Origin: Viridibacillus arenosi
Lineage (GTDB): Bacteria > Bacillota > Bacilli > Bacillales_A > Planococcaceae
Direction: 5' to 3'
Length of the DNA stretch: 64,000 nt
Assembly: GCF_001955655.1 (NCBI RefSeq)
Contig: NZ_MSPW01000015.1
Coordinates: 1 to 64,000, forward strand
Below, piece by piece: positions 1 to 64,000 of the stretch (within the stretch, counting starts at the first letter, position 1; every line of letters starts with the position of its first letter). The translations under genes were made by a program, and so were the position numbers. The notes under the pieces were generated by a model that saw nothing but the letters and a program-made list of their open reading frames with translations, was not told the origin of the DNA and searched no databases.

Positions 1-46
1 GGTAGTTGGGGGTTTCCCCCTGTGAGAGTAGGACGTTGCTAGGCAC
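1..46 (+). rRNA. rrf: 5S ribosomal RNA, 3' end (partial)
   Basis: The first ~46 bases match the conserved 3' part of Bacillales 5S rRNA: the GGTAGTTGGGGGTTTCCCCC helix followed by GTGAGAGTAGGACG. The rest of the gene lies off the left edge, so an rrn operon probably ends here. The exact 3' end is estimated. Confidence 0.9.
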
Positions 47-53
47 ATCAAAG

Positions 54-84
54 CACAGCTGATTTAATCAGTTGTGTTTTTTTA
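54..84 (+). terminator. rRNA operon terminator
   Basis: An 8-9 bp stem (CACAGCTGA / TCAGTTGTG, one G-U pair) is followed by seven Ts. It lies directly after 5S rRNA, so it should end the rrn transcript. Confidence 0.8.
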
Positions 85-85
85 T

Positions 86-465
86 TTGTCAAAAATGTAA
101 TGGTATATAAGATTTATATATCATTAAATGTAGTTTTTTATATTGTTATAAGTTTGGCGGGTTTGCGGGTTTTATTTTCCGAATCAGAGGAGAGCTGGAT
201 TAGTAGCTTCATTATTATGGCTAATTTAATTTGAGACATGGTAAACAGTGATCAAAATTTGCTTGGTAGGGAAATTTCTTTATTTAGGAAAGTTTGAGAT
301 TTACAATTATTGAATATTGCCATTTAAATAGAGTAAATGTAACTTCATTAGTGTAACTATTAATGATAGGTAGTTTAAAGTATTAGAAAAAGCTAGAATC
401 ATACAATATTAGCTGGATAAAGTAAAAATATTTTATGTAAAAGTAGTTTTTTTTATGAAAATCTA
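86..465. other. AT-rich intergenic stretch, nothing recognised
   Basis: About 380 bases between the rRNA terminator and the tRNA-Asp promoter. I see no ORF with a ribosome site, no tRNA-like fold and no strong repeat on either strand. Confidence 0.5.
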
Positions 466-494
466 TTGCTAAAGCGTAGATTAGCTGATATAAT
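466..494 (+). promoter_or_regulatory. SigA-type promoter of tRNA-Asp
   Basis: TTGCTA (466-471), a 17-bp spacer and a perfect TATAAT (489-494) lie about 20 bases upstream of the tRNA. The tRNA is therefore probably transcribed on its own and not by read-through from the rRNA operon. Confidence 0.75.
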
Positions 495-514
495 AAATCT
501 TGTCTTAAAGAAAT

Positions 515-591
515 GGTCCGGTAGTTCAGTTGGTTAGAATGCCTGCCTGTCACGCAGGAGGTCGCGGGTTCGAGTCCCGTCCGGACCGCCA
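515..591 (+). tRNA. tRNA-Asp (GTC anticodon)
   Basis: Full cloverleaf: acceptor arm GGTCCGG/CCGGACC, D-loop AGTTGGTTA, anticodon arm CCTGCCTGTCACGCAGG with GTC at 549-551, T-arm GCGGGTTCGAGTCCCGT, discriminator G and an encoded CCA end (589-591). Confidence 0.97.
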
Positions 592-613
592 TTTACTTTT
601 AAATTCAAATGTA

Positions 614-646
614 AACACAGCTAATGTAGCTGTGTTATTTTTTTAT
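614..646 (+). terminator. tRNA-Asp terminator
   Basis: Perfect stem AACACAGCTA / TAGCTGTGTT with a 3-base loop, then ATTTTTTT. Confidence 0.85.
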
Positions 647-672
647 GTCCAAAAAATTTTAGCCCGTTCACT

Positions 673-701
673 TTGAACATTTGCGGCGCTTTAGGTAAAC
701 T
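673..701 (+). promoter_or_regulatory. Promoter of the tsaE-tsaB-rimI-tsaD operon
   Basis: TTGAAC (673-678), a 17-bp spacer and TAAACT (696-701), 33 bases before the tsaE start. This is the only good SigA-like match in the short gap after the tRNA terminator. Confidence 0.55.
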
Positions 702-734
702 ATAGTTAATGTAAGTTTGAGAGGATAAGGTCGA

Positions 735-1187
735 ATGACAATGGAGATATTGGTTAACTCATTAGAAGAAACACAAAATCTTGCTTTGAAACTGGCTGAT
801 TTGCTGGAAGCGCAGGATACGATTACACTTGAAGGAGATCTTGGCGCAGGTAAGACGACTTTTACACAGTCTTTGGCGAAGGGATTAGGAATTACACGTA
901 CAGTAAATAGTCCAACATTTACAATTTTAAAGCAATATGAGGGTAGATTGCCATTCAATCATTTAGATGTCTATCGACTAGCTGATAGCGACGAAGATTT
1001 AGGCTGGGATGAATTGTTTTTCGGTGATGCTGTGTCTGTAATAGAATGGGCTCATCTTATTGAGCAAGATCTGCCAGCTGAACGTCTAGGGATTGAAATC
1101 CATCGAATAGATGAAAATAAAAGACGATTTTTATTGAAACCAATCGGTAAGCGTTATGAAAGATTGTGTGAGGAGTTAATGAAATGA
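735..1187 (+). CDS. tsaE: tRNA threonylcarbamoyladenosine biosynthesis ATPase TsaE
   Basis: TsaE is the small P-loop ATPase that works with TsaB and TsaD to put the t6A modification on A37 of ANN-decoding tRNAs. The 150-residue protein carries the Walker A motif GDLGAGKTT near residue 35, the family SPTF motif after it and HLDVYRL further on. The length is normal for the family. It opens a tight operon: its stop overlaps the start of tsaB by 4 bases (ATGA). The ATG at 735 follows a GAGGATAAGG ribosome site. This is ydiB of B. subtilis. Confidence 0.95.
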   Translation: MTMEILVNSLEETQNLALKLADLLEAQDTITLEGDLGAGKTTFTQSLAKGLGITRTVNSPTFTILKQYEGRLPFNHLDVYRLADSDEDLGWDELFFGDAVSVIEWAHLIEQDLPAERLGIEIHRIDENKRRFLLKPIGKRYERLCEELMK

Positions 1188-1885
1188 TTTGGTTAGGGAT
1201 AGATACATCGAATTCCCCGTTAGCTGTAGCCATTGTAAAAGATGGTCAAGTTGTAGCGGAGGAAGTAGCGAATATTAAATTAAATCATTCAATTGGGGCT
1301 ATGCCTGCAATTGAGCGATTATTTGAAAGAGCAAAGATGAAACCAGCTGAAATTGATGCAATTGCAGTTGGAGAGGGTCCTGGTTCTTATACAGGTGTGC
1401 GCATTGGTGTTACGATTGCTAAGACACTTGCTTGGACATTAAAGAAACCACTAGTTGGTATTTCTAGTTTAAAGCTCTTAGCAGCAAATGCAGCACTTTA
1501 TAATGGAGTTGTATGCTCTATTATTGACGCGAGAAGACAAAATGTCTACGCAGGTGCTTATAATATGTCAGCAGGTCTAACGTCAGCAGTTGAGGATGGG
1601 CATTATAGCTTGCAAGGATTACTTGAAAATTTAAAGAACTTAAATGCACCAGTGATGTTCGTTGGACATGATGTGGATTTATTTTGGGAGTCAATCCAAG
1701 ACCAACTAGGAGATCATGCAGTACGTGCACCTTTTACTTTAGATTTACCTAGTGCTAGTCAGCTAATTCAATTAGCTTCACAACAGGAATTGCCTGATAT
1801 TGAAGCTGTACATTCATTTGTACCTCAATATCGTCGTTTAGCTGAAGCTGAGGCGAATTGGATAAAAGAGCAGAAAGGTCAGTAA
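1184..1885 (+). CDS. tsaB: t6A biosynthesis protein TsaB
   Basis: TsaB is an ASKHA-fold, catalytically inactive homologue of TsaD that acts as the platform of the t6A-forming complex. The 233-residue protein begins with the actin-like phosphate-1 strand (IDTSNSPLAVA) and has the family hallmark GEGPGSYTGVRIG near residue 65. It is translationally coupled to tsaE by an ATGA overlap, and rimI starts 11 bases after it. This is ydiC of B. subtilis. Confidence 0.95.
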   Translation: MIWLGIDTSNSPLAVAIVKDGQVVAEEVANIKLNHSIGAMPAIERLFERAKMKPAEIDAIAVGEGPGSYTGVRIGVTIAKTLAWTLKKPLVGISSLKLLAANAALYNGVVCSIIDARRQNVYAGAYNMSAGLTSAVEDGHYSLQGLLENLKNLNAPVMFVGHDVDLFWESIQDQLGDHAVRAPFTLDLPSASQLIQLASQQELPDIEAVHSFVPQYRRLAEAEANWIKEQKGQ

Positions 1886-1896
1886 TAGGTGAAACG

Positions 1897-2340
1897 ATGA
1901 TTATTTATCGAGAGATGACAGTGGCGGATGTACCAGCAGTGCATGCAATTGAAGCTGAAGTATTCCCATCACCGTGGACGATGGATTCTTTTTATCATGA
2001 AATGACTACAAATACACAAGCTACCTATGTTGTTGCTGTGGACGGCACAGAGCAAATTATAGGGTTTTGTGGCATGTGGATTGTATTAGATGAAAGTCAA
2101 ATTACAAATGTGGCAGTAACAGCATCTGCTAGGGGTTTAGGGATAGGTGAAGGACTAATGCGTGAAGCAATTCGTATCGCTCGTGAACGGGCAGTTGTCG
2201 TTATGAGTTTAGAGGTACGTGTTACAAATACAGTTGCCCAAAATCTCTATCGTAAACTTGGCTTTCAAGATGGAGGTATCCGAAAAGGATACTATACAGA
2301 TAATCAAGAGGACGCTCTTGTCATGTGGGTGAATTTATAA
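1897..2340 (+). CDS. rimI: Ribosomal protein S18-alanine N-acetyltransferase RimI
   Basis: A GNAT-family acetyltransferase of 147 residues; RimI acetylates the N-terminal Ala of ribosomal protein S18. The acetyl-CoA loop is seen as [10 protein letters not shown] near residue 80, followed by the C-terminal LYRKLGF block typical of RimI. I chose the ATG at 1897 over an upstream TTG (1858) because a ribosome site (AGGTGAAA) precedes it and the upstream option overlaps tsaB. Its stop and the start of tsaD share one base (TAATG), so the two are coupled. Confidence 0.93.
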
Positions 2341-3359
2341 TGGAAAATCGATATATATTAGGAATCGAAAGTAGTTGCGATGAAACGGCAGCTTCTATTG
2401 TCAAAAATGGGTGTGAAATAGTGTCAAATGTAGTGGCATCTCAAATTGAGAGTCACAAACGTTTTGGTGGTGTTGTACCAGAAATTGCTTCAAGACACCA
2501 TGTAGAGCAAGTGACACTAGTGATTGAAGAGGCATTGGCGCAGGCAAATATGAAGCCAGAGGATCTAGATGCGGTAGCAGTAACAGAAGGTCCTGGGTTA
2601 GTTGGGGCACTTTTAATTGGTATTAATGCAGCGAAGGCTTTTGCATTTGCTAATGGCCTCCCGTTAATAGGTGTACATCATATTGCAGGGCATATATATG
2701 CAAATGCTTTAATGCAGCCGATGGAATTTCCTTTACTTGCTCTAGTGGTATCTGGTGGACATACAGAACTTGTTTTCATGAAGGAACATGGCTCATTTGA
2801 ATTGATTGGAGAAACTCGTGATGATGCTGCTGGTGAAGCTTATGATAAGGTAGCTCGCGTATTGAATATTCAATATCCAGGTGGTCCGCATATTGACCGT
2901 ATGGCGCATGAGAGTGATGAAGCAGTTAAATTTCCCCGAGTTTGGTTGGAAGAGGATTCATATGATTTCAGCTTTAGTGGTTTAAAATCTGCAGTGATTA
3001 ACTATAAGCATAATGCCGAGCAACGAGGCATCGAAGTAAATCCATTACATGTTGCTAAAGGTTTCCAAGATAGTGTTGTAGAAGTGTTAACAGCGAAAAC
3101 ATTACGTGCAGCGCGACAGTTCAATGTGAAACAAGTAATTGCAGCTGGTGGTGTTTCAGCTAATAAAGGTCTGCGTAAATCACTAGATGAAACATTTGCT
3201 AATGAAGGTATTCCTTTTTATGTGCCACCACTTAAATTGTGCACAGATAATGCGGCAATGATTGCTGCTGCTGGTACATTTATGTTTGAAGCTGGAAAGC
3301 GTAGCGATATGGGAATGAATGGACGCCCAGGTATGGAATTAGTATCTTGGCATAAATAA
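2340..3359 (+). CDS. tsaD: tRNA N6-adenosine threonylcarbamoyltransferase TsaD
   Basis: TsaD transfers the threonylcarbamoyl group to A37 of tRNA. The 339-residue protein shows the ASKHA start ([12 protein letters not shown]), the metal-binding HHIAGH near residue 110, SGGHTEL near residue 135 and the C-terminal [10 protein letters not shown]. The ATG at 2340 is preferred over a GTG at 2325 because GGGTGA lies at the right distance and the family starts at this point. It is the last gene of the operon; a terminator and a DnaA-box cluster follow. Known as gcp/ydiE in older naming. Confidence 0.96.
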
Positions 3360-3397
3360 TATCACTTATTTATTAAAACTAAATTGTGTATGAGAAA

Positions 3398-3430
3398 AGA
3401 TTACTTTCGTCAGAAAGTGATCTTTTTTTC
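3398..3430 (+). terminator. Terminator of the tsaE-tsaD operon
   Basis: Stem AGATTACTTTC / GAAAGTGATCT with a GTCA loop (one G-T pair), followed by seven Ts. Confidence 0.85.
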
Positions 3431-3471
3431 ATAAAATGGGAACAAGGGATGAAAAATACGAACATTCGTAC

Positions 3472-3642
3472 TTATGCACAATCTGTGGATAAGTTGTGGA
3501 TAATATGTGTGTTTTCAACATATGGTATTGTCTTTTACACAACTAAATGTGTGTAAAATAAATTTACGTTGTGGATAATGTGTATAACTATGTTAATATA
3601 CTGGGAATAAAGGAGTTATAATGTGTATAACCCTGTGGAGAA
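3472..3642. promoter_or_regulatory. DnaA-box cluster between tsaD and ydiF
   Basis: Nine matches to the DnaA box (TTWTNCACA) or one base off it lie in 171 bases: TTATGCACA at 3472; TGTGGATAA (perfect TTATCCACA on the other strand) at 3484, 3495 and 3570; TTTTACACA at 3533; TGTGTAAAA at 3550; TGTGTATAA at 3579 and 3622; TGTGGAGAA at 3634. Most share one orientation. B. subtilis has a DnaA-binding cluster in the same gcp-ydiF gap (recalled from studies of oriC-distal DnaA-box clusters), where such clusters titrate DnaA and dampen initiation. No gene is needed to explain this stretch. Confidence 0.85.
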
Positions 3643-3701
3643 AAAATACGTAAAATTTCTTCTTGACCTATATATGGGACATGAATTGTTCTTATACGAC
3701 A

Positions 3702-3731
3702 AAAACCGCGTGCTCATCGACACGCGGTTTT
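3702..3731 (-). terminator. Terminator of the ABC-F gene
   Basis: AAAACCGCGTG / CACGCGGTTTT stem with an 8-base loop and flanking A and T tracts. It sits 4 bases beyond the ABC-F stop codon and could work from both sides. Confidence 0.85.
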
Positions 3732-3734
3732 CTT

Positions 3735-5675
3735 TTAAAACATTTCAAGTTGTTCGTTTAGTTCAAGCCATTCCATCTCAGCTGTTTCATGCTCTTCTTT
3801 GGTTTCATCAAGTTGATGTTGAAGGGCCATTACTTTTTCGTGATCAGGGAAGATTTCTGGATCGCACAGTTGCTCCTCTATGAAACGGATTTGCTCTTGA
3901 TAGTTTGCCATACTATCTTCAATCTCTTCAATTCGTCGACGAATTTGACGTTCCTTCTTTTTCGCTTCCTTATCGATTTTTCCATTTGTCGTCACTTTTT
4001 CTGGAGCTTGCTCTTTTGGAAGAGGTATTGCTGCAAGTTTTTCAGCTGCTAATTCTTCAAGCTCTTTTTTCTTCTCTACAAAATAATCATAATCACCTAA
4101 ATATTCAAAGCTACCATCAGCCGATAAATCAATAACTTTTGTAGCAATACGATTAATGAAATAACGGTCGTGGGAAACAAATAGTAAAGTGCCTGGATAA
4201 TCGATGAGCGCATTTTCCAATATTTCCTTACTATCTAAGTCTAAATGGTTCGTCGGTTCATCAAGAATAAGGAAATTACATTTTTGAAGCATCAGTTTCG
4301 CGAGTGCAAGACGTGCTTTTTCCCCACCCGATAAATCTTGTACGATTTTACTGACGTCATCACCAGAGAATAGGAAGCGACCTAGCACTGTGCGAATGTC
4401 TTTTTCGTTCATTAATGGCCATTCATCCCAAAGCTCTTTTAAAACAGTTTTGTTGCTTGTAAGCTTCGCTTGCTCCTGGTCATAATAACCGATTTGAATA
4501 TTCGTACCATAATGAATGTCTCCCGCAATGACAGGTTTGTCCTTTACAATGGTTTTTAGTAGTGTAGATTTACCAACACCATTTGGTCCAACAAGGGCAA
4601 TGCGATCTTCGCGGAAAATACGCATATTAATATGTTGAGATACTAATTTCCCATCATAGCCTATTGCTACATCATTTACTGCCAGTACATCATTACCACT
4701 TTGTCGGTCGATGCCAAAGGTAAATGTCGCTGATTTCTCATCGCCATCAGGTGAATCCATCCAATCAGTCTTCTCTAACACTTTACGTCGGCTTTGTGCC
4801 ATTTTCGTCGTTGAAGCACGAGCGATATTTTTTTGGATAAAGACTTCTAATTTTGCCTTTTCATCTTGTTGCTTTTCGAATAGTTTCATATCACGTTCAT
4901 AGTTTTTCGCCTTCTCATCTAAGTAGCGACTATAGTTACCTGTGAACTTTGTGACATGATGACGAGAAACTTCGTAAACAATAGATACAACTTGGTCCAA
5001 GAAATAGCGGTCATGTGATACGATTAAAATAGCGCCGTCATAATTTTTTAAATAGTTTTCAAGCCAGCTTAATGTTTCAATATCTAGATGGTTTGTAGGT
5101 TCATCCAAGATTAACAAATCAGGCTTAGTTAAAAGAAGCTTTGCAAGGGCAAGACGGGTACGTTGCCCACCAGAAAGGGCAGAAATATACTTGTCATAAT
5201 CAGCTGGATAGAATTGCATACCATGCAAAACGGAGCGTGTATCGGCTTCGTATTGATAGCCACCTTGCTCTTTGAAGTCATGCTGTAACTGATCGTACTC
5301 AGCCATTACCTTAGCATAAGTTTCTGCATCCTCATAAACAGCAGGATCAGCCATTTTATGCTCTAAGTTTCGTAACTGCTGTTCTTGTTTTTTTATCGGT
5401 TCGAAAATAGTCATCATTTCTTCCCATATAGTTAGAGAAGATTCTAAACCAGCATGTTGTTCTAAATATCCTAGGCGAACATCTTTTGGCATAATGATAT
5501 CACCAGAATCATAAGAAAGCTGACCCGCTATAATTTTCAGTAATGTAGATTTACCAGCGCCGTTACGGCCAACAAGTGCAACACGATCTCGATGCTGTAC
5601 TTCTAGCTTAACGCCGCTTAAAATTTCATCCGCAATGTAAGATTTATATAATTGATTGACTTGTAAAACAATCAT
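3735..5675 (-). CDS. ydiF: ABC-F family ribosome-associated ATPase (YdiF-type)
   Basis: A 646-residue soluble protein with two ABC ATPase domains and no membrane segments, as in ABC-F proteins that act on the ribosome. Domain 1 has Walker A GRNGAGKST near residue 35 and signature LSGGQRTRLALA; domain 2 has GPNGVGKST and LSGGEKARLALA, both with Walker B LILDEPTNHLD. The interdomain linker is charged (YLDEKAKNYERD), and a C-terminal charged coiled coil covers roughly residues 535-645. I take the ATG at 5675, with GAGGTG 6 bases upstream, over a GTG at 5684. It lies convergent to tsaD, as in B. subtilis. Whether it protects against an antibiotic or is a housekeeping factor cannot be told. Confidence 0.93.
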   Translation of the reverse strand: MIVLQVNQLYKSYIADEILSGVKLEVQHRDRVALVGRNGAGKSTLLKIIAGQLSYDSGDIIMPKDVRLGYLEQHAGLESSLTIWEEMMTIFEPIKKQEQQLRNLEHKMADPAVYEDAETYAKVMAEYDQLQHDFKEQGGYQYEADTRSVLHGMQFYPADYDKYISALSGGQRTRLALAKLLLTKPDLLILDEPTNHLDIETLSWLENYLKNYDGAILIVSHDRYFLDQVVSIVYEVSRHHVTKFTGNYSRYLDEKAKNYERDMKLFEKQQDEKAKLEVFIQKNIARASTTKMAQSRRKVLEKTDWMDSPDGDEKSATFTFGIDRQSGNDVLAVNDVAIGYDGKLVSQHINMRIFREDRIALVGPNGVGKSTLLKTIVKDKPVIAGDIHYGTNIQIGYYDQEQAKLTSNKTVLKELWDEWPLMNEKDIRTVLGRFLFSGDDVSKIVQDLSGGEKARLALAKLMLQKCNFLILDEPTNHLDLDSKEILENALIDYPGTLLFVSHDRYFINRIATKVIDLSADGSFEYLGDYDYFVEKKKELEELAAEKLAAIPLPKEQAPEKVTTNGKIDKEAKKKERQIRRRIEEIEDSMANYQEQIRFIEEQLCDPEIFPDHEKVMALQHQLDETKEEHETAEMEWLELNEQLEMF

Positions 5676-5801
5676 TTTAGACACCTCAGTTCAATCTTAG
5701 TTTATCGGATTGCGCAGTTGGGTGCAATGAGATAACTTTACAGGATAACAATCGTCATGTAATATTGAAACGATTTCGGATTGATTGCAGGAGGAAACTG
5801 T

Positions 5802-6440
5802 GTGAAACACGAAACAACTAAAATTCCACAAGCTACGACAAAAAGGCTTCCTCTCTATTATCGATTTATTCAAAACTTCGCTAAAGCAGGGCAGGAACGC
5901 GTCTCTTCAAAGGAATTAAGTGAAGCGATGAAAATTGATTCTGCGACCATTCGTAGAGACTTTTCTCATTTTGGAGCGCTTGGCAAAAAGGGCTACGGCT
6001 ACGATGTCCAAAAAATGCTAGCGTTTTTTAGAAATATATTAGACCAAGATGAGCGTATGAATGTAGCACTAATAGGGGTAGGGAATTTAGGGAATGCCTT
6101 TTTGAAATATAACTTTCAAAAGAATCATAATACAAAAATTGTCGTTGCATTTGATACAAAAGCTCCGCTAGAAGGTAAAATGATAAGTGGTATACCTGTG
6201 TATCATCCGGATGCGTTAGAGGACAAGTTTGTTGAGTACGGAGCAGAGCTTCCTATCTTAACTGTACCATCACGCTCTGCACAGATGATGACAGATCGTT
6301 TAGTGAAGATGAATGTTAGAGGTATATTAAACTTCACACCGATTAGAATATCAGTACCGGATTCAATTCGGGTGCATACGATTGACTTATCTATCGAGTT
6401 ACAAACGCTTATATACTTCATGCGAAATGATGAAGAATAA
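5802..6440 (+). CDS. rex: Redox-sensing transcriptional repressor Rex
   Basis: Rex senses the NADH/NAD+ ratio and represses fermentation and respiratory genes when NADH is low. The 212-residue protein has an N-terminal winged helix ([21 protein letters not shown], in two blocks) and a Rossmann domain with GVGNLGNAF near residue 90. The GTG at 5802 is chosen because AGGAGGA lies 7 bases upstream; the TTG at 5781 has no ribosome site. It precedes the Tat genes as in B. subtilis (ydiH). No clear Rex box was found near it. Confidence 0.95.
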
Positions 6441-6521
6441 CTCGAAATATTCACATTTATAAAATAGCATAATTTAGCGAAATGAGTTAAAATAAGAAGA
6501 TATTATGAGGAGGTGTCTGTT

Positions 6522-6710
6522 ATGGTTGGCCCAGGGAGTGCTATTATCATAGGGACTGTAGCCCTACTTATTTTCGGACCGAAGAAATTACCTGAGCTTG
6601 GAAAAGCAATGGGTTCTACTCTCCGCGAATTCAAAAACGCTACTAAAGGTTTAGCAGAAGACGAAGAGGATACAAAAAAAGTCGTCGATGTTAAAAAAGA
6701 AGAAAAATAA
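6522..6710 (+). CDS. tatA: Sec-independent protein translocase TatA
   Basis: TatA forms the pore-like oligomer of the twin-arginine pathway for folded proteins. The 62-residue protein has one N-terminal membrane helix, the [10 protein letters not shown] hinge and amphipathic helix, and a charged C-terminal tail. The ATG at 6522 lies 9 bases after GAGGAGG; a GTG 9 bases earlier overlaps that ribosome site. TatC follows after 17 bases, so this is a TatAy-TatCy-type minimal system. Confidence 0.94.
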
Positions 6711-6727
6711 GTTAGGATGTTAGTTGG

Positions 6728-7501
6728 ATGAACAATAATGAACTAACGATAATCGAACATATAGAAGAATTAAGAAAACGGCTATATATTGTTGCCGTTT
6801 TCTTTGTTATTAGTGTTATCGGTAGCTTCTTTTTAGCTGAACCGTTAATCCACTTTTTACAATTTAATAGTGAAGAAGCACAACAACTACAATTGCATTC
6901 ATTTAAAGTAACAGATCCAGTAAAGGTCTATTTCCAAGTTATTTTCATTCTATCTGTTGTCATAACATCGCCTGTTATTTTGTATCAGATTTGGTCATTT
7001 ATTAGTCCAGGTTTATATGAAAAAGAACGTAGAGTAACACTAAGCTATATTCCATACAGTGTATTACTATTCTTGGGAGGCGTCGTGTTCTCATATGAAC
7101 TATTGTTCCCTTATATTATTAAGTTTATGATGCAAATGTCTGTGGAATTAGATGTGCAACAAACGATAGGAATCAATGAATACTTCGAATTTTTAATGCA
7201 AATCACCTTGCCATTCGGAGTAATATTCCAATTGCCAATAGTGGTCTTATTCCTTACACGCTTAGGTATAATCACACCAATGATGTTGACTAAAGTACGA
7301 AAATACGCGTACTTTATCTTACTAATCATTGCGGCTATCATTACCCCACCAGATATTATGTCTCATATGTTTGTAACATTACCGCTTTGTATTTTATATG
7401 AGATTAGTATCCTTATTTCTCGTGTAGGCTACCGCAAGTATTTAAAAGCGGAACAGCAACGCCAAATTGAATTGGCAAACAATCCTTCTACTGATGAATA
7501 A
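6728..7501 (+). CDS. tatC: Sec-independent protein translocase TatC
   Basis: TatC is the six-helix membrane receptor that reads the twin-arginine signal. The 257-residue protein begins with the family block IEHIEELRKRL and has the conserved loop FISPGLYEKERR near residue 95 and six hydrophobic segments. It pairs with TatA just upstream. Its last five codons form the left arm of the terminator, so coding and termination signals overlap. Confidence 0.95.
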   Translation: MNNNELTIIEHIEELRKRLYIVAVFFVISVIGSFFLAEPLIHFLQFNSEEAQQLQLHSFKVTDPVKVYFQVIFILSVVITSPVILYQIWSFISPGLYEKERRVTLSYIPYSVLLFLGGVVFSYELLFPYIIKFMMQMSVELDVQQTIGINEYFEFLMQITLPFGVIFQLPIVVLFLTRLGIITPMMLTKVRKYAYFILLIIAAIITPPDIMSHMFVTLPLCILYEISILISRVGYRKYLKAEQQRQIELANNPSTDE

Positions 7502-7521
7502 TCAGTAGAAGGATTTTTTAT
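7481..7521 (+). terminator. tatA-tatC terminator, overlapping the end of tatC
   Basis: A perfect 15-bp stem (7481-7495 with 7501-7515, 5-base loop) followed by a T run. The left arm is inside the tatC reading frame and the loop holds part of the stop codon region. Confidence 0.9.
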
Positions 7522-7553
7522 TTGGAAAATTAAAAATAGATGAGGGAATACAT

Positions 7554-7581
7554 AAAAAAACCTACTCCACAAAAGAGTAGG
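7554..7581 (-). terminator. Terminator of the CPBP protease gene
   Basis: On the minus strand CCTACTC / GAGTAGG is followed by seven Ts, 10 bases after the stop of the CPBP gene. Confidence 0.8.
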
Positions 7582-7590
7582 TCGGCAATC

Positions 7591-8301
7591 TTACTGTCCT
7601 AAAAACTTCATAAGATCATCTTGATAAAGTTGAACTAAAGTTACAAAGCCATTTAGCATCATATGCGCAATAATCGATGTAATAATGCGTTGTGTCTTAT
7701 GATATAAAAACGCGAATATAAAGCCTGAAATCGCATACAGTATGATGTGTGAAAAGTCGAAGTGGATCACGGCAAAGACAATTGCACTTACTGCAGCAGC
7801 AATAAAGAAATTTGTCTTTCGGAAAATTGAACCGAAAATAACACGGCGGAAGATAAATTCCTCTAAAATCGGTCCAAACACTACAATACCTATAATAGCT
7901 ACTGGTGCCACATCTGCAATTTCAATTAAATTAGCTGTATTTTCTGAGCCAGTTTTTATGCCTAGACCTTGTTCGATGAGGGCACCGACTGTTTGGCCAA
8001 AGAATACGAGGAAGAAGCCAATTATACCCCAGCCGATTGACATAGGAATAGAAGCCTTTTCACCTTTAAAAACTTGCCAAAAACCTTTATCTCTCCTAAC
8101 AAGAATGAGTGAAACGATTAGAGCGGTACCCATGCTGATGAATATCCACCAACCTTGGGTCATGAGAATAGCTGAGTTTAAACTAAGGTCAGGATTCATT
8201 TTCTGTATGAGCTTAAGAAGCGGTTTCAAAAAAAGAATAGATGACAGTTGCATAATAATGTAGACAATCAAAACAAAAAATGCGGTTTTCTTTGATTTCA
8301 A
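7591..8301 (-). CDS. CPBP family intramembrane glutamic protease (YdiL-type)
   Basis: A 236-residue membrane protein with about seven hydrophobic segments. The CPBP/Abi motifs are present: EEFIFRR near residue 147 (EExxxR), FAVIHFDFSH near residue 180 and HMMLN near residue 215. These residues form the active site in this family of intramembrane proteases, which includes prenyl-protein processing enzymes and bacterial immunity proteins. The place between tatC and groES matches ydiL of B. subtilis. The substrate is unknown. Confidence 0.88.
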   Translation of the reverse strand: MKSKKTAFFVLIVYIIMQLSSILFLKPLLKLIQKMNPDLSLNSAILMTQGWWIFISMGTALIVSLILVRRDKGFWQVFKGEKASIPMSIGWGIIGFFLVFFGQTVGALIEQGLGIKTGSENTANLIEIADVAPVAIIGIVVFGPILEEFIFRRVIFGSIFRKTNFFIAAAVSAIVFAVIHFDFSHIILYAISGFIFAFLYHKTQRIITSIIAHMMLNGFVTLVQLYQDDLMKFLGQ

Positions 8302-8383
8302 ATTTAAAATCCTCTCTTAAAAAAGGTGTTATCTCTATTGTAGAATACTCGCTTTCGAAAACAAAATAATTTATGCTTCTTAC

Positions 8384-8412
8384 TTGCAAAAAAAGATGGA
8401 ATTCTTTATTAT
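8384..8412 (+). promoter_or_regulatory. SigA promoter of groES-groEL
   Basis: TTGCAA (8384-8389), 17-bp spacer, TATTAT (8407-8412), with the CIRCE operator starting 11 bases later so that it covers the start of the transcript. Confidence 0.8.
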
Positions 8413-8422
8413 AAGAATTGTG

Positions 8423-8449
8423 TTAGCACTCATGACTTAAGAGTGCTAA
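8423..8449 (+). promoter_or_regulatory. CIRCE operator (HrcA binding site)
   Basis: TTAGCACTC, 9 bases, GAGTGCTAA: a perfect match to the CIRCE inverted repeat bound by the HrcA repressor. It predicts heat-shock control of groESL by HrcA. Confidence 0.97.
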
Positions 8450-8487
8450 TAAAATATAAATTCAACATTTCTAGGAGGTTGTTTCAC

Positions 8488-8772
8488 TTGTTAAGACCAT
8501 TAGGTGATCGCATTATTATCGAATTAGTCGAAGTAGAAGAAAAAACAGCATTCGGCATCGTTCTTCCAGACTCTGCAAAAGAGAAACCTCAGGAAGGTAA
8601 CGTTATCGCAGTAGGTACTGGCTTCTTGACTGACAGTGGTACAACAGTTCCACTTAACGTAAAAGAAGGAGACCGCGTTATCTACTCTCAATACGCTGGT
8701 ACTGAAGTAAAATATGAAGGTAAAGAATATTTAATTTTACGCGAAAGCGATATTTTGGCTATTATCGGCTAA
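8488..8772 (+). CDS. groES: Co-chaperonin GroES
   Basis: GroES is the seven-fold lid of the GroEL folding chamber. The 94-residue protein ([14 protein letters not shown] start, [15 protein letters not shown] mobile loop, ending [11 protein letters not shown]) is the standard length for Bacillales. It starts with TTG at 8488, 9 bases after AGGAGG; this start reproduces the known family N-terminus, while longer options would run into CIRCE. groEL follows after 37 bases in the same operon. Confidence 0.97.
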
Positions 8773-8785
8773 TAACTGAAACTAA

Positions 8786-10435
<1,650 letters not shown>

Positions 10436-10436
10436 G

Positions 10437-10560
10437 GTTCGCACGATGCGAATCACGTAACCGTTGCGACAGGACGTCGCGAACTTAGGTTACGTTCCTT
10501 ACCAATGTGGTAAGACATCTCGTACGCTTTCACTGCGCTAAAAAACGCAAGGCACTATCT
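10437..10560 (+). other. Hairpin-rich element in the groESL 3' untranslated region
   Basis: Starts 2 bases after the groEL stop and is visibly richer in G and C than its surroundings. It holds three consecutive stems: TTCGCA/TGCGAA with 3-base loop (10438-10452); ACGTAACC/GGTTACGT (10455-10495) enclosing GTTGCGAC/GTCGCGAAC; and CTTACCA/TGGTAAG with 3-base loop (10498-10514), then a weaker TGCG/CGCA. None has a T run, so they are not terminators. No ORF is present. It could be a structured 3' RNA, a small RNA or a dispersed repeat; I cannot assign it to a known family. Confidence 0.6.
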
Positions 10561-10608
10561 AACTTTGTGTTTGCAAGACCCTAACATTAGACTACTCATC
10601 TAAAGTTA

Positions 10609-10652
10609 AACCCCCTTATCATTTCTTAAGTGAATTGATAAGGGGGTTTTTT
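10609..10652 (+). terminator. groESL terminator
   Basis: A 13-bp stem AACCCCCTTATCA / TGATAAGGGGGTT with a 14-base loop and a run of six Ts, 170 bases after groEL. Confidence 0.9.
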
Positions 10653-10695
10653 GTAAAGTGTTAAATAGTAAATTACTATTAGTGATTGATACTGA

Positions 10696-10830
10696 TTTAT
10701 CTTTTATGGTTATTCATGTGAAATTATTAAATTAGATATATTTTACGGAAATATATCTGAAGGTGACGGAGTTATATCCTATTACAGGAATACACAGGAG
10801 AAAATTCATTGGTGCACTATTGAACATTAA
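10696..10830 (+). pseudogene. Possible gene remnant without a start codon
   Basis: A 44-codon open stretch from a TGA to a TAA with protein-like composition (LDIFYGNISEGDG and IHWCTIEH within it) but no ATG, GTG or TTG start and no ribosome site. A strong terminator follows at 10886. It may be the tail of a decayed gene, or chance. I do not recognise the family. Confidence 0.22.
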
Positions 10831-10885
10831 TGAAAAAATATTTCCTTGAGAAAATATGCTACTTATATAAACTTTTAATAATAAT

Positions 10886-10922
10886 AAAAGCAGCCCTGCA
10901 ATCACTGCAAGGCTGCTTTTTA
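10886..10922 (+). terminator. Strong terminator without an obvious gene
   Basis: AAAAGCAGCC / GGCTGCTTTT outer stem with an inner CTGCA/TGCAA pairing, then Ts; A and T tracts on both sides make it potentially bidirectional. No intact gene ends just upstream. Confidence 0.8.
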
Positions 10923-11037
10923 AGTATCAAAATTTATTTACTATGAAGTAATATTTTCATTAAGGGCTTACTCTATACATCTACATATCTAAAGAGTAAG
11001 CATACTATAACTTTATAAAAAATAGGAGGGATATCCA

Positions 11038-11742
11038 GTGTCTAATGCTTACTTAGACTTATTAGCATACTTTGGAATTGGTGGTGCACATCCTGGTGGG
11101 TTTAATCTAACCCAATCAATATTAAAAGACGCAAATATTAAACCAAGTGAATCTGTATTAGATGTAGGTTGTGGTACAGGGCAGACATCAGCTTTCTTGG
11201 TGAAAAGATTTAAGTGCCAAGTGACTGCAATAGATAAACATCCAATTATGATAGCAAAAGCAGTGGAACGATTTAAGAATGATCCATCCACAGTTAAGGT
11301 AATGGAAGGGAACGCGGAATGTTTGAATTTTGAGGATGACTCCTTCGATTTCATCATTGCTGAATCTGTTATCGTGTTCACAAATATTGAAAAGACGTTA
11401 CATGAACTTGCTAGGGTGTTGAAAAGTGATGGCAGGTTGATCCTTCTTGAAATGACGGCTGAACAGAACCTGACGGAAAAATTGCAGAGAAAAGTATGCA
11501 ATTTATATGGAATCAAAGAAATTTTAAGCGAAGATGAGTGGCGGGCTAAGTTACAGCAAGCTGGATTTACTCGTCTTGAAATAATCGATACACCATCTGA
11601 ACTTAGTCCAAGTGAAGTAGATGATATTAATCAATCGGATAACATAAAAAAAGAGCTGTTTGATTTATTGGAAGAGCATAACGAATTAATAAATCATTAT
11701 CGTCATTTCATAGGCTATCGAGCTTTTAAATGCTATTTCTAA
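11038..11742 (+). CDS. Class I SAM-dependent methyltransferase
   Basis: A 234-residue protein with the S-adenosylmethionine motif I LDVGCGTGQTS near residue 40, followed by an acidic residue at the end of strand 2 (AIDKHP) and the motif DDSFDFIIAES. This resembles the UbiE/Methyltransf_11 group. The start is GTG at 11038, with AGGAGGG about 8 bases upstream. It stands alone between terminators, and the substrate cannot be inferred. Confidence 0.85.
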   Translation: MSNAYLDLLAYFGIGGAHPGGFNLTQSILKDANIKPSESVLDVGCGTGQTSAFLVKRFKCQVTAIDKHPIMIAKAVERFKNDPSTVKVMEGNAECLNFEDDSFDFIIAESVIVFTNIEKTLHELARVLKSDGRLILLEMTAEQNLTEKLQRKVCNLYGIKEILSEDEWRAKLQQAGFTRLEIIDTPSELSPSEVDDINQSDNIKKELFDLLEEHNELINHYRHFIGYRAFKCYF

Positions 11743-11782
11743 CATAACTTTTAAAAAAAGAATTGAAATGGCATCCTTAAAG

Positions 11783-12628
11783 TTACTCATCAATTGCAAA
11801 TTTGGAACCGGCAATTATTTCATCAGAGGATTTATAATATAACTCGCCCTTTTTAAAGGGACCGTGATTCTTTTGATAGCTATCAACAATCTGAAAGCCT
11901 AGATGATAACCAATCCATTTTGGCAGTGGTCCTCTAGCTTTACCATATAAAAAAGGGTAATGATTATTTATGTCTTGAACATTTAAAGAAGGTATAAAAC
12001 GTCGTTTCCATATAGCAGAAGCATCTTCAAATGAGTAGAGATTGACCCAAGGACCAATCCATTTTTCACCATACAAATCTTTTACTGCATATTCTCCAAG
12101 TCCTTCAATGATGAGTGAATCTTTTAACGTAATTTTATTCGAAGCCAAATCTAAATGTTTTATTCTACAAACATGGTTATATTCATGGGCTAATAAAGCC
12201 TTTAGTTCTGTTATTGGAAGATCTACAGATACGAATAAAAATAATGCCCCACTATAGGCCACACCGTTTTTACTTGGTGTTTGTTTTCTTGACTTTATAT
12301 TCGCGTTTTTTATAGGGAAAATATAGATTGAAACTTTTGGACCTTTCCATAATCTCCTTAAATACTGATATTCCTGCTCAACAATTTGCCAAACTTTTTG
12401 ATCTTCTAACTTCTTTACGGTGCTCTTTAAGTTGGTCCATTCATACGGCTCAAAAAGTCCATAATTCTGGAGTTCATATTGCCAGACTTCTGGGTTGGCC
12501 TTAGGCTTTAATCCTTCGAGTGGTCCGCATAGTGTCTCACATTGTAAGTAAGATGCTCCTTTACCAGACTGCTCTTCACATAGTTCAATAAACTCATAAA
12601 GCCAAGGTTGCGTTTTGATCACTGACAT
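11783..12628 (-). CDS. DUF2268 predicted zinc metalloprotease (YjaZ-like)
   Basis: A 281-residue soluble protein with an HEYNH motif (HExxH zinc-binding pattern) around residue 165, inside the block LLAHEYNHVCR, and a downstream EGLGEY that would supply the third ligand. This arrangement is typical of DUF2268 proteins such as B. subtilis YjaZ. I take the ATG at 12628, preceded by AAAGGATGAG, over an ATG 54 bases upstream that has no ribosome site. Function and substrate are unknown. Confidence 0.75.
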   Translation of the reverse strand: MSVIKTQPWLYEFIELCEEQSGKGASYLQCETLCGPLEGLKPKANPEVWQYELQNYGLFEPYEWTNLKSTVKKLEDQKVWQIVEQEYQYLRRLWKGPKVSIYIFPIKNANIKSRKQTPSKNGVAYSGALFLFVSVDLPITELKALLAHEYNHVCRIKHLDLASNKITLKDSLIIEGLGEYAVKDLYGEKWIGPWVNLYSFEDASAIWKRRFIPSLNVQDINNHYPFLYGKARGPLPKWIGYHLGFQIVDSYQKNHGPFKKGELYYKSSDEIIAGSKFAIDE

Positions 12629-12810
12629 ATATCTCATCCTTTTAGTTTTGATGTCTTTTAGTATATGTATGGGATGCATCATTGCTTTTGATAAATATAA
12701 ATAGCTACTAATCCTTTATTCACTAGACGATTGTCCATTACGTAAATTTATCACCTCCATATACTAGCAGAGCATACTTGTATGTAAATAGTCGTGGAAG
12801 GAGGATTAAA

Positions 12811-13083
12811 ATGAATCAAATATATGATCAATGTTGTAGATTTCATGGAAGAACGGTGAGGATTACTTGCAATGATGGTAGAGTTCATGTAGGGGAAATT
12901 ACCAGAGTTAATAGAGATATGGTCTGGATTCGACCTACTGGAGGTCTTGGTGGTTATGGTTTGGGATTCTTTGGGGGAGGTTTTGGATTCAGACGTGGAT
13001 TTGGACGTGGATTTGGTTTTGGATTTGGCATAGCTCTTGGTGCAATTACTGGAATCGCCTTGGCTTCAGCATTTTTCTGGTAA
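12811..13083 (+). CDS. Small glycine-rich protein with an LSm-like N-terminus
   Basis: A 90-residue protein that follows a strong GGAAGGAGG site; the ATG at 12811 is preferred over an upstream TTG. Residues 1-45 (for example GRTVRITCNDGRVHVGEI) look like a small beta barrel of the LSm/KOW kind. Residues 45-75 are almost only G, F and R (FGGGFGFRRGFGRGFGFGFG), and the last 20 form one hydrophobic segment. Similar short Gly-rich proteins occur in spore-forming Bacillales, but I cannot name a function. Confidence 0.7.
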   Translation: MNQIYDQCCRFHGRTVRITCNDGRVHVGEITRVNRDMVWIRPTGGLGGYGLGFFGGGFGFRRGFGRGFGFGFGIALGAITGIALASAFFW

Positions 13084-13218
13084 GACCTATTTAATCCAAG
13101 TTCACGTTCCCACAAGCATAGTATAACTTCCATTAATTAATCTCTTGCAAATAATAAGGGAAATGGGGTAAACGCGTGCTTTGGCTGAACAACAAAGCCA
13201 TAAAAAGGAGAGTAAATT

Positions 13219-13271
13219 GAACTGTGCCTAATTGTTAGATACAAACTGACAATTGAAGGTGCAGTTTTTTT
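13219..13271 (+). terminator. Probable terminator after the Gly-rich gene
   Basis: Imperfect stem of about 16 bp (AACTGTGCCTAATTGT with ACAATTGAAGGTGCAGTT) followed by eight Ts, 135 bases beyond the stop at 13083. Confidence 0.55.
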
Positions 13272-13383
13272 GTACATAGGTGCTTTTATTGAAAGCTCAG
13301 GAAATTTTCCTGGTTATTCCAACGAATCAAGGGGCAGCTTCTTTCATTTGAACGATGATATAAAATATTATATTTTTGCTTAT

Positions 13384-13416
13384 AAAAAAACGTGCAAGCA
13401 AGTGCTGCACGTTTTT
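13384..13416 (-). terminator. Terminator of the first sodium:amino acid symporter gene
   Basis: AAAAACGTGCA / TGCACGTTTTT stem with a 9-base loop next to the stop of the symporter gene; symmetrical A/T tracts. Confidence 0.85.
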
Positions 13417-13421
13417 ATTTC

Positions 13422-14819
13422 TTATCTATCTTCTTCTTCCCAACATTCCGTGTTTTTTAATCCCGGAATTGATTTTGCATAAAATGAAGGGTTTTTACCT
13501 TGTTTACGTTGTTTGGTAAAGTCATCCAATACACGGAAAGCTACTTTTCCTAGTAAGATAATGATGATGATATTTAACATCGCCATTAGCCCCATAAATA
13601 AATCAGCTAAGTTCCAAACAAGTGATACATGAGCTACAGAACCGAACATGACCATTCCTAGAACTACTAAACGGTAACCCGTTAACCATCCTTTATGTGC
13701 GTTCATAAATTCGATATTTGTTTCACCATAATAGTAATTTCCCACAATCGAACTAAATGCGAAGAAAATAATCGCAATTGCTATAAAGTATGGAGCCCAA
13801 CTTCCTACATGTACAGCGAAGGAATTTTGAGTTAGGACGATTCCGTCATCTGGTCCTGTTGAATATAGACCTGCCAAAATAATAATGAAAGCAGTAGCAG
13901 AACAAATAACAATTGTATCAAAAAATACGCCTAGGCTTTGAACGAGACCTTGTTTTGCAGGATGTGAAGTACTTGCAGTAGCAGCTGCATTTGGTACACT
14001 ACCCATACCAGCTTCATTTGAAAATAAGCCGCGGCGTACACCTTGCATAATTGCAACCCCAATAGCTCCTCCAGCTGCTTCTTTCAAGCCGAATGCTTCA
14101 GATAAAATTAGGCTGAAGACTCCTGGTATTTCCGATAAATTAGTTGCGACCACGTAAAGAGCGATGAGTAAATAGAATATGGCCATAACGGGTACAATTA
14201 CTTGTGTAACTTTCACAATTCTATGTACGCCACCAAAAATAATCATAGCTGTTAACACAACTAATACGATCCCAATGATATAAGGCTCGATATTAAATGC
14301 TTCTCCAACTGAAGTAGCAATCGTATTGGACTGTACTGCATTGAAGATAAAACCAAAGCTTAAAGTTAAAAGAATACTAAAGACTATTGCCAGTTTGCGT
14401 TGGCCTAGCGCTTTTTCCATGTAGTAAGCAGGACCACCACGGAAAGAGTTACCATCTCTTACTTTGTAAACCTGTGCAAGTGTACTTTCAATAAACGCGG
14501 TAGCCATTCCGATAATGGCGATAATCCACATCCAGAATATAGCTCCAGGTCCACCGACCCCGATAGCTAGTGCTACTCCTGTTATATTTCCTGTACCTAC
14601 ACGAGAAGCTGTACTAATAGTAAAAGCCTGAAACGCGGAAACGCCCTCGTCTTTTTCTTTTTTCTCCATTATTAAACGGAACATTTCGCCAAACATACGA
14701 AACTGTACAAATTTAGTTCCAATCGTAAAATACAAACCAGCACCTAGTAGTAATACGATTAATATATATGTCCATAAAACATTATTTGTTTCATCAACTA
14801 TATTCCCGATCCATTCCAT
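13422..14819 (-). CDS. Sodium:alanine/glycine symporter (AgcS family)
   Basis: A 465-residue membrane carrier with about 11 hydrophobic segments. Family blocks are GTGNITGVA near residue 75, the TM3-4 loop GGPAYYMEKALG and RRGLFSNEAGMGS near residue 265. It imports alanine, glycine or similar amino acids with Na+. An AGGAGG site precedes the ATG at 14819. It is transcribed alone and divergently from the TIM-barrel regulator. A paralogue of 517 residues lies at 41041-42594. Substrate not determined. Confidence 0.9.
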   Translation of the reverse strand: MEWIGNIVDETNNVLWTYILIVLLLGAGLYFTIGTKFVQFRMFGEMFRLIMEKKEKDEGVSAFQAFTISTASRVGTGNITGVALAIGVGGPGAIFWMWIIAIIGMATAFIESTLAQVYKVRDGNSFRGGPAYYMEKALGQRKLAIVFSILLTLSFGFIFNAVQSNTIATSVGEAFNIEPYIIGIVLVVLTAMIIFGGVHRIVKVTQVIVPVMAIFYLLIALYVVATNLSEIPGVFSLILSEAFGLKEAAGGAIGVAIMQGVRRGLFSNEAGMGSVPNAAATASTSHPAKQGLVQSLGVFFDTIVICSATAFIIILAGLYSTGPDDGIVLTQNSFAVHVGSWAPYFIAIAIIFFAFSSIVGNYYYGETNIEFMNAHKGWLTGYRLVVLGMVMFGSVAHVSLVWNLADLFMGLMAMLNIIIIILLGKVAFRVLDDFTKQRKQGKNPSFYAKSIPGLKNTECWEEEDR

Positions 14820-15138
14820 TTATCTGCCTCCTTTTTTGCATACCTTTTAGTTTATAACATTTTTTAATAAACAATCAACTTAAAAGAGAAAATAAGTACG
14901 GTCAGTCTTTGACTTAATTTTTTTATTTTATTAATAATATTAAAGTCATAAATAAAGACAAACCTAAGTTGATTACAAAGGAATTTTTCGAATGTTGCTT
15001 AATCTATAGTTATGATTTTTACTGATTTGTACTGTCTTTCTTCATATTTAAATATAAGTCTAAAATTTTCAGCATCATAATGAGTATACTGTAATTTGAT
15101 TATTCACCAATGCTATACTTTGAATAATTGTTTGTTAG
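14820..15138. other. Divergent intergenic region, no clear site
   Basis: 319 AT-rich bases between the symporter and the AraC-type regulator. It must hold both promoters, but I could not pick out a convincing operator, riboswitch or terminator. Confidence 0.4.
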
Positions 15139-16350
15139 GTGGTGTTAGAAGTGAATATAAAGGAACATGTTTTAAAAAGGTTAGAAGAACAGCTTCAATT
15201 GCACGGCCATCTCATTGGAGTAGCAGCAGGTTCCGGGATGACGGCTAAGTATGCAGAAGTTGGTGGAGCGGATTTTATACTGGCTTTGAGTTCCGGGCGC
15301 TTTCGTCAAATGGGTGTTAGCTCATTAGGAGGCTTTTTAGCTTACGACAATAGCAATGATCTTGTTATGAGTTATGCATCGAAAGAGTTGATCCCTATTG
15401 TTAATAATATTCCTGTAATCTTTGGATTACAGGCAACAGATCCCACAATCGAGTTGGCTGAAAAACTAAATGAAATTGAGAGGGCAGGATTTGCTGGTAT
15501 TAATAATTTCCCGAGTGTGGGGTTAATAGATGGCCAATTTCGTGAGGCATTAGAGGAAAATGGGATGAGTTATGCACGTGAAGTGGAAGCTATTGCGATG
15601 GCGAACAAGAGAGGACTATTTACTGTTGCTTTTGTATTTAATGTGGAACAGGCAGAGCAAATGATGAAAGCTGGGGCAGCGATCATTTGCGCGCATTTGG
15701 GACTAACAGTAGGTGGTTCTCTCGGAGCTAAGAAGATTTTATCATTGCAGCATGCAAAGAATCTTGCAATGGAAATATTTGAACGTTGTGAGCAATTTAA
15801 TAGACCGGTTATACATATGATATATGGTGGTCCCGTGAATAAACCAATAGATGTCCAATTTATGTATGATGGTACATCAATCATGGGATATATTGGCGGT
15901 TCTTCTATAGAACGCATACCTACTGAACAAACAGTTACACAAGTTACAAAGTCTTTTAAGAAATCGGATGACTTTCATTATGATGAGCTAATAGAGAAGA
16001 TTATTGATGGGATGGGGAGTCAAAGAGACTATATTGAATTTGTGAAGAAATATATTCACCTTCATTATATGGATCAAATTCATTTACGGGATATTGCCAA
16101 AATGTTGAATTTATCAAGTTCATATTTAAGTACATTATTTAAATCTGAAGTAGGAATGGCTTTTACACAATATCTAATTGAATTTAGATTGAATAGAGCT
16201 GTTGATATATTAAAAAAACAGTCTTTACCATTAACGAATGTGGCTGAAATGGTAGGTTACCCAAACTATGTACAATTTAGCGTCATATTTAAAAAGCATA
16301 AAGGCGTTTCTCCAAAAGAATTTATAGAATCTAACATAAACAAAAGTTAA
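15139..16350 (+). CDS. TIM-barrel (PEP-hydrolase-like) / AraC HTH fusion regulator
   Basis: A 403-residue fusion. Residues ~8-283 are a TIM barrel of the PEP-hydrolase-like family (PF09370 type), with GVAAGSGMTAK, VGGADF, SSGRF, NFPSVGLIDG, AHLGLTVGG, YGGPV and GGSSIERIP. Residues ~300-400 form two AraC helix-turn-helix units (IHLRDIAKMLNLSSSYLSTLF and LTNVAEMVGYPNYVQFSVIFKK, in part). The barrel is plainly homologous to the stand-alone enzyme-like gene at 17685-18515, so it is probably a ligand sensor for the same small molecule. This barrel is known as an N-terminal domain of sigma-54 activators; a fusion to AraC is less familiar to me. It likely controls the two genes downstream. Confidence 0.85.
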   Translation: MVLEVNIKEHVLKRLEEQLQLHGHLIGVAAGSGMTAKYAEVGGADFILALSSGRFRQMGVSSLGGFLAYDNSNDLVMSYASKELIPIVNNIPVIFGLQATDPTIELAEKLNEIERAGFAGINNFPSVGLIDGQFREALEENGMSYAREVEAIAMANKRGLFTVAFVFNVEQAEQMMKAGAAIICAHLGLTVGGSLGAKKILSLQHAKNLAMEIFERCEQFNRPVIHMIYGGPVNKPIDVQFMYDGTSIMGYIGGSSIERIPTEQTVTQVTKSFKKSDDFHYDELIEKIIDGMGSQRDYIEFVKKYIHLHYMDQIHLRDIAKMLNLSSSYLSTLFKSEVGMAFTQYLIEFRLNRAVDILKKQSLPLTNVAEMVGYPNYVQFSVIFKKHKGVSPKEFIESNINKS

Positions 16351-16409
16351 TGAAATATAAACAGATTCATTTTGCCTGTATGAATTGGTATATTAATGAT
16401 AAGAAGTTT

Positions 16410-16423
16410 TGAAAGCGTTTTCT
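16410..16423 (+). promoter_or_regulatory. Candidate cre site (CcpA)
   Basis: TGAAAGCGTTTTCT matches the cre consensus TGWAANCGNTNWCA at all fixed positions but the last. It lies about 50 bases before the UPF0261 gene, suggesting carbon catabolite control of the operon. Confidence 0.55.
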
Positions 16424-16460
16424 TCATTATTTATAGATTTACCAAAAGGGAGAGATGAAC

Positions 16461-17669
16461 TTGAAAACAATCGCATTGACAGGTACCTTCGATACAAAAG
16501 GACAAGAGTTTCTATTTGTAAAAGAACTTATTGAATCTTTAGGAATGCAAACATTGACGATTCATACGGGAGTATTTGATCCTCAATTTAAACCAGATGT
16601 GAATAATGATGAGGTTGTAGGTATTGTTGGTGAAGACATTATAGCAATTCAAGAAAAAAAGGATCGAGCACATGCTACAGCGGTTCTATCAAAAGGTATG
16701 GAACTACTAATTCCAAAACTCTATGCTGAAGGTAAATTTGATGGCATTCTATCGTTCGGTGGCACAGGTGGAACCTCGATTGCGACACCAGGTATGCGTA
16801 AATTACCAATAGGTGTTCCAAAAGTGATGGTTTCAACTGTAGCTTCTGGTAACACTGAGCCATATGTTGGAACAAGCGATATCGTGATGATGCCATCTGT
16901 TGTAGATGTTGCAGGGCTAAATGTCATTTCTACTCGTATTTTTACAAATGCAGCCTTTGCGATTATGGGTATGCTTCACTTTGAACATGATTTGAAATTT
17001 GAAAAGAAACCGCTAGTAGCAGCTACAATGTTTGGTTTAACAACTCCTTGTGTGAATTTCGCTAAGAAATATATGGAGGACCGCGGATATGAAGTACTGA
17101 TATTCCATGCTACTGGTGTAGGTGGCCGGACAATGGAACAGTTAATCGAAACAGGATTTATAGATGGTGTATTAGACTTCACCACTACTGAATGGGCAGA
17201 TGAATTAGTTGGCGGTGTTTTAGCTGCTGGACCAAGTCGTTTAGAAGCAGCGGCTAAAAAAGGTATCCCACAAGTTGTTTCTTTAGGTGCTCTTGATATG
17301 GTGAACTTCGGACCATTTGATTCTGTTCCAGAGAAATTTGGAGGACGTAATTTCTACAAACATAATCCAACAGTTACATTAATGCGAACAAATGAAGAAG
17401 AAAATAACCGAATTGGTGAAGTAATTGCTGAAAAGTTAAATATGGCAAAAAAAGATACAGTATTAATGCTTCCGTTGAAAGGTTTATCGGGGCTTGATGT
17501 AGAAGGACAGTCTTTCTATGGTCCTGAAGAGGACACTGCGTTATTTACTGCACTGCGTAAAAAATTAGATAATCCAACAGTTGAAATTGTTGAAATGGAT
17601 TTAGATATTAATGCACAAGCATTTGCAGAACAAGCAGCTGAGCGCTTAATAGCAATGATGAACAAATAA
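16461..17669 (+). CDS. UPF0261 / Tm-1-like ATP-binding domain protein
   Basis: A ~402-residue protein of the UPF0261 (PF06792) family, which matches the N-terminal half of the tomato Tm-1 protein. It opens with the family block IALTGTFDTKG and has FGGTGGTS and PKVMVSTVASGNT further on. TTG at 16461 is taken as the start because GGGAGAG lies 6 bases upstream; an in-frame ATG at 16455 overlaps that site, so the N-terminus is uncertain by two residues. The TIM-barrel gene follows after 15 bases. No reaction is established that I can name. Confidence 0.85.
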   Translation: MKTIALTGTFDTKGQEFLFVKELIESLGMQTLTIHTGVFDPQFKPDVNNDEVVGIVGEDIIAIQEKKDRAHATAVLSKGMELLIPKLYAEGKFDGILSFGGTGGTSIATPGMRKLPIGVPKVMVSTVASGNTEPYVGTSDIVMMPSVVDVAGLNVISTRIFTNAAFAIMGMLHFEHDLKFEKKPLVAATMFGLTTPCVNFAKKYMEDRGYEVLIFHATGVGGRTMEQLIETGFIDGVLDFTTTEWADELVGGVLAAGPSRLEAAAKKGIPQVVSLGALDMVNFGPFDSVPEKFGGRNFYKHNPTVTLMRTNEEENNRIGEVIAEKLNMAKKDTVLMLPLKGLSGLDVEGQSFYGPEEDTALFTALRKKLDNPTVEIVEMDLDINAQAFAEQAAERLIAMMNK

Positions 17670-17684
17670 AGAGGAGTGACAAAA

Positions 17685-18515
17685 ATGGTTCAATTAAATA
17701 GAAAAGATATTTTAGCACGTTTTACTGAAGAAATTTCCAATGGAAACATCTTATTAGGAGTAGGAGCAGGTACAGGTATTACTGCAAAAAGTAGTGAGGC
17801 AGGCGGAGCTGATATGCTAATTGTATATAACTCAGGTCGTTACCGTATGGCTGGTCGTGGCTCACTTGCAGGATTGTTATCTTATGGAGATGCAAATCAA
17901 ATAGTTATAGAAATGGGCAATGAAGTATTACCAGTAGTCAAAGATACACCAGTTTTAGCAGGTGTGAATGGTACTGACCCATTCCGTGTAATGGATGTCT
18001 TTTTAAAGCAATTAAAAGAACAAGGTTTCAGCGGTGTTCAAAACTTCCCAACAGTTGGTTTAATCGATGGTGTATTCCGTCAAAACCTTGAGGAAACTGG
18101 CATGGGTTATGGACTTGAAGTAGAAATGATTCGTAAAGCGCATGAATTAGATATGTTGACAACACCTTATGTGTTTGATGAAGAACAAGCGAAGCAAATG
18201 GCTGAAGCAGGTGCAGATATCTTAGTTGCTCACATGGGACTGACGACAAAAGGAACAATTGGTGCACATACTGCATTAACATTGGATGACTGTGTGGAAC
18301 GAATTCAAAAAATTATCGAAGCAGGTCGCGCTATCAATCCTGATATTTTAGTTATTTGCCATGGTGGACCAATCGCGGAACCAGCAGATGCTGAATATGT
18401 AATTAACAAAGTGGACGGTATTTGCGGTTTCTTCGGTGCCTCAAGTATAGAGCGTTTCGCTGCAGAAAAAGGAATTAGAGAACAATCAGAAGCTTTCAAG
18501 AATATTCGTTCTTAA
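17685..18515 (+). CDS. PEP-hydrolase-like TIM-barrel protein (Tm-1 C-terminal half)
   Basis: A 276-residue TIM barrel of the PF09370 family. Conserved blocks are [49 protein letters not shown] and [11 protein letters not shown]. It matches the C-terminal half of plant Tm-1, whose N-terminal half is the gene just upstream. ATG at 17685 lies 8 bases after GAGGAG; a GTG at 17676 overlaps that site. The barrel of the AraC fusion at 15139 is a paralogue. The name PEP hydrolase comes from family annotation and is not proof of substrate. Confidence 0.85.
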
Positions 18516-18583
18516 CTTGCTAAGCAAGAGATTGTTACTTTATTAAAATGATAGTAATTCACTCTTGCTCAAAATGAAAATCT

Positions 18584-18621
18584 AAAGCAACCTTGCAAAT
18601 ACTTAGCAAGGTTGCTTTTAC
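18584..18621 (+). terminator. Terminator of the Tm-1-like operon
   Basis: Perfect 13-bp stem AAAGCAACCTTGC / GCAAGGTTGCTTT with a 9-base loop and trailing Ts. Confidence 0.9.
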
Positions 18622-18694
18622 ATATCATCTATTATTTCTGCATAATCCATTTTTCCGTGGAAAGACTATATTTACAGAAAGGATGAGTGTTTAG

Positions 18695-18859
18695 ATGGAA
18701 GAAAATAAATACGCACAACTTAACCATGAACAATTGAGAGAAATTAATGAAATGGAAGAGAAATTGGGTGTAACATTGATTGCTTACGATACATCTGCAA
18801 CTCAAACTAATAGGTCTACATCCTTTAATAATGCTTCTTCTGAAATCAATCCGTCTTAG
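18695..18859 (+). CDS. Small conserved-looking protein, 54 aa
   Basis: ATG at 18695 follows AAAGGATGAG at a good distance, and the frame runs 54 codons to TAG. The N-terminal half is an amphipathic helix rich in E, Q and K (HEQLREINEMEEKLG) followed by VTLIAYD; the C-terminal half is Ser/Asn/Thr-rich. Short proteins with a similar helix-VTLIAY pattern occur in Bacillus genomes (from memory, function unknown). It stands between two terminators, so it has its own promoter. Confidence 0.6.
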   Translation: MEENKYAQLNHEQLREINEMEEKLGVTLIAYDTSATQTNRSTSFNNASSEINPS

Positions 18860-18908
18860 AATCCCATTACTCATGGGCAGTAATTAGTAAGAGTATAAGC
18901 TGAAAATC

Positions 18909-18957
18909 AAAAGAACCTCCTCATCTTATGAAAAAGGTGAGGAGGTTCTTTTTTTTA
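18909..18957. terminator. Bidirectional terminator between the small gene and the SDR
   Basis: AAGAACCTCCTCA / TGAGGAGGTTCTT stem with A and T tracts on the two sides; it can serve the small gene on the plus strand and the SDR on the minus strand. Confidence 0.85.
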
Positions 18958-18966
18958 TAATAACAC

Positions 18967-19683
18967 TTATGGATTTGTTGACCATAAACCAGCTGATTTT
19001 AGAAGAACTCTTGGGTGTAATTTAAGTTGGGCAACCATAAAGTCTGCAATATCTTCTGGCTGCATTACTTTATCTGGATTGCCATCAGTTAAATTCAGTT
19101 CGACTGCCATATCAGTAGCAACAGTGCTTGGTGTTAAGGTACTAACACGAATATTATGTTTTCTTACTTCAAGCATTAATGATTCACTTAGAGCAATAAC
19201 AGCAGCTTTTGAAGCACTGTATGCACTAGTAACAGGTGCACCTTTTTGACCAGCTGTTGAAGAGATATTAATGATATCACCAGTTTGGCGTTCAATCATT
19301 TCTGGAAGTACAGCACGTGTTATGTAATATACGCCCATGACATTTACTTGGATGATTTTCGCCCACTCTTCTGGATCAAGCTCAAGGAAATTTCCGAATT
19401 TAGAAATACCAGCGCTGTTTACTAAAATATCGATAGCACCAAGTTCCCCACGAATTTTTTCGACTGTTGCATTTGCTTCATCGATATTCGATACATCACC
19501 TGTTGCAATGGCTACCTTCACTCCGTATTCTTTTAGTTCAGCTACTACATTTTCTAAATTTTCAAGAGTTCGGCCAATTAAGCCAATGTTAATGCCCTCT
19601 TTTGCGAAAGCAATTGCTGTAGAACGTCCAATTCCACGTCCTCCACCAGTTATAAGCGCTGTTTTACCATTTATATTTTGCAT
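18967..19683 (-). CDS. Short-chain dehydrogenase/reductase (FabG-like)
   Basis: A 238-residue classical SDR. It has the cofactor motif [10 protein letters not shown] near residue 12, NSAGIS near residue 89, the catalytic Ser in NISSTAGQ and the catalytic pair YSASK near residue 155. FabG-like SDRs reduce 3-oxoacyl or other carbonyl groups with NAD(P)H. It stands alone downstream of a LysR gene on the same strand, 160 bases away. The real substrate is open. Confidence 0.88.
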
Positions 19684-19843
19684 CTATCTCTCTCCTTACT
19701 ATTTATAAAATCGTACGAATTTTAATTTAGTATTCATATATGGTACCTTGACCGAATGAAAATGTATATTATTTTGCTTTGTAGCCGTTATCTAACACAC
19801 TGAAAAATGATTGTGAAAACATAGTTATGTCTTCCACTAAAAA

Positions 19844-20746
19844 TTAATCATTCGCTTTGTAGTCATATGCTAAAGTGTGAATCACTTTCTTTACAAACTC
19901 ATCAATTTTACTATCTAAGCGACACTTAGGGTAAACGAGCTGAATTTTGCGGGTTAGAGTAATATCGTTCAATTCCTTTTTGAGTAATGTTCCTGATTTT
20001 AGTTCTTCATCCATTAGAGCAATAGAGATAAAGGCTAATGTTTTGCCGTAAGTTAACATCTTCTTAATGGTACTAACTGAATCTAGTTCAATTGTGTAGA
20101 TAGATGGTGCAAAAGGATCTAACCACTTTCCGATGAAATGATTAGTTGAGCTTGAAGAGGTATGCAATAATATTTTGCTTTTAAGGACATCTGATTTTGA
20201 GATGTCCTTTTTTGTTGCAAGTTCGTGTGTGGGACTTAATGCAAGAACAAGAGAATCTTCACCAATAGTTTCGTAAATGAGTGCTTGATCTTCTTGTTTT
20301 GTTTCCATTATAAGTCCAAAGTCTAGCTCTTGAAGTATTAACTTCCTTTCGATTTCAGGAGCCGTCTTTACTTCTAAAGAAATTCTTATATCTGGATAAG
20401 CTGTGGAAATTTGATCGATGATATCAGGCATGAAAATATGGGCAGGAAGCCCACTTGCACCTAGTCGAATTGAGCCGATATTGCCTTCTATTAGGTTTTC
20501 AAAGAATTGATTCATGTCTTTTTGTAGCTGTACGATTTGCCGCGCATAGTGATAGAGTCCTTCTCCCGCCTCAGTTAAACGATAACCCCCAGCATTTGTA
20601 CGGAATAAGCGTACTCCATATTCTTCTTCTATTGAACGAATATGAAATGATACAGTAGGCGCAGTAATGCCTAGCTCTTTAGCAACAGGAGCTAGCTTTT
20701 TTAAATTTACGAGCAAGCAAAATGCCTGTAATTTGAGATTATTCAT
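19844..20746 (-). CDS. LysR family transcriptional regulator
   Basis: A 300-residue regulator with an N-terminal winged helix (VAKELGITAPTVSFHIRSIE near residue 20) and a LysR substrate-binding domain. An AGGAGGATAAA site precedes the ATG. It is divergent from the ABC importer operon starting at 20884, separated by 137 bases, so it is the natural candidate to regulate that importer; it could also affect the SDR behind it. Confidence 0.9.
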   Translation of the reverse strand: MNNLKLQAFCLLVNLKKLAPVAKELGITAPTVSFHIRSIEEEYGVRLFRTNAGGYRLTEAGEGLYHYARQIVQLQKDMNQFFENLIEGNIGSIRLGASGLPAHIFMPDIIDQISTAYPDIRISLEVKTAPEIERKLILQELDFGLIMETKQEDQALIYETIGEDSLVLALSPTHELATKKDISKSDVLKSKILLHTSSSSTNHFIGKWLDPFAPSIYTIELDSVSTIKKMLTYGKTLAFISIALMDEELKSGTLLKKELNDITLTRKIQLVYPKCRLDSKIDEFVKKVIHTLAYDYKAND

Positions 20747-20883
20747 TTTATCCTCCTAAAGTAAATTAGATAAACTCTTGCATTGGCTATAGTATATTAG
20801 AGTTTTTTTAACGAATTGTTAATACTAGGTTAATATTTCCTAAATATCTGGATCTTATAGTGGTTATAGACGAGGAGGGCATT

Positions 20884-21849
20884 ATGAAAATCTCGATTAC
20901 GAATATAGAAAAGAAGTATGGGAAATCTCAAGCACTCTGGCCGATTAATGTAGAACTAGACAGTAAGTTTGTAACAATTTTAGGTCAATCGGGTTGTGGT
21001 AAAACTACGTTATTAAAAATACTAGCTGGTTTAGAGAAGCCAACAAATGGTGAAATCAGATTTGACGAAACAGTTATCTATTCGTCAGATCTTCGTAAGA
21101 ACATTAGACCAAATAAGCGTAATATTGCAATGGTCTTTCAAGACTTTGCACTTTGGCCACATATGACTATTTTTCAGAATATTGCTTTTGCATTAAAGGG
21201 GGTATTGCCCAAGTCAGAAATTAAGGAACGTGTAGATTATGTTATGCGAATGGTGAAAATGGAGGGTTTCGAGAGACGTAAACCTGGCGAATTATCAGGA
21301 GGTCAGCAGCAACGCGTGGCACTTGCTAGGGCTCTTGCAACTAATCCAAAACTAATTCTATTTGATGAACCTTTATCAGCATTAGATGCAGTTCTTCGAG
21401 AAAAGATGCAAGAAGAGATTATGCATATTATTCATGAGCTAGATTGTCAAGCTATCTTTGTCACACATGATCAAACAGAGGCTATGACAATGTCTGATCA
21501 AATTATCGTGATGGAGGCAGGGAGAATTGCACAGGTAGGTTCACCACAAGAAATCTATCAATCACCAGCTACACCTTATGTGGCAGACTTTATCGGAAAA
21601 GTAAATTGGGTTGATAAAGGTAGCCGTATTGTTCGCCCTGAAGGAGTATCAAGACATTCACAATTAGGGGCTATAGCAAAACAAGCAAAAATAGTGAAAA
21701 GTACTTTTATCGGAGATCGATATTTAGTTCAAGCAGAAGTAGAAGGCAATCAATGGAGCTTTTACGAAAACGCTCCGCTCGAAAAAGGAAAACAGCTTAA
21801 AGTTTTTATAGATGAAAAACAAATTTATCAATTGGAGGGATTACATTGA
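20884..21849 (+). CDS. ABC importer ATP-binding protein (ferric/AEP type)
   Basis: A 321-residue ATPase of the FbpC/PotA kind: Walker A GQSGCGKTT near residue 35, Q-loop MVFQDFALWPHM, signature LSGGQQQRVALARAL and Walker B LILFDEPLSALD, plus a C-terminal extension of ~90 residues (TOBE-like). ATG at 20884 follows GAGGAGGGC; an upstream start at 20860 covers that site. The stop overlaps the TTG start of the binding protein (TTGA). It powers the two-domain permease encoded downstream. Confidence 0.9.
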   Translation: MKISITNIEKKYGKSQALWPINVELDSKFVTILGQSGCGKTTLLKILAGLEKPTNGEIRFDETVIYSSDLRKNIRPNKRNIAMVFQDFALWPHMTIFQNIAFALKGVLPKSEIKERVDYVMRMVKMEGFERRKPGELSGGQQQRVALARALATNPKLILFDEPLSALDAVLREKMQEEIMHIIHELDCQAIFVTHDQTEAMTMSDQIIVMEAGRIAQVGSPQEIYQSPATPYVADFIGKVNWVDKGSRIVRPEGVSRHSQLGAIAKQAKIVKSTFIGDRYLVQAEVEGNQWSFYENAPLEKGKQLKVFIDEKQIYQLEGLH

Positions 21850-22874
21850 AGAAACGTAGTTTAAAAATGATAGCAACAGTTGGAACACTTTTGACATTAG
21901 CATTAGCTGGGTGTGGAAATAGTGACACAGCCACAAATGATGGTGAAGCAAGCGCACAATCTAAAGAAAATAAAACACTAACAGTTTATTCTGCTGGACC
22001 AGATGGTTTGGCAGCAAATGTACAACAAGCATTCGAAGAAAAAACAGGAATGAAGGTAGAGATGTTCCAAGGAACAACAGGGAAAATTTTATCTCGCTTA
22101 GAAGCAGAGAAAACAAACCCTGTTGCAGATGTTGTCGTATTAGCTTCAGTAGCTTCAATGGATGGGATGAAAGAAGCCAATCAACTTCAAAGTTATAAAG
22201 ACGCTGAAAATGCAGGTAAAATCAATAGCGATTGGTCGGACGCAGAAGGCTATTATTATGGCTACAGTGCATCAGCTTTAGGAATTGCTTACAATACTAA
22301 AAATGCAAAATCAGCTCCAAGCGAATGGTCTGATTTAGCGAAAGCTGAATGGAAAGATAAAATCAATATTCCAGATCCGAGTCTGTCGGGTTCAGCTGTT
22401 GATTTCATCTATGGATATACGGAAGCAGAAAAAACTGGTTGGGACATTGTTCAATCATGGAAAACAAATGGTTTACAAGTAAATGGTGCAAATAAGGAAG
22501 CATTAGACTCAGTTATTACTGGAGATAAAGATGCAACAATTTCTGGAGTAGATTACATGGCCTATAAAGCAAAAGCAGATGGAGAGCCTGTAGAAATTGT
22601 TTACCCGAAAAGTGGAACAGTTGTCAGCCCACGAGCAGTTGGAATTATGAAAGATGCAAAAAATGTAGATGGAGCTCAAGCTTACGTTAATTTCTTACTT
22701 TCAGATGAAGGTCAAAAGCTAGTAACAGATGCTTATTTACTTCCGGGGAACAAAGAAATTCCGGTGAAGGATCGCGCAGCATTGGATGAAATTCCTCAAC
22801 TAACTGTGAATTGGAAAGGCGCAGAGACAAAGCAAATCGATATTTTAACGAAATTTAACGAGATTTTCCAATAA
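21846..22874 (+). CDS. ABC importer substrate-binding lipoprotein (ferric/AEP type)
   Basis: A 342-residue lipoprotein with signal peptide and lipobox LALAGC around residue 23. The mature part begins LTVYSAGPDGLA and has EGYYYGYSASALGIAYNT and PRAVGIMKDAKN, typical of the iron/phosphonate/spermidine-like class of periplasmic-fold binding proteins. The start is TTG at 21846, after GGAGG, overlapping the ATPase stop. Ferric iron, 2-aminoethylphosphonate or an organophosphate are all possible ligands; the sequence alone does not decide. Confidence 0.88.
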   Translation: MKKRSLKMIATVGTLLTLALAGCGNSDTATNDGEASAQSKENKTLTVYSAGPDGLAANVQQAFEEKTGMKVEMFQGTTGKILSRLEAEKTNPVADVVVLASVASMDGMKEANQLQSYKDAENAGKINSDWSDAEGYYYGYSASALGIAYNTKNAKSAPSEWSDLAKAEWKDKINIPDPSLSGSAVDFIYGYTEAEKTGWDIVQSWKTNGLQVNGANKEALDSVITGDKDATISGVDYMAYKAKADGEPVEIVYPKSGTVVSPRAVGIMKDAKNVDGAQAYVNFLLSDEGQKLVTDAYLLPGNKEIPVKDRAALDEIPQLTVNWKGAETKQIDILTKFNEIFQ

Positions 22875-22882
22875 TAATTTAT

Positions 22883-22914
22883 GAGCTGAGACATTTTTCT
22901 CAGCTCTTGTTTTC
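22883..22914 (+). terminator. Intra-operon attenuating hairpin
   Basis: Perfect 9-bp stem GAGCTGAGA / TCTCAGCTC with a 6-base loop followed by TTGTTTT. It lies between binding protein and permease genes and would lower permease transcription or protect the upstream mRNA end. Confidence 0.65.
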
Positions 22915-22935
22915 TAAGGAAGGAATGAAACCTCG

Positions 22936-24597
22936 ATGATTATGGAAGGTAGACAAACTTTTGGAGTATTACTAGCCATTGTTGGTACGTTTGCTATCGC
23001 GCCATTATTAGCAATTCTATATTATACATTTGTTGATGGCGGGCAATTAGATTTTTCGCAGATTAGTAGAATGTTTGAAAATGATAGAATGTGGCATACG
23101 TTAGGCAACTCTTTACTATTAGGTGTTTTAGTAATTTTGGGTACTACGATTATAGCTTTACCAATGGCGTTAATTCGTACGAAAACTAGCCTGATCAAAT
23201 TTGATTGGTTAGATATTGTTCTAACGATTCCCTTTATGACACCGCCATATATTGGGTCAATGGGCTGGATATTGTTTATGCAGAATAATGGTTTTTTGCA
23301 ACAATTAATGCCAGGTGTATCATGGATGTCAGATTATTTCTTCTCTCTGTTTGGAATGGTAATGGTGATGAGTTTGCACCTATTTCCTTTTCTATATTTA
23401 ATGCTGAGAAATACACTGCTAAGAATTAATGGATCCTTTCTTGATGCTGCATTGATATTCGGACGAAATCCGTGGAGAAACTGGGCTAAAATTGTTTTAC
23501 CATTACTAGTTTCGAGTTACGTACTAGGCGTATTACTAATTTTCATAAAGACCTTGGCTGAATTCGGTACTCCTGCAACTTTTGGCAGCAGAATTGGCTT
23601 TCAGGTTTTTACTACAGAGATCCATTCCTATTTATCAAGATGGCCTGTAGACATTAGTATGGCCACATCACTTTCTTTATTTTTACTTTCTGTTTGTCTG
23701 ATCATCTGGTACTTCCAAAATCTAATTGGACGAAAAAATACATATAGCGTGTTATCTGGTAAGACGCAAGCTATTCGAGAAATGAAAGATAAGTGGTATA
23801 TAAAGCTAGGTGCATGGCTATATGTAGGAATTGTATTACTGTTTTCAATTGGAATCCCTTACTTTTCAATTATTGTGACATCACTACAAAAGGTAAGGGG
23901 AGATGGCCTAAGTGCAGGGAATTTCAGTTTTGCATCTTATCAGGAAGTATTTACTAGTGGTAGTGCGGGACTATCAGCATTTCTGAACAGTATCGTATTT
24001 TCATTTATCACAGCTAGTATTACTGCTGTTATAGGATTATTCATTGCACTTTATATTAAAAAAGGCGAAACAAAAAAACAGCAAGTATTGGATTTCTTTA
24101 GTCTTATGCCAAATATTATTCCCGGAATTGTGTTTGTAGTAGGTTTAATCATGTTCTGGAACTCACCTTTACTACCAGCTACGATTTACAATACGAAAGC
24201 AATGGTGGTTGTGACCTATTGTGTACTATTCTTACCATACTCGGTTCAATATACGAAATCTTCTTTATCTCAATTAGATCAATCCATTTTCCAATCAGCT
24301 GCTATTTTTGGACGGAATAGTTGGGACGTGTATCGATATATCTTTATCCCATTGTTAATGCAGGGAATTCTAGCTGGGATGATGATGACATTTATTATTT
24401 CGATGCGTGAACTTGTAGCGGGATTACTCATTTTGCCACCTTCAGTTGAGACCGGCGCAACGTTTATTTACAGCCAGTTTGAACAAGGAAACGTTGGTTT
24501 AGGAATGGCAGTTGCTGTTATTACAGTAGCTATGACTGTCATCTTCATGTTCCTGTTAGATTGGTTGCAAAAAAGAGGGGGGCATGCGGGTGCTTAA
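22936..24597 (+). CDS. ABC importer permease, two fused domains (FbpB-like)
   Basis: A 553-residue membrane protein with about 12 hydrophobic segments and two copies of the permease fold, as in FbpB. Each half has the EAA-type loop that contacts the ATPase: FLDAALIFGRNPWRNWAKIVLPLL near residue 170 (shown in part) and IFQSAAIFGRNSWDVYRYI near residue 455. It belongs with the ATPase and binding protein upstream. Its 3' end overlaps the next gene by 14 bases, which ties the hydrolase to transport. Confidence 0.88.
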   Translation: MIMEGRQTFGVLLAIVGTFAIAPLLAILYYTFVDGGQLDFSQISRMFENDRMWHTLGNSLLLGVLVILGTTIIALPMALIRTKTSLIKFDWLDIVLTIPFMTPPYIGSMGWILFMQNNGFLQQLMPGVSWMSDYFFSLFGMVMVMSLHLFPFLYLMLRNTLLRINGSFLDAALIFGRNPWRNWAKIVLPLLVSSYVLGVLLIFIKTLAEFGTPATFGSRIGFQVFTTEIHSYLSRWPVDISMATSLSLFLLSVCLIIWYFQNLIGRKNTYSVLSGKTQAIREMKDKWYIKLGAWLYVGIVLLFSIGIPYFSIIVTSLQKVRGDGLSAGNFSFASYQEVFTSGSAGLSAFLNSIVFSFITASITAVIGLFIALYIKKGETKKQQVLDFFSLMPNIIPGIVFVVGLIMFWNSPLLPATIYNTKAMVVVTYCVLFLPYSVQYTKSSLSQLDQSIFQSAAIFGRNSWDVYRYIFIPLLMQGILAGMMMTFIISMRELVAGLLILPPSVETGATFIYSQFEQGNVGLGMAVAVITVAMTVIFMFLLDWLQKRGGHAGA

Positions 24598-25696
24598 GGT
24601 TGAAATTTTAGGGGGAGTTGGCGAGTACGGGCGTAATTGTTTTTTTATAGAAAATGAGGAGCATGCCATTTTACTCGACTGTGGCATTATGAATGATGCT
24701 GAAAAAACTCCTCCTAATTTAACAAAAGATCATGTAGAAAAACTCGATGCTGTGTTTATCTCACATTCGCATATTGATCATTCAGGTGCATTGCCGATGC
24801 TAGAAACATGGGACTATAAAGGTGAAATCTTTATGAGTAAAATGACAGCTAGACAATTAAAACGATCGTTTAAAAATACAAAGATTTTTCAACCAACAAC
24901 GATTGAAAAATGGTTGAGAGTTAGTGATTATCTTGAATTTCAGTGGGGCTATAGCGGCCATATAGTAGGGAGTGTTTGGTACAAGATTCGATTCTTTAAG
25001 GAGGTGATATTTTTCTCAGGGGACTATGTCATGGATTCCTATTTATTAAATGCCACTTTACCACAAGTAGATGGAACCAAGTACGATCTAGCTTTAATAG
25101 ATAGTGGACATATTGAGAAACAGATTAATAATTTGGAAGTATTACAACAGATTAAGAAGTATATCGAGGAACAACCAAGTCGTCCTATTATTTTTCCCTC
25201 TTCTTTTTCAGGTAAAACAGCTGATATTGCTACGTATCTTTTTCAACATACAGAAAGAGAAGTAAACATTGATAAAGAATACTTTTCTTTTCTTGAGGAT
25301 TACTATAATTCACCTGAAAATATTCGTACACCAAGATATGAAGAAATCTTGAAATCATTTAAGATGGACTGTTTTAGAGAGAGGGTAGAGAGTGAAAATG
25401 CAATCTATTTCGTTTCAGAGATTAATGAGTGGAAAATTGAAGAATTATTACACATATATCCAACTGCAATAGTAATTTTTACAGGCTACATGAAAAAAGA
25501 TGGATATTTAAAGAGACTAGCCAGAAATAAAGCTCAATCGAAGCAGTTTTTTTATAAAACACATTTAGATTATCTAGATATCTTAGAGCTTTCAAAAACA
25601 ATAAATGCTACTGATACTATATATTTCCATAGTCGATTAACAAATAGGAAAACTACTTTTACAAAATTAGTAGAAAAAAAGGAGGAAATAATATAA
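24584..25696 (+). CDS. Metallo-beta-lactamase fold hydrolase, beta-CASP-like
   Basis: A 370-residue protein. The N-terminus resembles RNase J/CPSF enzymes: LGGVGEYGRNCF, then the metal motif HSHIDHSGALP near residue 62, SGHIVGS near residue 125 and SGDYVMDS near residue 145. Later blocks (VIFTGYMKKDG, YKTHLDYLDI, YFHSRL) look like weak beta-CASP motifs, although the protein is shorter than RNase J and has no clear C-terminal domain. It overlaps the permease gene by 14 bases and abuts the secreted protein by one base, so it is part of the importer operon. Nuclease, phosphoesterase or cyclic-phosphate hydrolase are possible. Confidence 0.75.
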   Translation: MRVLKVEILGGVGEYGRNCFFIENEEHAILLDCGIMNDAEKTPPNLTKDHVEKLDAVFISHSHIDHSGALPMLETWDYKGEIFMSKMTARQLKRSFKNTKIFQPTTIEKWLRVSDYLEFQWGYSGHIVGSVWYKIRFFKEVIFFSGDYVMDSYLLNATLPQVDGTKYDLALIDSGHIEKQINNLEVLQQIKKYIEEQPSRPIIFPSSFSGKTADIATYLFQHTEREVNIDKEYFSFLEDYYNSPENIRTPRYEEILKSFKMDCFRERVESENAIYFVSEINEWKIEELLHIYPTAIVIFTGYMKKDGYLKRLARNKAQSKQFFYKTHLDYLDILELSKTINATDTIYFHSRLTNRKTTFTKLVEKKEEII

Positions 25697-26502
25697 TGAA
25701 AATTGTAAAGAAAATAGCACTACAGTTATTTATGGCTAGTCTTGTTCTTCTGTGTATTAGCGGGTACGGTTCCGCTCAGGTGAGTGCAGCGATTAATCCT
25801 GGAAATGAAATTAAGTATAATATCAAACCTGATATTTTTAAAGAATCTAAGATAATAAATGTCTTTTCAGCAACGAAAAAAGATGAAGTAAAAATTTACT
25901 ACTTCGATACAGTAAATAAAGCATTTTTAGGAGTGGACTATAACCATCGCTTACGTGTATATAAAGATAGTAATAAGATAGATATTACTTATAAAAAAAG
26001 GTTCCTAAACACTCCACTTGATGAAGCAATTGCGATAACACAAGATCATGGTTTCACTGGGGACGAATCAAATTATAAATTTGAATTAGATATTAAGGGT
26101 GGTAATCATACTTTTGCAGTAAGCAGAAAAGAGTCATTAAAAGAAACATCAAAAGTTTCCTTCAACGCTGTTGATACTGAAGCAGCAAAGAAACTAATTT
26201 TAGATAATGCACCGAAAAAAATCCGGAATTGGGATTCTGAAAGTTGGTACAATAATACGTTAACGCAAACTGTTGTTTATGGACCAGCAAAGGCTACTAC
26301 CTATAAGGGTAGTTATGCAGGATATGAAGCGGATATTGAAGTTTGGAATTATCAAGGTGATATCATGGTTGAACTATCAACAAAAGAAGATGATGCTTCA
26401 AAAGCTGCTGTCATTGAAAAATTATGGCACGATAAGTTAGAAGTTGAAGGTTATCTTAGTGAAGATCAACGTGGTAAAACTGCATTTGTAATGGAGAAGT
26501 AA
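25696..26502 (+). CDS. Secreted protein of unknown function (possible CYTH-like fold)
   Basis: A 268-residue protein with a signal peptide (KIVKKIALQLFMASLVLLC, cleavage near VSA-A at residue ~32) and no lipobox. The mature part has alternating charged strands; YNHRLRVYKDSNKIDITYKK near residue 80 recalls the RxR...TxK strands of CYTH/triphosphate-tunnel enzymes, but the usual N-terminal ExExK is not evident. This is a weak structural guess. It is the last gene of the importer operon and starts on the last base of the hydrolase stop. Confidence 0.6.
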   Translation: MKIVKKIALQLFMASLVLLCISGYGSAQVSAAINPGNEIKYNIKPDIFKESKIINVFSATKKDEVKIYYFDTVNKAFLGVDYNHRLRVYKDSNKIDITYKKRFLNTPLDEAIAITQDHGFTGDESNYKFELDIKGGNHTFAVSRKESLKETSKVSFNAVDTEAAKKLILDNAPKKIRNWDSESWYNNTLTQTVVYGPAKATTYKGSYAGYEADIEVWNYQGDIMVELSTKEDDASKAAVIEKLWHDKLEVEGYLSEDQRGKTAFVMEK

Positions 26503-26541
26503 ATGATGAGCTTATTTAAATGAGTTTTAATTGGAGAATAC

Positions 26542-26590
26542 AAAAAGGATATAGACTCTTTTCTTTAAAAGAGCCCCATATCCTTTTTAG
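26542..26590. terminator. Terminator of the importer operon
   Basis: AAAAAGGATAT / ATATCCTTTTT outer stem with an inner CTCTTTT/AAAAGAG pairing; T tract on the plus strand and A tract at the other side. Confidence 0.8.
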
Positions 26591-26645
26591 TTTGCACTAA
26601 ACACTTATTGAATGTGTTTATTTGATTACGTGGCAGATAGCTTAA

Positions 26646-27263
26646 CTACATTCCCATACGATTTAAACAGAATTCTAAATCCTTCTGTATGTGTTCTTTC
26701 ATTAGACGCTCTGCCTCATCACCGTTATGTTGAAGGATAGCGTTATAGATGTCATTATGCTCTTCTATTAAAAGAGGTCGTTTGTGATGGACAACTGTTT
26801 TGCGGAAAAGGTAAATGATGGACTGCATGCGGTCAATGATGTCAATCATCATTGGATTGTTCGTAGCACCTACGATAATTTGGTGAAAATCATAGTTTGC
26901 TGTCATGACTTCTTCTGTAGTTCCTGTGCGGCCAATATCTACACATGATTTAAGCTTTTCAAGTACTTCTTCAGTCATATAACTGGCACAATATCTGGCA
27001 GCAAATCCTTCCAATAATATACGTACTTGAAAAATATGACGAAGATCCATATCACTTGGATTTACAACCCGCTTATTTTGAATAAGTCCTTCTTGCTCTA
27101 GCTTACGGATCGCTTCACGCACAGGTGTACGACTAATACCTATTTCCTCAGCTAGTCTTTCTTCAGTAAGTTTCGTTCCACGGTCTAATTCGCCATTCAA
27201 TATTTGATCTCGAATATATTCATATGCCTGCGTATTTGCAGGAATAGTCTCCTTTTTTACCAA
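26646..27263 (-). CDS. GntR family (FadR/FCD type) transcriptional repressor
   Basis: A 205-residue regulator: winged helix at residues ~10-75 (LTEERLAEEIGISRTPVREAI, with the usual GntR spacing) and an all-helical FCD ligand domain (HQIIVGATNNPMM, EHNDIYNAI, MKEHIQ) where Asp/His residues bind a metal and a sugar-acid ligand. The start is TTG at 27263 with CAGGAG 9 bases upstream. It is divergent from the sugar-acid operon, whose control region holds three evenly spaced palindromes, so it should be its repressor. Confidence 0.9.
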   Translation of the reverse strand: MVKKETIPANTQAYEYIRDQILNGELDRGTKLTEERLAEEIGISRTPVREAIRKLEQEGLIQNKRVVNPSDMDLRHIFQVRILLEGFAARYCASYMTEEVLEKLKSCVDIGRTGTTEEVMTANYDFHQIIVGATNNPMMIDIIDRMQSIIYLFRKTVVHHKRPLLIEEHNDIYNAILQHNGDEAERLMKEHIQKDLEFCLNRMGM

Positions 27264-27340
27264 TAAAATCGTCTCCTGGAATCTAATTTGTACTTATATA
27301 AAGTATAAGTATAAGCTTTATAATTTGAAAGTAGTATTTT

Positions 27341-27390
27341 TGTATGCACTTTCATTAAAAATGTATACAAAATAAATTAAAATGTGTACA
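27341..27390. promoter_or_regulatory. Three GntR operator boxes at 21-bp spacing
   Basis: TGTATGCA (27341), TGTATACA (27362, perfect palindrome) and TGTGTACA (27383) start exactly 21 bases apart, i.e. two helical turns. They sit between the GntR gene and the catabolic operon and fit the short palindromes recognised by FadR-type GntR proteins. Confidence 0.7.
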
Positions 27391-27406
27391 ATGTTCCGTA
27401 AGGTTA

Positions 27407-27420
27407 TGAAAACGCTTTAT
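27407..27420 (+). promoter_or_regulatory. Weak candidate cre site
   Basis: TGAAAACGCTTTAT fits the cre consensus TGWAANCGNTNWCA except for its last two bases. Its place upstream of a sugar-acid operon is right for CcpA control. Confidence 0.3.
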
Positions 27421-27552
27421 TAATAAAAAGCTGTTGGCTCTGTGAACTGAAAAAGTTCTTGTATTTTAGAACAGGGTTTAGACCTAAGATAAAGAAATTT
27501 TAGTTAACAATGAATCACTCAAGTGTGATTACAGCAGAAGGAGCTAATTAAA

Positions 27553-28443
27553 ATGACTAAAAAAGTTGGATTTATAGGATTAGGTATTATGGGAAAACCC
27601 ATGGCATTAAATTTAATTAAAGCTGGTTACGAACTAACGGTTTTTGATATTAATACACAAGCTGTAGAAGCACTTGTAGAAGCAGGAGCAACAGCTGGAA
27701 CAGCAATAGAAATGGGAGAAGCTTGTGATGTCATTATTACAATGTTACCTGCCTCTCAACACGTAAAAGACACGGTACTAGGTGAAACTGGTATTTTGAA
27801 AACAGCTAAAAAAGGAACTGTCATTATTGATATGAGTTCTATTACACCAGGTACTACTGTTGAAATTGCAACAGCAGCAGCAAAACAAGGTGTAGGAATG
27901 CTAGATGCGCCTGTAAGTGGTGGAGAGCCAAAAGCAATCGATGGTACATTAGCGATTATGGTCGGTGGAGAAGAAAGCGTATTCGAATCTGTCAAAGATG
28001 TACTTCAAACTGTTGGTAAGGAGATTACTTTAGTCGGTAAAAGTGGTAGCGGTGTAACAGCGAAATTAGCAAACCAAATTATCGTGAATTTAAATATTGC
28101 AGCTATGTCTGAAGCACTTGTTCTTGCTGCAAAAGCAGGTATTGACGTAGAGAAAATGTATCAAGCGATTCGTGGAGGTCTTGCTGGAAGTGCAGTACTG
28201 GATGCAAAAGTACCGCTTATCCTAGATCGTAATTTTGTAGCAGGTGGGAAAATTTCAATCAACTTAAAAGATATAACAAATGTCATGGGAGCAGCTCATG
28301 ATTTAGATGTGCCACTACCACTTTCAAGTCATTTGCTTGAAATCTTCCATGCGCTTAAAGCCAATGGCAAAGAAAATGATGATCATGGCGGGATTGTACA
28401 ATATTACGAAAAACTGGCAAATGTAGAAGTGAAAAGGGGTTAA
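27553..28443 (+). CDS. NAD(P)-dependent beta-hydroxyacid dehydrogenase (GarR/LtnD-like)
   Basis: A 296-residue member of the 3-hydroxyisobutyrate dehydrogenase family: Rossmann motif GFIGLGIMGKPMA at the N-terminus, substrate loop DAPVSGGEPKA near residue 118 and the catalytic lysine in GVTAKLANQ near residue 170. Followed closely by a four-carbon acid-sugar kinase, it most likely oxidises a tetronate (erythronate or threonate) at C2 or C3. Tartronate semialdehyde reduction is the alternative. A GAAGGAG site precedes the ATG. Confidence 0.85.
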   Translation: MTKKVGFIGLGIMGKPMALNLIKAGYELTVFDINTQAVEALVEAGATAGTAIEMGEACDVIITMLPASQHVKDTVLGETGILKTAKKGTVIIDMSSITPGTTVEIATAAAKQGVGMLDAPVSGGEPKAIDGTLAIMVGGEESVFESVKDVLQTVGKEITLVGKSGSGVTAKLANQIIVNLNIAAMSEALVLAAKAGIDVEKMYQAIRGGLAGSAVLDAKVPLILDRNFVAGGKISINLKDITNVMGAAHDLDVPLPLSSHLLEIFHALKANGKENDDHGGIVQYYEKLANVEVKRG

Positions 28444-28449
28444 GTTAAA

Positions 28450-29880
28450 ATGACTAATTTAAACGTAAAAGAAACTTTCTCTAATCTACCTGCAGTGCCC
28501 GAAGAAAAAATCGTCAATGATTTACTCACAAAAGAACTAAAGGCTTTCAATAAAAAGATTATCGTACTAGATGACGACCCAACAGGTGTTCAAACAGTAC
28601 ACGGTATTTCTGTCTACACTGATTGGTCAGCAGAAAGTATTGAAGCAGGTTTTGCTGAAGATAATTCAATGTTCTTTCTCTTAACTAATTCACGAGGCTT
28701 TACAGCAGCTGAAACTGAACAAGCGCATAAGGATATCGCTAGTGTTATTGAACGTACAGCACAAAAACAAAATAAAGAATTCATCATTATCAGTCGTGGA
28801 GACTCAACATTACGTGGTCATTATCCCCTTGAAACAGAAGTATTAAAAAATACAGTTGAATCTCAATCTGATATGAAATTTGATGGTGAAGTAATTATGC
28901 CTTTCTTTAAAGAAGGTGGTCGCTTTACGATTAATAATATTCATTATGTACAGTATGACAATGAACTAGTACCTGCAGGTGAAACTGAATTTGCTAAAGA
29001 CCGTACTTTTGGTTACAAATCTTCACATTTAGGTGAGTGGGCAGAAGAAAAGTCAAACGGAGAGTTTAAAGCAACTGATGCTACTTACTTATCATTAGAG
29101 ACTATTCGCAACCTTGATATTGATGGTTTAGTTAATCAATTGATGGCAGTCAATGGTTTTAATAAAGTCGTTGTAAATGCTGTTGATTACGTTGATGTAA
29201 AAGTAGTAGTCATTGCATTAATCCGAGCGATGAATACAGGAAAACTGTTCATGTTCCGCAGTGCTGCTGCTTTAACTAAAGTAATCGGTGGCGTGAGTGA
29301 TAGAGATATTTTGACTAAAGAAGAATTAATGAAAGACCATTCTAAAAACGGTGGTTTAATTATGATTGGCTCTCATGTGAAGAAAACAACAGAGCAATTT
29401 GAAGCGCTAAAAGAATGTGATTTTATTGAATTTATCGAATTTGATGTTCACCTTGTATTACACCCAGAGCAATTTGAAGCAGAAATTGAGCGTATTATAG
29501 CGCTTAGTGGAAAGCTAATTAGTGAAGGGCAAACAGTCGCCGTCTATACGAAGCGTGAACGTCTTGATCTTGGTGAAGGCAAAAAAGAAGAAGAATTAAT
29601 GTTGTCAGTGAAGATTTCAAATGCTGTGACAAGCATTGTCAAACGACTTGAAGTACGTCCGAGCTTTATTATCGCTAAAGGTGGTATTACTTCAAGTGAT
29701 ATTGGAACAAATGGGCTTAGCGTTAAGCGTGCACTAGTAGCTGGGCAGATTAAACCTGGGATTCCAGTTTGGCTAACAGGTAGTGAAAGTAAATTCCCTG
29801 GCATGGCTTATGTTATTTTCCCTGGGAATGTGGGAACAAAAACAACCTTAAAAGAAGTAGCAGAGTTATTACATCAGTAA
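28450..29880 (+). CDS. Four-carbon acid sugar kinase (OtnK/DUF1537 family)
   Basis: A 476-residue kinase of the former DUF1537 family, which phosphorylates 3-oxo-tetronates or threonate. The N-terminal motif VLDDDPTGVQTVHG near residue 40, SRGDSTLRGHYPLE near residue 117 and the C-terminal nucleotide-binding block SFIIAKGGITSSDIG near residue 400 are all present. It starts 6 bases after the dehydrogenase stop. Together they would convert a tetronate to 3-oxo-tetronate 4-phosphate. Confidence 0.88.
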   Translation: MTNLNVKETFSNLPAVPEEKIVNDLLTKELKAFNKKIIVLDDDPTGVQTVHGISVYTDWSAESIEAGFAEDNSMFFLLTNSRGFTAAETEQAHKDIASVIERTAQKQNKEFIIISRGDSTLRGHYPLETEVLKNTVESQSDMKFDGEVIMPFFKEGGRFTINNIHYVQYDNELVPAGETEFAKDRTFGYKSSHLGEWAEEKSNGEFKATDATYLSLETIRNLDIDGLVNQLMAVNGFNKVVVNAVDYVDVKVVVIALIRAMNTGKLFMFRSAAALTKVIGGVSDRDILTKEELMKDHSKNGGLIMIGSHVKKTTEQFEALKECDFIEFIEFDVHLVLHPEQFEAEIERIIALSGKLISEGQTVAVYTKRERLDLGEGKKEEELMLSVKISNAVTSIVKRLEVRPSFIIAKGGITSSDIGTNGLSVKRALVAGQIKPGIPVWLTGSESKFPGMAYVIFPGNVGTKTTLKEVAELLHQ

Positions 29881-29901
29881 AGTAAGAAAGGTTGAGTAGA
29901 C

Positions 29902-30750
29902 ATGCTAGTTAATACGAAAGATATGCTGATTGCAGCACAAAAAGGTAAATATGCTGTAGCAGCATTTAATGTATATAATCTTGAAACGGCACAGGCTGCA
30001 GTTCGCGTTGCTGAAAAAGAAAAGCATCCGGTAATAATTGCTTTAGGAGAGCGTTATTTTGATACGGTGGATGTGGAAGCTTTTGCAGCATTAGTTAGAG
30101 TACTTGCGGAGAAAGCTTCCGTTCCGGTTTCTCTTCATTTAGATCATGCTTATGAAAAGCAATCTATCATTCGAGCAATTCGATGCGGTTTTAATTCTGT
30201 TATGTTTGATGGTTCAAAGTTTGATCTTGCGGAGAATATGAGATTAACAAAAGAAATTACGGAGATTGCTCATATGGCGGGTGTCAGTGTAGAAGCAGAA
30301 ATCGGTTCAGTTGCTCGTGGTGCTTTTTCAGATGAAGAAGAAGGGGATGGCACTTTAACAGATCCACAGTCTGCAAAGGCATTTGTGGAGGAAACAGGTG
30401 TTGATTTTCTAGCTGCTTCAATTGGAACCGTACATGGTATGTATACAGGAGAGCCTAATATCAAATTGGACTTGTTAGATGAAATTCGTGAACTAGTTGG
30501 CATACCACTTGTCCTTCACGGGGCATCAGGGACACCAGACGAAATTATTAAGCAGACTGTAGCAAAAGGAATTTGCAAAATCAATGTAAATACTGAAGTA
30601 TCACTAGCTGCAACATCTTATTTACAAAAGTCTTTTGAACAAGAGCAAAATAAAGTGGCTCATTTATCAGTAATTATGGCAAGTATGCAAGAAGCGATGG
30701 AACCTGTGATGACAAAGTTTGTCCGTTTATTATTTGCAGATAAAGCCTAA
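29902..30750 (+). CDS. Class II fructose-bisphosphate aldolase family protein
   Basis: A 282-residue zinc-dependent class II aldolase (FbaA/GatY type): HLDHAYEK near residue 80 supplies a zinc ligand and the catalytic acid, followed by VEAEIGSVARG, the His of GTVHGMY and LHGASGTP, and NVNTEVSLA for phosphate binding. In known tetronate pathways the last step is a class II aldolase/adducin-type decarboxylase (OtnC); here this different fold occupies that slot. Its likely product is dihydroxyacetone phosphate. Confidence 0.85.
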   Translation: MLVNTKDMLIAAQKGKYAVAAFNVYNLETAQAAVRVAEKEKHPVIIALGERYFDTVDVEAFAALVRVLAEKASVPVSLHLDHAYEKQSIIRAIRCGFNSVMFDGSKFDLAENMRLTKEITEIAHMAGVSVEAEIGSVARGAFSDEEEGDGTLTDPQSAKAFVEETGVDFLAASIGTVHGMYTGEPNIKLDLLDEIRELVGIPLVLHGASGTPDEIIKQTVAKGICKINVNTEVSLAATSYLQKSFEQEQNKVAHLSVIMASMQEAMEPVMTKFVRLLFADKA

Positions 30751-30827
30751 CAACCTTGATTTTAAGTAAAGAATATTTCGATGCTTTTCAGCCTTTTATA
30801 TTAGAGCTTTATATGAAAAAATTAAAT

Positions 30828-30863
30828 CGGAATGCCAAGAACTTATCAGTAAATGGCATTCCG
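30828..30863 (+). repeat. Inverted repeat before the GntP permease
   Basis: Perfect 10-bp arms CGGAATGCCA / TGGCATTCCG around a 16-base loop, ending 26 bases before the permease start. No real T run follows, so it is an mRNA hairpin or processing site more than a terminator. Confidence 0.55.
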
Positions 30864-30888
30864 CAACTTTTATGAGAAGAGGATTGCT

Positions 30889-32208
30889 ATGCCAATAGTT
30901 TCTATATGTGTAGGGGTTGCCCTATTACTATTATTAATGGTGGTATTTAAGTTAAACGCTTTCATATCATTAATTATTGTTTCGCTACTAGTAGGTATTC
31001 TTGAAGGTATGTCTCCAATTGATGCTATGACATCGATTGAGAATGGTTTAGGTTCGACTCTAGGTCACCTTGCAATGGTCATTATTTTTGGGGGAATTCT
31101 TGGTAAACTAATGACGGATTCTGGTGGTGCTCAACGTATAGCGATGACACTCATCAAAGTTTTTGGGGAAAAGCGAGTTCAATTAGCAGCTGTACTTACG
31201 GCATCAATTGTAGGGATTGCTCTTTTCTTTGAAACAGGCGTTGTTGTATTAATTCCTTTAGTCTTTACAATCGCTGCAGCAGCAGGGGTACCTGTACTTT
31301 ATATCGGTATGCCAGTTATTGCTGCTCTTATCACGATGCACGGCTTTGTTCCACCACACCCAGGACCAACAGCAATTGCTGACGTGTTTGGTGCGAATAT
31401 AGGTAAGATGTTGATTTATGGTATCATTATTGCCATTCCTGCAATTATTTTAGCAGGGCCGGTGTTTACGAAGTTGTTTAAGAAAGAAAGTTTAGAAACG
31501 ACGATTCCTAAAGAACTATTTAATCCAAAGCATTTTGAAGAGCATGAAATGCCAGGGTTTGGCACTAGTATTTTTACAGCTATTATCCCTGTTATTCTAA
31601 TTGCAACAAAGGCTTTTGTTGAGATCTTCATGCCTGGTTCACCTATTATGCCAGCTACTAATTTCATAGGTAATCCGAGTGTTGCCCTTTTAATCTCAGT
31701 TATTATTGCCATCTTTACCTTTGGGATTAGTCGTGGTAAAAAGATGCCAGAGATTATGAATTCTGTTTCAGAATCTGTTAGTGGTATTGCGATGATTCTA
31801 TTAATTATCGGTGCTGGTGGTGCATTCAAACAAGTACTGATTGATAGTCATATTGATCAATATATTTCAGATATTATGGCGGGTTCAACGCTTTCACCAT
31901 TATTACTTACTTGGTTAATTGCAGCTCTTTTAAGAGTTGCGGTTGGTTCTGCAACAGTGGCAGGTATGACTGCAGCTGGTATTGCTGCACCACTTGTATC
32001 AGCTGCAGGTATAAGTCCAGAGTTAATGGCTTTAGCTGCTGGTGCAGGGAGTATTACTTTCTCTCACGTTAATGATGCAGGTTTCTGGATATATAAAGAG
32101 TACTTCAACCTTTCAATCGGTCAAACCATTAAGACATGGTCTGTAATGGTAACCATTATTTCTTTAGTAGGACTAGCTGGTGTACTTCTTATTAACATGT
32201 TTATATAA
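30889..32208 (+). CDS. GntP family sugar-acid permease
   Basis: A 439-residue membrane carrier with about 12 hydrophobic segments. Family features include FGGILGKLMTDSGGAQRIA near residue 65, HGFVPPHPGPTAIA near residue 145 and the C-terminal GSATVAGMTAAG and SHVNDAGFW. GntP carriers import gluconate and related acids, so it probably supplies the tetronate. ATG at 30889 follows AGAAGAGGA; an earlier in-frame start overlaps the inverted repeat. It closes the operon. Confidence 0.9.
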   Translation: MPIVSICVGVALLLLLMVVFKLNAFISLIIVSLLVGILEGMSPIDAMTSIENGLGSTLGHLAMVIIFGGILGKLMTDSGGAQRIAMTLIKVFGEKRVQLAAVLTASIVGIALFFETGVVVLIPLVFTIAAAAGVPVLYIGMPVIAALITMHGFVPPHPGPTAIADVFGANIGKMLIYGIIIAIPAIILAGPVFTKLFKKESLETTIPKELFNPKHFEEHEMPGFGTSIFTAIIPVILIATKAFVEIFMPGSPIMPATNFIGNPSVALLISVIIAIFTFGISRGKKMPEIMNSVSESVSGIAMILLIIGAGGAFKQVLIDSHIDQYISDIMAGSTLSPLLLTWLIAALLRVAVGSATVAGMTAAGIAAPLVSAAGISPELMALAAGAGSITFSHVNDAGFWIYKEYFNLSIGQTIKTWSVMVTIISLVGLAGVLLINMFI

Positions 32209-32258
32209 TAAAAGGTTTTAAAAATATTGATATTCTATTAATGTAAAAATATTTAAAA

Positions 32259-32296
32259 GAGGCACTAACTAAGTTAATTTAGTTAGTGCCTTTTTT
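32259..32296 (+). terminator. Terminator of the sugar-acid operon
   Basis: Stem GGCACTAACTAA / TTAGTTAGTGCC with a loop of about 6 bases and a run of six Ts. Confidence 0.9.
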
Positions 32297-32328
32297 ACGC
32301 AGGTTTCAAATAAGGTGTTGTAAATTAT

Positions 32329-33084
32329 TCACTTCACTCGACTCTTCACTTGCTTCAATTGTGCCACGATGATGATGCTAATGATGACCAATAAAAACCA
32401 TGAGCTAATTTTGCCGATTGAAACGAGGGACCAAGTGTGTTCTTGATTTGGGTATTGCCATGCGCCGAAGAACGTTACGATATTTTCAGCAATCCAGATA
32501 AAGAAACCGATTAAGAAAAATGATAAAATCATTGGCATTTTAAAGCTTTTTTTGTTCAATTTATATGTTACTGTTGTACGAAAAAAGATGACTAATAACA
32601 ATGCTTTTAAGACCCAACGTAAATCATATATATAATGATGCGTAAAAAAGTTCATATAAATAAGAATGCTGATACTATAAGCAAAAAATGGCTTTGGCCA
32701 GTTGTAAATATGTAAATCTAAACGCCTCCAACTTTGACAAATATAACTCGCTACACTGGCATACATAAAGCCACTATAAAGAGGTACACCAAAAATTTTA
32801 CTGTACGCCTCCTCTGGATATGACCAAGACCCCATATGTACTTTAAATAATTCAAGCCCTAGTCCAATGACGTGAAACAAGCAGATGACTTTGAATTCAT
32901 CCCATGTCTCTAATTTTGAAATAAGCATAAAAACTTGTGCAGCTAGACAAATGATTAAAATAAAATCATAGCGTGGTAAATAGGGAATTCTCAACAGATT
33001 AGATAAGGCAAGTGTAGCGAAGATAATGACTGGGAAAATGCATGATATTGCTTGTAAGTATGTAAATTTTAATAATCTCTCCAT
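32329..33084 (-). CDS. DUF817 membrane protein (YoaT-like)
   Basis: A 251-residue integral membrane protein with about seven hydrophobic segments. Conserved-looking charged/aromatic blocks are MGSWSYPEEAY, PLYSGFMYASVASY and FGAWQYPNQEHTW, characteristic of DUF817 (B. subtilis YoaT). No function is established for the family. An AGGGTGA ribosome site precedes the ATG. It stands alone. Confidence 0.75.
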   Translation of the reverse strand: MERLLKFTYLQAISCIFPVIIFATLALSNLLRIPYLPRYDFILIICLAAQVFMLISKLETWDEFKVICLFHVIGLGLELFKVHMGSWSYPEEAYSKIFGVPLYSGFMYASVASYICQSWRRLDLHIYNWPKPFFAYSISILIYMNFFTHHYIYDLRWVLKALLLVIFFRTTVTYKLNKKSFKMPMILSFFLIGFFIWIAENIVTFFGAWQYPNQEHTWSLVSIGKISSWFLLVIISIIIVAQLKQVKSRVK

Positions 33085-33145
33085 AAAATCACCCTAAAAT
33101 TGGACGAAATTACATAAGATTAGGTTCGTATTGATGCTTTTACAA

Positions 33146-33183
33146 GAAGGGGGTGCATTCCAGTACAGTTGAATGCACCCTTT
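33146..33183 (+). repeat. Perfect hairpin between the DUF817 gene and ytaF
   Basis: GGGTGCATTC / GAATGCACCC, 10-bp perfect stem with a 10-base loop, only a short T stretch after it, 55 bases before the ytaF start. It may be an mRNA leader hairpin or a weak terminator. Confidence 0.5.
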
Positions 33184-33237
33184 GATTATTTATGCATATG
33201 ATTTAAAGAATGAGTGTATCGTTACAAGGAGGTCATT

Positions 33238-33807
33238 ATGCATTGGGTTACCATTCTACTTATGGGGGTTGCAGCTAATTTAGACAACTTAGGCATTGGT
33301 CTAGCTTATGGGGTTAAACAAACAAAAATCCCTATGATTTCGAACATTACTATTGCGTTTGTGGCGATGGTCATAACGTATATAGCGGTAATCGCGGGTT
33401 CTGAGGTGACCAGGTATATTTCGCCCCATAGCGCTAGCCTTATAGGCAGCTTTTTGTTGTGTGGAATTGGGCTATGGACACTATTATCCACAAAATTCAA
33501 AAATCAGGAGTCTTTGAAAAATCCTGAAACAATGGATAGAGATATGAATCGAATTATTTCTGTTAGAGAATCGGTGCCGCTCGGTTTGGCCCTATCTGCA
33601 AACTGCCTTGCAGGTGGGATAGGGATTGGTGCAAATGGTATTTCAGCTATATGGACAGTTATATCAATTGGTTTATTTTCACTAATTACGATTGGAGTAG
33701 GCAACCATTTTGGTTCTTTATTGACCAATTCATTTATCAGCAAATATTCCACTGTGCTTTCTGGATTATTACTTATCTGCATTGGGATATTTGAGATGTT
33801 CATTTAA
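33238..33807 (+). CDS. ytaF: Sporulation membrane protein YtaF (MntP-like)
   Basis: A 189-residue protein with six hydrophobic segments and the duplicated acidic motif of the MntP/YtaF family (VAANLDNLGIGLAYG near residue 8; LSANCLAGGIGIGANG near residue 120). YtaF is a sporulation-linked membrane protein in Bacillus; relatives export Mn2+. ATG at 33238 lies after AAGGAGG. Confidence 0.82.
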   Translation: MHWVTILLMGVAANLDNLGIGLAYGVKQTKIPMISNITIAFVAMVITYIAVIAGSEVTRYISPHSASLIGSFLLCGIGLWTLLSTKFKNQESLKNPETMDRDMNRIISVRESVPLGLALSANCLAGGIGIGANGISAIWTVISIGLFSLITIGVGNHFGSLLTNSFISKYSTVLSGLLLICIGIFEMFI

Positions 33808-33818
33808 CCACAAGAAAG

Positions 33819-33853
33819 CCCTAAATCTAATTGGATTTAGGGTGATTTTTTTA
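33819..33853 (+). terminator. ytaF terminator
   Basis: CCCTAAATC / GGATTTAGGG stem followed by TGATTTTTTT. Confidence 0.75.
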
Positions 33854-33906
33854 TGATTTTATTTGAATGCTAAATGTAGAAGATAAATACATTTTAGATA
33901 TAAGGA

Positions 33907-34263
33907 TTAAATCCCAACTAAATAAAGTAATAGAATTAAAGATAAAATAGTTCCAGTGACTATATAATGCCGCCAATTATTCTTGCCATAAAGAGCTAAA
34001 CCATTAATTATTCTCGATACAATAGTTAGGGATAAAGTAAAAACTAACCAGATGAAGGGTAATACGCTAAATAAGGTTTGAATGCCTATTGCTAATAAGA
34101 AGAGGTGACTTATTGCGAAAAAAGTCAGTGCAATCTTTTTAGAACTGCCTAATGTTATGCCCTGTTTTAAATTTCTAATAGTCAGGGTAACCAAACCAGT
34201 GATGCATACCATAGAATATAATATTATTATTAAACTACTAACCAATTTCATCCATCCTTTCAT
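33907..34263 (-). CDS. Small four-helix membrane protein, unknown
   Basis: A 118-residue protein with four hydrophobic segments and short polar loops (RNLKQGITLGSSKK; YGKNNWRHY). No ribosome site is evident in front of the first ATG (34263); a second ATG four codons later has AAAGGA very close by, so the start is uncertain. It is divergent from a MerR-type regulator, which may control it. I do not recognise the family. Confidence 0.6.
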   Translation of the reverse strand: MKGWMKLVSSLIIILYSMVCITGLVTLTIRNLKQGITLGSSKKIALTFFAISHLFLLAIGIQTLFSVLPFIWLVFTLSLTIVSRIINGLALYGKNNWRHYIVTGTILSLILLLYLVGI

Positions 34264-34283
34264 ATTTAATAAAGGATAGAATA

Positions 34284-34297
34284 TGGGGTTAACCCCA
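34284..34297. promoter_or_regulatory. Perfect 14-bp palindrome upstream of the MerR gene
   Basis: TGGGGTTAACCCCA, fully self-complementary, lies between the divergent membrane protein and the MerR-type regulator. It is a natural candidate for the MerR operator. Confidence 0.45.
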
Positions 34298-34330
34298 CGT
34301 CAACTAATTACTGTTTTAGGAGCTGAGGCA

Positions 34331-34687
34331 TTGAAAATTAGTGAATTTATAAAAAAAGTGAATACAACAAAGGATACAATTCGTCACTACGAGGAATTGG
34401 ATTTAGTGAAACCGAAATGGACGAATGGAATAAGGGATTATTCAATAAAAGATATTAGTGATTTTCATGCAATTAAGGAAATGCAGTTAATTGGATTTAC
34501 TTTAAAGGACGTACAGGAAATATTCAATATAAAGCGAACTGATGGATGCGGGTCAGAAAAGTTAATTCAAGGATTATTAAAAAGCCTTGATCAAGAACTA
34601 GAATTTGTACTAAAAGAAGAACAAGAACTTCAATATAAAAAAAATAAAATTAGAACAATGATGTTGGAGTTAAATCAGTTAATGTAA
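34331..34687 (+). CDS. MerR family transcriptional regulator
   Basis: A 118-residue MerR regulator: winged helix KISEFIKKVNTTKDTIRHYE at the N-terminus, the second recognition block GIRDYSIKDISDFHAI and a C-terminal dimerisation helix rich in E and K. TTG at 34331 is chosen since AGGAG lies 8 bases upstream and it gives the usual family start; a longer ORF from 34283 would cover the palindrome. A Cys (DGCGSEK) sits in the linker. The inducer is unknown. Confidence 0.8.
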   Translation: MKISEFIKKVNTTKDTIRHYEELDLVKPKWTNGIRDYSIKDISDFHAIKEMQLIGFTLKDVQEIFNIKRTDGCGSEKLIQGLLKSLDQELEFVLKEEQELQYKKNKIRTMMLELNQLM

Positions 34688-34801
34688 TATCTGTAGAGCC
34701 TTTTGTAGTGTAGGAGAAGAGGTTTTCAAAATAAAAATGATTTTAAAGTAGCAGATTCATCTATCAATCATATTCTAATCTCACTATGAGGAGGTGGCAA
34801 A

Positions 34802-35830
34802 ATGGAGTTTGGAGTATATACCTTTGCAGATTTAGGAATCGACCCTCAAACAGGAAAGTTAGGGAAAGCAAAGGACCGTTTGCAAGAGGTATTACAAGCG
34901 GCGAAACTTGCGGATGAAGTTGGGCTTCAAGTATTTGGAGTAGGTGAGCATCATCGACTGGATTATGCAATTTCTTCAGTGCCAGTAGTATTAAGTGCAA
35001 TTTCTCAGCAGACAAAAAATATCCAGTTAACAAGTGCAACAACAGTTCTCAGTACTGTAGATCCAGTTCGGTTATATGAAGATTTTGCAACGTTAGATTT
35101 ATTATCGAATGGTCGTGCAGAAATTATGGCAGGACGTGGTGCCTTAGTAGATTCATTTCGATTGTTTGGTTACAATCTTGAGCAATATAACGAATTATTT
35201 GAAGAGCACCTTGAATTGTTTTTGAAGTTAAATAACGAAGCAACTATTACTTGGAAAGGAAATTACCGTCCTGAGTTATCCAATGCAGAGATTTCACCAC
35301 GAGCGACAAATCCCATTCCTGTCTGGGTTGGTGTAGGAGGCACACCAACAAGTGCGAAGAGAGCGGGACGTTATGGAGTAGGAATGGCAATTGTTATTCT
35401 TGGGGATGATCCAAAATGCTTTGTACCTTTAGTTGAGGATTACCGAACAGCATTTAAAGCAGCGGGACATCCAAAAGAACAGTGTCAATTAGCTGTAACG
35501 GGTCATGGATATTTTACTGAAGATGGAAAGCGAGCGAGAGAGACATTTTATACTTACTTTAATAATTATTGGACATATGTTAACAAGCAGCGTGATATGT
35601 TTTTTCACTTAGATCGTGAAGATTATGATCAAATGACATCTCCTGAGGGATCATTGTTTATCGGAGAACCAGATGAAATTATTGAGAAAATTCTTAAACA
35701 GCATGAATTACTAGGTCATTCTCGCTTTTTAGCACAGCTAGACATCGGTGCGCTTCCTTACAAAGAAGTAGCTAAGTCAATTGAATTACTAGCGACTAAA
35801 ATAATGCCAGGGGTTAATAAATATATATAA
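34802..35830 (+). CDS. LLM-class flavin-dependent oxidoreductase
   Basis: A 342-residue bacterial-luciferase-like monooxygenase. It has VFGVGEHHRLDYA near residue 42, TSATTVLSTVDPVRLYEDFATLD near residue 80 (given in part) and GRAEIMAGRG; the N-terminal FGVYTFADLGIDP is typical of this FMN/F420-type subgroup. Such enzymes oxidise alkanes, amines or thiols with FMNH2, but the substrate is not evident. It follows GAGGAGGTGG. It stands alone after the MerR gene, 114 bases away. Confidence 0.85.
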   Translation: MEFGVYTFADLGIDPQTGKLGKAKDRLQEVLQAAKLADEVGLQVFGVGEHHRLDYAISSVPVVLSAISQQTKNIQLTSATTVLSTVDPVRLYEDFATLDLLSNGRAEIMAGRGALVDSFRLFGYNLEQYNELFEEHLELFLKLNNEATITWKGNYRPELSNAEISPRATNPIPVWVGVGGTPTSAKRAGRYGVGMAIVILGDDPKCFVPLVEDYRTAFKAAGHPKEQCQLAVTGHGYFTEDGKRARETFYTYFNNYWTYVNKQRDMFFHLDREDYDQMTSPEGSLFIGEPDEIIEKILKQHELLGHSRFLAQLDIGALPYKEVAKSIELLATKIMPGVNKYI

Positions 35831-35835
35831 ATCTC

Positions 35836-35876
35836 AAAAGGGCTGTCCCATCGTCATGTGGTGACAGTCTTTTTGG
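35836..35876 (+). terminator. Terminator of the oxidoreductase gene
   Basis: AAAGGGCTGTC / GACAGTCTTTTT stem (one G-T pair) around a loop of about 15 bases, followed by more Ts. Confidence 0.7.
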
Positions 35877-36056
35877 TTTTAGTTCAATAGTGAATGCCGA
35901 ATTTATTAGAAGTATAGATGAATACATTATTTAAAATAGTTTTCATTTGATAAGGGAAGAAACACTATGAAGTAGAAGCATTAAATTGAGAGGACATGCT
36001 ATAATAACTAACAATGAGTCGGCGATTTAAAAGCTGATACGAAGGGTATGTTAGCT

Positions 36057-36245
36057 GTGAATCCTATCTTAAGGCTATTAGGAATAATATTATTTTTATT
36101 TATTATTTTGAAATTTGGCATGTCAATTATGAAATTATTCGTTACACTTCTATTTTATAAGTATTTTATTATCGTCTTAATCATTGCAGGGATTGCATTT
36201 TTTATCTATAAAACATCGCCATTTAAACAGAAAAATAAAAAATAA
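36057..36245 (+). CDS. Small membrane protein, ~62 aa
   Basis: Two hydrophobic segments and a basic tail (PFKQKNKK). GAAGGG at 36041-36046 is 10 bases before GTG 36057 and only one base before ATG 36048, so GTG is preferred. No family recognised. A shared terminator separates it from the convergent amidase gene. Confidence 0.5.
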   Translation: MNPILRLLGIILFLFIILKFGMSIMKLFVTLLFYKYFIIVLIIAGIAFFIYKTSPFKQKNKK

Positions 36246-36248
36246 GAC

Positions 36249-36292
36249 AAAAAAGGAAACACCTCTGATTGGAGAGGTATTTCCTTTTTCTT
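36249..36292. terminator. Bidirectional terminator before the amidase gene end
   Basis: AAAAAGGAAA-ACCTCT / AGAGGT-TTTCCTTTTT stem with one mismatch and A/T tracts on both sides. Confidence 0.8.
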
Positions 36293-36296
36293 TTTA

Positions 36297-37916
36297 CTAT
36301 TTAAAATAATTAATCAAACCATTTGTAATGCCATTTGCGGCAGAATTACGGAATGTAGCTGTTTTTAAAGTTTGTACTTCTTGCAGATTCGTGATGAAAC
36401 CTAATTCAACAAGTACACCGATTTGTGGATTTTCTCTTAGTACATATAAATTTTGATATTTGTGTCCACGATTAACCATGTTCGGTAGAGAGTTGCTCAT
36501 TCCCTGTTTGATATACGAAGCAAGGGTACTGTCTTTCCCTTTTGTATATAGAACGGTGAAACCACGAGCTGAAGCTGTAGCAGAGTCATGATGAAGGCTT
36601 ATAAAAGCATCAGGCTTCATCATATTTGAAAAAGAAACGCGGTCATATAATGTTGGGAAAATGTCCGTAGTTCGTGTCATTTTCACTATAGCACCCGCAG
36701 CTTGCAATTTTGAACGTAAAGCTAATGCGACTTGAAGATTTAAATCTTTCTCTAATACACCGTTAGCAACAGCGCCTGAATCTGATCCTCCATGACCTGC
36801 ATCAACGACAATAACCTTACCACTTAAAGAACCATCGGATGTATTAGTACCATCGTTTGATACCGGCTTAGTAGGTTTTGATTTTGTAATTTTACCGTAG
36901 CTACCAGAAACCCAACCTGTTTTGCCTGTAGCATATGTAATTTTAATCCAGTTATTGCTCGATTTATCCAAAATTTTAAATGAGCTACCGTATTTTACAG
37001 TATCCAACTTTGTTGAAGTTGCTGAAGCACTTTTACGTACATTTAAAGAATCAGCTGTAATAGTAAAGTATTTTCCAATGTCAGTTGAGGGTACTACTGT
37101 CCCTGTATTTGAATTCCCATTAGATGAAGAAGTTGTTGGCTTTGTTTTTGTGATTTTACCATAGCTAGTACTTGCAGAAACCCAACCTGTTTTGCCTGTA
37201 GCATATGTAATTTTAACCCAATTATTGCTAGACTGAGCAAGAATTTTATATGAGCTATTTTTTTTAATTACTGCTAATTTTGTGGAACTAGCTGAAGAAC
37301 TTTTTCGAACATTTAAAGAATCTACTTTTACGGTAAAATATTTACCAACATTAGCAGTTGAAGTTGCTGCTGGTTTTACTGTTGAACCATTTGAACTGCT
37401 AGTAGATGTGCTTTTTTTAGTCGTAATAGAGACATACGATTTACTAACCCATCCTGTATACTTGCTCGTTTTGATTTTTACCCAGCTGTTTTTTTCAGCA
37501 AGGACTGTTCCTGATGTTCCTTTAGATAACTTACCAAGACTTTTGTACGAAGTACCAGCTCCGCTACGAATGTTTAAATTGCTTACTGTAGCGACGGCCT
37601 TTTTCGTAGTACTTGACGTTGCTGTCGTTGAAACTTTCACAACATATTTTGAAGAAATCCAACCTGTTGTACTGCTAGATTTCACTTTTGTCCAAGTACC
37701 CTTTGTAGAAATTTTAGTTACCTTGCTGCCCATTTTTAAAACTTTAACAACTTTGTAGTTTGTACTTGGACCTGATCGCATATTGAGTGATTCAGCATTC
37801 ACTTTCATAGTGACGGTTGATGCAGCGTTTGCTTGTCTTACACCGACAAAGGAAGGAATGATTAATATGCTACATAGGAGAAGTAAAAACATGAATTTGA
37901 ATCTATTATTTTTCAT
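36297..37916 (-). CDS. N-acetylmuramoyl-L-alanine amidase with four SH3b domains
   Basis: A 539-residue exported cell-wall hydrolase. Signal peptide at residues 1-31 (cleavage ANA-A). Four SH3b repeats follow, each with an LNxR(S/K) start: roughly residues 40-100, 105-165, 195-255 and 280-345, joined by Ser/Thr/Lys-rich linkers. The C-terminal Amidase_3 domain (~370-539) has DAGHGGSDSGA, EKDLNL, SLHHDSA and VELGFITN, which supply the zinc ligands and catalytic Glu. It cleaves the MurNAc-L-Ala bond. ATG at 37916 follows GAGGAGG; an earlier start would cover that site. Confidence 0.93.
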   Translation of the reverse strand: MKNNRFKFMFLLLLCSILIIPSFVGVRQANAASTVTMKVNAESLNMRSGPSTNYKVVKVLKMGSKVTKISTKGTWTKVKSSSTTGWISSKYVVKVSTTATSSTTKKAVATVSNLNIRSGAGTSYKSLGKLSKGTSGTVLAEKNSWVKIKTSKYTGWVSKSYVSITTKKSTSTSSSNGSTVKPAATSTANVGKYFTVKVDSLNVRKSSSASSTKLAVIKKNSSYKILAQSSNNWVKITYATGKTGWVSASTSYGKITKTKPTTSSSNGNSNTGTVVPSTDIGKYFTITADSLNVRKSASATSTKLDTVKYGSSFKILDKSSNNWIKITYATGKTGWVSGSYGKITKSKPTKPVSNDGTNTSDGSLSGKVIVVDAGHGGSDSGAVANGVLEKDLNLQVALALRSKLQAAGAIVKMTRTTDIFPTLYDRVSFSNMMKPDAFISLHHDSATASARGFTVLYTKGKDSTLASYIKQGMSNSLPNMVNRGHKYQNLYVLRENPQIGVLVELGFITNLQEVQTLKTATFRNSAANGITNGLINYFK

Positions 37917-37931
37917 TCTATACCTCCTCAT

Positions 37932-38957
37932 TCGCTATATTAATGCTTATTTAGTAAAAAAGGCGTATTTTAAATAAAACGTGAGAATTTTATATTATTT
38001 GTTACTCAAATGTAATGCTTTTTTAATAAAATTAATATATATATAACTATTAAAATGCGTTTTAATGTGATATATAAAAATGAATCTATATAACCAAGTA
38101 AATATATATAGGTGACTAAAGTATTGTTTCGGCGATAGTATTTTTGGTAAGTAAATAGAATCACTTGATATATATGTTTTTTATGGAAATGTCTATTTTT
38201 CTGAAATGATATAGAAGTTTTGAGATGCTTTCTGAGCGTTTAAAAGCACCCCGGAAAATAAACGAAATTAGGTTTTTTTGTGGTAGTGAGAGGCATTAAT
38301 GTATCGTATCTGGGCTTATAAAATCAAAATACAATAAATGAAAAAAAGAGAGGTTTGTTAAATAAGAGCCAATATTGAGGTTGTACTTTAACGCGAAAAG
38401 GAAATATATTAATAATAATAGGGTAGTAGCTAAAGTACAGTGACTCTATGGAATTGCTAGTGAAATATGGAAGGTTTAATAAGTTTTTAGACTATATATA
38501 ATAGTGGGTTCATATTTAACATGCAGATTACATACGTTACTTTTTAACATACTACATTACAGATGGATTCACACTATATTATTATTGGTAAGTTATTCCT
38601 GGTTTTGACGATATACGTCCGGGATTAAGAAAACTATAAAAAAATTCACTAAAACAAGCTCTAAAACTTTAAAAAGCTGCCTTTTAGATATACTTTAATG
38701 TAAATCGGGAAGGTAGTTTTTTATTGGATTTAATTTGAAAATAAATAGGAGAAAGTACTTTTTGAAATTAAGTAGTTATATTTATGAATAAAAAGGGAGT
38801 TTGCTATAAAATGCTAGGAGTAGTATAGAAGTAACATGATTAAATAATAAATAATTTAAGATTTTTTGAAGAAAAAACGATATTTTAAAAACTATTCTTT
38901 TGATTAATTCGTCAAATATAAATAGAAGACAGTAGTGCGTATTTAGGGGGTAGTGTA
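37932..38957. other. 1-kb AT-rich non-coding region
   Basis: No ORF with a ribosome site on either strand. It contains long A/T runs (TATATATA at 38036 and 38103) and a few richer patches, such as AAAGCACCCCGG near 38240 and ACGTCCGGGATT near 38615. A terminator-like hairpin lies at 38670. It must hold the promoters of the amidase and acyltransferase genes; I could not identify a riboswitch or known RNA. Confidence 0.5.
38670..38723 (+). terminator. Orphan terminator-like hairpin
   Basis: AAAAAGCTGCCTT / AAGGTAGTTTTTT stem with one bulge and a long loop, ending in six Ts, but no ORF ends upstream. It could mark the end of a short RNA transcribed from within the 1-kb gap. Confidence 0.45.
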
Positions 38958-40889
38958 ATGCCAAAGCCAATGAAAGATAATCGCAGATATATAAGTGGTT
39001 TGGACGGACTAAGGGCATTGTCAGTGTTGGCGGTCGTATTGTATCATCTACATTTTAAATCAGTAGACGGTGGATATTTAGGTGTAGCCATTTTCTTTGT
39101 TTTGTCAGGTTATTTAATAACAGATTTACTAGTAAATGAATGGGATAAGACTGGGAGGATTGATCTAAAAGGATTCTGGATTCGGCGATTTAGAAGGTTA
39201 ATCCCAGCATTATTTATCATGTTAATCCTAGTTGGTACGTGGATTACACTTTTCCAGAGAACGTTTTTAGTAGGGCTGCGTTCAGAAATAGTAGCGGCAG
39301 CATTATATGTTAGCAACTGGTTTTACATAGCACAAGATCATTCGTATTTTACATCGTTTGCTCCGCCATCACCGTTGCAACATATGTGGTCACTTGCAGT
39401 AGAGGAACAATTTTACATATTATGGCCAATTATTATGATGATAGGTTTGAAGTTTGTTAAGAATAGAGGAACTCTTGCAATAGGTATTTTCCTAGGTGCA
39501 CTTGTATCCGCTATTTTAATGTTTGTAATGTATGAACCAGGTGTAGATCCTAGTCGCGTTTACTATGGTACAGATACTCGAGCATTTTCAGTATTAATAG
39601 GAGCATCGTTGGCATTTGTATGGCCTAGTAGAAAGGTTGCTAAAAACGTCACGGATGATGCTAGAAAACTTCTTAACATTGTAGGAATCATTAGCTTTTC
39701 TTTATTAATATTGATGATGATGACGATGGATGAGACAGGTTCGTTTTTATATATGGGCGGTATGCTTTTAGCTTCAATTGTGACTGCTATTTTAATTGCA
39801 GTTATAGTGCATCCAGCAAGTTTCGTAGGAAATCTATTTAGTTTTAAACCTCTTATTTGGATAGGGGTACGCTCTTACGGAATTTATATTTGGCATTTCC
39901 CGATTGTTGTTTTAATGGGAGCAGGGGTTGGATATGAGGATGTTAGCTTTATCAAAGTGTTGATCATTATTGGATTAACACTACTATTTGCCGGTTTATC
40001 TTGGCGATATGTGGAGGATCCAATTCGCAGAGGTCAATGGCGGATATGGCTAAATAATTTTCAATCGAAAGAATGGACATGGTCTTGGTCTCAATGGGAA
40101 TTACCTTATCGTATTGGTTCAGCAATAGGTGGCTGTGTACTAATTATTTTCATTATGGGGATGATTTTCACGCCAGCTAAGCAGTCTGCAAGTGAACAAT
40201 TGGAAGAGCATTTAATAGCAGAGCAAAAAAAACTTGAAAAAGTACAGCAAGAACAGAATATAGAAGCAAAGAAAGCTAATGAAGAGAAAATGAATCAAGA
40301 GGAAGAAGAGCGACGCGAAGAAGCGAAGGCGAAAGCTGAAGCAGCAAAAGAACAAGTAGAAGCTTTAGAAAAAGAAAAGGCTAGAAAGGCACTGGAAATA
40401 CCAAGCGAGGTATCAGTTAGTGCGATTGGTGATTCGGTTATGTTAAGTGCTGCTACTGAGTTACAGAAGAAAATACCACAAATTATTGTTGATGCACAAA
40501 TAGGTCGTCAAGTATACGATGCTTCGAAAGTTGTGACGGACTTAAAAAGCCAAGGTAAACTTGGACAAGTTGTTGTGGTAGGTCTTGGCTCTAATGGTGA
40601 TTTTAGTACAACACAATTAGATACATTATTAAAAGCCATTGGCAAGGAACGCACAATTTACTTGATAAATACAAGGTTACCAAGGGATTGGCAAGACGGG
40701 GTAAATGAAAAATTAAGCGAAGCTGCAGAAAAAAATAGCAATGTAACATTAGTAGATTGGTATAGTGAAACAAACAATGATAAAGATTTCTTCTATCCTG
40801 ACATGATTCATCCAAATGAAGAGGGTGGGAAATTTTATGCCTCGCTTGTACGCAAAGCTATAGCGCAATCTGTGAACTCTAAGCGATAA
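38958..40889 (+). CDS. OatA-like membrane acyltransferase with SGNH domain
   Basis: A 643-residue protein. Residues ~10-380 form an acyltransferase-3 domain of ten or more membrane helices (start SGLDGLRALSVLAVVLYH, then SLAVEEQFYILWP). A charged Glu/Lys/Ala coiled coil spans ~412-470, and an extracellular SGNH hydrolase domain ends the protein, with GDSVML (nucleophile Ser), GLGSNGD and YPDMIHPN (catalytic Asp and His). Such proteins O-acetylate peptidoglycan or other wall polymers. GGGGG precedes the ATG. It is divergent from the wall amidase, which O-acetylation can modulate. Confidence 0.9.
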   Translation: MPKPMKDNRRYISGLDGLRALSVLAVVLYHLHFKSVDGGYLGVAIFFVLSGYLITDLLVNEWDKTGRIDLKGFWIRRFRRLIPALFIMLILVGTWITLFQRTFLVGLRSEIVAAALYVSNWFYIAQDHSYFTSFAPPSPLQHMWSLAVEEQFYILWPIIMMIGLKFVKNRGTLAIGIFLGALVSAILMFVMYEPGVDPSRVYYGTDTRAFSVLIGASLAFVWPSRKVAKNVTDDARKLLNIVGIISFSLLILMMMTMDETGSFLYMGGMLLASIVTAILIAVIVHPASFVGNLFSFKPLIWIGVRSYGIYIWHFPIVVLMGAGVGYEDVSFIKVLIIIGLTLLFAGLSWRYVEDPIRRGQWRIWLNNFQSKEWTWSWSQWELPYRIGSAIGGCVLIIFIMGMIFTPAKQSASEQLEEHLIAEQKKLEKVQQEQNIEAKKANEEKMNQEEEERREEAKAKAEAAKEQVEALEKEKARKALEIPSEVSVSAIGDSVMLSAATELQKKIPQIIVDAQIGRQVYDASKVVTDLKSQGKLGQVVVVGLGSNGDFSTTQLDTLLKAIGKERTIYLINTRLPRDWQDGVNEKLSEAAEKNSNVTLVDWYSETNNDKDFFYPDMIHPNEEGGKFYASLVRKAIAQSVNSKR

Positions 40890-40926
40890 TTATCAAATTG
40901 ATAAAACTGTATATCTTAATTATTAG

Positions 40927-40970
40927 AAAGCCTCCAACAGTTGAAGTTCTAACTGTTGGAGGCTTTTTTG
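40927..40970. terminator. Terminator of the acyltransferase gene
   Basis: Perfect 13-bp stem GCCTCCAACAGTT / AACTGTTGGAGGC with an 8-base loop and six Ts. Confidence 0.92.
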
Positions 40971-41040
40971 CAAAAATAGATATGGATATTCAATACTAGT
41001 ACGTTGAGTTATCAACTACGCATGTTTTTGAATCGAACCA

Positions 41041-42594
41041 TTATTTGTTGAGTGGAGTTTTACTTTTTGCTTTATCTTCTTTATTAATCAATGTATGGGC
41101 ATGCTCAATAACAGCTTCCTTAGGATCGAGAATTGCAGTCAATCCATTTTTTCTATTCAGTTCATCACATTTATTAATCCAAAAATCAGCATTTTCAATG
41201 CCAACTTTTCTAGGGTCAAAAATCGGATCCAATCCAGCTTTTTTCTGATTATCATAATCTTTCAATACTTTTAAGGCAGGCTTTGAAAGTAATAAAATAG
41301 CGGCTAAGTTAAGCCAAGCCATGCTGCCGATACCTAAATCACCTAATGCCCAAATGAAGGAAACGGATTCTACACTTCCAATATAGACCATACCTAATAA
41401 TCCTATTTTCAACACAAAATTTAGCCAACGGAATTTTGTGTGTTTGTCTAAATATACTAATGTTGTTTCTGCGATATAGTAATAGGCCATTAAAGTTGTG
41501 AAAGCAAAGAAGAATATTGCAATTGAGATGAATATACCTCCAAATCCTGGTAATACGGCCTCTACAGCGGATTGTGTATAAATAGGACCTGCATCGATTC
41601 CTTTCATATTATCAACAATTGGTGCCTTACCTTCAGGTGTCACGCTATACATACCTGAAATTAATATCATAAAAGCTGTTGCTGTACAGACGACAATTGT
41701 ATCAATATAGACAGAAAATGCTTGTACAAGACCTTGCTTAGCAGGATGTGATACTTCAGCTGCCGCAGAACTATAAGTTGCCTCGCCAACACCTGCTACG
41801 TTTGAGAATACCGCTCGACGGACCCCCCATGAGATGGCAGCTCCTACAATACCACCAAATGCTTCATGTGCACCAAATGCACTTGAAATTATAAGAGAGA
41901 ACATAGCTGGAATTTCTGAAAAGTTAGCAAGTAATACAATAAGTGTCACTGCTACGTAGCCGATAGCCATAAAAGGAACTGCTTTATCGGCAACTGTTGC
42001 AATACGTTTAACACCACCGAAGATGATAAACCCTAAAAGCACTACAATAATAAGACCAGAAACACTTTTGTTAATACCGAAAACGTTTTCAAAACCTGAT
42101 GCAATACTGTTGGATTGAACGCCCGGCAGTAAGATACCATAAGATATAGTCACAACAATAGCGACTAATATAGCAAACCATTTTATCTTTAATCCTTTTT
42201 CAATAAAGTAAGGTGTCCCCCCACGATATTGAGTACCTATTTTACTTTTATAAACTTGAGCAAGTGTTGATTCAATAAAAGCACTGGCACCCCCGAGTAA
42301 AGCCATAACCCACATCCAGAATACTGCACCTGGGCCTCCAAATGCGATTGCTGTAGCTACTCCTGCGATATTTCCAATACCAACTCTTCCTGATAAAGCT
42401 AGACAGAAGGCTTGGAAAGAAGATATTCCATGGTCAGAATTTTTACCTTCAAATAGTAGCATGATCATTTCTTTGAAGTATCTAAACTGTACAAACTTTG
42501 TCATAACCGTAAAAAATAAACCTGCTCCTAAAGCAAAAACAACTAGTCCTGTACTCCATACCTGATCTACTAACCAAGTTACGATAGTCTCCAT
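41041..42594 (-). CDS. Sodium:amino acid symporter (AgcS family), sigma-54 controlled
   Basis: A 517-residue AgcS-family carrier, longer than the paralogue at 13422 by a charged C-terminal tail with two related repeats (GLDPIFDPRKVGIENAD and GLTAILDPKEAVIEHAH). Family blocks include GIGNIAGVA near residue 73, the loop RGGTPYFIEKGL and RRAVFSNVAGVGEA, where the usual NEAGMGS is changed. A sigma-54 promoter lies 311 bases upstream (42905), which groups it with the hydroxyproline genes. It may import alanine, glycine, proline or hydroxyproline. Confidence 0.85.
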   Translation of the reverse strand: METIVTWLVDQVWSTGLVVFALGAGLFFTVMTKFVQFRYFKEMIMLLFEGKNSDHGISSFQAFCLALSGRVGIGNIAGVATAIAFGGPGAVFWMWVMALLGGASAFIESTLAQVYKSKIGTQYRGGTPYFIEKGLKIKWFAILVAIVVTISYGILLPGVQSNSIASGFENVFGINKSVSGLIIVVLLGFIIFGGVKRIATVADKAVPFMAIGYVAVTLIVLLANFSEIPAMFSLIISSAFGAHEAFGGIVGAAISWGVRRAVFSNVAGVGEATYSSAAAEVSHPAKQGLVQAFSVYIDTIVVCTATAFMILISGMYSVTPEGKAPIVDNMKGIDAGPIYTQSAVEAVLPGFGGIFISIAIFFFAFTTLMAYYYIAETTLVYLDKHTKFRWLNFVLKIGLLGMVYIGSVESVSFIWALGDLGIGSMAWLNLAAILLLSKPALKVLKDYDNQKKAGLDPIFDPRKVGIENADFWINKCDELNRKNGLTAILDPKEAVIEHAHTLINKEDKAKSKTPLNK

Positions 42595-42715
42595 CTTGAC
42601 TCCCCCTCATGATTGCAAATAGAATTTATAACAATAATTAATTGATAAACCTTCAATGATTGCATAATTCAGTGGCGTATATGATCGAAGCATCATGCTG
42701 TATAACCCTAAATAG

Positions 42716-42778
42716 TTATTTTGTGAACTTGATATTTCTTAGTAATAAAATAGATAAAGGAATAAAGTACTTATTCAA
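42716..42778 (-). CDS. Possible 20-codon leader peptide of the symporter transcript
   Basis: In the long leader of the symporter mRNA, AAAGGAGG is followed 5 bases later by TTG and 20 codons (NKYFIPLSILLLRNIKFTK) before TAA. It is the end of a ~71-codon open frame that has no other start (42716-42931), so it may instead be the tail of a decayed gene. Confidence 0.3.
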   Translation of the reverse strand: MNKYFIPLSILLLRNIKFTK

Positions 42779-42904
42779 AATGGCCTCCTTTGTAAAAGTA
42801 AGTTCAGTTGACATAGGATACTGGTGATTGAGATTTACTAATGTAGTAAATTCACGCCCCTTTCTAAATCTAAAATGAATAATTCCTTCTTCAGATATAG
42901 TTAA

Positions 42905-42921
42905 TGCAATTTTTGTGCCAA
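42905..42921 (-). promoter_or_regulatory. Sigma-54 promoter upstream of the symporter
   Basis: Minus strand TTGGCACAAAAATTGCA: -24 GG and -12 GC separated by exactly 10 bases, nearly identical to consensus TTGGCACGNNNNTTGCA. It points towards the symporter gene. Confidence 0.75.
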
Positions 42922-42964
42922 AATTATTTTTGGTTACTTTGAAAATTAAAAAATATCCCTAATT

Positions 42965-43018
42965 AAAAAAGAGCCACTCCATTAGTTAAGCTAAACTAGA
43001 ATGGAGGAGCTCTTTTTC
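42965..43018. terminator. Terminator of the D-hydroxyproline dehydrogenase operon
   Basis: AAAAAAGAGC-ACTCCATT / AATGGAG-AGCTCTTTTT stem with small bulges, just after the stop at 43021 on the minus strand; A and T tracts on both sides. Confidence 0.8.
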
Positions 43019-43020
43019 TT

Positions 43021-44244
43021 TTAGTTTTTTACTAGTTTTATATCTTGTTGATGTTTTATCCAGTATTGTTGTAATTTTTGCTTACCAATGTTGATATCCG
43101 GGTGGAATTGAATAAAAGCATTTTCTCTAGTTGAGTTTAATTGTTGAAGTGCATCTTGTATCTCTTGTTCTAGTTTGCCATGATAATTTTTATTAGCAAT
43201 TGTTAAACCCGCTAAATGTCCTTGTTTAATAGCGATTTTAGCACCCTCAATCCCTGTGATATTGCCTGCTACGTAAAGACCATCTAGAACTGTTTCCATC
43301 TTCTCGTTATGTAAGGGAACATAGCCGCCAAGTTCTTCTATCCAATGGAATGGACAGCCTGCTAAAGCGGCCAATTCTGCTAATGGGTATAAGCCACCAG
43401 CAATACAGACGAAATCAGCACTAATCTTTGTTTCTGTACCAGGAATTATTTCACCCGAGGGACTAATATCTGCTAGGATAACACCATCAACAGAATTATT
43501 ACCATAAATCTCAATAACAGCTTTACGAAGCATAATTGGAATATCCCACATTTTCATACCCTTTTTAGGATAAAAAGTGATTCCCATTTTCTTTAGAAAA
43601 TCATTTTTCATTAGTTTACTTCCCATTTTTACTAATTGGGAAGGAGCCATATGTGCCACATTTAGTAAAGAATTCATAACGGTTAGAGGGTTCCCGGTCT
43701 CTTCACTGACCTTTGTTAGTCTTGGTAAGGCAATACAAGCAACTTCAATATTTGCTATTTTTAACTCCATTGCAATCGCAGAAGAAAGTACATTAACGCC
43801 TACAATTACGCCTTTATTCCCTGGTTTTACACGATGTACATTTGTCATCACTTGAGCGGCGCCTACAGACATTACACCTGGTAGCGTCCACCCAGGTATA
43901 GGGATTGGCAATTCGGCAGCACCTGTCGCTAATAATAAATTTGGTGTTGTATAGGTATGTTCATTAGTATAAACAACCCACTGGCCATCAATTTTTTCAA
44001 TATTAGAGACTGGAGTACTTAATTTAAAATCGACACCTAATGATAGTGCGCTATTGTATAGGTTTGCGGATTCCTTGACGCCATTCCACCAGCCGCCTGT
44101 TGGTTCTTCGTATAATTGACCAAGTAATCTACCACCTGCTTTCATATATTCATCAATGACAGTTACTTTTAATCCTTGTTGTGCCATGGAGATAGCTCCA
44201 GATAAGCCTGCAGGCCCTGCACCGATGACGATAGCATTATTCAT
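43021..44244 (-). CDS. FAD-dependent oxidoreductase, D-hydroxyproline dehydrogenase alpha-like subunit
   Basis: A 407-residue flavoprotein of the HcnB/OoxA type, with the FAD-binding motif AIVIGAGPAGLSGA at the N-terminus, TTPNLLLATGAAELPIPIPG near residue 103 (given in part), VGVNVLSSAIAMELK near residue 148 and the second FAD motif GLYVAGNITGIEGAKIA near residue 330. ATG at 44244 follows GGAGGGC and overlaps the 2Fe-2S gene by 8 bases. With the two small iron-sulfur proteins it would form a membrane-linked or soluble D-hydroxyproline dehydrogenase. Confidence 0.85.
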   Translation of the reverse strand: MNNAIVIGAGPAGLSGAISMAQQGLKVTVIDEYMKAGGRLLGQLYEEPTGGWWNGVKESANLYNSALSLGVDFKLSTPVSNIEKIDGQWVVYTNEHTYTTPNLLLATGAAELPIPIPGWTLPGVMSVGAAQVMTNVHRVKPGNKGVIVGVNVLSSAIAMELKIANIEVACIALPRLTKVSEETGNPLTVMNSLLNVAHMAPSQLVKMGSKLMKNDFLKKMGITFYPKKGMKMWDIPIMLRKAVIEIYGNNSVDGVILADISPSGEIIPGTETKISADFVCIAGGLYPLAELAALAGCPFHWIEELGGYVPLHNEKMETVLDGLYVAGNITGIEGAKIAIKQGHLAGLTIANKNYHGKLEQEIQDALQQLNSTRENAFIQFHPDINIGKQKLQQYWIKHQQDIKLVKN

Positions 44245-44575
44245 TATTAGCCCTCCAATCACGAACAGGTGTCGGTAATTTCCCGCCACTTATGATATTC
44301 ATATTCTCCTCTAATGGTGTTAAACATGCACGGACTCCTTGTTGGCCGTTAACATGTACTCTGCATTCGAAACAATGTCCAATATTGCAGTAAATACCTC
44401 GTGGTGTACCGCTCTCCTCATGGTATCGGATTGTACGAATACCGTTTGCCAATAAAGCTGCAGCAATAGATTCTCCTAATAAACCTGTTAATGTTTCACC
44501 GTTAAAAGTAAATAGAACTGTATTTAAGTCATTTAATCGCCCTAATACCGGGTGATCTATAATGCGCATTGTCAT
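44237..44575 (-). CDS. (2Fe-2S) ferredoxin-like subunit (HcnA-like)
   Basis: A 112-residue subunit with the plant-ferredoxin pattern CNIGHCFEC...C: Cys at about residues 63, 68, 71 and 83. The N-terminus (FNGETLTGLLGESIAAALLANGIR, in part) is typical of the HcnA/SoxA-N domain that hands electrons on from the flavoprotein. GGAGGTG precedes the ATG. It overlaps its neighbours on both sides (4 and 8 bases), so the three genes are co-translated. Confidence 0.88.
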   Translation of the reverse strand: MTMRIIDHPVLGRLNDLNTVLFTFNGETLTGLLGESIAAALLANGIRTIRYHEESGTPRGIYCNIGHCFECRVHVNGQQGVRACLTPLEENMNIISGGKLPTPVRDWRANNE

Positions 44576-44841
44576 TCGTTTACACCTCCTAAGTCTCCAA
44601 AGTGAATTGGACGAATAGGTGGCTGATATTTTAAGGAAACCTGTTTCTCGTTTCGCGGTTGAACTTTATTAGCTATACTGTCGACCAAATTACGGCACGT
44701 CCTACCTCCACAGTAGCCCATACCAGCTCTAGTGCGGAGCTTTAGTTCGCGGGCTGTGCAATCGTAGGCTGTTGCTGTCTCGACCAATTGCCCGTAAGTT
44801 ACTTCTTCACATCTACAAATTATCATGTTGTTTTCTGACAA
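44572..44841 (-). CDS. BFD-type (2Fe-2S) binding protein
   Basis: An 89-residue protein with the bacterioferritin-associated-ferredoxin pattern: CRC near residue 10 and CGGRTC near residue 45. Start TTG at 44841 is preferred because GGTGAG lies 5 bases upstream; the ATG at 44826 has no site. In some enzymes of this class the BFD domain is fused to the flavoprotein; here it is separate. It is first in the operon, 48 bases downstream of a sigma-54 promoter. Confidence 0.8.
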   Translation of the reverse strand: MSENNMIICRCEEVTYGQLVETATAYDCTARELKLRTRAGMGYCGGRTCRNLVDSIANKVQPRNEKQVSLKYQPPIRPIHFGDLGGVNE

Positions 44842-44888
44842 TACGCTCACCACTTTCAAAAAAGTTTGCAATCTATTCTTAAAACAAA

Positions 44889-44905
44889 TGCAAGAACTAT
44901 GCCAA
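44889..44905 (-). promoter_or_regulatory. Sigma-54 promoter of the dehydrogenase operon
   Basis: Minus strand TTGGCATAGTTCTTGCA with GG-N10-GC spacing. It lies between the regulator gene and the BFD gene, in the only gap available. Confidence 0.85.
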
Positions 44906-44918
44906 AAATCAACTGTAG

Positions 44919-46613
44919 TTATTTTATGCCTAATTTATTGAGACGGTTGTAAAGTGTAGCACGGGTAATACCAAGATTTTTTGCACATGTATTTTTATTC
45001 CCATCAGCTTTATGTAACTCTTTAAGTAATATATCTTTTTCATATTCTTGTAATTGGAGATTCAAAGGTAGGGAATCATATTGTTTTAAATCGTTCTCCT
45101 CTTTTTTATTATTCGTAAAGGAGGGAGCATGTAATTCAATTGGTAAGTCTTCAGGTTTTATGATTCCGTTATCAGAGAAGACAACAAGTCTTTCAACGAC
45201 GTTTTTTAGTTCACGAATATTTCCTGGCCATGAGTAGTTCATTAGATTTTGTAGAATGTCTTGAGAAATACCGTGAACAGGGCGGTTATATTTAATAGAA
45301 ATTTCATATAAGAAATAATGAGTTAATTCGATTATGTCACTTATTCTTTCGCGTAGAGCGGGAATCTTAATATTCACTACGTTTAAGCGATAATATAAGT
45401 CCTCTCTAAATTTTCCTTCTTTTATAAGTTCCATCAGATCGCGGTTAGTAGCTGCAACTACATGGAAGTCAACTTCAATTTCCTTAGTTCCCCCAACAGG
45501 GTAGAATTTCTTTTCTTGCAGAAGCCGTAAGATTTTAACCTGCATATCGAGTGGCATTTCACCGATTTCATCTAAAAACAATGTTCCACCCTTAGCAAGT
45601 TCTACTTTTCCCTTTTTCCCTTTTTGATCTGCACCAGAAAAAGCTCCTTTTTCATAACCGAAGATTTCGCTTTCAAATAGTCCTGGTGGAATGGCACCAC
45701 AGTTTATAGCTATAAACGGAGCTTTATCATCTTCTCTTATAGTGTGAATGGCTTTAGCAAATAACTCTTTCCCAACACCACTTTCACCATTAATCAAAAT
45801 ATTCGCATGTGTTGTAGCAGCCTTTTTTACTCTCTCTAATGTCTTTTTTAGTGTAGGGCTATTTCCTTTTATGTAAGTGAAGGGATTATCAGCGTTCTTT
45901 ACTTTTCTTACTTCTTCTTCTAGAGAGAATAGCTTTTCTGAAGTCTCGTAAAGCTCATTATTTAAACGAATTTGATTTGTAATATTCGCCTCTGAGACAA
46001 CTGCTCCAATAATAGTATCTTGCCAAATTACTGGATTTGAATTAATTCGAACAACTAAATCTTCACGTGGCTGATGCTGAGCATGTTGAATAGATGTTCC
46101 TTGTTGCAATGAATTTAGAATTTCTAGGTGTTCAGCTTGAAAAAAATCAGTGATAGGTCGACCCAATACATCTTGTTCTTTTAACGTAAATAACTCCTCT
46201 GCTCCTTTTGTCCAATATAATACGTTCTGATTTTCATCAATAACTGTGCAAGATTCATCAATTGTATTTAAAATCGTATCAAAAAATATATTAGCTTTTA
46301 AGTGCTCTGTAAATAAATTAGATAGTAATAGAGTGCTAGTAGTATAGCCGATAATGTCATCATTCATAGTGAATAATATAGGCTTATTATGCTCACAAGA
46401 ATTTAGAATAGTTGGTAGCGGAGTATCAAAAGAAAATATATCGCAAAAGATCTGTGAATCATCCAATTTAATAAATATCTTCCCGGTATCATCGCGATAA
46501 AAAGTTTGTTCTGAAGATTTAGTTTGTAATGAAGAAGTTAAAAGTTCTTTTGAATCAAGTATTGAAAATTTTTTTGATAAGAGCTTAAGAAGTAATTTTT
46601 GTTCATTATTCAT
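44919..46613 (-). CDS. Sigma-54-dependent transcriptional activator (PAS-AAA+-Fis HTH)
   Basis: A 564-residue enhancer-binding protein. N-terminal sensor region with a PAS domain at ~110-215 (TVIDENQNVLYWTKGAEELF), a short coiled linker, the AAA+ core with Walker A NGESGVGKELF near residue 273, GYEKGAFSGAD near residue 320 (the GAFTGA loop with Ser for Thr) and GGTLFLDEIGEM, then a C-terminal Fis-type HTH (CAKNLGITRATLYNRLNKLG). It contacts sigma-54 and melts the promoter using ATP. It lies between two sigma-54-driven operons and resembles RocR/PrdR regulators of proline-type amino acids. Confidence 0.93.
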   Translation of the reverse strand: MNNEQKLLLKLLSKKFSILDSKELLTSSLQTKSSEQTFYRDDTGKIFIKLDDSQIFCDIFSFDTPLPTILNSCEHNKPILFTMNDDIIGYTTSTLLLSNLFTEHLKANIFFDTILNTIDESCTVIDENQNVLYWTKGAEELFTLKEQDVLGRPITDFFQAEHLEILNSLQQGTSIQHAQHQPREDLVVRINSNPVIWQDTIIGAVVSEANITNQIRLNNELYETSEKLFSLEEEVRKVKNADNPFTYIKGNSPTLKKTLERVKKAATTHANILINGESGVGKELFAKAIHTIREDDKAPFIAINCGAIPPGLFESEIFGYEKGAFSGADQKGKKGKVELAKGGTLFLDEIGEMPLDMQVKILRLLQEKKFYPVGGTKEIEVDFHVVAATNRDLMELIKEGKFREDLYYRLNVVNIKIPALRERISDIIELTHYFLYEISIKYNRPVHGISQDILQNLMNYSWPGNIRELKNVVERLVVFSDNGIIKPEDLPIELHAPSFTNNKKEENDLKQYDSLPLNLQLQEYEKDILLKELHKADGNKNTCAKNLGITRATLYNRLNKLGIK

Positions 46614-46640
46614 AAATATCTCCCCGCCTCAATTGTTTAA

Positions 46641-46662
46641 TAAATTAGAATTGTCTAATTTA
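46641..46662. promoter_or_regulatory. Candidate enhancer (UAS) palindrome
   Basis: TAAATTAGA, 4 bases, TCTAATTTA: perfect 9-bp arms, 230 bases upstream of the sigma-54 promoter at 46891 and 28 bases before the regulator start. This is the right kind of place for the activator to bind and for autoregulation. A half-site CTAATTTA recurs at 44931-44938, just upstream of the other promoter. Confidence 0.5.
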
Positions 46663-46890
46663 TTTTACACAATATAAGAAAAAATACAAAGCTAATCCAT
46701 CTAATTGAAAAATATAGATAAAAATGGTTATTTTCTATTTGTAGAGAATGTAATATAGCAATCTATTTATCTTTTTCAAAGTTGAATTCTATATAAATAA
46801 TGAAATACGCCATAGATTGAGTAGTTTTTGATATGAAATAATTAATAATTTTTCAATAAATAAGTGATATCTTCTAGGGAAACTTAAAAG

Positions 46891-46907
46891 TTGGCACGGT
46901 TCCTGCA
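46891..46907 (+). promoter_or_regulatory. Sigma-54 promoter of the hydroxyproline operon
   Basis: TTGGCACGGTTCCTGCA: perfect -24 TTGGCACG and -12 TGCA, GG-N10-GC, 39 bases before the start codon of the first gene. Confidence 0.92.
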
Positions 46908-46945
46908 TTATATATTGCTGACGGAAAGAAAAAGGAGGAGACATA

Positions 46946-48127
46946 GTGAGTGCTATACAACATCGAGATATTGTTGTAATAGGTGGGGGAATCATTGGTG
47001 CAGCAATCGCGTATTATGGCTCTAAAGCTGGTTTAGATATAACAGTACTTGAAAAAAATGAACTAGCTAGTGGAACATCTTCAAGATGCGATGGCAATAT
47101 ATTAGCGATAGATAAGGATCCGGGTTTTGATAGCCAAATGTCTTTGAAAAGCCAGGAACTTGTTCATAAATTAAGCAATGATTTAGAGATACCTTTTGAA
47201 TATAGGAATCCGGGTAGTATTTTAGTTTGTGAAAATGATGCTGAAATGGAAGCAGCAAATCAATGGGTGAAAAGGCAACAAGATGCTGGTCTAGATTTCA
47301 AAATGTTAGATCGACAAGATTTACGCAATGAATCAAAGTATTTTGCAGATGATTTATATGGAGGGTTAGAGTGTGCAACTGACTCCACTGTAAATCCATA
47401 TATGCTGACGTTTTCAATGTTTCATAGTGCAGAAAAGCAAGGTACAAAAATTCATAAAAATATTGAAGTAAAGCATATAAAGAAGGATTCTGATGGTCGC
47501 TTTACAATCGAAACGTCTAATGGCATCTTTTCAGCAAATAAAGTAGTTAATGCATGCGGAGTTTGGGCTCCAAAAATTGGTGAAATGTTAGATTTACATA
47601 TACCCATTTTACCAAGAAAAGGTCAGCTTATTGTGGCATCTCGTCAAGAGCCGGTTGGTCTGCGTAAAGTGATGGAATTTGGTTATTTAATATCGAAATT
47701 TGGTGGAGAAAGACAAGTGGATAAAGCGACTGAACAATATGGCGTTGCTTTAGTTTTTGAACCAACAGAGAGTCAAAATTTTTTAATTGGTAGTAGCCGC
47801 CAATTTGCTGGATTTGATACAAGAGTAGACCATGAAGTAACGAAGTATATAGCTAAGAGAGCAGTTCGTTTTTATCCTAAAATGGCCGATATGACAGTAA
47901 TTCGAACATATGCGGGGTTAAGGCCATGGACAGAGGATCACCTACCGATAATTTCTGAGGTTGAGCATATTCCAGGATTTTATATTGCAGCAGGGCATGA
48001 GGGTGATGGTATTAGTTTAGCAGCTGTGACTGGAAAATTAATTGAAGAAATGCTTACTAAAAAAGCTACTTCTGTTCCAATTGAACCTTTAAGATTACAA
48101 CGTTTTAGGGAAAGGATGTTGACCTAA
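46946..48127 (+). CDS. DAO-family FAD oxidoreductase (D-hydroxyproline/glycine oxidase-like)
   Basis: A 393-residue flavoprotein of the D-amino acid oxidase family: FAD motif DIVVIGGGIIGAAIAYYG at the N-terminus, then LASGTSSRCDGNILA, and the C-terminal TYAGLRPWTEDHLPII and AAGHEGDGISLA. It fits the beta-type subunit or a stand-alone enzyme that oxidises D-hydroxyproline to pyrroline-4-hydroxy-2-carboxylate. Start is GTG at 46946, 9 bases after AAAGGAGG. Its stop shares a base with the epimerase start (TAATG). Confidence 0.85.
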   Translation: MSAIQHRDIVVIGGGIIGAAIAYYGSKAGLDITVLEKNELASGTSSRCDGNILAIDKDPGFDSQMSLKSQELVHKLSNDLEIPFEYRNPGSILVCENDAEMEAANQWVKRQQDAGLDFKMLDRQDLRNESKYFADDLYGGLECATDSTVNPYMLTFSMFHSAEKQGTKIHKNIEVKHIKKDSDGRFTIETSNGIFSANKVVNACGVWAPKIGEMLDLHIPILPRKGQLIVASRQEPVGLRKVMEFGYLISKFGGERQVDKATEQYGVALVFEPTESQNFLIGSSRQFAGFDTRVDHEVTKYIAKRAVRFYPKMADMTVIRTYAGLRPWTEDHLPIISEVEHIPGFYIAAGHEGDGISLAAVTGKLIEEMLTKKATSVPIEPLRLQRFRERMLT

Positions 48128-49167
48128 TGAATCTGCAAAGATTATTTACAACCGTTGATACTCATACAGGAGGAAATCCAACACGAACATTAGTTAGTGG
48201 GTTACCACCTTTAAAAGGTAAAACTATGTCTGAAAAAATGCTCTATATGCAACAAAACTATGATTGGATTCGCATGTTTTTGATGAATGAACCTCGTGGA
48301 CATGATGTTATGTCGGGTGCATTTCTAACAGATCCTTGTCATCCAGATGCAGATGTTGGCGTAATTTATGTAGAAACAGGTGGTTATTTACCAATGTGTG
48401 GACACGACACAATTGGTTTGTGTACAGCGTTGATTGAGACAGGAATGGTACCTGTTGTAGAACCGTATACACATATTAAAGTAGACACACCTGCAGGATT
48501 AGTAGATGTACAAGTGAAGGTGGAAAAGGGCATAGCAAAAGAAGTAACTTTTGCTAATGTACCAGCATTTTTATTGAAGTCTATTGAAATTTATGTGGCG
48601 GATATTGGGGAAGTGAAATGTGAAATTGCTTATGGTGGGAATTTTTATGGAATTATAGATGCTCGCTCATTGGATTTACCATTAGTTGAAAACAATGCAT
48701 CGACCATTATCGACATAGGTATTCAAATTCGTAATGCTATTAATGAGCGTGAAGATATTGTGCATCCTGAATTTCCGTTTATCCGTGGTCTAACACATAT
48801 TGAATTTTTCACGGACCCAGTTCATCCTACGGCAGATGTGAAAAATACAGTAATTGTTCCTCCAGGGGGAATTGATCGATCACCTTGTGGAACGGGCACC
48901 TCTGCAAAATTGGCTACATTGTTTAGTAAAGGTGAAATTGGCATAGATGAGCTCTTTGTACACGAAAGTATTGTGGGTACTCTATTTAAAGCGAGAGTAT
49001 TAGAAAAAACGAAAGTTAACCAATTAGATGCAGTGATTACTGAAGTAACCGGCTCGGCTTGGCTTATGGGTATGCACCGCTTCTTCTATAATGAACGAGA
49101 TCCTTTAAAAGAAGGGTTCCTACTTATTCCGCCTATGGAACATGAAACAGAGAAAGAAGGTGTCTAA
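48127..49167 (+). CDS. 4-hydroxyproline 2-epimerase / proline racemase family
   Basis: A 346-residue member of the proline racemase family with both catalytic cysteines: MCGHDTIG near residue 91 and DRSPCGTGTSAK near residue 256. Two Cys mean a racemase or epimerase and not a dehydratase. With a DAO-type oxidase, a DapA-type deaminase and a semialdehyde dehydrogenase in one operon, epimerisation of trans-4-hydroxy-L-proline to cis-4-hydroxy-D-proline is the best reading. It is coupled to the genes on both sides. Confidence 0.9.
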   Translation: MNLQRLFTTVDTHTGGNPTRTLVSGLPPLKGKTMSEKMLYMQQNYDWIRMFLMNEPRGHDVMSGAFLTDPCHPDADVGVIYVETGGYLPMCGHDTIGLCTALIETGMVPVVEPYTHIKVDTPAGLVDVQVKVEKGIAKEVTFANVPAFLLKSIEIYVADIGEVKCEIAYGGNFYGIIDARSLDLPLVENNASTIIDIGIQIRNAINEREDIVHPEFPFIRGLTHIEFFTDPVHPTADVKNTVIVPPGGIDRSPCGTGTSAKLATLFSKGEIGIDELFVHESIVGTLFKARVLEKTKVNQLDAVITEVTGSAWLMGMHRFFYNERDPLKEGFLLIPPMEHETEKEGV

Positions 49168-50070
49168 ATGAAGTTTGAGAAAATGTTTAGCACGATTGAT
49201 ACGCATGTTGCGGGCGAAGCATACCGTATCGTAATTCAATCACCAATCACCTTTGCAGAAAATAACATTAAAAAAAATCACGAAGAACTACAAGTACAAT
49301 TTGAAAATACTAAAAATCTGTTGCTAAAAGAACCTAGAGGCCATAGAGGTATGCACGGATGCATCGTTCTACCATCGGTTGTAGCAGACTTTAGCTTACT
49401 ATTCTTTACACATGAAGGAGTTAGCAATTTTAAATGCGAGTCTTTAATTGCTACTTTAACAGGACTATTAGAAACAGGGAATTTACAACAAAAATCTTCA
49501 CATCTTTATAGCATTGAAACAGTGAATGGAATTTTTGAGTTACATGCTGAAATAGCTGATGGTGAAGTTATTGCTACAAAACTTCGTCACTCAAGTGATT
49601 TAATAGTTGAGAATTCTCAGGATACTTCTCTAATAGTTATAGATGAAGAGAGACAGTACGCATTATTTGAGAAGGTAAATGAAGCTCAAGAAATTACTTT
49701 GGAGAATTTAGCTTCACTTAGTAAATGGGGCAAGGAAAAAATTCGGAACTTAGTGGGAAAAGGTTTAAATATTACGGGTGTCATTTTAATAGAACAAGAT
49801 GATGAGGATATTTCTCGAGTACGCTCAGTAACATTTGAGAGTGATGGCTATATTTTACGCTCACCGGGTATCGATAGTACTCTTGCGATTGCAAAAGTTT
49901 ATCAGAAAGAAGTATTACAAAATTCTAGTATTTTTAACAGCACATTTAAAGTGCAAAAGGATTCAAATGAAGAGTTTTATACTATTTCAACAGAGGCCTT
50001 TGTGACAGGTATACATCAGTTTATATTCGATCAGGAAGATCCGTTAGAAAACGGTTTTATATTAGCTTAA
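49168..50070 (+). CDS. Proline racemase-like paralogue lacking the second catalytic Cys
   Basis: A 300-residue member of the same fold, starting directly after the epimerase stop. The N-terminus (STIDTHVAGEAYRIV) and LKEPRGHRGMHG match, and one Cys is kept (FKCESLIATLTGL). The second active-site block SPCGTGTS reads SPGIDSTL, so the second Cys is Gly. Trans-3-hydroxyproline dehydratases also lack the second Cys but usually carry Thr there. The protein may be a dehydratase, a non-catalytic partner, or an enzyme with changed chemistry. Confidence 0.75.
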   Translation: MKFEKMFSTIDTHVAGEAYRIVIQSPITFAENNIKKNHEELQVQFENTKNLLLKEPRGHRGMHGCIVLPSVVADFSLLFFTHEGVSNFKCESLIATLTGLLETGNLQQKSSHLYSIETVNGIFELHAEIADGEVIATKLRHSSDLIVENSQDTSLIVIDEERQYALFEKVNEAQEITLENLASLSKWGKEKIRNLVGKGLNITGVILIEQDDEDISRVRSVTFESDGYILRSPGIDSTLAIAKVYQKEVLQNSSIFNSTFKVQKDSNEEFYTISTEAFVTGIHQFIFDQEDPLENGFILA

Positions 50071-50092
50071 ACAAATTTGAGGAGGAATTGAC

Positions 50093-50986
50093 ATGACAAA
50101 ATTAGAAGGCGTTTTTCCAGTATTAATCACACCTATGTTCGACAATGGTGAAGTGAATTGGGAAGGATTCAAAAACAATATTGAGTATTTTGTTGCACAG
50201 AACGTAGGCGGTATTACGATAAATGGTAGTACAGGAGAATTTGTTAGTTTAACAAAAGAAGAACGTTTTAAAGCTGTAGAAATCGCTGTTGCACAAGTGA
50301 ATGGTCGTATACCTTTAATTGTTGGTACAGCAGCAGAAACGACTGCGGATGCGATTGAATTTACAAAACAAGCTGAAGAAGCAGGTGCTGATGCAGCGCT
50401 ATTAATCAATTCATACTACGCTCATCCAAAAGAAAATGAAATCTACGAGCATTTCAAAGCAGTCGCGGAATCCGTGAAATTACCAATCATGATTTATAAT
50501 AATCCATTCACATCTGGCGTAAATATTAGCCAAGAAACGATTTTACAAGTCGGTCGTGACGTAGAGAATATTACACATATTAAAGAATCAAGTGGTGAAA
50601 TCCGTAAAGTACGTGATATTACACGCCAAGGTGAAGGATTTATCAAAACATTCTGTGGTGCAGATGATTTAGTATTAGAGTCATTCCTAGTTGGAGCGAC
50701 AGGATGGATTTCAGTAGCAGGTAATATTGCGCCAAAATTAGCGGTGGAACTATATGAGAGTGTACAAAATGGCAATTTAGATAATGCTTGGTTAGTATAC
50801 GATCGCTTATTACCATTATGTAACTTCCTTGAGGGTTCAGGAAAATATGTGCAAATTGTTAAACGTGCAATGGAGATTAAAGGATTAGCGGGTGGTCCAG
50901 CACGTAAACCACGCTTACCATTGAATGAGGAAGAGGAAGCACAATTACAAGAACTTATTAAAAATGTAGAGACAGTACCACAATAG
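50093..50986 (+). CDS. DapA family lyase, probable pyrroline-4-hydroxy-2-carboxylate deaminase
   Basis: A 297-residue class I aldolase of the DapA/NAL family with TINGSTGEF near residue 42, the active-site Tyr in IMIYNNPF near residue 134 and the Schiff-base Lys in THIKESSG near residue 162. In hydroxyproline catabolism this family opens the ring of pyrroline-4-hydroxy-2-carboxylate and releases ammonia to give 2-oxoglutarate semialdehyde. GAGGAGG precedes the ATG. Dihydrodipicolinate synthase is less likely in this context. Confidence 0.85.
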   Translation: MTKLEGVFPVLITPMFDNGEVNWEGFKNNIEYFVAQNVGGITINGSTGEFVSLTKEERFKAVEIAVAQVNGRIPLIVGTAAETTADAIEFTKQAEEAGADAALLINSYYAHPKENEIYEHFKAVAESVKLPIMIYNNPFTSGVNISQETILQVGRDVENITHIKESSGEIRKVRDITRQGEGFIKTFCGADDLVLESFLVGATGWISVAGNIAPKLAVELYESVQNGNLDNAWLVYDRLLPLCNFLEGSGKYVQIVKRAMEIKGLAGGPARKPRLPLNEEEEAQLQELIKNVETVPQ

Positions 50987-51027
50987 TTTAATAGAAAACT
51001 ATTGTGGAATATGACAGTAAAGAGAAA

Positions 51028-51068
51028 ATGATCCTCTCTTAGTGAACAACTAATAGAGGATTGTTTTC
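51028..51068 (+). terminator. Attenuator-like hairpin between deaminase and dehydrogenase genes
   Basis: ATCCTCT-TTAGT / ACTAATAGAGGAT stem with one mismatch and a 5-base loop followed by TGTTTTC. It could dampen transcription into the dehydrogenase gene. Confidence 0.5.
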
Positions 51069-51099
51069 GGTGAATTTAATTTTGGAGGGAGTATGAGGT

Positions 51100-52590
51100 A
51101 TGACAACAATTAATTATAGTTTAAAAGAAAAAGTAGTAGAATTTCTAAACGGAACCATTGGATTGTATATTAACGGAGAATACGTACCATCGATTAGTGG
51201 GGGAACGATAGACGTAATTGATCCAGCTACAGAGGAAATCATCACTCAAGTATGTGAGGCTCAAGCAGACGATATTGATGTAGCGGTATCCGCAGCTCGC
51301 AAAGCTTTTGATGAGGGTGAATGGACGAAATTAGAAGCAGCAGAGCGATCACGTCTTATGTACAAATTCGCAGATTTATTAGAAGAACATCGTGAGGAAC
51401 TTGCACAATTAGAGTCACTTGATAATGGTAAACCGTATGAAGTGGCTCTGGCAGATGATATTGATGGTACAATTCAGCATTTTAGATATTATTCAGGGTG
51501 GGCAACAAAAAGTTTAGGTAATACCGTTCCAGTATCTCCTGATTACGTAACTTATACGGTTCACGAGCCAGTAGGTGTTGTAGGGCAGATAATTCCGTGG
51601 AATTTCCCGTTAGCGATGGCCGCTTGGAAACTTGGAGCTGCTCTCGCAGTAGGTTGTACCGTCGTTATTAAGCCGGCAGCAGAAACACCATTGTCATTAT
51701 TATACGCGGCTAAATTATTTAAAGAAGCTGGTTTCCCAGATGGTGTTGTAAATGTTGTCCCAGGATCAGGTCAAGGGGCAGGTGGAGCGATTGTAGAACA
51801 TCCTCATGTTGATAGAGTGGCTTTTACTGGATCTACTGCGACGGGTAAAAAAGTAATGGAAACAGCTGCACAGCAAATAAAAGGCGTCACATTAGAACTT
51901 GGTGGTAAATCTCCAAGTATCATTTTAGAAGATGCTAACTTAGAAGAAGCTATTGAAGGTGTCTTCAATGGCATTATGTATAACCACGGACAAAACTGTA
52001 GTGCGTGCTCACGCTTATTTATTCACCGCAAACATCATGATTATGTTGTAGGGGAATTAGTGAAACGAGCTAATAAGTTAAAACTAGGACGTGGTTTAGA
52101 GCCTTCAACAGATATGGGCCCATTAGTATCTGCAAAACAGCAAAATACTGTTTTAGGTTATATTGAAAAAGGAAAAGCTGAAGGTGCAAAAATAGTTGCA
52201 GGTGGTGGGAAACCGTTTGATAAAGGTTATTTTGTAGAGCCTACTATTTTTGTTGATGTTGAAGATCATATGACTATTGCTCGTGAGGAGATTTTTGGGC
52301 CAGTACTTGCTGTATTTGTATTTGATACAGTTGATGAGGTTATTCGACGTGCAAATGATAGTGACTATGGTTTAGCTTCTAGCGTGTGGACTGAGAATAT
52401 TAAAACAGGTCATTATATCGCCAACCGCTTACAATCAGGAACTGTATGGATTAATGATTTTGGTCTTGAGTGGGAAACAATGCCGTTTGGAGGCTATAAA
52501 AAATCCGGGGTTGGTAGAGAAATGGGTGGAGAATATGGTCTAGCAAACTATACTGAGGTTAAGAGTGTATTTGTGAATATTAAACGTTAA
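51100..52590 (+). CDS. Aldehyde dehydrogenase, probable 2-oxoglutarate semialdehyde dehydrogenase
   Basis: A 496-residue NAD(P)-dependent aldehyde dehydrogenase: IIPWNFPLAMAAWKLG near residue 165, FTGSTATGKKV, the catalytic Glu in LELGGKSPSI near residue 265 and the catalytic Cys in GQNCSACS near residue 299. It would complete hydroxyproline breakdown by oxidising 2-oxoglutarate semialdehyde to 2-oxoglutarate. The closest general family is betaine-aldehyde-type dehydrogenases, so the substrate rests on context. GGAGGGAG precedes the ATG. Confidence 0.88.
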   Translation: MTTINYSLKEKVVEFLNGTIGLYINGEYVPSISGGTIDVIDPATEEIITQVCEAQADDIDVAVSAARKAFDEGEWTKLEAAERSRLMYKFADLLEEHREELAQLESLDNGKPYEVALADDIDGTIQHFRYYSGWATKSLGNTVPVSPDYVTYTVHEPVGVVGQIIPWNFPLAMAAWKLGAALAVGCTVVIKPAAETPLSLLYAAKLFKEAGFPDGVVNVVPGSGQGAGGAIVEHPHVDRVAFTGSTATGKKVMETAAQQIKGVTLELGGKSPSIILEDANLEEAIEGVFNGIMYNHGQNCSACSRLFIHRKHHDYVVGELVKRANKLKLGRGLEPSTDMGPLVSAKQQNTVLGYIEKGKAEGAKIVAGGGKPFDKGYFVEPTIFVDVEDHMTIAREEIFGPVLAVFVFDTVDEVIRRANDSDYGLASSVWTENIKTGHYIANRLQSGTVWINDFGLEWETMPFGGYKKSGVGREMGGEYGLANYTEVKSVFVNIKR

Positions 52591-52668
52591 TAACAAATCG
52601 TCTTATAAATATGATTCTTTAAGACATAATTAAATTTAGAATAACATTTCAATATTAGTATTAAAGAT

Positions 52669-52706
52669 AATGCTCGATATCCTATTTAGGGTATCGAGCA
52701 TTTTGT
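52669..52706. terminator. Bidirectional terminator between the aldehyde dehydrogenase and rpoN
   Basis: AATGCTCGATA-CCT / AGG-TATCGAGCATT, about 15 bp with one mismatch and a 4-base loop, flanked by A and T tracts. Confidence 0.88.
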
Positions 52707-52710
52707 ATAG

Positions 52711-54003
52711 TTATAGCTCCTTACGCTTACTAGCAGAAGGAATTCTCATTTCTTCGCGGTATTTATTGATAGTTCTCCTAGAGATTGTGATGCCATATTC
52801 AGAGTTGAAATATTCCGCCATTTTCTGATCTGAATAGGGTTTTATTTTATTTTCTTCAGCAATGAGCTGTTGCAAAAGAGTTTTTACTTTTTCTTGTGAA
52901 ATCGTATGGCCATCTTTTGTTTCGAGTTTGGATGTAAATAAGTTTTTAAGTTCAAATGTACCAATTGGTGTTTGAACAAACTTATTGGTTGTTGCTCGAC
53001 TTACAGTAGATTCATGCATTTCTATAGCTTCAGCTACTTCTTTTAAAGTAAGTGGTTGTAAAGCAGAAAAACCTTTTAGAAAAAAATCCTGCTGCTTTCC
53101 TAAAAGTACCTGCATGATTTTAATAATTGTATTACGACGTTGTTCGATGCTGTTAATGAGCCAATTATAATTTTTATAATGCTCATTAATATATTTTTTT
53201 TCATCACGATTTGCAGTTGGTAAGTTCATATAAAAACTATTTAAATGGATATTTGGCAAGTAAGTATCATTTAAATGGAATAGTAATTGATGATTATGTT
53301 CTTCCACAATAATATCTGGACGCAAATATTCCGTTGTTTCATGACTCATAACAGCACAGGGTTTCGGGTTCAAGGTTTTAATCAAATCATTGCATTCTTT
53401 TATTTCTGCGAGTGAAATATGCATTTTATTGGCGATAACTTGCCATTTTTTCTCTGCCAATAAATTTAAATGTTCATTAATAAGTATAGCTAGTTGTTGG
53501 TGTTCAGGATATCGAGTGCGAGCTTGTAAAGTTAGACATTCTTCTAATGTACGGGCACCAATACCAGAAGGGCCAATTTGTTGTAATAGATGTATTCCTT
53601 CAGTAATTTCTTTTGTTTCAAAAGTGGTATGTATGGGATCCGTTTGGAAGTATCCTTGATCATTTAAATTATAAATAATGTATTTTAACTGTTTTTGTAT
53701 GTAGTCATCATTGAAATTAAGTTTTACTAATTTATATAAATAATCTCTAAAATCAATTTCAGCTTTATATGTAATATCTGTAGTTTCTTTTCTTGAGTGA
53801 TTTGAAAAGGTGTACATTGGTAACTTCTCGACGTATTGATCATCAGCTTTTTCTTGAAGTTCAATTAAAGGGTTCTCTAATTCTTGCTGCCGGATAAATT
53901 GTTCTAAATCATCATTAGAGTATTGAAGTAACTCGATTGACTGTCTAAGTTGAACTGTCATTAACATTTTCAATTCCTGGCGTTGTTGAATTACAAGTTC
54001 CAT
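52711..54003 (-). CDS. rpoN: RNA polymerase sigma-54 factor (RpoN/SigL)
   Basis: A 430-residue sigma-54. The N-terminal activator-interacting domain is Gln/Leu-rich (MLMTVQLRQSIELLQYS), the core-binding region is in the middle, an HTH (EVAEAIEMHESTVSRATTNK) near residue 320 binds the -12 element, and the RpoN box RRTINKYREEMRIPS near residue 408 binds the -24 element. Genomes of this group usually have one copy (sigL). Its place between two sigma-54-driven operons makes this a compact regulon with its own factor. GAGGGGG precedes the ATG. Confidence 0.95.
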   Translation of the reverse strand: MELVIQQRQELKMLMTVQLRQSIELLQYSNDDLEQFIRQQELENPLIELQEKADDQYVEKLPMYTFSNHSRKETTDITYKAEIDFRDYLYKLVKLNFNDDYIQKQLKYIIYNLNDQGYFQTDPIHTTFETKEITEGIHLLQQIGPSGIGARTLEECLTLQARTRYPEHQQLAILINEHLNLLAEKKWQVIANKMHISLAEIKECNDLIKTLNPKPCAVMSHETTEYLRPDIIVEEHNHQLLFHLNDTYLPNIHLNSFYMNLPTANRDEKKYINEHYKNYNWLINSIEQRRNTIIKIMQVLLGKQQDFFLKGFSALQPLTLKEVAEAIEMHESTVSRATTNKFVQTPIGTFELKNLFTSKLETKDGHTISQEKVKTLLQQLIAEENKIKPYSDQKMAEYFNSEYGITISRRTINKYREEMRIPSASKRKEL

Positions 54004-54143
54004 ATAATCCCCCTCTAATCTAATCCACCCATTGTTTAACTATTGTAGCACATGTTCTATTACTTCAAAAAGACGTATTTCTATGGAAATAAACCATAAA
54101 AGAGTTTGTGTGGTTTTATATTTATAATATTTTTTCTATTTAA

Positions 54144-54178
54144 AGTAAATAAAATAGTGGTTAATGTAGTTATTTACT
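54144..54178. promoter_or_regulatory. Candidate UAS for the peptide importer operon
   Basis: AGTAAATAA, 17 bases, TTATTTACT: perfect 9-bp arms about 65 bases upstream of the -24 element. The region is AT-rich, so chance is possible. Confidence 0.35.
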
Positions 54179-54242
54179 AATGATAGATTATTTTGAATTT
54201 AAAATCAAAATATGTCGTGTTGTGTCAGTTGAATATTCGAAG

Positions 54243-54258
54243 TGGCATGAAGATTGCA
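54243..54258 (+). promoter_or_regulatory. Sigma-54 promoter of the peptide importer operon
   Basis: TGGCATGAAGATTGCA with GG-N10-GC spacing, 57 bases before the first permease start. Confidence 0.88.
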
Positions 54259-54315
54259 TGTAATAATTTATGGAAATGATGGATTCCAATTTAATGGGAG
54301 ATGGGGGGGTATTTT

Positions 54316-55242
54316 ATGTTTCGTTATATTATGAGTAGGATTGGTTATATGTTTGTTACATTGTTTATCATTATTTTATTATCGTTTGTATTAATGCAGA
54401 CGTTACCTGGATCACCTTTTAATGATGAAAAATTGCCACCTGCACAAAAAGAATTATTATACGAAAAGTATGGGTTAGATAAGCCGGTAGCTGAACAGTT
54501 TGTAACTTACTTGAAAAATTTATCACAAGGGGATTTAGGTGTTTCCTTTACCTTTGATAATCGACCAGTAACGAAGATTATTAGTGAACGAATTGGCGCA
54601 TCAGCCATTTTAGGGATGCAGGCAATTCTATTAGGGACGATGGTAGGTTTATTGTTAGGTATTTTAGCTGCATTAAGACATAACACATTTTGGGATTATG
54701 GAGCCATGTTAATAGCGGTATTGGGTATTTCAATTCCATCGTTTGTATTTGCAGGCTTTTTACAATATTGGGTAGGGGTCAAACTAGGATGGTTACCTAT
54801 TGCCTTTTGGGGAGGATTTGAATATTCAATTTTACCAACATTTGCGTTGTCAGTAAGTGTTGTTGCTACGATTGCTAGATTTACACGTATCGAAATGCTA
54901 GAAGTCTTAGGACAGGAGTATATTATAACTGCGAAATCAAAAGGGCTTTCTAGTTTCGAAATCATAGGTAAGCATGGAATAAGAAATGCACTTATTCCTA
55001 TTATTACAATTATAGGTCCACTTATTGTTAATACTATTACGGGCTCACTTGTTATTGAGAAGATTTTTAGTATACCAGGATTAGGCGAACAATTTGTTAA
55101 TTCAATTATTACGAATGACTACCAACTGATTATGGGAACCACTATTTTTTATGCAGTTCTTTTCATAGTAGTTGTATTAATTGTTGATATTTTATACGGC
55201 TTTATTGATCCGCGCATTAGAGTAGCGGGGGGGAACCGATAA
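54316..55242 (+). CDS. Peptide ABC importer permease (DppB/OppB)
   Basis: A 308-residue permease with six hydrophobic segments. It has QTLPGSPFND in the first periplasmic loop, FDNRPVTKIISERI near residue 75 and the ATPase-contact loop EYIITAKSKGLSSFEIIGKH near residue 200. ATG at 54316 lies after GGGGGGT; an in-frame ATG at 54301 overlaps it. The next gene starts on its stop codon. Confidence 0.9.
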   Translation: MFRYIMSRIGYMFVTLFIIILLSFVLMQTLPGSPFNDEKLPPAQKELLYEKYGLDKPVAEQFVTYLKNLSQGDLGVSFTFDNRPVTKIISERIGASAILGMQAILLGTMVGLLLGILAALRHNTFWDYGAMLIAVLGISIPSFVFAGFLQYWVGVKLGWLPIAFWGGFEYSILPTFALSVSVVATIARFTRIEMLEVLGQEYIITAKSKGLSSFEIIGKHGIRNALIPIITIIGPLIVNTITGSLVIEKIFSIPGLGEQFVNSIITNDYQLIMGTTIFYAVLFIVVVLIVDILYGFIDPRIRVAGGNR

Positions 55243-56276
55243 TGGTAATAAAACATAATGAAAATGTAAAAGTGAAAAAGTATTCACCTGATTTATTTGA
55301 ACCAGCTAATCAAGGGGCAATAAAAAGAGAACAAATTATGAGACCTGAGCAATCCTTTTGGCAGGATGCCTGGAGTAGGCTTAAAAAAAATAAAGCGGCA
55401 TTCTTTGGTTTACTGATAATTGTAGTTGTCATTTTATTGGCGATATTTGGACCTTATATGAACAGTCATGGTTATGACGAACAAGATTTAACCCGTACCA
55501 ATTTGCCCCCGAAGATTCCTGTGCTAGAGAATATTTCATTTTTAGGAGTTGATGGCAAGGATATTCGTAATGTCGACCAATATGCTTCTAAAAACGTTGA
55601 TGAGTTTTTTTGGTTTGGTACAGATGAATTGGGAAGGGATTTGTGGACGAGAGTTTGGCAAGGAACTAGGATTTCGTTATATATCGCTTTCTTAGCAGCG
55701 ACTATTGATTTAATTATTGGTGTAGCATATGGAGCGGTATCGTCATTTTATGGGGGAAGATTAGATACATTGATGCAACGTATTATTGAAGTTCTAGTTG
55801 GAATTCCAGGTTTAATTGTCAATATATTATTGATTTTAATACTAAAACCAGGGATTCTTTCTATTACATTAGCAATGGTTATTGTAGGTTGGATAGGAAT
55901 GGCTCGGATTGTCCGAGCACAAATACTAAAGTTGAAAGGACAAGAATATGTATTAGCTTCTAGAACTTTAGGTGCAAGCAACCAGCGTTTAATATGGAAA
56001 CATTTAATACCAAATACATTTGGTCCGATTATAGTGGTTACAACTTTCACTATTCCTGGTGCTATTTTTACAGAAGCTTTATTGAGTTTTATTGGTTTAG
56101 GGTTACAGCCACCAATCGCATCATTAGGAACCATTGTGAATGATTCTTATAAATTATTACGAATTTATCCACATGGAATGGTCGTATCGTCAATCATTAT
56201 TAGTTTAATCATGATTAGTTTTAATTTATTAGGGGATGGTTTACGGGATGCGTTTGACCCTAAAATGAGAAAATAA
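55242..56276 (+). CDS. Peptide ABC importer permease (DppC/OppC)
   Basis: A 344-residue permease with a long cytoplasmic N-terminus, then six hydrophobic segments. It has FWFGTDELGRDLWTRVWQG near residue 125, typical of OppC, and the contact loop EYVLASRTLGASNQRLIWKH near residue 230. Its start overlaps the DppB-like stop by one base. It forms the transmembrane pore with the preceding gene. Confidence 0.9.
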   Translation: MVIKHNENVKVKKYSPDLFEPANQGAIKREQIMRPEQSFWQDAWSRLKKNKAAFFGLLIIVVVILLAIFGPYMNSHGYDEQDLTRTNLPPKIPVLENISFLGVDGKDIRNVDQYASKNVDEFFWFGTDELGRDLWTRVWQGTRISLYIAFLAATIDLIIGVAYGAVSSFYGGRLDTLMQRIIEVLVGIPGLIVNILLILILKPGILSITLAMVIVGWIGMARIVRAQILKLKGQEYVLASRTLGASNQRLIWKHLIPNTFGPIIVVTTFTIPGAIFTEALLSFIGLGLQPPIASLGTIVNDSYKLLRIYPHGMVVSSIIISLIMISFNLLGDGLRDAFDPKMRK

Positions 56277-56288
56277 GGGGGATGGAAC

Positions 56289-58274
56289 ATGGACTATATA
56301 CTTCAAGTAAAAAATCTCCATGTATCTTTTGATACATATGCAGGAGAAGTACAAGCAGTACGAGGCGTTTCTTTTGATTTGAAGGCTGGTGAAACACTAG
56401 CGATTGTAGGTGAATCAGGTTCAGGGAAATCTGTAACATCAAAAAGTTTGGTGCGATTAAATCCCCCTGAATCTACTAGGGTTAAGAACGGTGAAATCCT
56501 GTTTGAGGGAAAAAATATCTTGAATATTACCGAGCAAGAAATGCGTAAAATACGTGGTGCAGATATTGCAATGATTTTTCAAGATCCAATGACTGCTTTA
56601 AATCCAACGATGACGATTGGAAAACAAATTGCGGAGAGTATTCGAAAACATACTAATATGGGCAGTACGAAGGTTAAAGATCGAGTTATTGAGCTTCTTC
56701 AAATGGTGGGAATAAAAGATGCTGAAACACGTATAAAGCAATATCCACATCAATTTTCTGGGGGGATGCGACAACGTATTGTCATTGCAATGGCATTAGC
56801 ATGTGAGCCAAAGATAATTATTGCGGATGAACCAACTACAGCATTAGATGTTTCTATTCAAGCACAAATACTAGAACTCTTAAAACACATACAACAACAA
56901 ATGGGTTTATCTATTGTGTTTATCACACATGATTTGGGTGTTGTCGCAAAAATGGCTGATCGTGTTGCAGTTATGTATGCAGGCAAGATTGTTGAAATCG
57001 GTTTAGTAGATGAGGTTTTTTATAAAACAACGCATCCTTATACGAAGGGATTGCTAGCAGCCATGCCTAGACCGAATATGATGTCAGATGAACTCTATTC
57101 GATCCCTGGCTCTCCACCAGATCTACTAAATCTCCCGCAAGGAGATGCATTTGCAGAGCGTAATAAACAGGCGTTAAAAATAGATTTTATAGAAGAACCT
57201 CCTTTATTTCAGATATCAGATACGCATTTTGCTGCCACATGGTTATTGCATGAGCTTGCACCAAAAACAGTTCCTTTAGAAAATAAATCTGAAGAGTCAA
57301 TGTCCAGTGATTTTGTATTGGAACAAGAACATACTACAAAGGAGAATCTCATTTTAGTTAAAGGGTTAAAGCAGTATTTTAAATTGGATAAACATAATAC
57401 TGTAAAAGCAGTTGATGATATCAGTTTCAACATATATAAGGGTGAAATTTTTGGATTAGTAGGCGAATCAGGCTGCGGTAAATCAACGACAGGTCGCTCT
57501 CTCATTAAACTAAATGATATGACTGCGGGAGAAGTTATTATTGATGGAAAAGATATTAGAAAAGTGAAGTCTAAGAAGGAGTTATTGGAGTTTAATCGTA
57601 AAGTTCAAATGATTTTCCAAGATCCTTATTCTTCTTTAAATCCAAGAATGAAAGTCGCTGACATTATTGCTGAAGGACTTGATATCCATCATTTGAATGT
57701 AAATCAGCGTCAAGAAAAAGTACACGATTTACTCGAAACTGTAGGCTTAAATAAAGAACATGCTAATCGCTATCCACATGAATTTAGTGGTGGTCAGCGC
57801 CAACGTATTGGTATTGCAAGAGCACTAGCAGTGGAACCAGATTTTATCATTGCGGATGAACCAATTTCTGCGTTAGATGTTTCAATTCAAGCACAAATAG
57901 TGAATTTGCTAAAAAAGTTACAAAAAGAAAAAGGACTTACTTATTTGTTTATTGCTCATGATTTATCGATGGTAAAATATATTAGTGATCGAATTGGTGT
58001 AATGTATAGAGGAAAAATTGTAGAGATGGCGAGCAGTGAAGAATTATATGAAAATCCAATTCATCCTTATACAAAATCATTACTATCAGCATTACCACTA
58101 CCAGATCCATTGTTGGAAAGAGAGCGAAAGCGAATCATTTTTGATGATCAATCTTATGAAGGTAGAAATCGAGAAAATGAAATTCTAAGAGAAGTCAGAA
58201 AGGGTCATTTTGTGATGTGCACCGAACAAGAATATGAAGAATATAGAAAGACTATTAAGGTGGTGAATCATTAA
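56289..58274 (+). CDS. Peptide ABC importer, fused double ATP-binding protein (DppD-DppF)
   Basis: A 661-residue fusion of two oligopeptide ATPases that are separate in the classic Opp/Dpp systems. Domain 1: Walker A GESGSGKS at residue 41, signature FSGGMRQRI near 156, Walker B IIIADEPTTALD. Domain 2: GESGCGKS at residue 392, FSGGQRQRI near 499, FIIADEPISALD. The oligopeptide C-terminal extension (HPYTKGLLAAMPRP; HPYTKSLLSALPLP) occurs after both. An acidic linker of ~50 residues joins them. It powers the two permeases upstream. Confidence 0.93.
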   Translation: MDYILQVKNLHVSFDTYAGEVQAVRGVSFDLKAGETLAIVGESGSGKSVTSKSLVRLNPPESTRVKNGEILFEGKNILNITEQEMRKIRGADIAMIFQDPMTALNPTMTIGKQIAESIRKHTNMGSTKVKDRVIELLQMVGIKDAETRIKQYPHQFSGGMRQRIVIAMALACEPKIIIADEPTTALDVSIQAQILELLKHIQQQMGLSIVFITHDLGVVAKMADRVAVMYAGKIVEIGLVDEVFYKTTHPYTKGLLAAMPRPNMMSDELYSIPGSPPDLLNLPQGDAFAERNKQALKIDFIEEPPLFQISDTHFAATWLLHELAPKTVPLENKSEESMSSDFVLEQEHTTKENLILVKGLKQYFKLDKHNTVKAVDDISFNIYKGEIFGLVGESGCGKSTTGRSLIKLNDMTAGEVIIDGKDIRKVKSKKELLEFNRKVQMIFQDPYSSLNPRMKVADIIAEGLDIHHLNVNQRQEKVHDLLETVGLNKEHANRYPHEFSGGQRQRIGIARALAVEPDFIIADEPISALDVSIQAQIVNLLKKLQKEKGLTYLFIAHDLSMVKYISDRIGVMYRGKIVEMASSEELYENPIHPYTKSLLSALPLPDPLLERERKRIIFDDQSYEGRNRENEILREVRKGHFVMCTEQEYEEYRKTIKVVNH

Positions 58275-58645
58275 TGTCCTTTAAAGATATTTATAGAATC
58301 GTAATTTGTATGTTGATTTCTATTGTCTTATCAGTCGTATTTATCTATGTGTTTGGACAAACAAATGTAGTTCTGAGTATATTAAACAATTTGTTTATCA
58401 TAGCATCTATATTGTTAATAATCGGTGGAGGATTCTTTGTTCTTCAAGGGGGACTCTTCAATGGTATTACTTATAGTTTTAAACGATTTTTTAGCCGAAT
58501 AACTAGATTAGGAGAATATGCTACAGCAATCGACGGAGATGTTGAATATACTTCAGCTTTTTCAAGTGATTACACGTACCCCATATTAATAGCCGGGGGT
58601 ATTCAATTTATACTCGTATTGTTAATTTCAATTATTTATTTTTAA
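58274..58645 (+). CDS. DUF3899 family membrane protein
   Basis: A 123-residue protein with three or four hydrophobic segments, starting on the last base of the ATPase stop codon. The middle polar block FNGITYSFKRFFSRITR is typical of DUF3899 in Bacillales, which is often found next to peptide importers. Function unknown. It is the last gene of the sigma-54-driven importer operon. Confidence 0.7.
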   Translation: MSFKDIYRIVICMLISIVLSVVFIYVFGQTNVVLSILNNLFIIASILLIIGGGFFVLQGGLFNGITYSFKRFFSRITRLGEYATAIDGDVEYTSAFSSDYTYPILIAGGIQFILVLLISIIYF

Positions 58646-58647
58646 AA

Positions 58648-58682
58648 AAGAGATGTGAGCAATTTGCTCACATCTCTTACTT
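58648..58682. terminator. Terminator of the peptide importer operon
   Basis: Perfect 13-bp stem AAGAGATGTGAGC / GCTCACATCTCTT with a 5-base loop; only a short T stretch follows. Confidence 0.75.
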
Positions 58683-58813
58683 GTATGTCCTATTATGAAC
58701 GTATTCTCTAAACGAAATAACTTTTTCAATGGCCAACAAATTCATGAATTTGTTTTAGGTTTTGAATCTTGTTATATGGATAGTAATATAAGGATCGTAA
58801 GGTTAATCACTCT

Positions 58814-60475
58814 CTATTTTTCGATGTATGCCCATTTGTAACTCATATCTGCAGAGAATGGATGCTCATAAAGGTTTTTTACATAAGGTTTCGTCAAGCG
58901 ACTAATACCTACTTGGTAAGTTGGTGCGAATGCGACATCGTCTAGCATTAATTTCTCAGCTTGTTGCAATATTTCCCAACGTTTTTTACTATCAACAGTT
59001 ACTCTCGCTTCTTTGATTAGTTTATCAACGCTACTATTACTGTAGTTAGATTGATTGTATGGTGCACCTGTCTCAAATAACTCGATATACGTCATAGGAT
59101 CTTGGTAGTCAGGTCCCCAGCCGCCATAATCTAAATCAAAATCGACTTTAGCTTCTAAAGCTAATTTTTGTTTGTTAGGTTGCATATTAATAGTCAATTT
59201 AATGCCTTCTAAGTTTTTTTCAAGTTGATTTTTAATGTACTCGACGGCGCTTTTAGCTTGTGCAGTATCGTAACTTAGTATTTCTAGAGTCACTTTGTCA
59301 GTACCTAATTCTTTTAAGCCTTTTGCCCAATATTCTTGAGCTTTACTAATATCAGTTTTGTTCATATCACCATTGCCATCACGGAAGTCTTTACCATCAG
59401 GGCCTGAAGATAAACCTTCAGGTACTAAGAAATAGGCGGCGATGGATCCGTTTTTCATAATGACATTTGCCATAGCTTCTTTATCCCAGCCCATATCAAT
59501 AGCTTTACGGATATTTTGATTGGATAGATATTTATTTTCGTGATTAATACGTAAAAAGTATGTGTTAGGTTTTAAGAAAGTTGAGAATTCTGGGCTATCT
59601 TTGTATTGATCAACGAATTCACTTGATAAAGTAGCTGTATCAATTTCATTTGCTTCGTATAGGTTCATAGCAGTTGCCGTGTCCTTAACGATTTTTTGGT
59701 TGATTGTAGTTAGTTTTACAGTATCTTTATCCCAATATTTCTCGTTCTTTTTAAATTTCCAACCTTGGCCTTGTTTCCATGATTCCAATATAAAGGGACC
59801 ATTGTATATCATTTTATCAGTTTCAAGAGCATACTGGTCACCTTGTGCTTCAGTGAATTCCTCATTTTGTGGGAAGAATGGTGCATATGTTGTTAAGCTT
59901 AAGAAATATGGAATTGGTCTTTCCAGTTCGATTTCTAATGTATAGTCATCTACTGCTTTAATTCCAAGTTGATCAATTTTACCATACAGTGTGTCATTTT
60001 TATCTTGAATTTTTACAGCATTTTTAATGTCTAGCATTAGGTAAGAATATACAGCCTGTGTTTCGGGATTAATAGCCTTTGACCAAGCATAAATAAAGTC
60101 GTGTGCCGTAACTGGAGCATCGTTACTCCATACAGCATCTTTTCGAAGCTTGAAAGTATAAGTCTTACCGTCTTTGGATATCTCATGTGACTCTGCAATC
60201 CCTGGAACTGCTTCGTTTTCAGGCCCAATGCGATACAAGCCTTCATAAACAGAGTTCATAGCAGTTACTGCTAGCGCATCTAAGCTACCGAGTGAACTCA
60301 TCGTTGTTAAATCCCCTGACGCAGATAGATTTAATACTTGTTCAGTCGTTGAACTGTTAGGATCACTAGCCTTTTCACCTTCCGTTTCGTTAGCTTCATC
60401 CTTACCATAGCAGCCTGTTAAAATAATCATTAAAGAAAATAATAACATGAAAGAAAATAAAACTTTCTTCTTCAT
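58814..60475 (-). CDS. Peptide ABC importer substrate-binding lipoprotein (OppA/DppE)
   Basis: A 553-residue lipoprotein with lipobox LTGCYG around residue 22, a linker rich in E, S and T, and the family-5 binding domain (ISKDGKTYTFKLRKDAVWSN near residue 110; WGPDYQDPMTYIELF near residue 455). It binds oligopeptides for the importer at 54316-58274. It is on the opposite strand and has its own sigma-54 promoter. AGGGGGGC precedes the ATG. Confidence 0.92.
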   Translation of the reverse strand: MKKKVLFSFMLLFSLMIILTGCYGKDEANETEGEKASDPNSSTTEQVLNLSASGDLTTMSSLGSLDALAVTAMNSVYEGLYRIGPENEAVPGIAESHEISKDGKTYTFKLRKDAVWSNDAPVTAHDFIYAWSKAINPETQAVYSYLMLDIKNAVKIQDKNDTLYGKIDQLGIKAVDDYTLEIELERPIPYFLSLTTYAPFFPQNEEFTEAQGDQYALETDKMIYNGPFILESWKQGQGWKFKKNEKYWDKDTVKLTTINQKIVKDTATAMNLYEANEIDTATLSSEFVDQYKDSPEFSTFLKPNTYFLRINHENKYLSNQNIRKAIDMGWDKEAMANVIMKNGSIAAYFLVPEGLSSGPDGKDFRDGNGDMNKTDISKAQEYWAKGLKELGTDKVTLEILSYDTAQAKSAVEYIKNQLEKNLEGIKLTINMQPNKQKLALEAKVDFDLDYGGWGPDYQDPMTYIELFETGAPYNQSNYSNSSVDKLIKEARVTVDSKKRWEILQQAEKLMLDDVAFAPTYQVGISRLTKPYVKNLYEHPFSADMSYKWAYIEK

Positions 60476-60556
60476 AAAATAAGCCCCCCTATTTTAAAAT
60501 CCCAACAAACGAAAAGAATCCTATCATCCTTCTGAATGTGAGTCGAAGTAATAGTA

Positions 60557-60572
60557 TGCAATATTCATGCCT
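60557..60572 (-). promoter_or_regulatory. Sigma-54 promoter of the peptide-binding protein gene
   Basis: Minus strand AGGCATGAATATTGCA: GG-N10-GC spacing and TTGCA; only the first T of the -24 TGGCA is changed. It lies 82 bases before the gene. Confidence 0.75.
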
Positions 60573-60606
60573 ATATCTTTATTAAGGTACAAATTTAGTG
60601 AAAGAT

Positions 60607-60622
60607 TGGCATAATACTTGCA
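60607..60622 (+). promoter_or_regulatory. Sigma-54 promoter of the Xaa-Pro peptidase gene
   Basis: TGGCATAATACTTGCA with GG-N10-GC spacing, 35 bases before the start codon. It is back to back with the promoter of the binding protein. Confidence 0.88.
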
Positions 60623-60656
60623 ACATGTTAAATATTAAATTATTGGAGGGTTAAAA

Positions 60657-61736
60657 ATGGGGAAATTAGAAAAGTTAAGAGCTGTATTAGAAGAGCAAGG
60701 ATTGGAAAGTTTAATTGTGACAAATGATCAAAATCGACGTTACTTAACAGGATTCACTGGGAGCGCAGGAACTGTGTTGGTAACAAAAAACAAAGCATTC
60801 CTATTTGTGGATTTCCGCTATGTTCAACAAGCTCAAAATCAAACAATGGACTTTACTGTGAAAGAAATTGATCGTGCAGTTTTGTGTGAAGTAATTTCCA
60901 ACATATTACAGGAAGAAAATGTTAGTAGAGTTGGATTTGAGGAAAAGAATATTACGTATTACTTACATTCATTATTTGCTAAGAATATTCAAGCAGAACT
61001 TGTACCCATTTCAGGTGCAGTTGAAAAATTACGTATGATTAAATTACCTGAAGAAATTGAAAAGATTAAAATAGCAGCAAGTATTTCTGATGCGGCATTT
61101 ACACATATATTGGATTATATAAAACCAGGCATATCAGAAATTGATATTGCCAATGAACTAGAGTTTTACATGCGAAAGAAAGGAGCTACTTCATCTGCCT
61201 TTGATATGATTGTAGCTTCAGGGTATCGATCAGCATTACCACATGGTGTCGCTAGTAATAAGTTAATAGAAGAAGGGGATATCATAACGCTTGATTTTGG
61301 GGCTTATTATGATGGCTATCGTTCAGACATGACACGCACAATTGCTATAGGACAACCAACAGAAGAAATGATAGAAATCTATAATATTGTTCATGGCGCA
61401 TTAGAAAATGCACTGGCGCATATGAAGGTAGGCATTACTGGCAAAGAAGCTGATGCTTTGACTAGACAGTATATAGAAGAAAAAGGATTCGGAAAGCAAT
61501 ATGGGCATGGTTCTGGACATGGGATAGGGTTAGATATTCATGAGGACATTTTCATGTCCCCAGTTTCGGAAGAGGTATTACAAGAAGGAATGGTGTTAAC
61601 GGTTGAACCTGGTATTTATTTACCTAATGTAGGTGGAGTTCGTATTGAAGATGATGTTCTAATAAAAAAGGATGGAATAGAAATTTTGACTTCTTCTCCA
61701 AAAGAGTTAATTATTTTATCTATGTCTATAAAATAA
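60657..61736 (+). CDS. Xaa-Pro peptidase, M24 family
   Basis: A 359-residue M24 metallopeptidase (prolidase or aminopeptidase P). N-terminal creatinase-like domain (RYLTGFTGSAGTV near residue 29) and C-terminal pita-bread domain with the metal ligands in DFGAYYDGYRSDMTRT (two Asp near residues 213 and 224), GHGSGHGIGLDIHE (His), VEPGIY (Glu) and VRIEDDVLI (Glu). It cuts peptides with proline in second place, as in collagen fragments, which suits the neighbouring peptide importer and hydroxyproline genes. GGAGGG precedes the ATG. Confidence 0.93.
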   Translation: MGKLEKLRAVLEEQGLESLIVTNDQNRRYLTGFTGSAGTVLVTKNKAFLFVDFRYVQQAQNQTMDFTVKEIDRAVLCEVISNILQEENVSRVGFEEKNITYYLHSLFAKNIQAELVPISGAVEKLRMIKLPEEIEKIKIAASISDAAFTHILDYIKPGISEIDIANELEFYMRKKGATSSAFDMIVASGYRSALPHGVASNKLIEEGDIITLDFGAYYDGYRSDMTRTIAIGQPTEEMIEIYNIVHGALENALAHMKVGITGKEADALTRQYIEEKGFGKQYGHGSGHGIGLDIHEDIFMSPVSEEVLQEGMVLTVEPGIYLPNVGGVRIEDDVLIKKDGIEILTSSPKELIILSMSIK

Positions 61737-61762
61737 GACAACTGTCAAAAAATCTGTACAGT

Positions 61763-61798
61763 AAAAAAGAACGACTGACTATGTCAGTCGTTCTTTTT
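61763..61798. terminator. Bidirectional terminator between peptidase and antiporter
   Basis: Perfect stem AAAAGAACGACTGAC / GTCAGTCGTTCTTTT with a 3-base loop. Confidence 0.9.
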
Positions 61799-61801
61799 CT
61801 T

Positions 61802-63835
61802 TTATTCACTCATTTCATACAACGATATGCTTTCAATATAGTTTACAAATCTACGCAATTCTTTTTCTTCTGTTCGGTCAATTTCACCGGCTTCGTACAT
61901 TTTTTGGATTTCCAAACGTTCAGTTTCAATTAAAAGAGCGCGTAATTCCTCTTTTATTTCATCGCGGCGTTCAGAATTTCGAGTGACGGATTGCTTCATC
62001 CTATCCATAATTCTGCGATATTCGTAAATAATAGAATTAGCAAGATCAGGGTTTTCTTCTGATTTTGCATATTGTTCTAGAGCATCAATGCCTGCTCCTA
62101 AAGCGTGCATACGTAACTCTTTCTTTTGGCGGAAATATTCAATCCGTTTATCCTTATTTAAACTGTATCTTTTTCGAGTAGTTTTCCAGTGAAGTAAAAT
62201 TCTATAGAGAATAGTGATTACTTTTGGGCGATTTGGATTACTAATATTCTTTTCGCGTTCTTTAAAAGCAGCTTGGCATGCAGAGTATATATCCGGATCT
62301 AAGTTTTGGTCCTTTTGATTCTTTTCTATATAGTCCTTTTCTGCTTTTAACCCAATTAAACGTAGTTTTTTTATTTGATGCTTGCGTTCTTTAGAAGCTA
62401 ATTTTTCTGCGTTGAGCTCTACATCGATTTGATTGAACATCATTTTTGCTTCGTCTATTAATTCAAAAGCTACAGTTTGGTTTTCTTCAGTCATCACTGT
62501 ATTTATTTTACGGACTGAAGCAAGCAGTAAGCGTTTTTTGGCTTCATTAAAAGTGAGCTTTCCTTCTCGTATTTCTAAAACTTCTTCTTCATCAATTAAA
62601 AGAGGTAAGAAAATTGTAGCAATTAGCAATGTAAATAAAATAACACTAGATGCTAAAAACAAAATCAGCGAACGCTCTGGAAACAAATCTCCGTTATCAA
62701 CTAGTAAAGGAAGTGATAAAACACCGGCCATCGTTACAGCGCCACGAACGCCTGTTAAGCTAGTCAGCAAACTCGCCTTCAGACTAGGCCTTTCTATTTC
62801 TTGAATTGCGTCTTTTTTATATTCATAGTGAGAAAAAGCATATGACCAAATGAAACGAATACCTAAAATAACAAAACCAATTGCAATAGAGTAACCGATA
62901 ATTTGCCAGTTATTCATGGATGGATTCTCTAACGTTTCTGTCATCGACAACGGAATGTTTAATCCAAGTAACAGGAATACGACTCCGTTTAAAATGAACA
63001 GCACGATGGACCAAGTGTTTTCTGTAATTATTTGTTCTTCAGCAATTAAAGTCTCAGTATGATCTTTTACAAGTGCATGCACAATTCCACCTACAACGAC
63101 TGCAATGACCCCTGATGCATGAAAGACATCCTCTGCAATGAAATAAATGATAAAAGGTGTTAAAAGCTGTAATAATGAATGAAAAACGACATCATGGATG
63201 CCTTTTTTTCGAAGTGTAAAGCGCAGTTGCGTAATGATGATACCTAAAATTAGACCAAGTATAGCCCCAGCCAAAAATGTATAAGTAAACTCGAAAAAAG
63301 CTTCCTTAATTGAAAAGTACCCTGTCACAACAGCTGCCACGGCGAATTTGAAAGCAACTAAACCAGAGGCATCATTAATAAGTGATTCACCACGAACGAG
63401 GTTTAAAATCTTCTCGGGTATTTGAATACGCTTTGCAATACCGTTTACTGCTACAGGATCTGTTGGTGATAAAATGGCTGCAAGTGCAAATGCAGCAGCT
63501 AGAGGTATATCAGGAATTAGCCAATGGATAAAGTAACCACCGCCGAGCGTCGTTAGAAGGACTAATATAATGGCATTCCCAAGAATAGGTGTGCGCATTT
63601 TCCACAGTTCTTCTCTAGGGAAATTGCGTCCGTCATTATACAAAAGTGGGGCAACAAAAAGTAATAAAAACCATTCAGATTCAAGCTGAAGCGTCATTTC
63701 ATTAGCGAATATAGCTAATAGAACGCCAAGTGCTATTTGGATTAGTGCTGTAGGTATAAATGGAATATAATGTCCAATTACATTTGATAATAACAGGCAA
63801 ACTAATAGTAATAGGATTGTAATTAATAAATCCAT
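61802..63835 (-). CDS. CPA1-type Na+/H+ antiporter
   Basis: A 677-residue protein. Residues 1-405 hold about 12 membrane segments with family features: LLYNDGRNFPREELW near residue 65, AILSPTDPVAVNGIA near residue 122 and the ion-binding NDASGLVAFKFA near residue 153 (ND motif), then TGVRGAVTMAGVLSLP near residue 357. A long charged cytoplasmic C-terminus of ~270 residues, largely helical, follows and may regulate transport. Similar to NhaK/YjcE-type Na+(K+)/H+ antiporters. GAAGGGAG precedes the ATG. Confidence 0.9.
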   Translation of the reverse strand: MDLLITILLLLVCLLLSNVIGHYIPFIPTALIQIALGVLLAIFANEMTLQLESEWFLLLFVAPLLYNDGRNFPREELWKMRTPILGNAIILVLLTTLGGGYFIHWLIPDIPLAAAFALAAILSPTDPVAVNGIAKRIQIPEKILNLVRGESLINDASGLVAFKFAVAAVVTGYFSIKEAFFEFTYTFLAGAILGLILGIIITQLRFTLRKKGIHDVVFHSLLQLLTPFIIYFIAEDVFHASGVIAVVVGGIVHALVKDHTETLIAEEQIITENTWSIVLFILNGVVFLLLGLNIPLSMTETLENPSMNNWQIIGYSIAIGFVILGIRFIWSYAFSHYEYKKDAIQEIERPSLKASLLTSLTGVRGAVTMAGVLSLPLLVDNGDLFPERSLILFLASSVILFTLLIATIFLPLLIDEEEVLEIREGKLTFNEAKKRLLLASVRKINTVMTEENQTVAFELIDEAKMMFNQIDVELNAEKLASKERKHQIKKLRLIGLKAEKDYIEKNQKDQNLDPDIYSACQAAFKEREKNISNPNRPKVITILYRILLHWKTTRKRYSLNKDKRIEYFRQKKELRMHALGAGIDALEQYAKSEENPDLANSIIYEYRRIMDRMKQSVTRNSERRDEIKEELRALLIETERLEIQKMYEAGEIDRTEEKELRRFVNYIESISLYEMSE

Positions 63836-64000
63836 AATAAACTCCCTTCAAAAAAAGTATCGATAGAAAAGTAAGTATTTATTCATTACCCTTTTTCAGA
63901 AATAAATGTACTGTATAAAGAAACTTTCAAGAATATTTATGAAAAGGCCACGTTAAATTTGACAAAGGTGTAAACGTTCGCAAATAAGTGCGTGAATTTG

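Follow-up and report, generated by a model that had tools for sequence, protein, structure and literature searches.

The gene at 15139–16350 in the window, the 64,000-nucleotide stretch of the Viridibacillus arenosi genome analysed here, is likely to encode a one-component activator of the operon behind it, whose non-catalytic TIM barrel most likely binds the substrate or product of the downstream enzyme, or a close analogue of these. The open frame lies on the plus strand and codes for 403 amino acids. Residues 11–275 (15169–15963) match PF09370 in Pfam (E 3e-102; 341.8 bits against a curated cut-off of 33.8; positions 2–266 of the 267 in the profile). HTH_18 covers residues 319–396 (E 5.5e-19) and HTH_AraC matches in two stretches, placing the helix-turn-helix (HTH) pair at about 309–396; the protein thus ends in the roughly 100-residue HTH pair that marks the AraC/XylS family, and it resembles AraC, YesN and others. 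An enzyme-like barrel fused to an AraC HTH pair had been proposed by an earlier sequence-only reading, and the Pfam matches bear this out. The start had been put at 15139; GTG at 15151 is the likely start instead, because a ribosome-binding AGGTGG stands at 15137–15142, which gives a gene of 15151–16350. Viridibacillus arvi is the closest genome, with a regulator 96% identical.

Two genes follow on the same strand. The first encodes a UPF0261 (Tm-1 N-terminal-like) protein (16461–17669; PF06792 and PF23189, Pfam); its frame opens at ATG 16455, and the spacing of the ribosome-binding site and the starts of relatives make TTG 16461 the most likely start, as had been read from the letters. The second (17676–18515; PF09370, E 7.9e-129) is a stand-alone barrel, the presumed enzyme, which has kept His229 and has 2p10 as its closest solved structure. 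The regulator barrel is 39% identical to it over 268 residues (E 7e-70).

The combination of PF09370 with an AraC HTH proved to be conserved. A scan of 84,980 genomes gave 161 relatives, from which 80 loci with the fusion were kept, ranging over Bacilli, Clostridia, Pelosinus and Erysipelotrichaceae, all Bacillota. The trio of AraC-barrel, UPF0261 and barrel stands together in 76 of the 80. In 72 loci the genes follow in that order; two further loci have UPF0261 doubled, two more have the order UPF0261, barrel, AraC-barrel, and the remaining few are mostly interrupted by contig ends or gene calling. Within the family of the window organism, PF09370 was matched in 12 of 200 genomes, and every genome with full-length barrels has both a stand-alone (about 280 aa) and a fused (about 400 aa) copy, about 2.7 kb apart (on neighbouring contig ends in one draft). 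Elsewhere in the class, some families possess a sigma54-type fusion and others only UPF0261 with a stand-alone barrel. In five loci of the survey (L180, L181, L183, L186 and L193) UPF0261 lies between two stand-alone PF09370 barrels that differ from each other, and no fused regulator is present; these operons often include a gene of about 255–285 aa and may represent a two-barrel enzyme. The genome of the window organism also contains, on another contig (C22, locus L083, 5989–6267), a third PF09370 copy, truncated and carrying a stop, which shares about 95% identity with the end of the stand-alone barrel of the window and looks like what is left of a duplicated enzyme gene.

In a tree built from 160 barrels (79 stand-alone, 70 AraC-fused and 11 sigma54-fused), the three kinds separated as clean bipartitions, with supports of 0.97, 0.99 and 1.0. 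After addition of 22 stand-alone and six fused barrels from deeper branches, all fused barrels stayed together (support 0.99). The regulator barrel groups in the clade of fused sensors, outside that of the stand-alone enzymes. By this phylogeny the fused barrels are an old sensor lineage rather than a local duplicate, because every HTH- or sigma54-fused barrel falls into a single clade, from which the stand-alone ones are absent; recent local duplication is ruled out on the same ground. The regulator barrel had been called a paralogue of the downstream one, which is right, but the split is ancient. As the tree is rooted only at its midpoint, the direction of change between enzyme and sensor is itself inferred.

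Two residues separate the groups without exception. His229 is present in 79/79 stand-alone enzymes and in none of the 81 fused sensors, where residue 229 is Tyr in all 70 AraC-fused barrels and Glu, Tyr or Gly in the sigma54-fused ones. Tyr51, also found in 79/79 enzymes, is replaced by Leu in every one of the 81. The regulator of the window follows the rule: where the enzyme has His229 and Tyr51, it has Tyr229 and Leu50, in sensor numbering. In the deeper branches, fused barrels have no His229 and stand-alone barrels possess it; the exceptions are a few that may differ in chemistry elsewhere, and one barrel matched only incompletely in that region. The models place His229 at the end of strand 7 and Tyr51 after strand 2, on the face that houses barrel active sites. 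For both barrels, sensor and enzyme, the best structural match was 2p10 (Mll9387), which aligns with the sensor model over 236 residues (VIA Z 28.6, rmsd 2.4, 36% identity). The AlphaFold loops over the pocket are weak, with sensor pLDDT below 50 at 52–71, 126–134 and 190–200. A catalytic role of His229 or Tyr51 would follow from their invariance and strand-end position, rather than from chemistry.

The barrel might have no small ligand at all, serving as a structural or oligomerisation module or responding to the UPF0261 or enzyme protein by touching it. UPF0261 and TBST proteins are reported to co-evolve (PMC5028733), and the 2p10 entry of the solved relative has six chains. Against this, the sensors are invariant at Tyr229, Phe95, Cys184 and Gly254, at strand ends and on the pocket side, a uniformity for which a pure scaffold would have no need, and we consider such a role unlikely.

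Slightly less probable still is a trigger enzyme, that is, a fused barrel that is catalytic to this day, so that regulation follows turnover. Enzymes have 107 columns conserved at 97% or more; 56 of these persist in 90% or more of the AraC sensors, 33 are partly kept and 18 are lost. The retained set, which speaks for this reading, includes D46, R57, N74, E83, D101, N123, E148, H186, R260 and E264. The lost set, however, includes His229 and Tyr51, gone from the AraC and sigma54 branches alike, and nearly every locus also encodes a stand-alone enzyme that has both. The claim that almost all active-site-like blocks persist therefore stands for just over half of the enzyme-invariant columns and fails at those two residues. 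Since His229 and Tyr51 are replaced in 81/81 sensors, the sensor barrel is probably catalytically dead, with much of its binding site retained.

The UPF0261 and barrel genes nearly abut, whereas 70–230 bp typically separate the regulator gene from UPF0261, so the enzyme-gene promoter should lie in this gap. A motif search in these gaps reached a likelihood of 304, against 60–75 in shuffled sequence, and a second copy of the motif peaks at exactly -21 bp from the best site and hardly anywhere else. An initial single-site motif of 20 bp mixed operator and cre sites, also in the window, and was superseded by a 41-bp tandem model (wACATAAAnACAARAAnAnmR-wACATAAAnACATTTAYwTT), scanned leave-one-out on both strands of whole 13-kb loci. 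Its top match falls upstream of UPF0261 in 74 of 79 loci and, in four more, 333–374 bp upstream. In the window the predicted operator (16333–16373, plus strand) scores 21.5, and the next best site in 64 kb scores 4.8. Half 1 (AACATAAACAAAAGTTAATG, 16333–16352) overlaps the 3' end of the regulator gene, and half 2 (AATATAAACAGATTCATTTT, 16354–16373), 21 bp further on, overlaps the -35 region. A weak -35-like hexamer, TTCATT (16366–16371), holds a fixed position in 66 aligned promoters and is followed after a 17-bp spacer by the -10 hexamer TATATT (16389–16394). In 47 of the 66, TATnAT (at least five of six letters) occupies a single alignment column, spaced 17 bp from the end of repeat 2 that resembles a -35. 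The predicted operator thus has the layout used by AraC/XylS proteins, a pair of direct repeats near -35 spaced by about two helical turns.

Two loci (L103 and L108) have the regulator gene in another place, yet the single-site motif still stands directly upstream of UPF0261, which rules out that the operator is part of the regulator 3' end. Mapping of operators had been suggested upstream of both 15139 and 16461; a site is predicted at the latter, and upstream of the regulator gene the tandem-model scan found none (best score -7.9), so that autoregulation is rejected. We assign the predicted operator to the AraC-barrel regulator by co-occurrence. That some other factor binds the repeat, the AraC protein controlling a different target, is very improbable: the assignment is a prediction and the genome of the window organism carries the site at one place only (no other match at up to three mismatches), but the site has the AraC form of a 21-bp direct repeat overlapping -35, is absent from UPF0261 promoters without an AraC-barrel gene (13/13 score below 0 with the tandem model) and stays with UPF0261 in the loci with a displaced AraC gene.

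Just past the operator, five clostridial and Paenibacillus loci (L111, L116, L121, L130 and L131) contain an inverted repeat, AGTATGATTAAC..GTTAATCATACT, around the predicted start site in the regulator–UPF0261 intergenic region, which may be a further operator or an RNA hairpin.

The same promoter harbours a cre-like site (16409–16423, plus strand; TTGAAAGCGTTTTCT), a perfect match to the consensus WTGNAANCGNWNNCW as used in PMC11445067; a cre in the promoter region is what characterises operons under CcpA. At up to one mismatch, cre sites occur in 26 of the 66 promoters against two expected. Overlap with the operator was ruled out as a source of this excess, which is still strong when counted outside it: perfect sites in seven promoters (0.08 expected) and one-mismatch sites in 19 (1.9 expected). 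The enrichment of cre sites in UPF0261 promoters suggests that the UPF0261-barrel operon is catabolic and under CcpA repression.

In the mechanism that we propose, the PF09370 sensor barrel, a non-catalytic relative of the enzyme, would bind the substrate or product of the enzyme or a close analogue. A ligand-bound dimer of the regulator would place its AraC HTH pairs on the two direct repeats and, as these overlap the -35 of the UPF0261-barrel operon, would recruit RNA polymerase, activating rather than repressing it. Where preferred carbon sources are available, CcpA would probably act through the cre to repress transcription from the same promoter. The earlier idea of an enzyme turned sensor is partly supported: it agrees with a barrel in the place of the AraC sensor, with pocket-side residues largely kept while two enzyme-invariant ones are uniformly lost, and with a predicted operator at the enzyme-operon promoter, though none ahead of the regulator gene; that the sensor would bind what the enzyme uses or makes is the proposed part.

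We know of no ligand for any PF09370 protein, and in the open-access literature we found no demonstrated reaction behind the name 'PEP hydrolase'. The neighbours of the loci vary and point to no common substrate, with cupin proteins recurring; in rhizobia the operons also include sugar ABC transporters, Gfo/Idh/MocA oxidoreductases and a sigma54 barrel regulator. In a Lachnospiraceae locus (L158, 2346–5829) a second tandem operator lies upstream of anion symporter and arylsulfotransferase genes, a clue to the ligand. The window itself encodes, at 19844–26502, a LysR regulator, an ABC transporter resembling the 2-aminoethylphosphonate transporter PhnS2/T2/U2 below curated cut-offs, and a metallo-beta-lactamase-fold protein. 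Near sigma54-barrel operons of four loci (L086, 3355–3957; L171, 3419–4009; L172, 9761–10390; L175, 5668–6168) short proteins of about 165–210 aa are annotated as PEP hydrolase family; that of L086 matches only the middle of PF09370 (56–174 of 267), and they are possibly partial barrels.

Enzyme folds serving as sensors of transcription factors are familiar from MocR/PdxR-type GntR and DJ-1/PfpI-type AraC regulators, which use other folds. Sigma54-fused PF09370 barrels are likewise already known, as the sequence-only reading noted, and 11 of them stand in our tree. The Fis-family regulators of Sinorhizobium fredii NGR234 and Mesorhizobium japonicum pMLa have, as here, a sensor-type barrel without His229 and Tyr51, and their partners are UPF0261 and a stand-alone barrel, as in the window. 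Their output, however, is AAA+/Fis for sigma54 promoters, whereas the regulator described here uses an AraC HTH pair, and the AraC forms constitute a separate clade in Bacillota. In the open-access literature, a scope that leaves most subscription journals outside, we found no publication that treats AraC fused to PF09370; this form, the operator predicted for it and the exchange of the two residues seem to be undescribed.

Tandem direct repeats touching -35 are a known layout of AraC-type activators. In the AraC/XylS activator CphR they extend from about -35 to -69 and the proximal copy touches -35 (PMC6205950); those of the window similarly overlap -35, running from about -28 to -68 of the inferred start site. 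The sensor differs, being a TIM barrel here and the usual N-terminal domain in CphR-type activators. Mll9387 (2p10), named a putative phosphonopyruvate hydrolase although this function is unproven, is a stand-alone member of the enzyme clade without a DNA-binding domain. The plant protein Tm-1, which inhibits tomato mosaic virus replication and makes tomato resistant to a virus, is a UPF0261 fused to a PF09370-type domain; its origin and the co-evolution of the PF09370 family with UPF0261 are the subject of PMC5028733, the single in-depth paper that we found on this family. Tm-1 thus unites the same two families as the genes at 16461–18515, but in one fused plant protein and without the AraC part.

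With two residues present in 79/79 enzymes and absent from 81/81 fused barrels, the family offers a clean example of an enzyme fold turned to sensing. Tentatively, and at a little short of an even chance, a single recruitment made PF09370 barrels into a non-catalytic sensor that later passed between the unrelated outputs sigma54/Fis and AraC, reading the ligand of the controlled enzyme in both. A regulator most likely binding the ligand of the pair, together with a single-operon promoter, would make for a simple reporter or thermal-shift screen for the substrate. If the recruitment was single and the sensor does read the ligand of the enzyme it controls, it would therefore be a ready biosensor for the substrate of the UPF0261/PF09370 pair, from whose ancestry Tm-1 stems.

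Follow-up and report, generated by a model that had tools for sequence, protein, structure and literature searches.

The stretch under study covers positions 41041–61736 (20.7 kb) of a 64-kb window, the whole piece of DNA that was analysed, which comprises positions 1–64,000 of contig NZ_MSPW01000015.1 of Viridibacillus arenosi (GCF_001955655.1). In these ~21 kb, profile annotation places genes for the import and breakdown of hydroxyproline peptides together with a second, distinct sigma-54 and a sigma-54 activator, and profile searches of the open reading frames agree with the gene identities given in an earlier first-pass annotation. The minus strand carries an AgcS-type Na+/amino-acid symporter resembling SoxI (41041–42594; TIGR00835, 468 bits and above cut-off; PF01235), a SoxA-like FAD/NAD-type large subunit of a predicted hydroxyproline dehydrogenase (43021–44289; PF07992), a SoxD-like [2Fe-2S] subunit (44237–44575; PF13510, Fer2_4) and a SoxC-like BFD [2Fe-2S] subunit (44572–44871; PF04324, Fer2_BFD). 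The plus strand carries a SoxB-like subunit of the DAO family, predicted to be a cis-4-hydroxy-D-proline dehydrogenase (46946–48127; PF01266; best PDB match 1y56_B), two members of the proline racemase family, ProR1 (48127–49167; PF05544) and ProR2 (49168–50070; PF05544), a DapA-family enzyme (50093–50986; PF00701) and an aldehyde dehydrogenase (ALDH, 51100–52590). SoxB and SoxA-D-C, previously described as a separate oxidase and three-subunit dehydrogenase, are more likely to be subunits of one enzyme whose genes are divided between two operons.

4-hydroxyproline 2-epimerases are recognised by two catalytic cysteines, a residue other than Phe at site 1 and a His at R2 (PMC1964878; PMC4364671). 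ProR1 has these residues (Cys91 and Cys254, Ser63 at site 1, His224 at R2) as well as Val244 at site 5, each of them present in 43 of 43 aligned sequences, and is a predicted 4-hydroxyproline 2-epimerase, while scoring below the NCBIfam equivalog cut-offs for both the epimerase (PRK13971, 347.4 against 376) and proline racemase (PRK13969, 410.2 against 556). ProR2 is a conserved homologue without either catalytic cysteine in all 35 aligned copies, so that what had been taken as a single epimerase is two genes, of which ProR1 retains the catalytic cysteines. The DapA-type protein scores above the ordinary dapA cut-off (TIGR00674, 239.2 bits against 206.15) and is predicted from gene context to act as a pyrroline-4-hydroxy-2-carboxylate deaminase. 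For the ALDH, 25 NCBIfam families are listed and each scores below its cut-off; gene context points to a 2-oxoglutarate semialdehyde dehydrogenase.

The plus strand further encodes an Opp3-type oligopeptide importer with the permeases OppB (54301–55242; NF045471, 483.5 against a cut-off of 480) and OppC (55242–56276; NF045475, 541 against 450), a fused OppDF protein containing OppD- and OppF-type ATPase stretches (56289–58274) and a small DUF3899 membrane protein (58274–58645; PF13038) which, by position, is probably co-transcribed. An OppA-type substrate-binding lipoprotein is encoded on the minus strand (58814–60475; best match NF011684, OppA, 200 bits against a cut-off of 947), and pepQ on the plus strand (60657–61736) encodes an M24-family peptidase of the Xaa-Pro type that matches NF007310 and NF040821 below both cut-offs. 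No collagenase was predicted among the annotated genes of the stretch, and collagen as the source of the peptides, as first proposed, is a guess. ProR2, the DUF3899 gene and the genome's other rpoN had been left out of the first-pass annotation.

SoxR (44919–46613, minus strand) is a sigma-54 activator composed of PAS, AAA+ and Fis-type HTH domains (PF00158, PF00989, PF02954) with a GAFSGA loop, and no other full sigma-54 activator was found in the 64-kb window. A motif model for SoxR sites, trained on loci of other genomes, was run over the window, and its best match, the predicted binding site (UAS) TGTCTAATTTATTTTACA (46652–46669, 20.4 bits), lies in the gap between soxR and soxB. The second-best match, TGTCAAAAAATCTGTACA (61743–61760, 16.8 bits), lies just past pepQ and starts 20 bp after a weaker SoxR-like site, TGTCTATAAAATAAGACA (61723–61740, 10.4 bits); no strand is assigned to any of the three. 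The two top sites flank rpoN, the importer and the peptidase, and V. arvi has a SoxR-type site of 18.8 bits at the same place after pepQ. Activator-type sites occur beside opp or pepQ in 17 of 34 loci, compared with 0 of 500 for permuted motif models. In most loci of genus g8 the sites on the opp/pepQ side are weak or absent, and those between soxR and soxB are low-scoring.

Six -24/-12 sites with GG-N10-GC spacing are found where they had been placed previously. On the minus strand, TGGCACAAAAATTGC (42906–42920) is intergenic and ~310 bp upstream of the AgcS gene, which thus has a promoter of its own, TGGCATAGTTCTTGC (44890–44904) precedes soxC-D-A, and AGGCATGAATATTGC (60558–60572), a -24/-12-like site with two mismatches and the weakest of the six, precedes oppA. 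On the plus strand, TGGCACGGTTCCTGC (46892–46906, one mismatch) precedes the soxB operon, and the intergenic sites TGGCATGAAGATTGC (54243–54257) and TGGCATAATACTTGC (60607–60621) precede oppBC-DF-DUF3899 and pepQ, respectively. With two mismatches allowed, the motif matches 55 times in the whole window, mildly above chance (39.7 +/- 7.4 in shuffles, 3 of 100 reaching 55). The first-pass annotation had suggested scanning the genome for enrichment at the locus, and the strict pattern TGGCAYN5TTGC, which occurs 27 times in the 4.43 Mb genome (9 times when reversed as a control), is indeed enriched, with 4 of the 27 sites in the 20.7-kb stretch against ~0.13 expected. Eighteen of the 27 lie within ORFs of at least 90 aa and nine are intergenic; eight of these nine precede a gene, four in the locus and four elsewhere, and each of the genome's four other full sigma-54 activators adjoins one gene-preceding strict site.

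With a looser pattern and a distance of 350 bp, promoters were counted in the fetched sox loci of relatives. They precede soxB in 39 of 46 loci, soxC in 23 of 28, PepQ-labelled genes in 20 of 37 and AgcS-labelled genes in 1 of 5, compared with 4 of 222 unlabelled genes, 0 of 48 soxR-labelled and 1 of 26 rpoN2-labelled genes. The frequencies for oppB (8/26) and oppA (6/23) count against reading the locus as a unit. Among the remaining fetched loci, picked mostly for having an rpoN, promoter-like sites precede 65 of 1219 genes.

RpoN2 (52711–54003, minus strand; TIGR02395, 400.6 bits against a cut-off of 277.35) lies between the ALDH gene and oppB and has an RpoN box of the usual kind, SRRTINKYRE. 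Activator and rpoN thus both fall inside the ~20-kb stretch as described before, and the locus's "own rpoN" is literally a second gene, 31% identical to the genome's one other copy. That copy adjoins what is presumably a cggR-gapA-type cluster, judging by ORF order and starts, and was taken as the canonical sigL of the genus. RpoN2 differs from it in location and in clade, falling on a separate branch of the rpoN tree among genes that sit in various loci.

The gene-order search in related genomes that had been proposed recovers the same block, including rpoN, in several genera. Among 39 family genomes bearing the locus (ProR1 orthologue of at least 70% identity; counted by hand), 31 have an RpoN2-type rpoN on the same contig at a distance of up to ~17 kb, and 7 keep the genes with no such rpoN nearby; one further locus, in G186, has it beside the ALDH gene across a contig break. 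All 11 locus-bearing genomes of g8 carry an rpoN 50–52% identical to RpoN2, and the ten included in the tree (G044 was left out) form one branch, whereas among the 21 g8 genomes without the locus only G031 has an rpoN that close, at a different locus and on a different branch. In genus g2, locus and RpoN2-type rpoN co-occur in 6 of 6 genomes. The linkage is not required, since besides those 7 family genomes there are 15 SoxR-homologue regions from outside the family (13 of them containing soxB), none of which has an rpoN within ~9 kb.

It is probable that positions 41041–61760 constitute a single sigma-54 regulon serving the use of trans-4-hydroxyproline and of peptides that contain hydroxyproline, and a self-contained regulon of this kind is the most likely reading of the locus. 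Peptides would enter via the Opp importer and OppA and be cleaved by the M24 peptidase to release (hydroxy)proline, with AgcS as a possible entry for the free imino acid. ProR1 would convert trans-4-hydroxy-L-proline to the cis-D form, to be oxidised by the flavin/iron-sulphur dehydrogenase (SoxB with SoxA-D-C); the DapA-type enzyme would deaminate and dehydrate the product and the ALDH would yield 2-oxoglutarate. SoxR, sensing through its PAS domain, is expected to bind TGT-N12-ACA dyads in the soxR–soxB gap and after pepQ and to switch on sigma-54 polymerase at the -24/-12 promoters to either side.

Sigma-54 is usually viewed as a global factor common to many activators, but in this stretch it seems to belong locally to a single catabolic gene cluster. 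The locus brings its own sigma-54, from a clade of such genes inside various loci, and RpoN2 may read these promoters and do so mainly here, although the organism's other sigma-54 could read them too. In each of five relatives (G032, G033, G034, G036 and G042) a single rpoN and a single activator were found, and the cluster contains both. Such natural genomes seem to manage with a sigma-54 system of one sigma, one activator and a few promoters. G039 and G058 each have two rpoN genes and two activators, paired by contig. We tentatively propose that RpoN2 is a private sigma-54 that moved into, and travels with, the regulon of a single activator, with sigma, activator, sites and promoters forming one portable cassette that makes up the entire sigma-54 system of the five relatives, and that across the family sigma-54 genes have repeatedly come to lie next to a single activator, in G039 and G058 to the point of one sigma-54 per activator.

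It is rather unlikely that this rpoN is instead a relocated general sigma-54 of the family, neutral or hitchhiking, with both sigma-54s serving all five activator loci interchangeably. An activator lies within ~9 kb of 52 of the 86 rpoN genes examined, far above the ~2 expected (the other 34, including a few from short stretches, have none nearby), co-occurrence is near-perfect in g8 and complete in g2, and a sister genome lacking both locus and RpoN2 (G260) still has the other rpoN and one activator. Such interchangeability would fit the usual RpoN box of RpoN2 and the promoter sequences, in which no difference is seen between the locus and the other four activators. Likewise, many genomes of other genera yielded no sigma-54 other than a gene of the RpoN2 clade, placed at other sites; some of them (e.g. 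G132, G207) have as many as 16 activators. The tree also shows 11 changes in the state of linkage to the hydroxyproline genes, and the rpoN gene therefore moves. That the clade sits elsewhere in other genera, as in G145 and G147 with one rpoN and one activator on different contigs, counts against the main reading. On the reading of RpoN2 as a private factor, a minimal sigma-54 regulon becomes directly testable, as does the avoidance of cross-talk between duplicate sigma-54s.

That opp-oppA-pepQ is a separate peptide-uptake unit under another activator, merely adjoining the hydroxyproline genes, is improbable. In its favour, the strong SoxR-type site nearby lies ~1.1 kb past the pepQ promoter rather than upstream of it, and the model reaches at most 5.8 bits in the gap before oppB and 1.6 in that between oppA and pepQ. 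Against it speak the lack of another full activator in the window and the SoxR-type sites by opp/pepQ in half of the loci; moreover, the block travels with the sox genes in g1 and g8, also inverted, and has another arrangement in other families. Importer and peptidase are thus retained in the unit, as originally proposed, and activation from far or downstream positions has been described for SoxR/soxC and RocR/rocG (PMC4941409).

No role in sarcosine use is known for the epimerase, DapA-type and ALDH genes. Sarcosine (N-methylglycine) as the substrate is very improbable: soxB and soxR mutants of B. thuringiensis are defective for growth on it as nitrogen source (PMC4941409), and the best NCBIfam match of SoxA (TIGR01372, soxA) and the best PDB entry for SoxB are both named sarcosine oxidase, but the cut-offs of TIGR01372 (97.7 against 1164) and TIGR01373 (86.4 against 529.45) are far from reached, ProR1 has hydroxyproline-epimerase-like specificity residues throughout, and the B. 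cereus genes arranged in the same order are responsive to trans-4-hydroxyproline (PMC4113996). The dehydrogenase might accept sarcosine as a side substrate; in the available text of the B. thuringiensis study it was sarcosine, not hydroxyproline, that was tested, and the epimerase, DapA-type and ALDH genes are given as of unknown function (PMC4941409).

The catabolic core and its control by sigma-54 and SoxR are already in print under other names (PMC4941409; PMC4428206; PMC4113996), and the new element is the rpoN in the locus. Judged by sequence, the core has the gene order of both the B. thuringiensis HD73 sox locus and B. cereus BC2832–2836. The former (HD73_3138–3147), published as a sarcosine locus, has the same content and order, soxB-E-F-G-H diverging from soxR-C-D-A, with SoxR- and sigma-54-dependent promoters before soxB and soxC, where sites alone are seen here, none before soxR, and an activator site between soxR and soxB as predicted here (PMC4941409). 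As described there, the ten-gene locus lacks the rpoN, opp and pepQ genes present here, and soxI (AgcS) closes the soxB operon, whereas here it follows soxA and has its own promoter (PMC4941409). B. cereus ATCC 14579 uses trans-4-hydroxyproline and up-regulates predicted epimerase, oxidase, deaminase and ALDH genes, which, with the ProR1 residues and gene context, backs hydroxyproline as the substrate; BC2832–2836, one neighbourhood by consecutive tags in a primer table, share the predicted ALDH, DapA-type, epimerase and DAO genes (PMC4113996). The epimerase-cluster proteins resisted purification, and the account, in its available text, includes no regulator, sigma factor or importer, all of which are found here (PMC4113996). 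This also connects two separate papers on what is seemingly one operon, described for B. thuringiensis under "sarcosine" and for B. cereus under "hydroxyproline".

The best NCBIfam match of SoxR is PrdR (NF041552), the proline-reductase activator of Clostridia, whose sites are likewise of the TGT/ACA inverted-repeat type (PMC6615313). SoxR is not assigned as PrdR, given a score of 525.9 against a cut-off of 795, a stretch without prd genes and different target genes. More than one sigma-54 per genome is also found in the Gram-negative Rhodobacter sphaeroides, Xanthomonas and Ralstonia, where the roles of the RpoN proteins, in nitrogen, flagella and virulence, are partly separate (PMC12316311; PMC4371752; PMC7970052). 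Unlike in these systems, the extra rpoN here is embedded in a single catabolic regulon next to its activator, and in the five relatives it is the sole sigma-54 found.

RpoN2 (52711-54003) is the second sigma-54 factor of Viridibacillus arenosi and is encoded within the locus at 41041-61736 that is proposed to serve hydroxyproline and peptide use. In order of position, the locus encodes an AgcS symporter, subunits resembling SoxA, SoxD and SoxC, an activator of PAS-AAA+-Fis type (SoxR, 44919-46613), a DAO-type SoxB and two proline-racemase homologues (ProR1, 48127-49167; ProR2, 49168-50070), followed by a DapA-type enzyme, an ALDH, rpoN2, OppB-C-DF, a DUF3899 protein, OppA and an M24-type peptidase (PepQ). 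The closest named locus is that of V. arvi DSM 16317, whose RpoN is 97% identical to RpoN2. An Rfam scan found no family at gathering score in the locus stretch. Elsewhere in the window, a Bacillaceae-1 RNA (RF01690, 76.3 bits; 10438-10504, minus strand) directly follows a Cpn60-family gene (8810-10435), and the region 20860-32208 is apparently a separate catabolic locus. It encodes an ABC importer, whose binding protein is of SBP_bac_6 type, and a protein with a metallo-beta-lactamase fold; next come genes for a protein resembling hydroxyisobutyrate dehydrogenase, for one carrying SBD_N/NBD_C kinase domains and for a GntP permease.

The first-pass annotation had described the locus as one unit with six -24/-12 promoters and its own rpoN and activator, and all six sites were recovered. 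A genome-wide scan for TGGCAYN5TTGC gave 27 sites against 9 for the reversed pattern; 18 lie within ORFs and nine are intergenic, eight of the latter preceding a gene (ORFs of at least 90 aa). Four of these eight are in the locus (42906, 44890, 54243 and 60607) and the other four each adjoin one of the genome's four other full-length sigma-54 activators (contigs C3, C5, C22 and C33), so that the locus holds half of all strict sites in promoter position. No sequence difference linked to either sigma-54 was seen between the promoters of the locus and those beside the other activators. A two-mismatch motif applied across the window was discarded as too loose.

Among relatives, the 46 loci that encode a SoxB orthologue were scanned for a slightly looser site within 350 bp upstream of genes (V. 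arvi is entered twice, as L040 and L082, here and in the sets of 43 ProR1 sequences and 34 opp/pepQ loci). It precedes soxB in 39/46 and soxC in 23/28 cases and was counted for soxD in 22/30, since soxD lies directly behind soxC. ORFs were labelled by their best BLAST match to window proteins, and low-identity 'OppDF', 'ALDH', 'PepQ' and 'SoxR' may be paralogues; with these labels the site was found upstream of 20/37 PepQ genes, of importer genes at lower frequency (oppB 8/26, OppDF 5/33, oppA 6/23), and of agcS in 1/5, DapA in 2/40, rpoN2 in 1/26, SoxR in 0/48 and unlabelled genes in 4/222 cases. The remaining fetched loci, the majority selected for having rpoN, gave 65 of 1219 genes. Genome totals of TTGGCAYN5YTGCW are nearly equal in genomes with a single RpoN2-type rpoN (18, 18, 16, 20, 19) and in same-genus genomes without an rpoN match (17, 22, 13, 14, 14, 11; both among the matches listed), which is compatible with a regulon of few promoters.

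The other rpoN of the genome, on contig C41, is 31% identical to rpoN2 and lies in a neighbourhood which we take, from ORF starts, to be of the cggR-gapA-pgk-tpiA-pgm-eno type. This gene (9009-10283 of locus L042; also L162 and L163) has the RpoN box SRRVIAKYRE, with Val replacing Thr, in all three genomes of the genus seen. At least 146 of 261 Planococcaceae genomes have an rpoN match. In a quick tree of 100 sequences with long branches and open forks (duplicate L040 omitted; a 370-aa limit excluded none), rpoN2 belongs to a 75-row clade (SH-aLRT 95), its nearest kin beyond its own genus being in genus g15. Members of this clade occupy many different loci. Activator counts are known for 86 rpoN genes, and 52 of these have an activator in the sequence retrieved around them, in most cases some 9 kb per side (1.6-2.0 expected), in a comparison that ignores kinship and treats related observations as independent. 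The tree implies 16 changes of state for activator linkage and 11 for linkage to hydroxyproline genes. The linked activators belong to many sequence groups, of which SoxR is the largest (n=25). One genome (G070; L111, L113, L164) has three sigma-54 genes, and its two RpoN2-clade genes each share a stretch with an activator. A second example of activator-linked sigma-54 is found in genera g8 and g17, where a further type of rpoN precedes a different activator by one or two genes (L165, 9548; L166, 8474; L175, 4155). The two g8 copies adjoin ALDH-like genes, and this locus is perhaps GABA-type.

The gene block recurs among relatives, in agreement with its earlier description as a unit. By hand count among the matches listed, 39 family genomes carry a ProR1 orthologue of at least 70% identity, and 31 of these have an rpoN2-type gene at most about 17 kb away from it on one contig; in one more (G186) it stands beside ALDH across a contig break, and seven (G140, G142, G148, G193, G196, G197, G230) have none nearby. 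Also among the matches listed, all 11 locus-bearing g8 genomes carry an rpoN 50-52% identical to that of the window, the ten of these genes included in the tree (all but that of G044) forming a single branch. Of the 21 g8 genomes without the locus, G031 alone has an rpoN that close, which lies in a different locus and falls on a separate branch. In genus g2 the identity is 47-52% in six genomes with the locus and 42% in two without, and the sister genome G260, which has neither locus nor RpoN2, has one rpoN and one activator (matches listed). Among the matches listed, five genomes (G032, G033, G034, G036, G042) have exactly one rpoN and one activator, and the cluster contains both; three of the five (G034, G036, G042) consist of a single contig, and G033 and G034 are near-copies. 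In the same matches, G039 and G058 each have two rpoN genes and two activators, which pair up by contig, and G145 and G147 have one RpoN2-clade rpoN with their one activator on a different contig, which counts against linkage. The rpoN and activator counts per genome cover 79 genomes from an initial list of 90 (leaving out G006, G018, G021, G022, G040, G048, G053, G197, G217, G228 and G229), with activators at E 1e-40 or better from the best 39 or fewer candidates per genome; the V. arenosi genome gave the same five as a full scan. Linkage was likewise absent beyond the family: none of 15 stretches around SoxR homologues there, 13 of which include soxB, has an rpoN within about 9 kb.

A simple listing of inverted repeats 5' of each promoter gave no common site, and an activator site surfaced only when soxR-soxB gaps were compared across other genomes. 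An 18-base model (consensus TGTAAAAATATTTTTACA) was derived from the gaps of 40 loci with 31 distinct sites, excluding the window, both V. arvi copies and the 3 of 43 loci scoring below 10. Its top match in the window lies between soxR and soxB (46652-46669, 20.4 bits) and its second directly 3' of pepQ (61743-61760, 16.8 bits); third in rank is a match at 8249 (11.7 bits), and a weaker site beside pepQ, at 61723, scores 10.4 bits. V. arvi has strong matches at both places. In 75 loci that lack sox genes, matches of at least 14 bits have a background rate of 0.06 per 20 kb. Of 34 sox loci, 17 have a match of at least 13 bits in a gap next to opp or pepQ genes, a count reached by none of 500 permuted models (mean 0.5, maximum 12), and the remaining gaps contain matches in 6/43 loci. 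The opp/pepQ matches include L219, L220 and L223 of another family, in which, as in L222 (only 12.1 bits), pepQ and oppA are placed between soxA and soxR; in g8 such sites are mostly weak. The predicted sites are independent sequence evidence placing the importer and peptidase in the putative SoxR regulon, and bear out their initial assignment to the unit. Exact dyad matches in the genome also occur on C1, C40 and C41, the latter two adjoining unrelated genes. The sigma-54-contact loop of SoxR is GAFSGA, not GAFTGA, in 47 of 49 sequences (at least 48% identity), and its reading as a mark of sigma co-evolution was rejected because it is present even where no rpoN is near.

It is proposed that the PAS domain of SoxR senses hydroxyproline or the derived imine. 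SoxR bound at 46652 would contact sigma-54 polymerase at the soxB promoter about 240 bp away and would also reach the soxC promoter across soxR (about 1.7 kb); the main text of a Bacillus thuringiensis (Bt) study reports that SoxR acts there at soxB and, across soxR, at soxC (PMC4941409). SoxR at 61723-61760 would serve pepQ/oppA (about 1.1 kb) and perhaps oppB. In the window, soxR and rpoN2 lack -24/-12 sites and their expression is probably sigma-54-independent. RpoN2 would provide the sigma factor, and with RpoN2 supplied from within, the cluster could function without any other sigma-54, as in G034.

ProR1 is a predicted 4-hydroxyproline 2-epimerase. Both catalytic cysteines are present in 43/43 sequences, as are Ser63, His224 and Val244 at three positions reported to distinguish hydroxyproline epimerase from proline racemase, the third being Cys or Tyr, not Val, in the epimerases covered by the main texts (PMC1964878, PMC4364671); the Trypanosoma cruzi racemase aligns there with Phe, Cys and Phe. 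ProR1 scores below the NCBIfam cut-offs for both activities and the DapA-type protein exceeds that of ordinary dapA, so the pathway assignment relies on residues, genomic context and published work. ProR2 lacks both catalytic cysteines in 35/35 aligned copies, yet is retained beside ProR1, of which it may be a required partner subunit. The nearest solved relative of SoxB is 1y56_B, from an archaeal L-proline dehydrogenase of which it forms one subunit, and the two operons likely encode a single multi-subunit dehydrogenase. According to the main texts consulted, recombinant Cys-Cys homologues of B. anthracis had neither activity, which the authors blame on Tyr/His at site 1 (PMC1964878), and purification of the B. 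cereus cluster proteins failed (PMC4113996).

Neither the catabolic core nor its control by sigma-54 is new. In the literature searched, no precedent was found for the embedded second sigma-54 with its clade of locus-embedded paralogues, for the one-sigma-one-activator genomes or for the importer/peptidase extension with activator sites. The open-access main texts searched covered sigma-54 in the family, extra rpoN genes and rpoN with hydroxyproline, and, among the papers listed, those on multiple rpoN genes concern Gram-negatives. One survey puts the share of organisms with more than one rpoN copy at about 5% and names neither Lysinibacillus nor Sporosarcina in its main text, and the text of another describes a single sigL in every sigL-bearing Clostridiales genome.

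The closest parallels are in Bacillus. The gene order of Bt soxB-E-F-G-H and soxR-C-D-A, as given in the main text, is identical to that of the locus; that study assayed sarcosine, and the word 'hydroxyproline' is absent from its main text (PMC4941409). B. cereus is reported, in the main text of a further study, to use trans-4-hydroxyproline and to up-regulate predicted epimerase, oxidase, deaminase and ALDH genes, and BC2832-2836, consecutive tags in its primer table, are consistent with the order of the locus (PMC4113996). Judging from these tags and the kinds of gene, BC2832-2836 can be read as the same operon as Bt sox.
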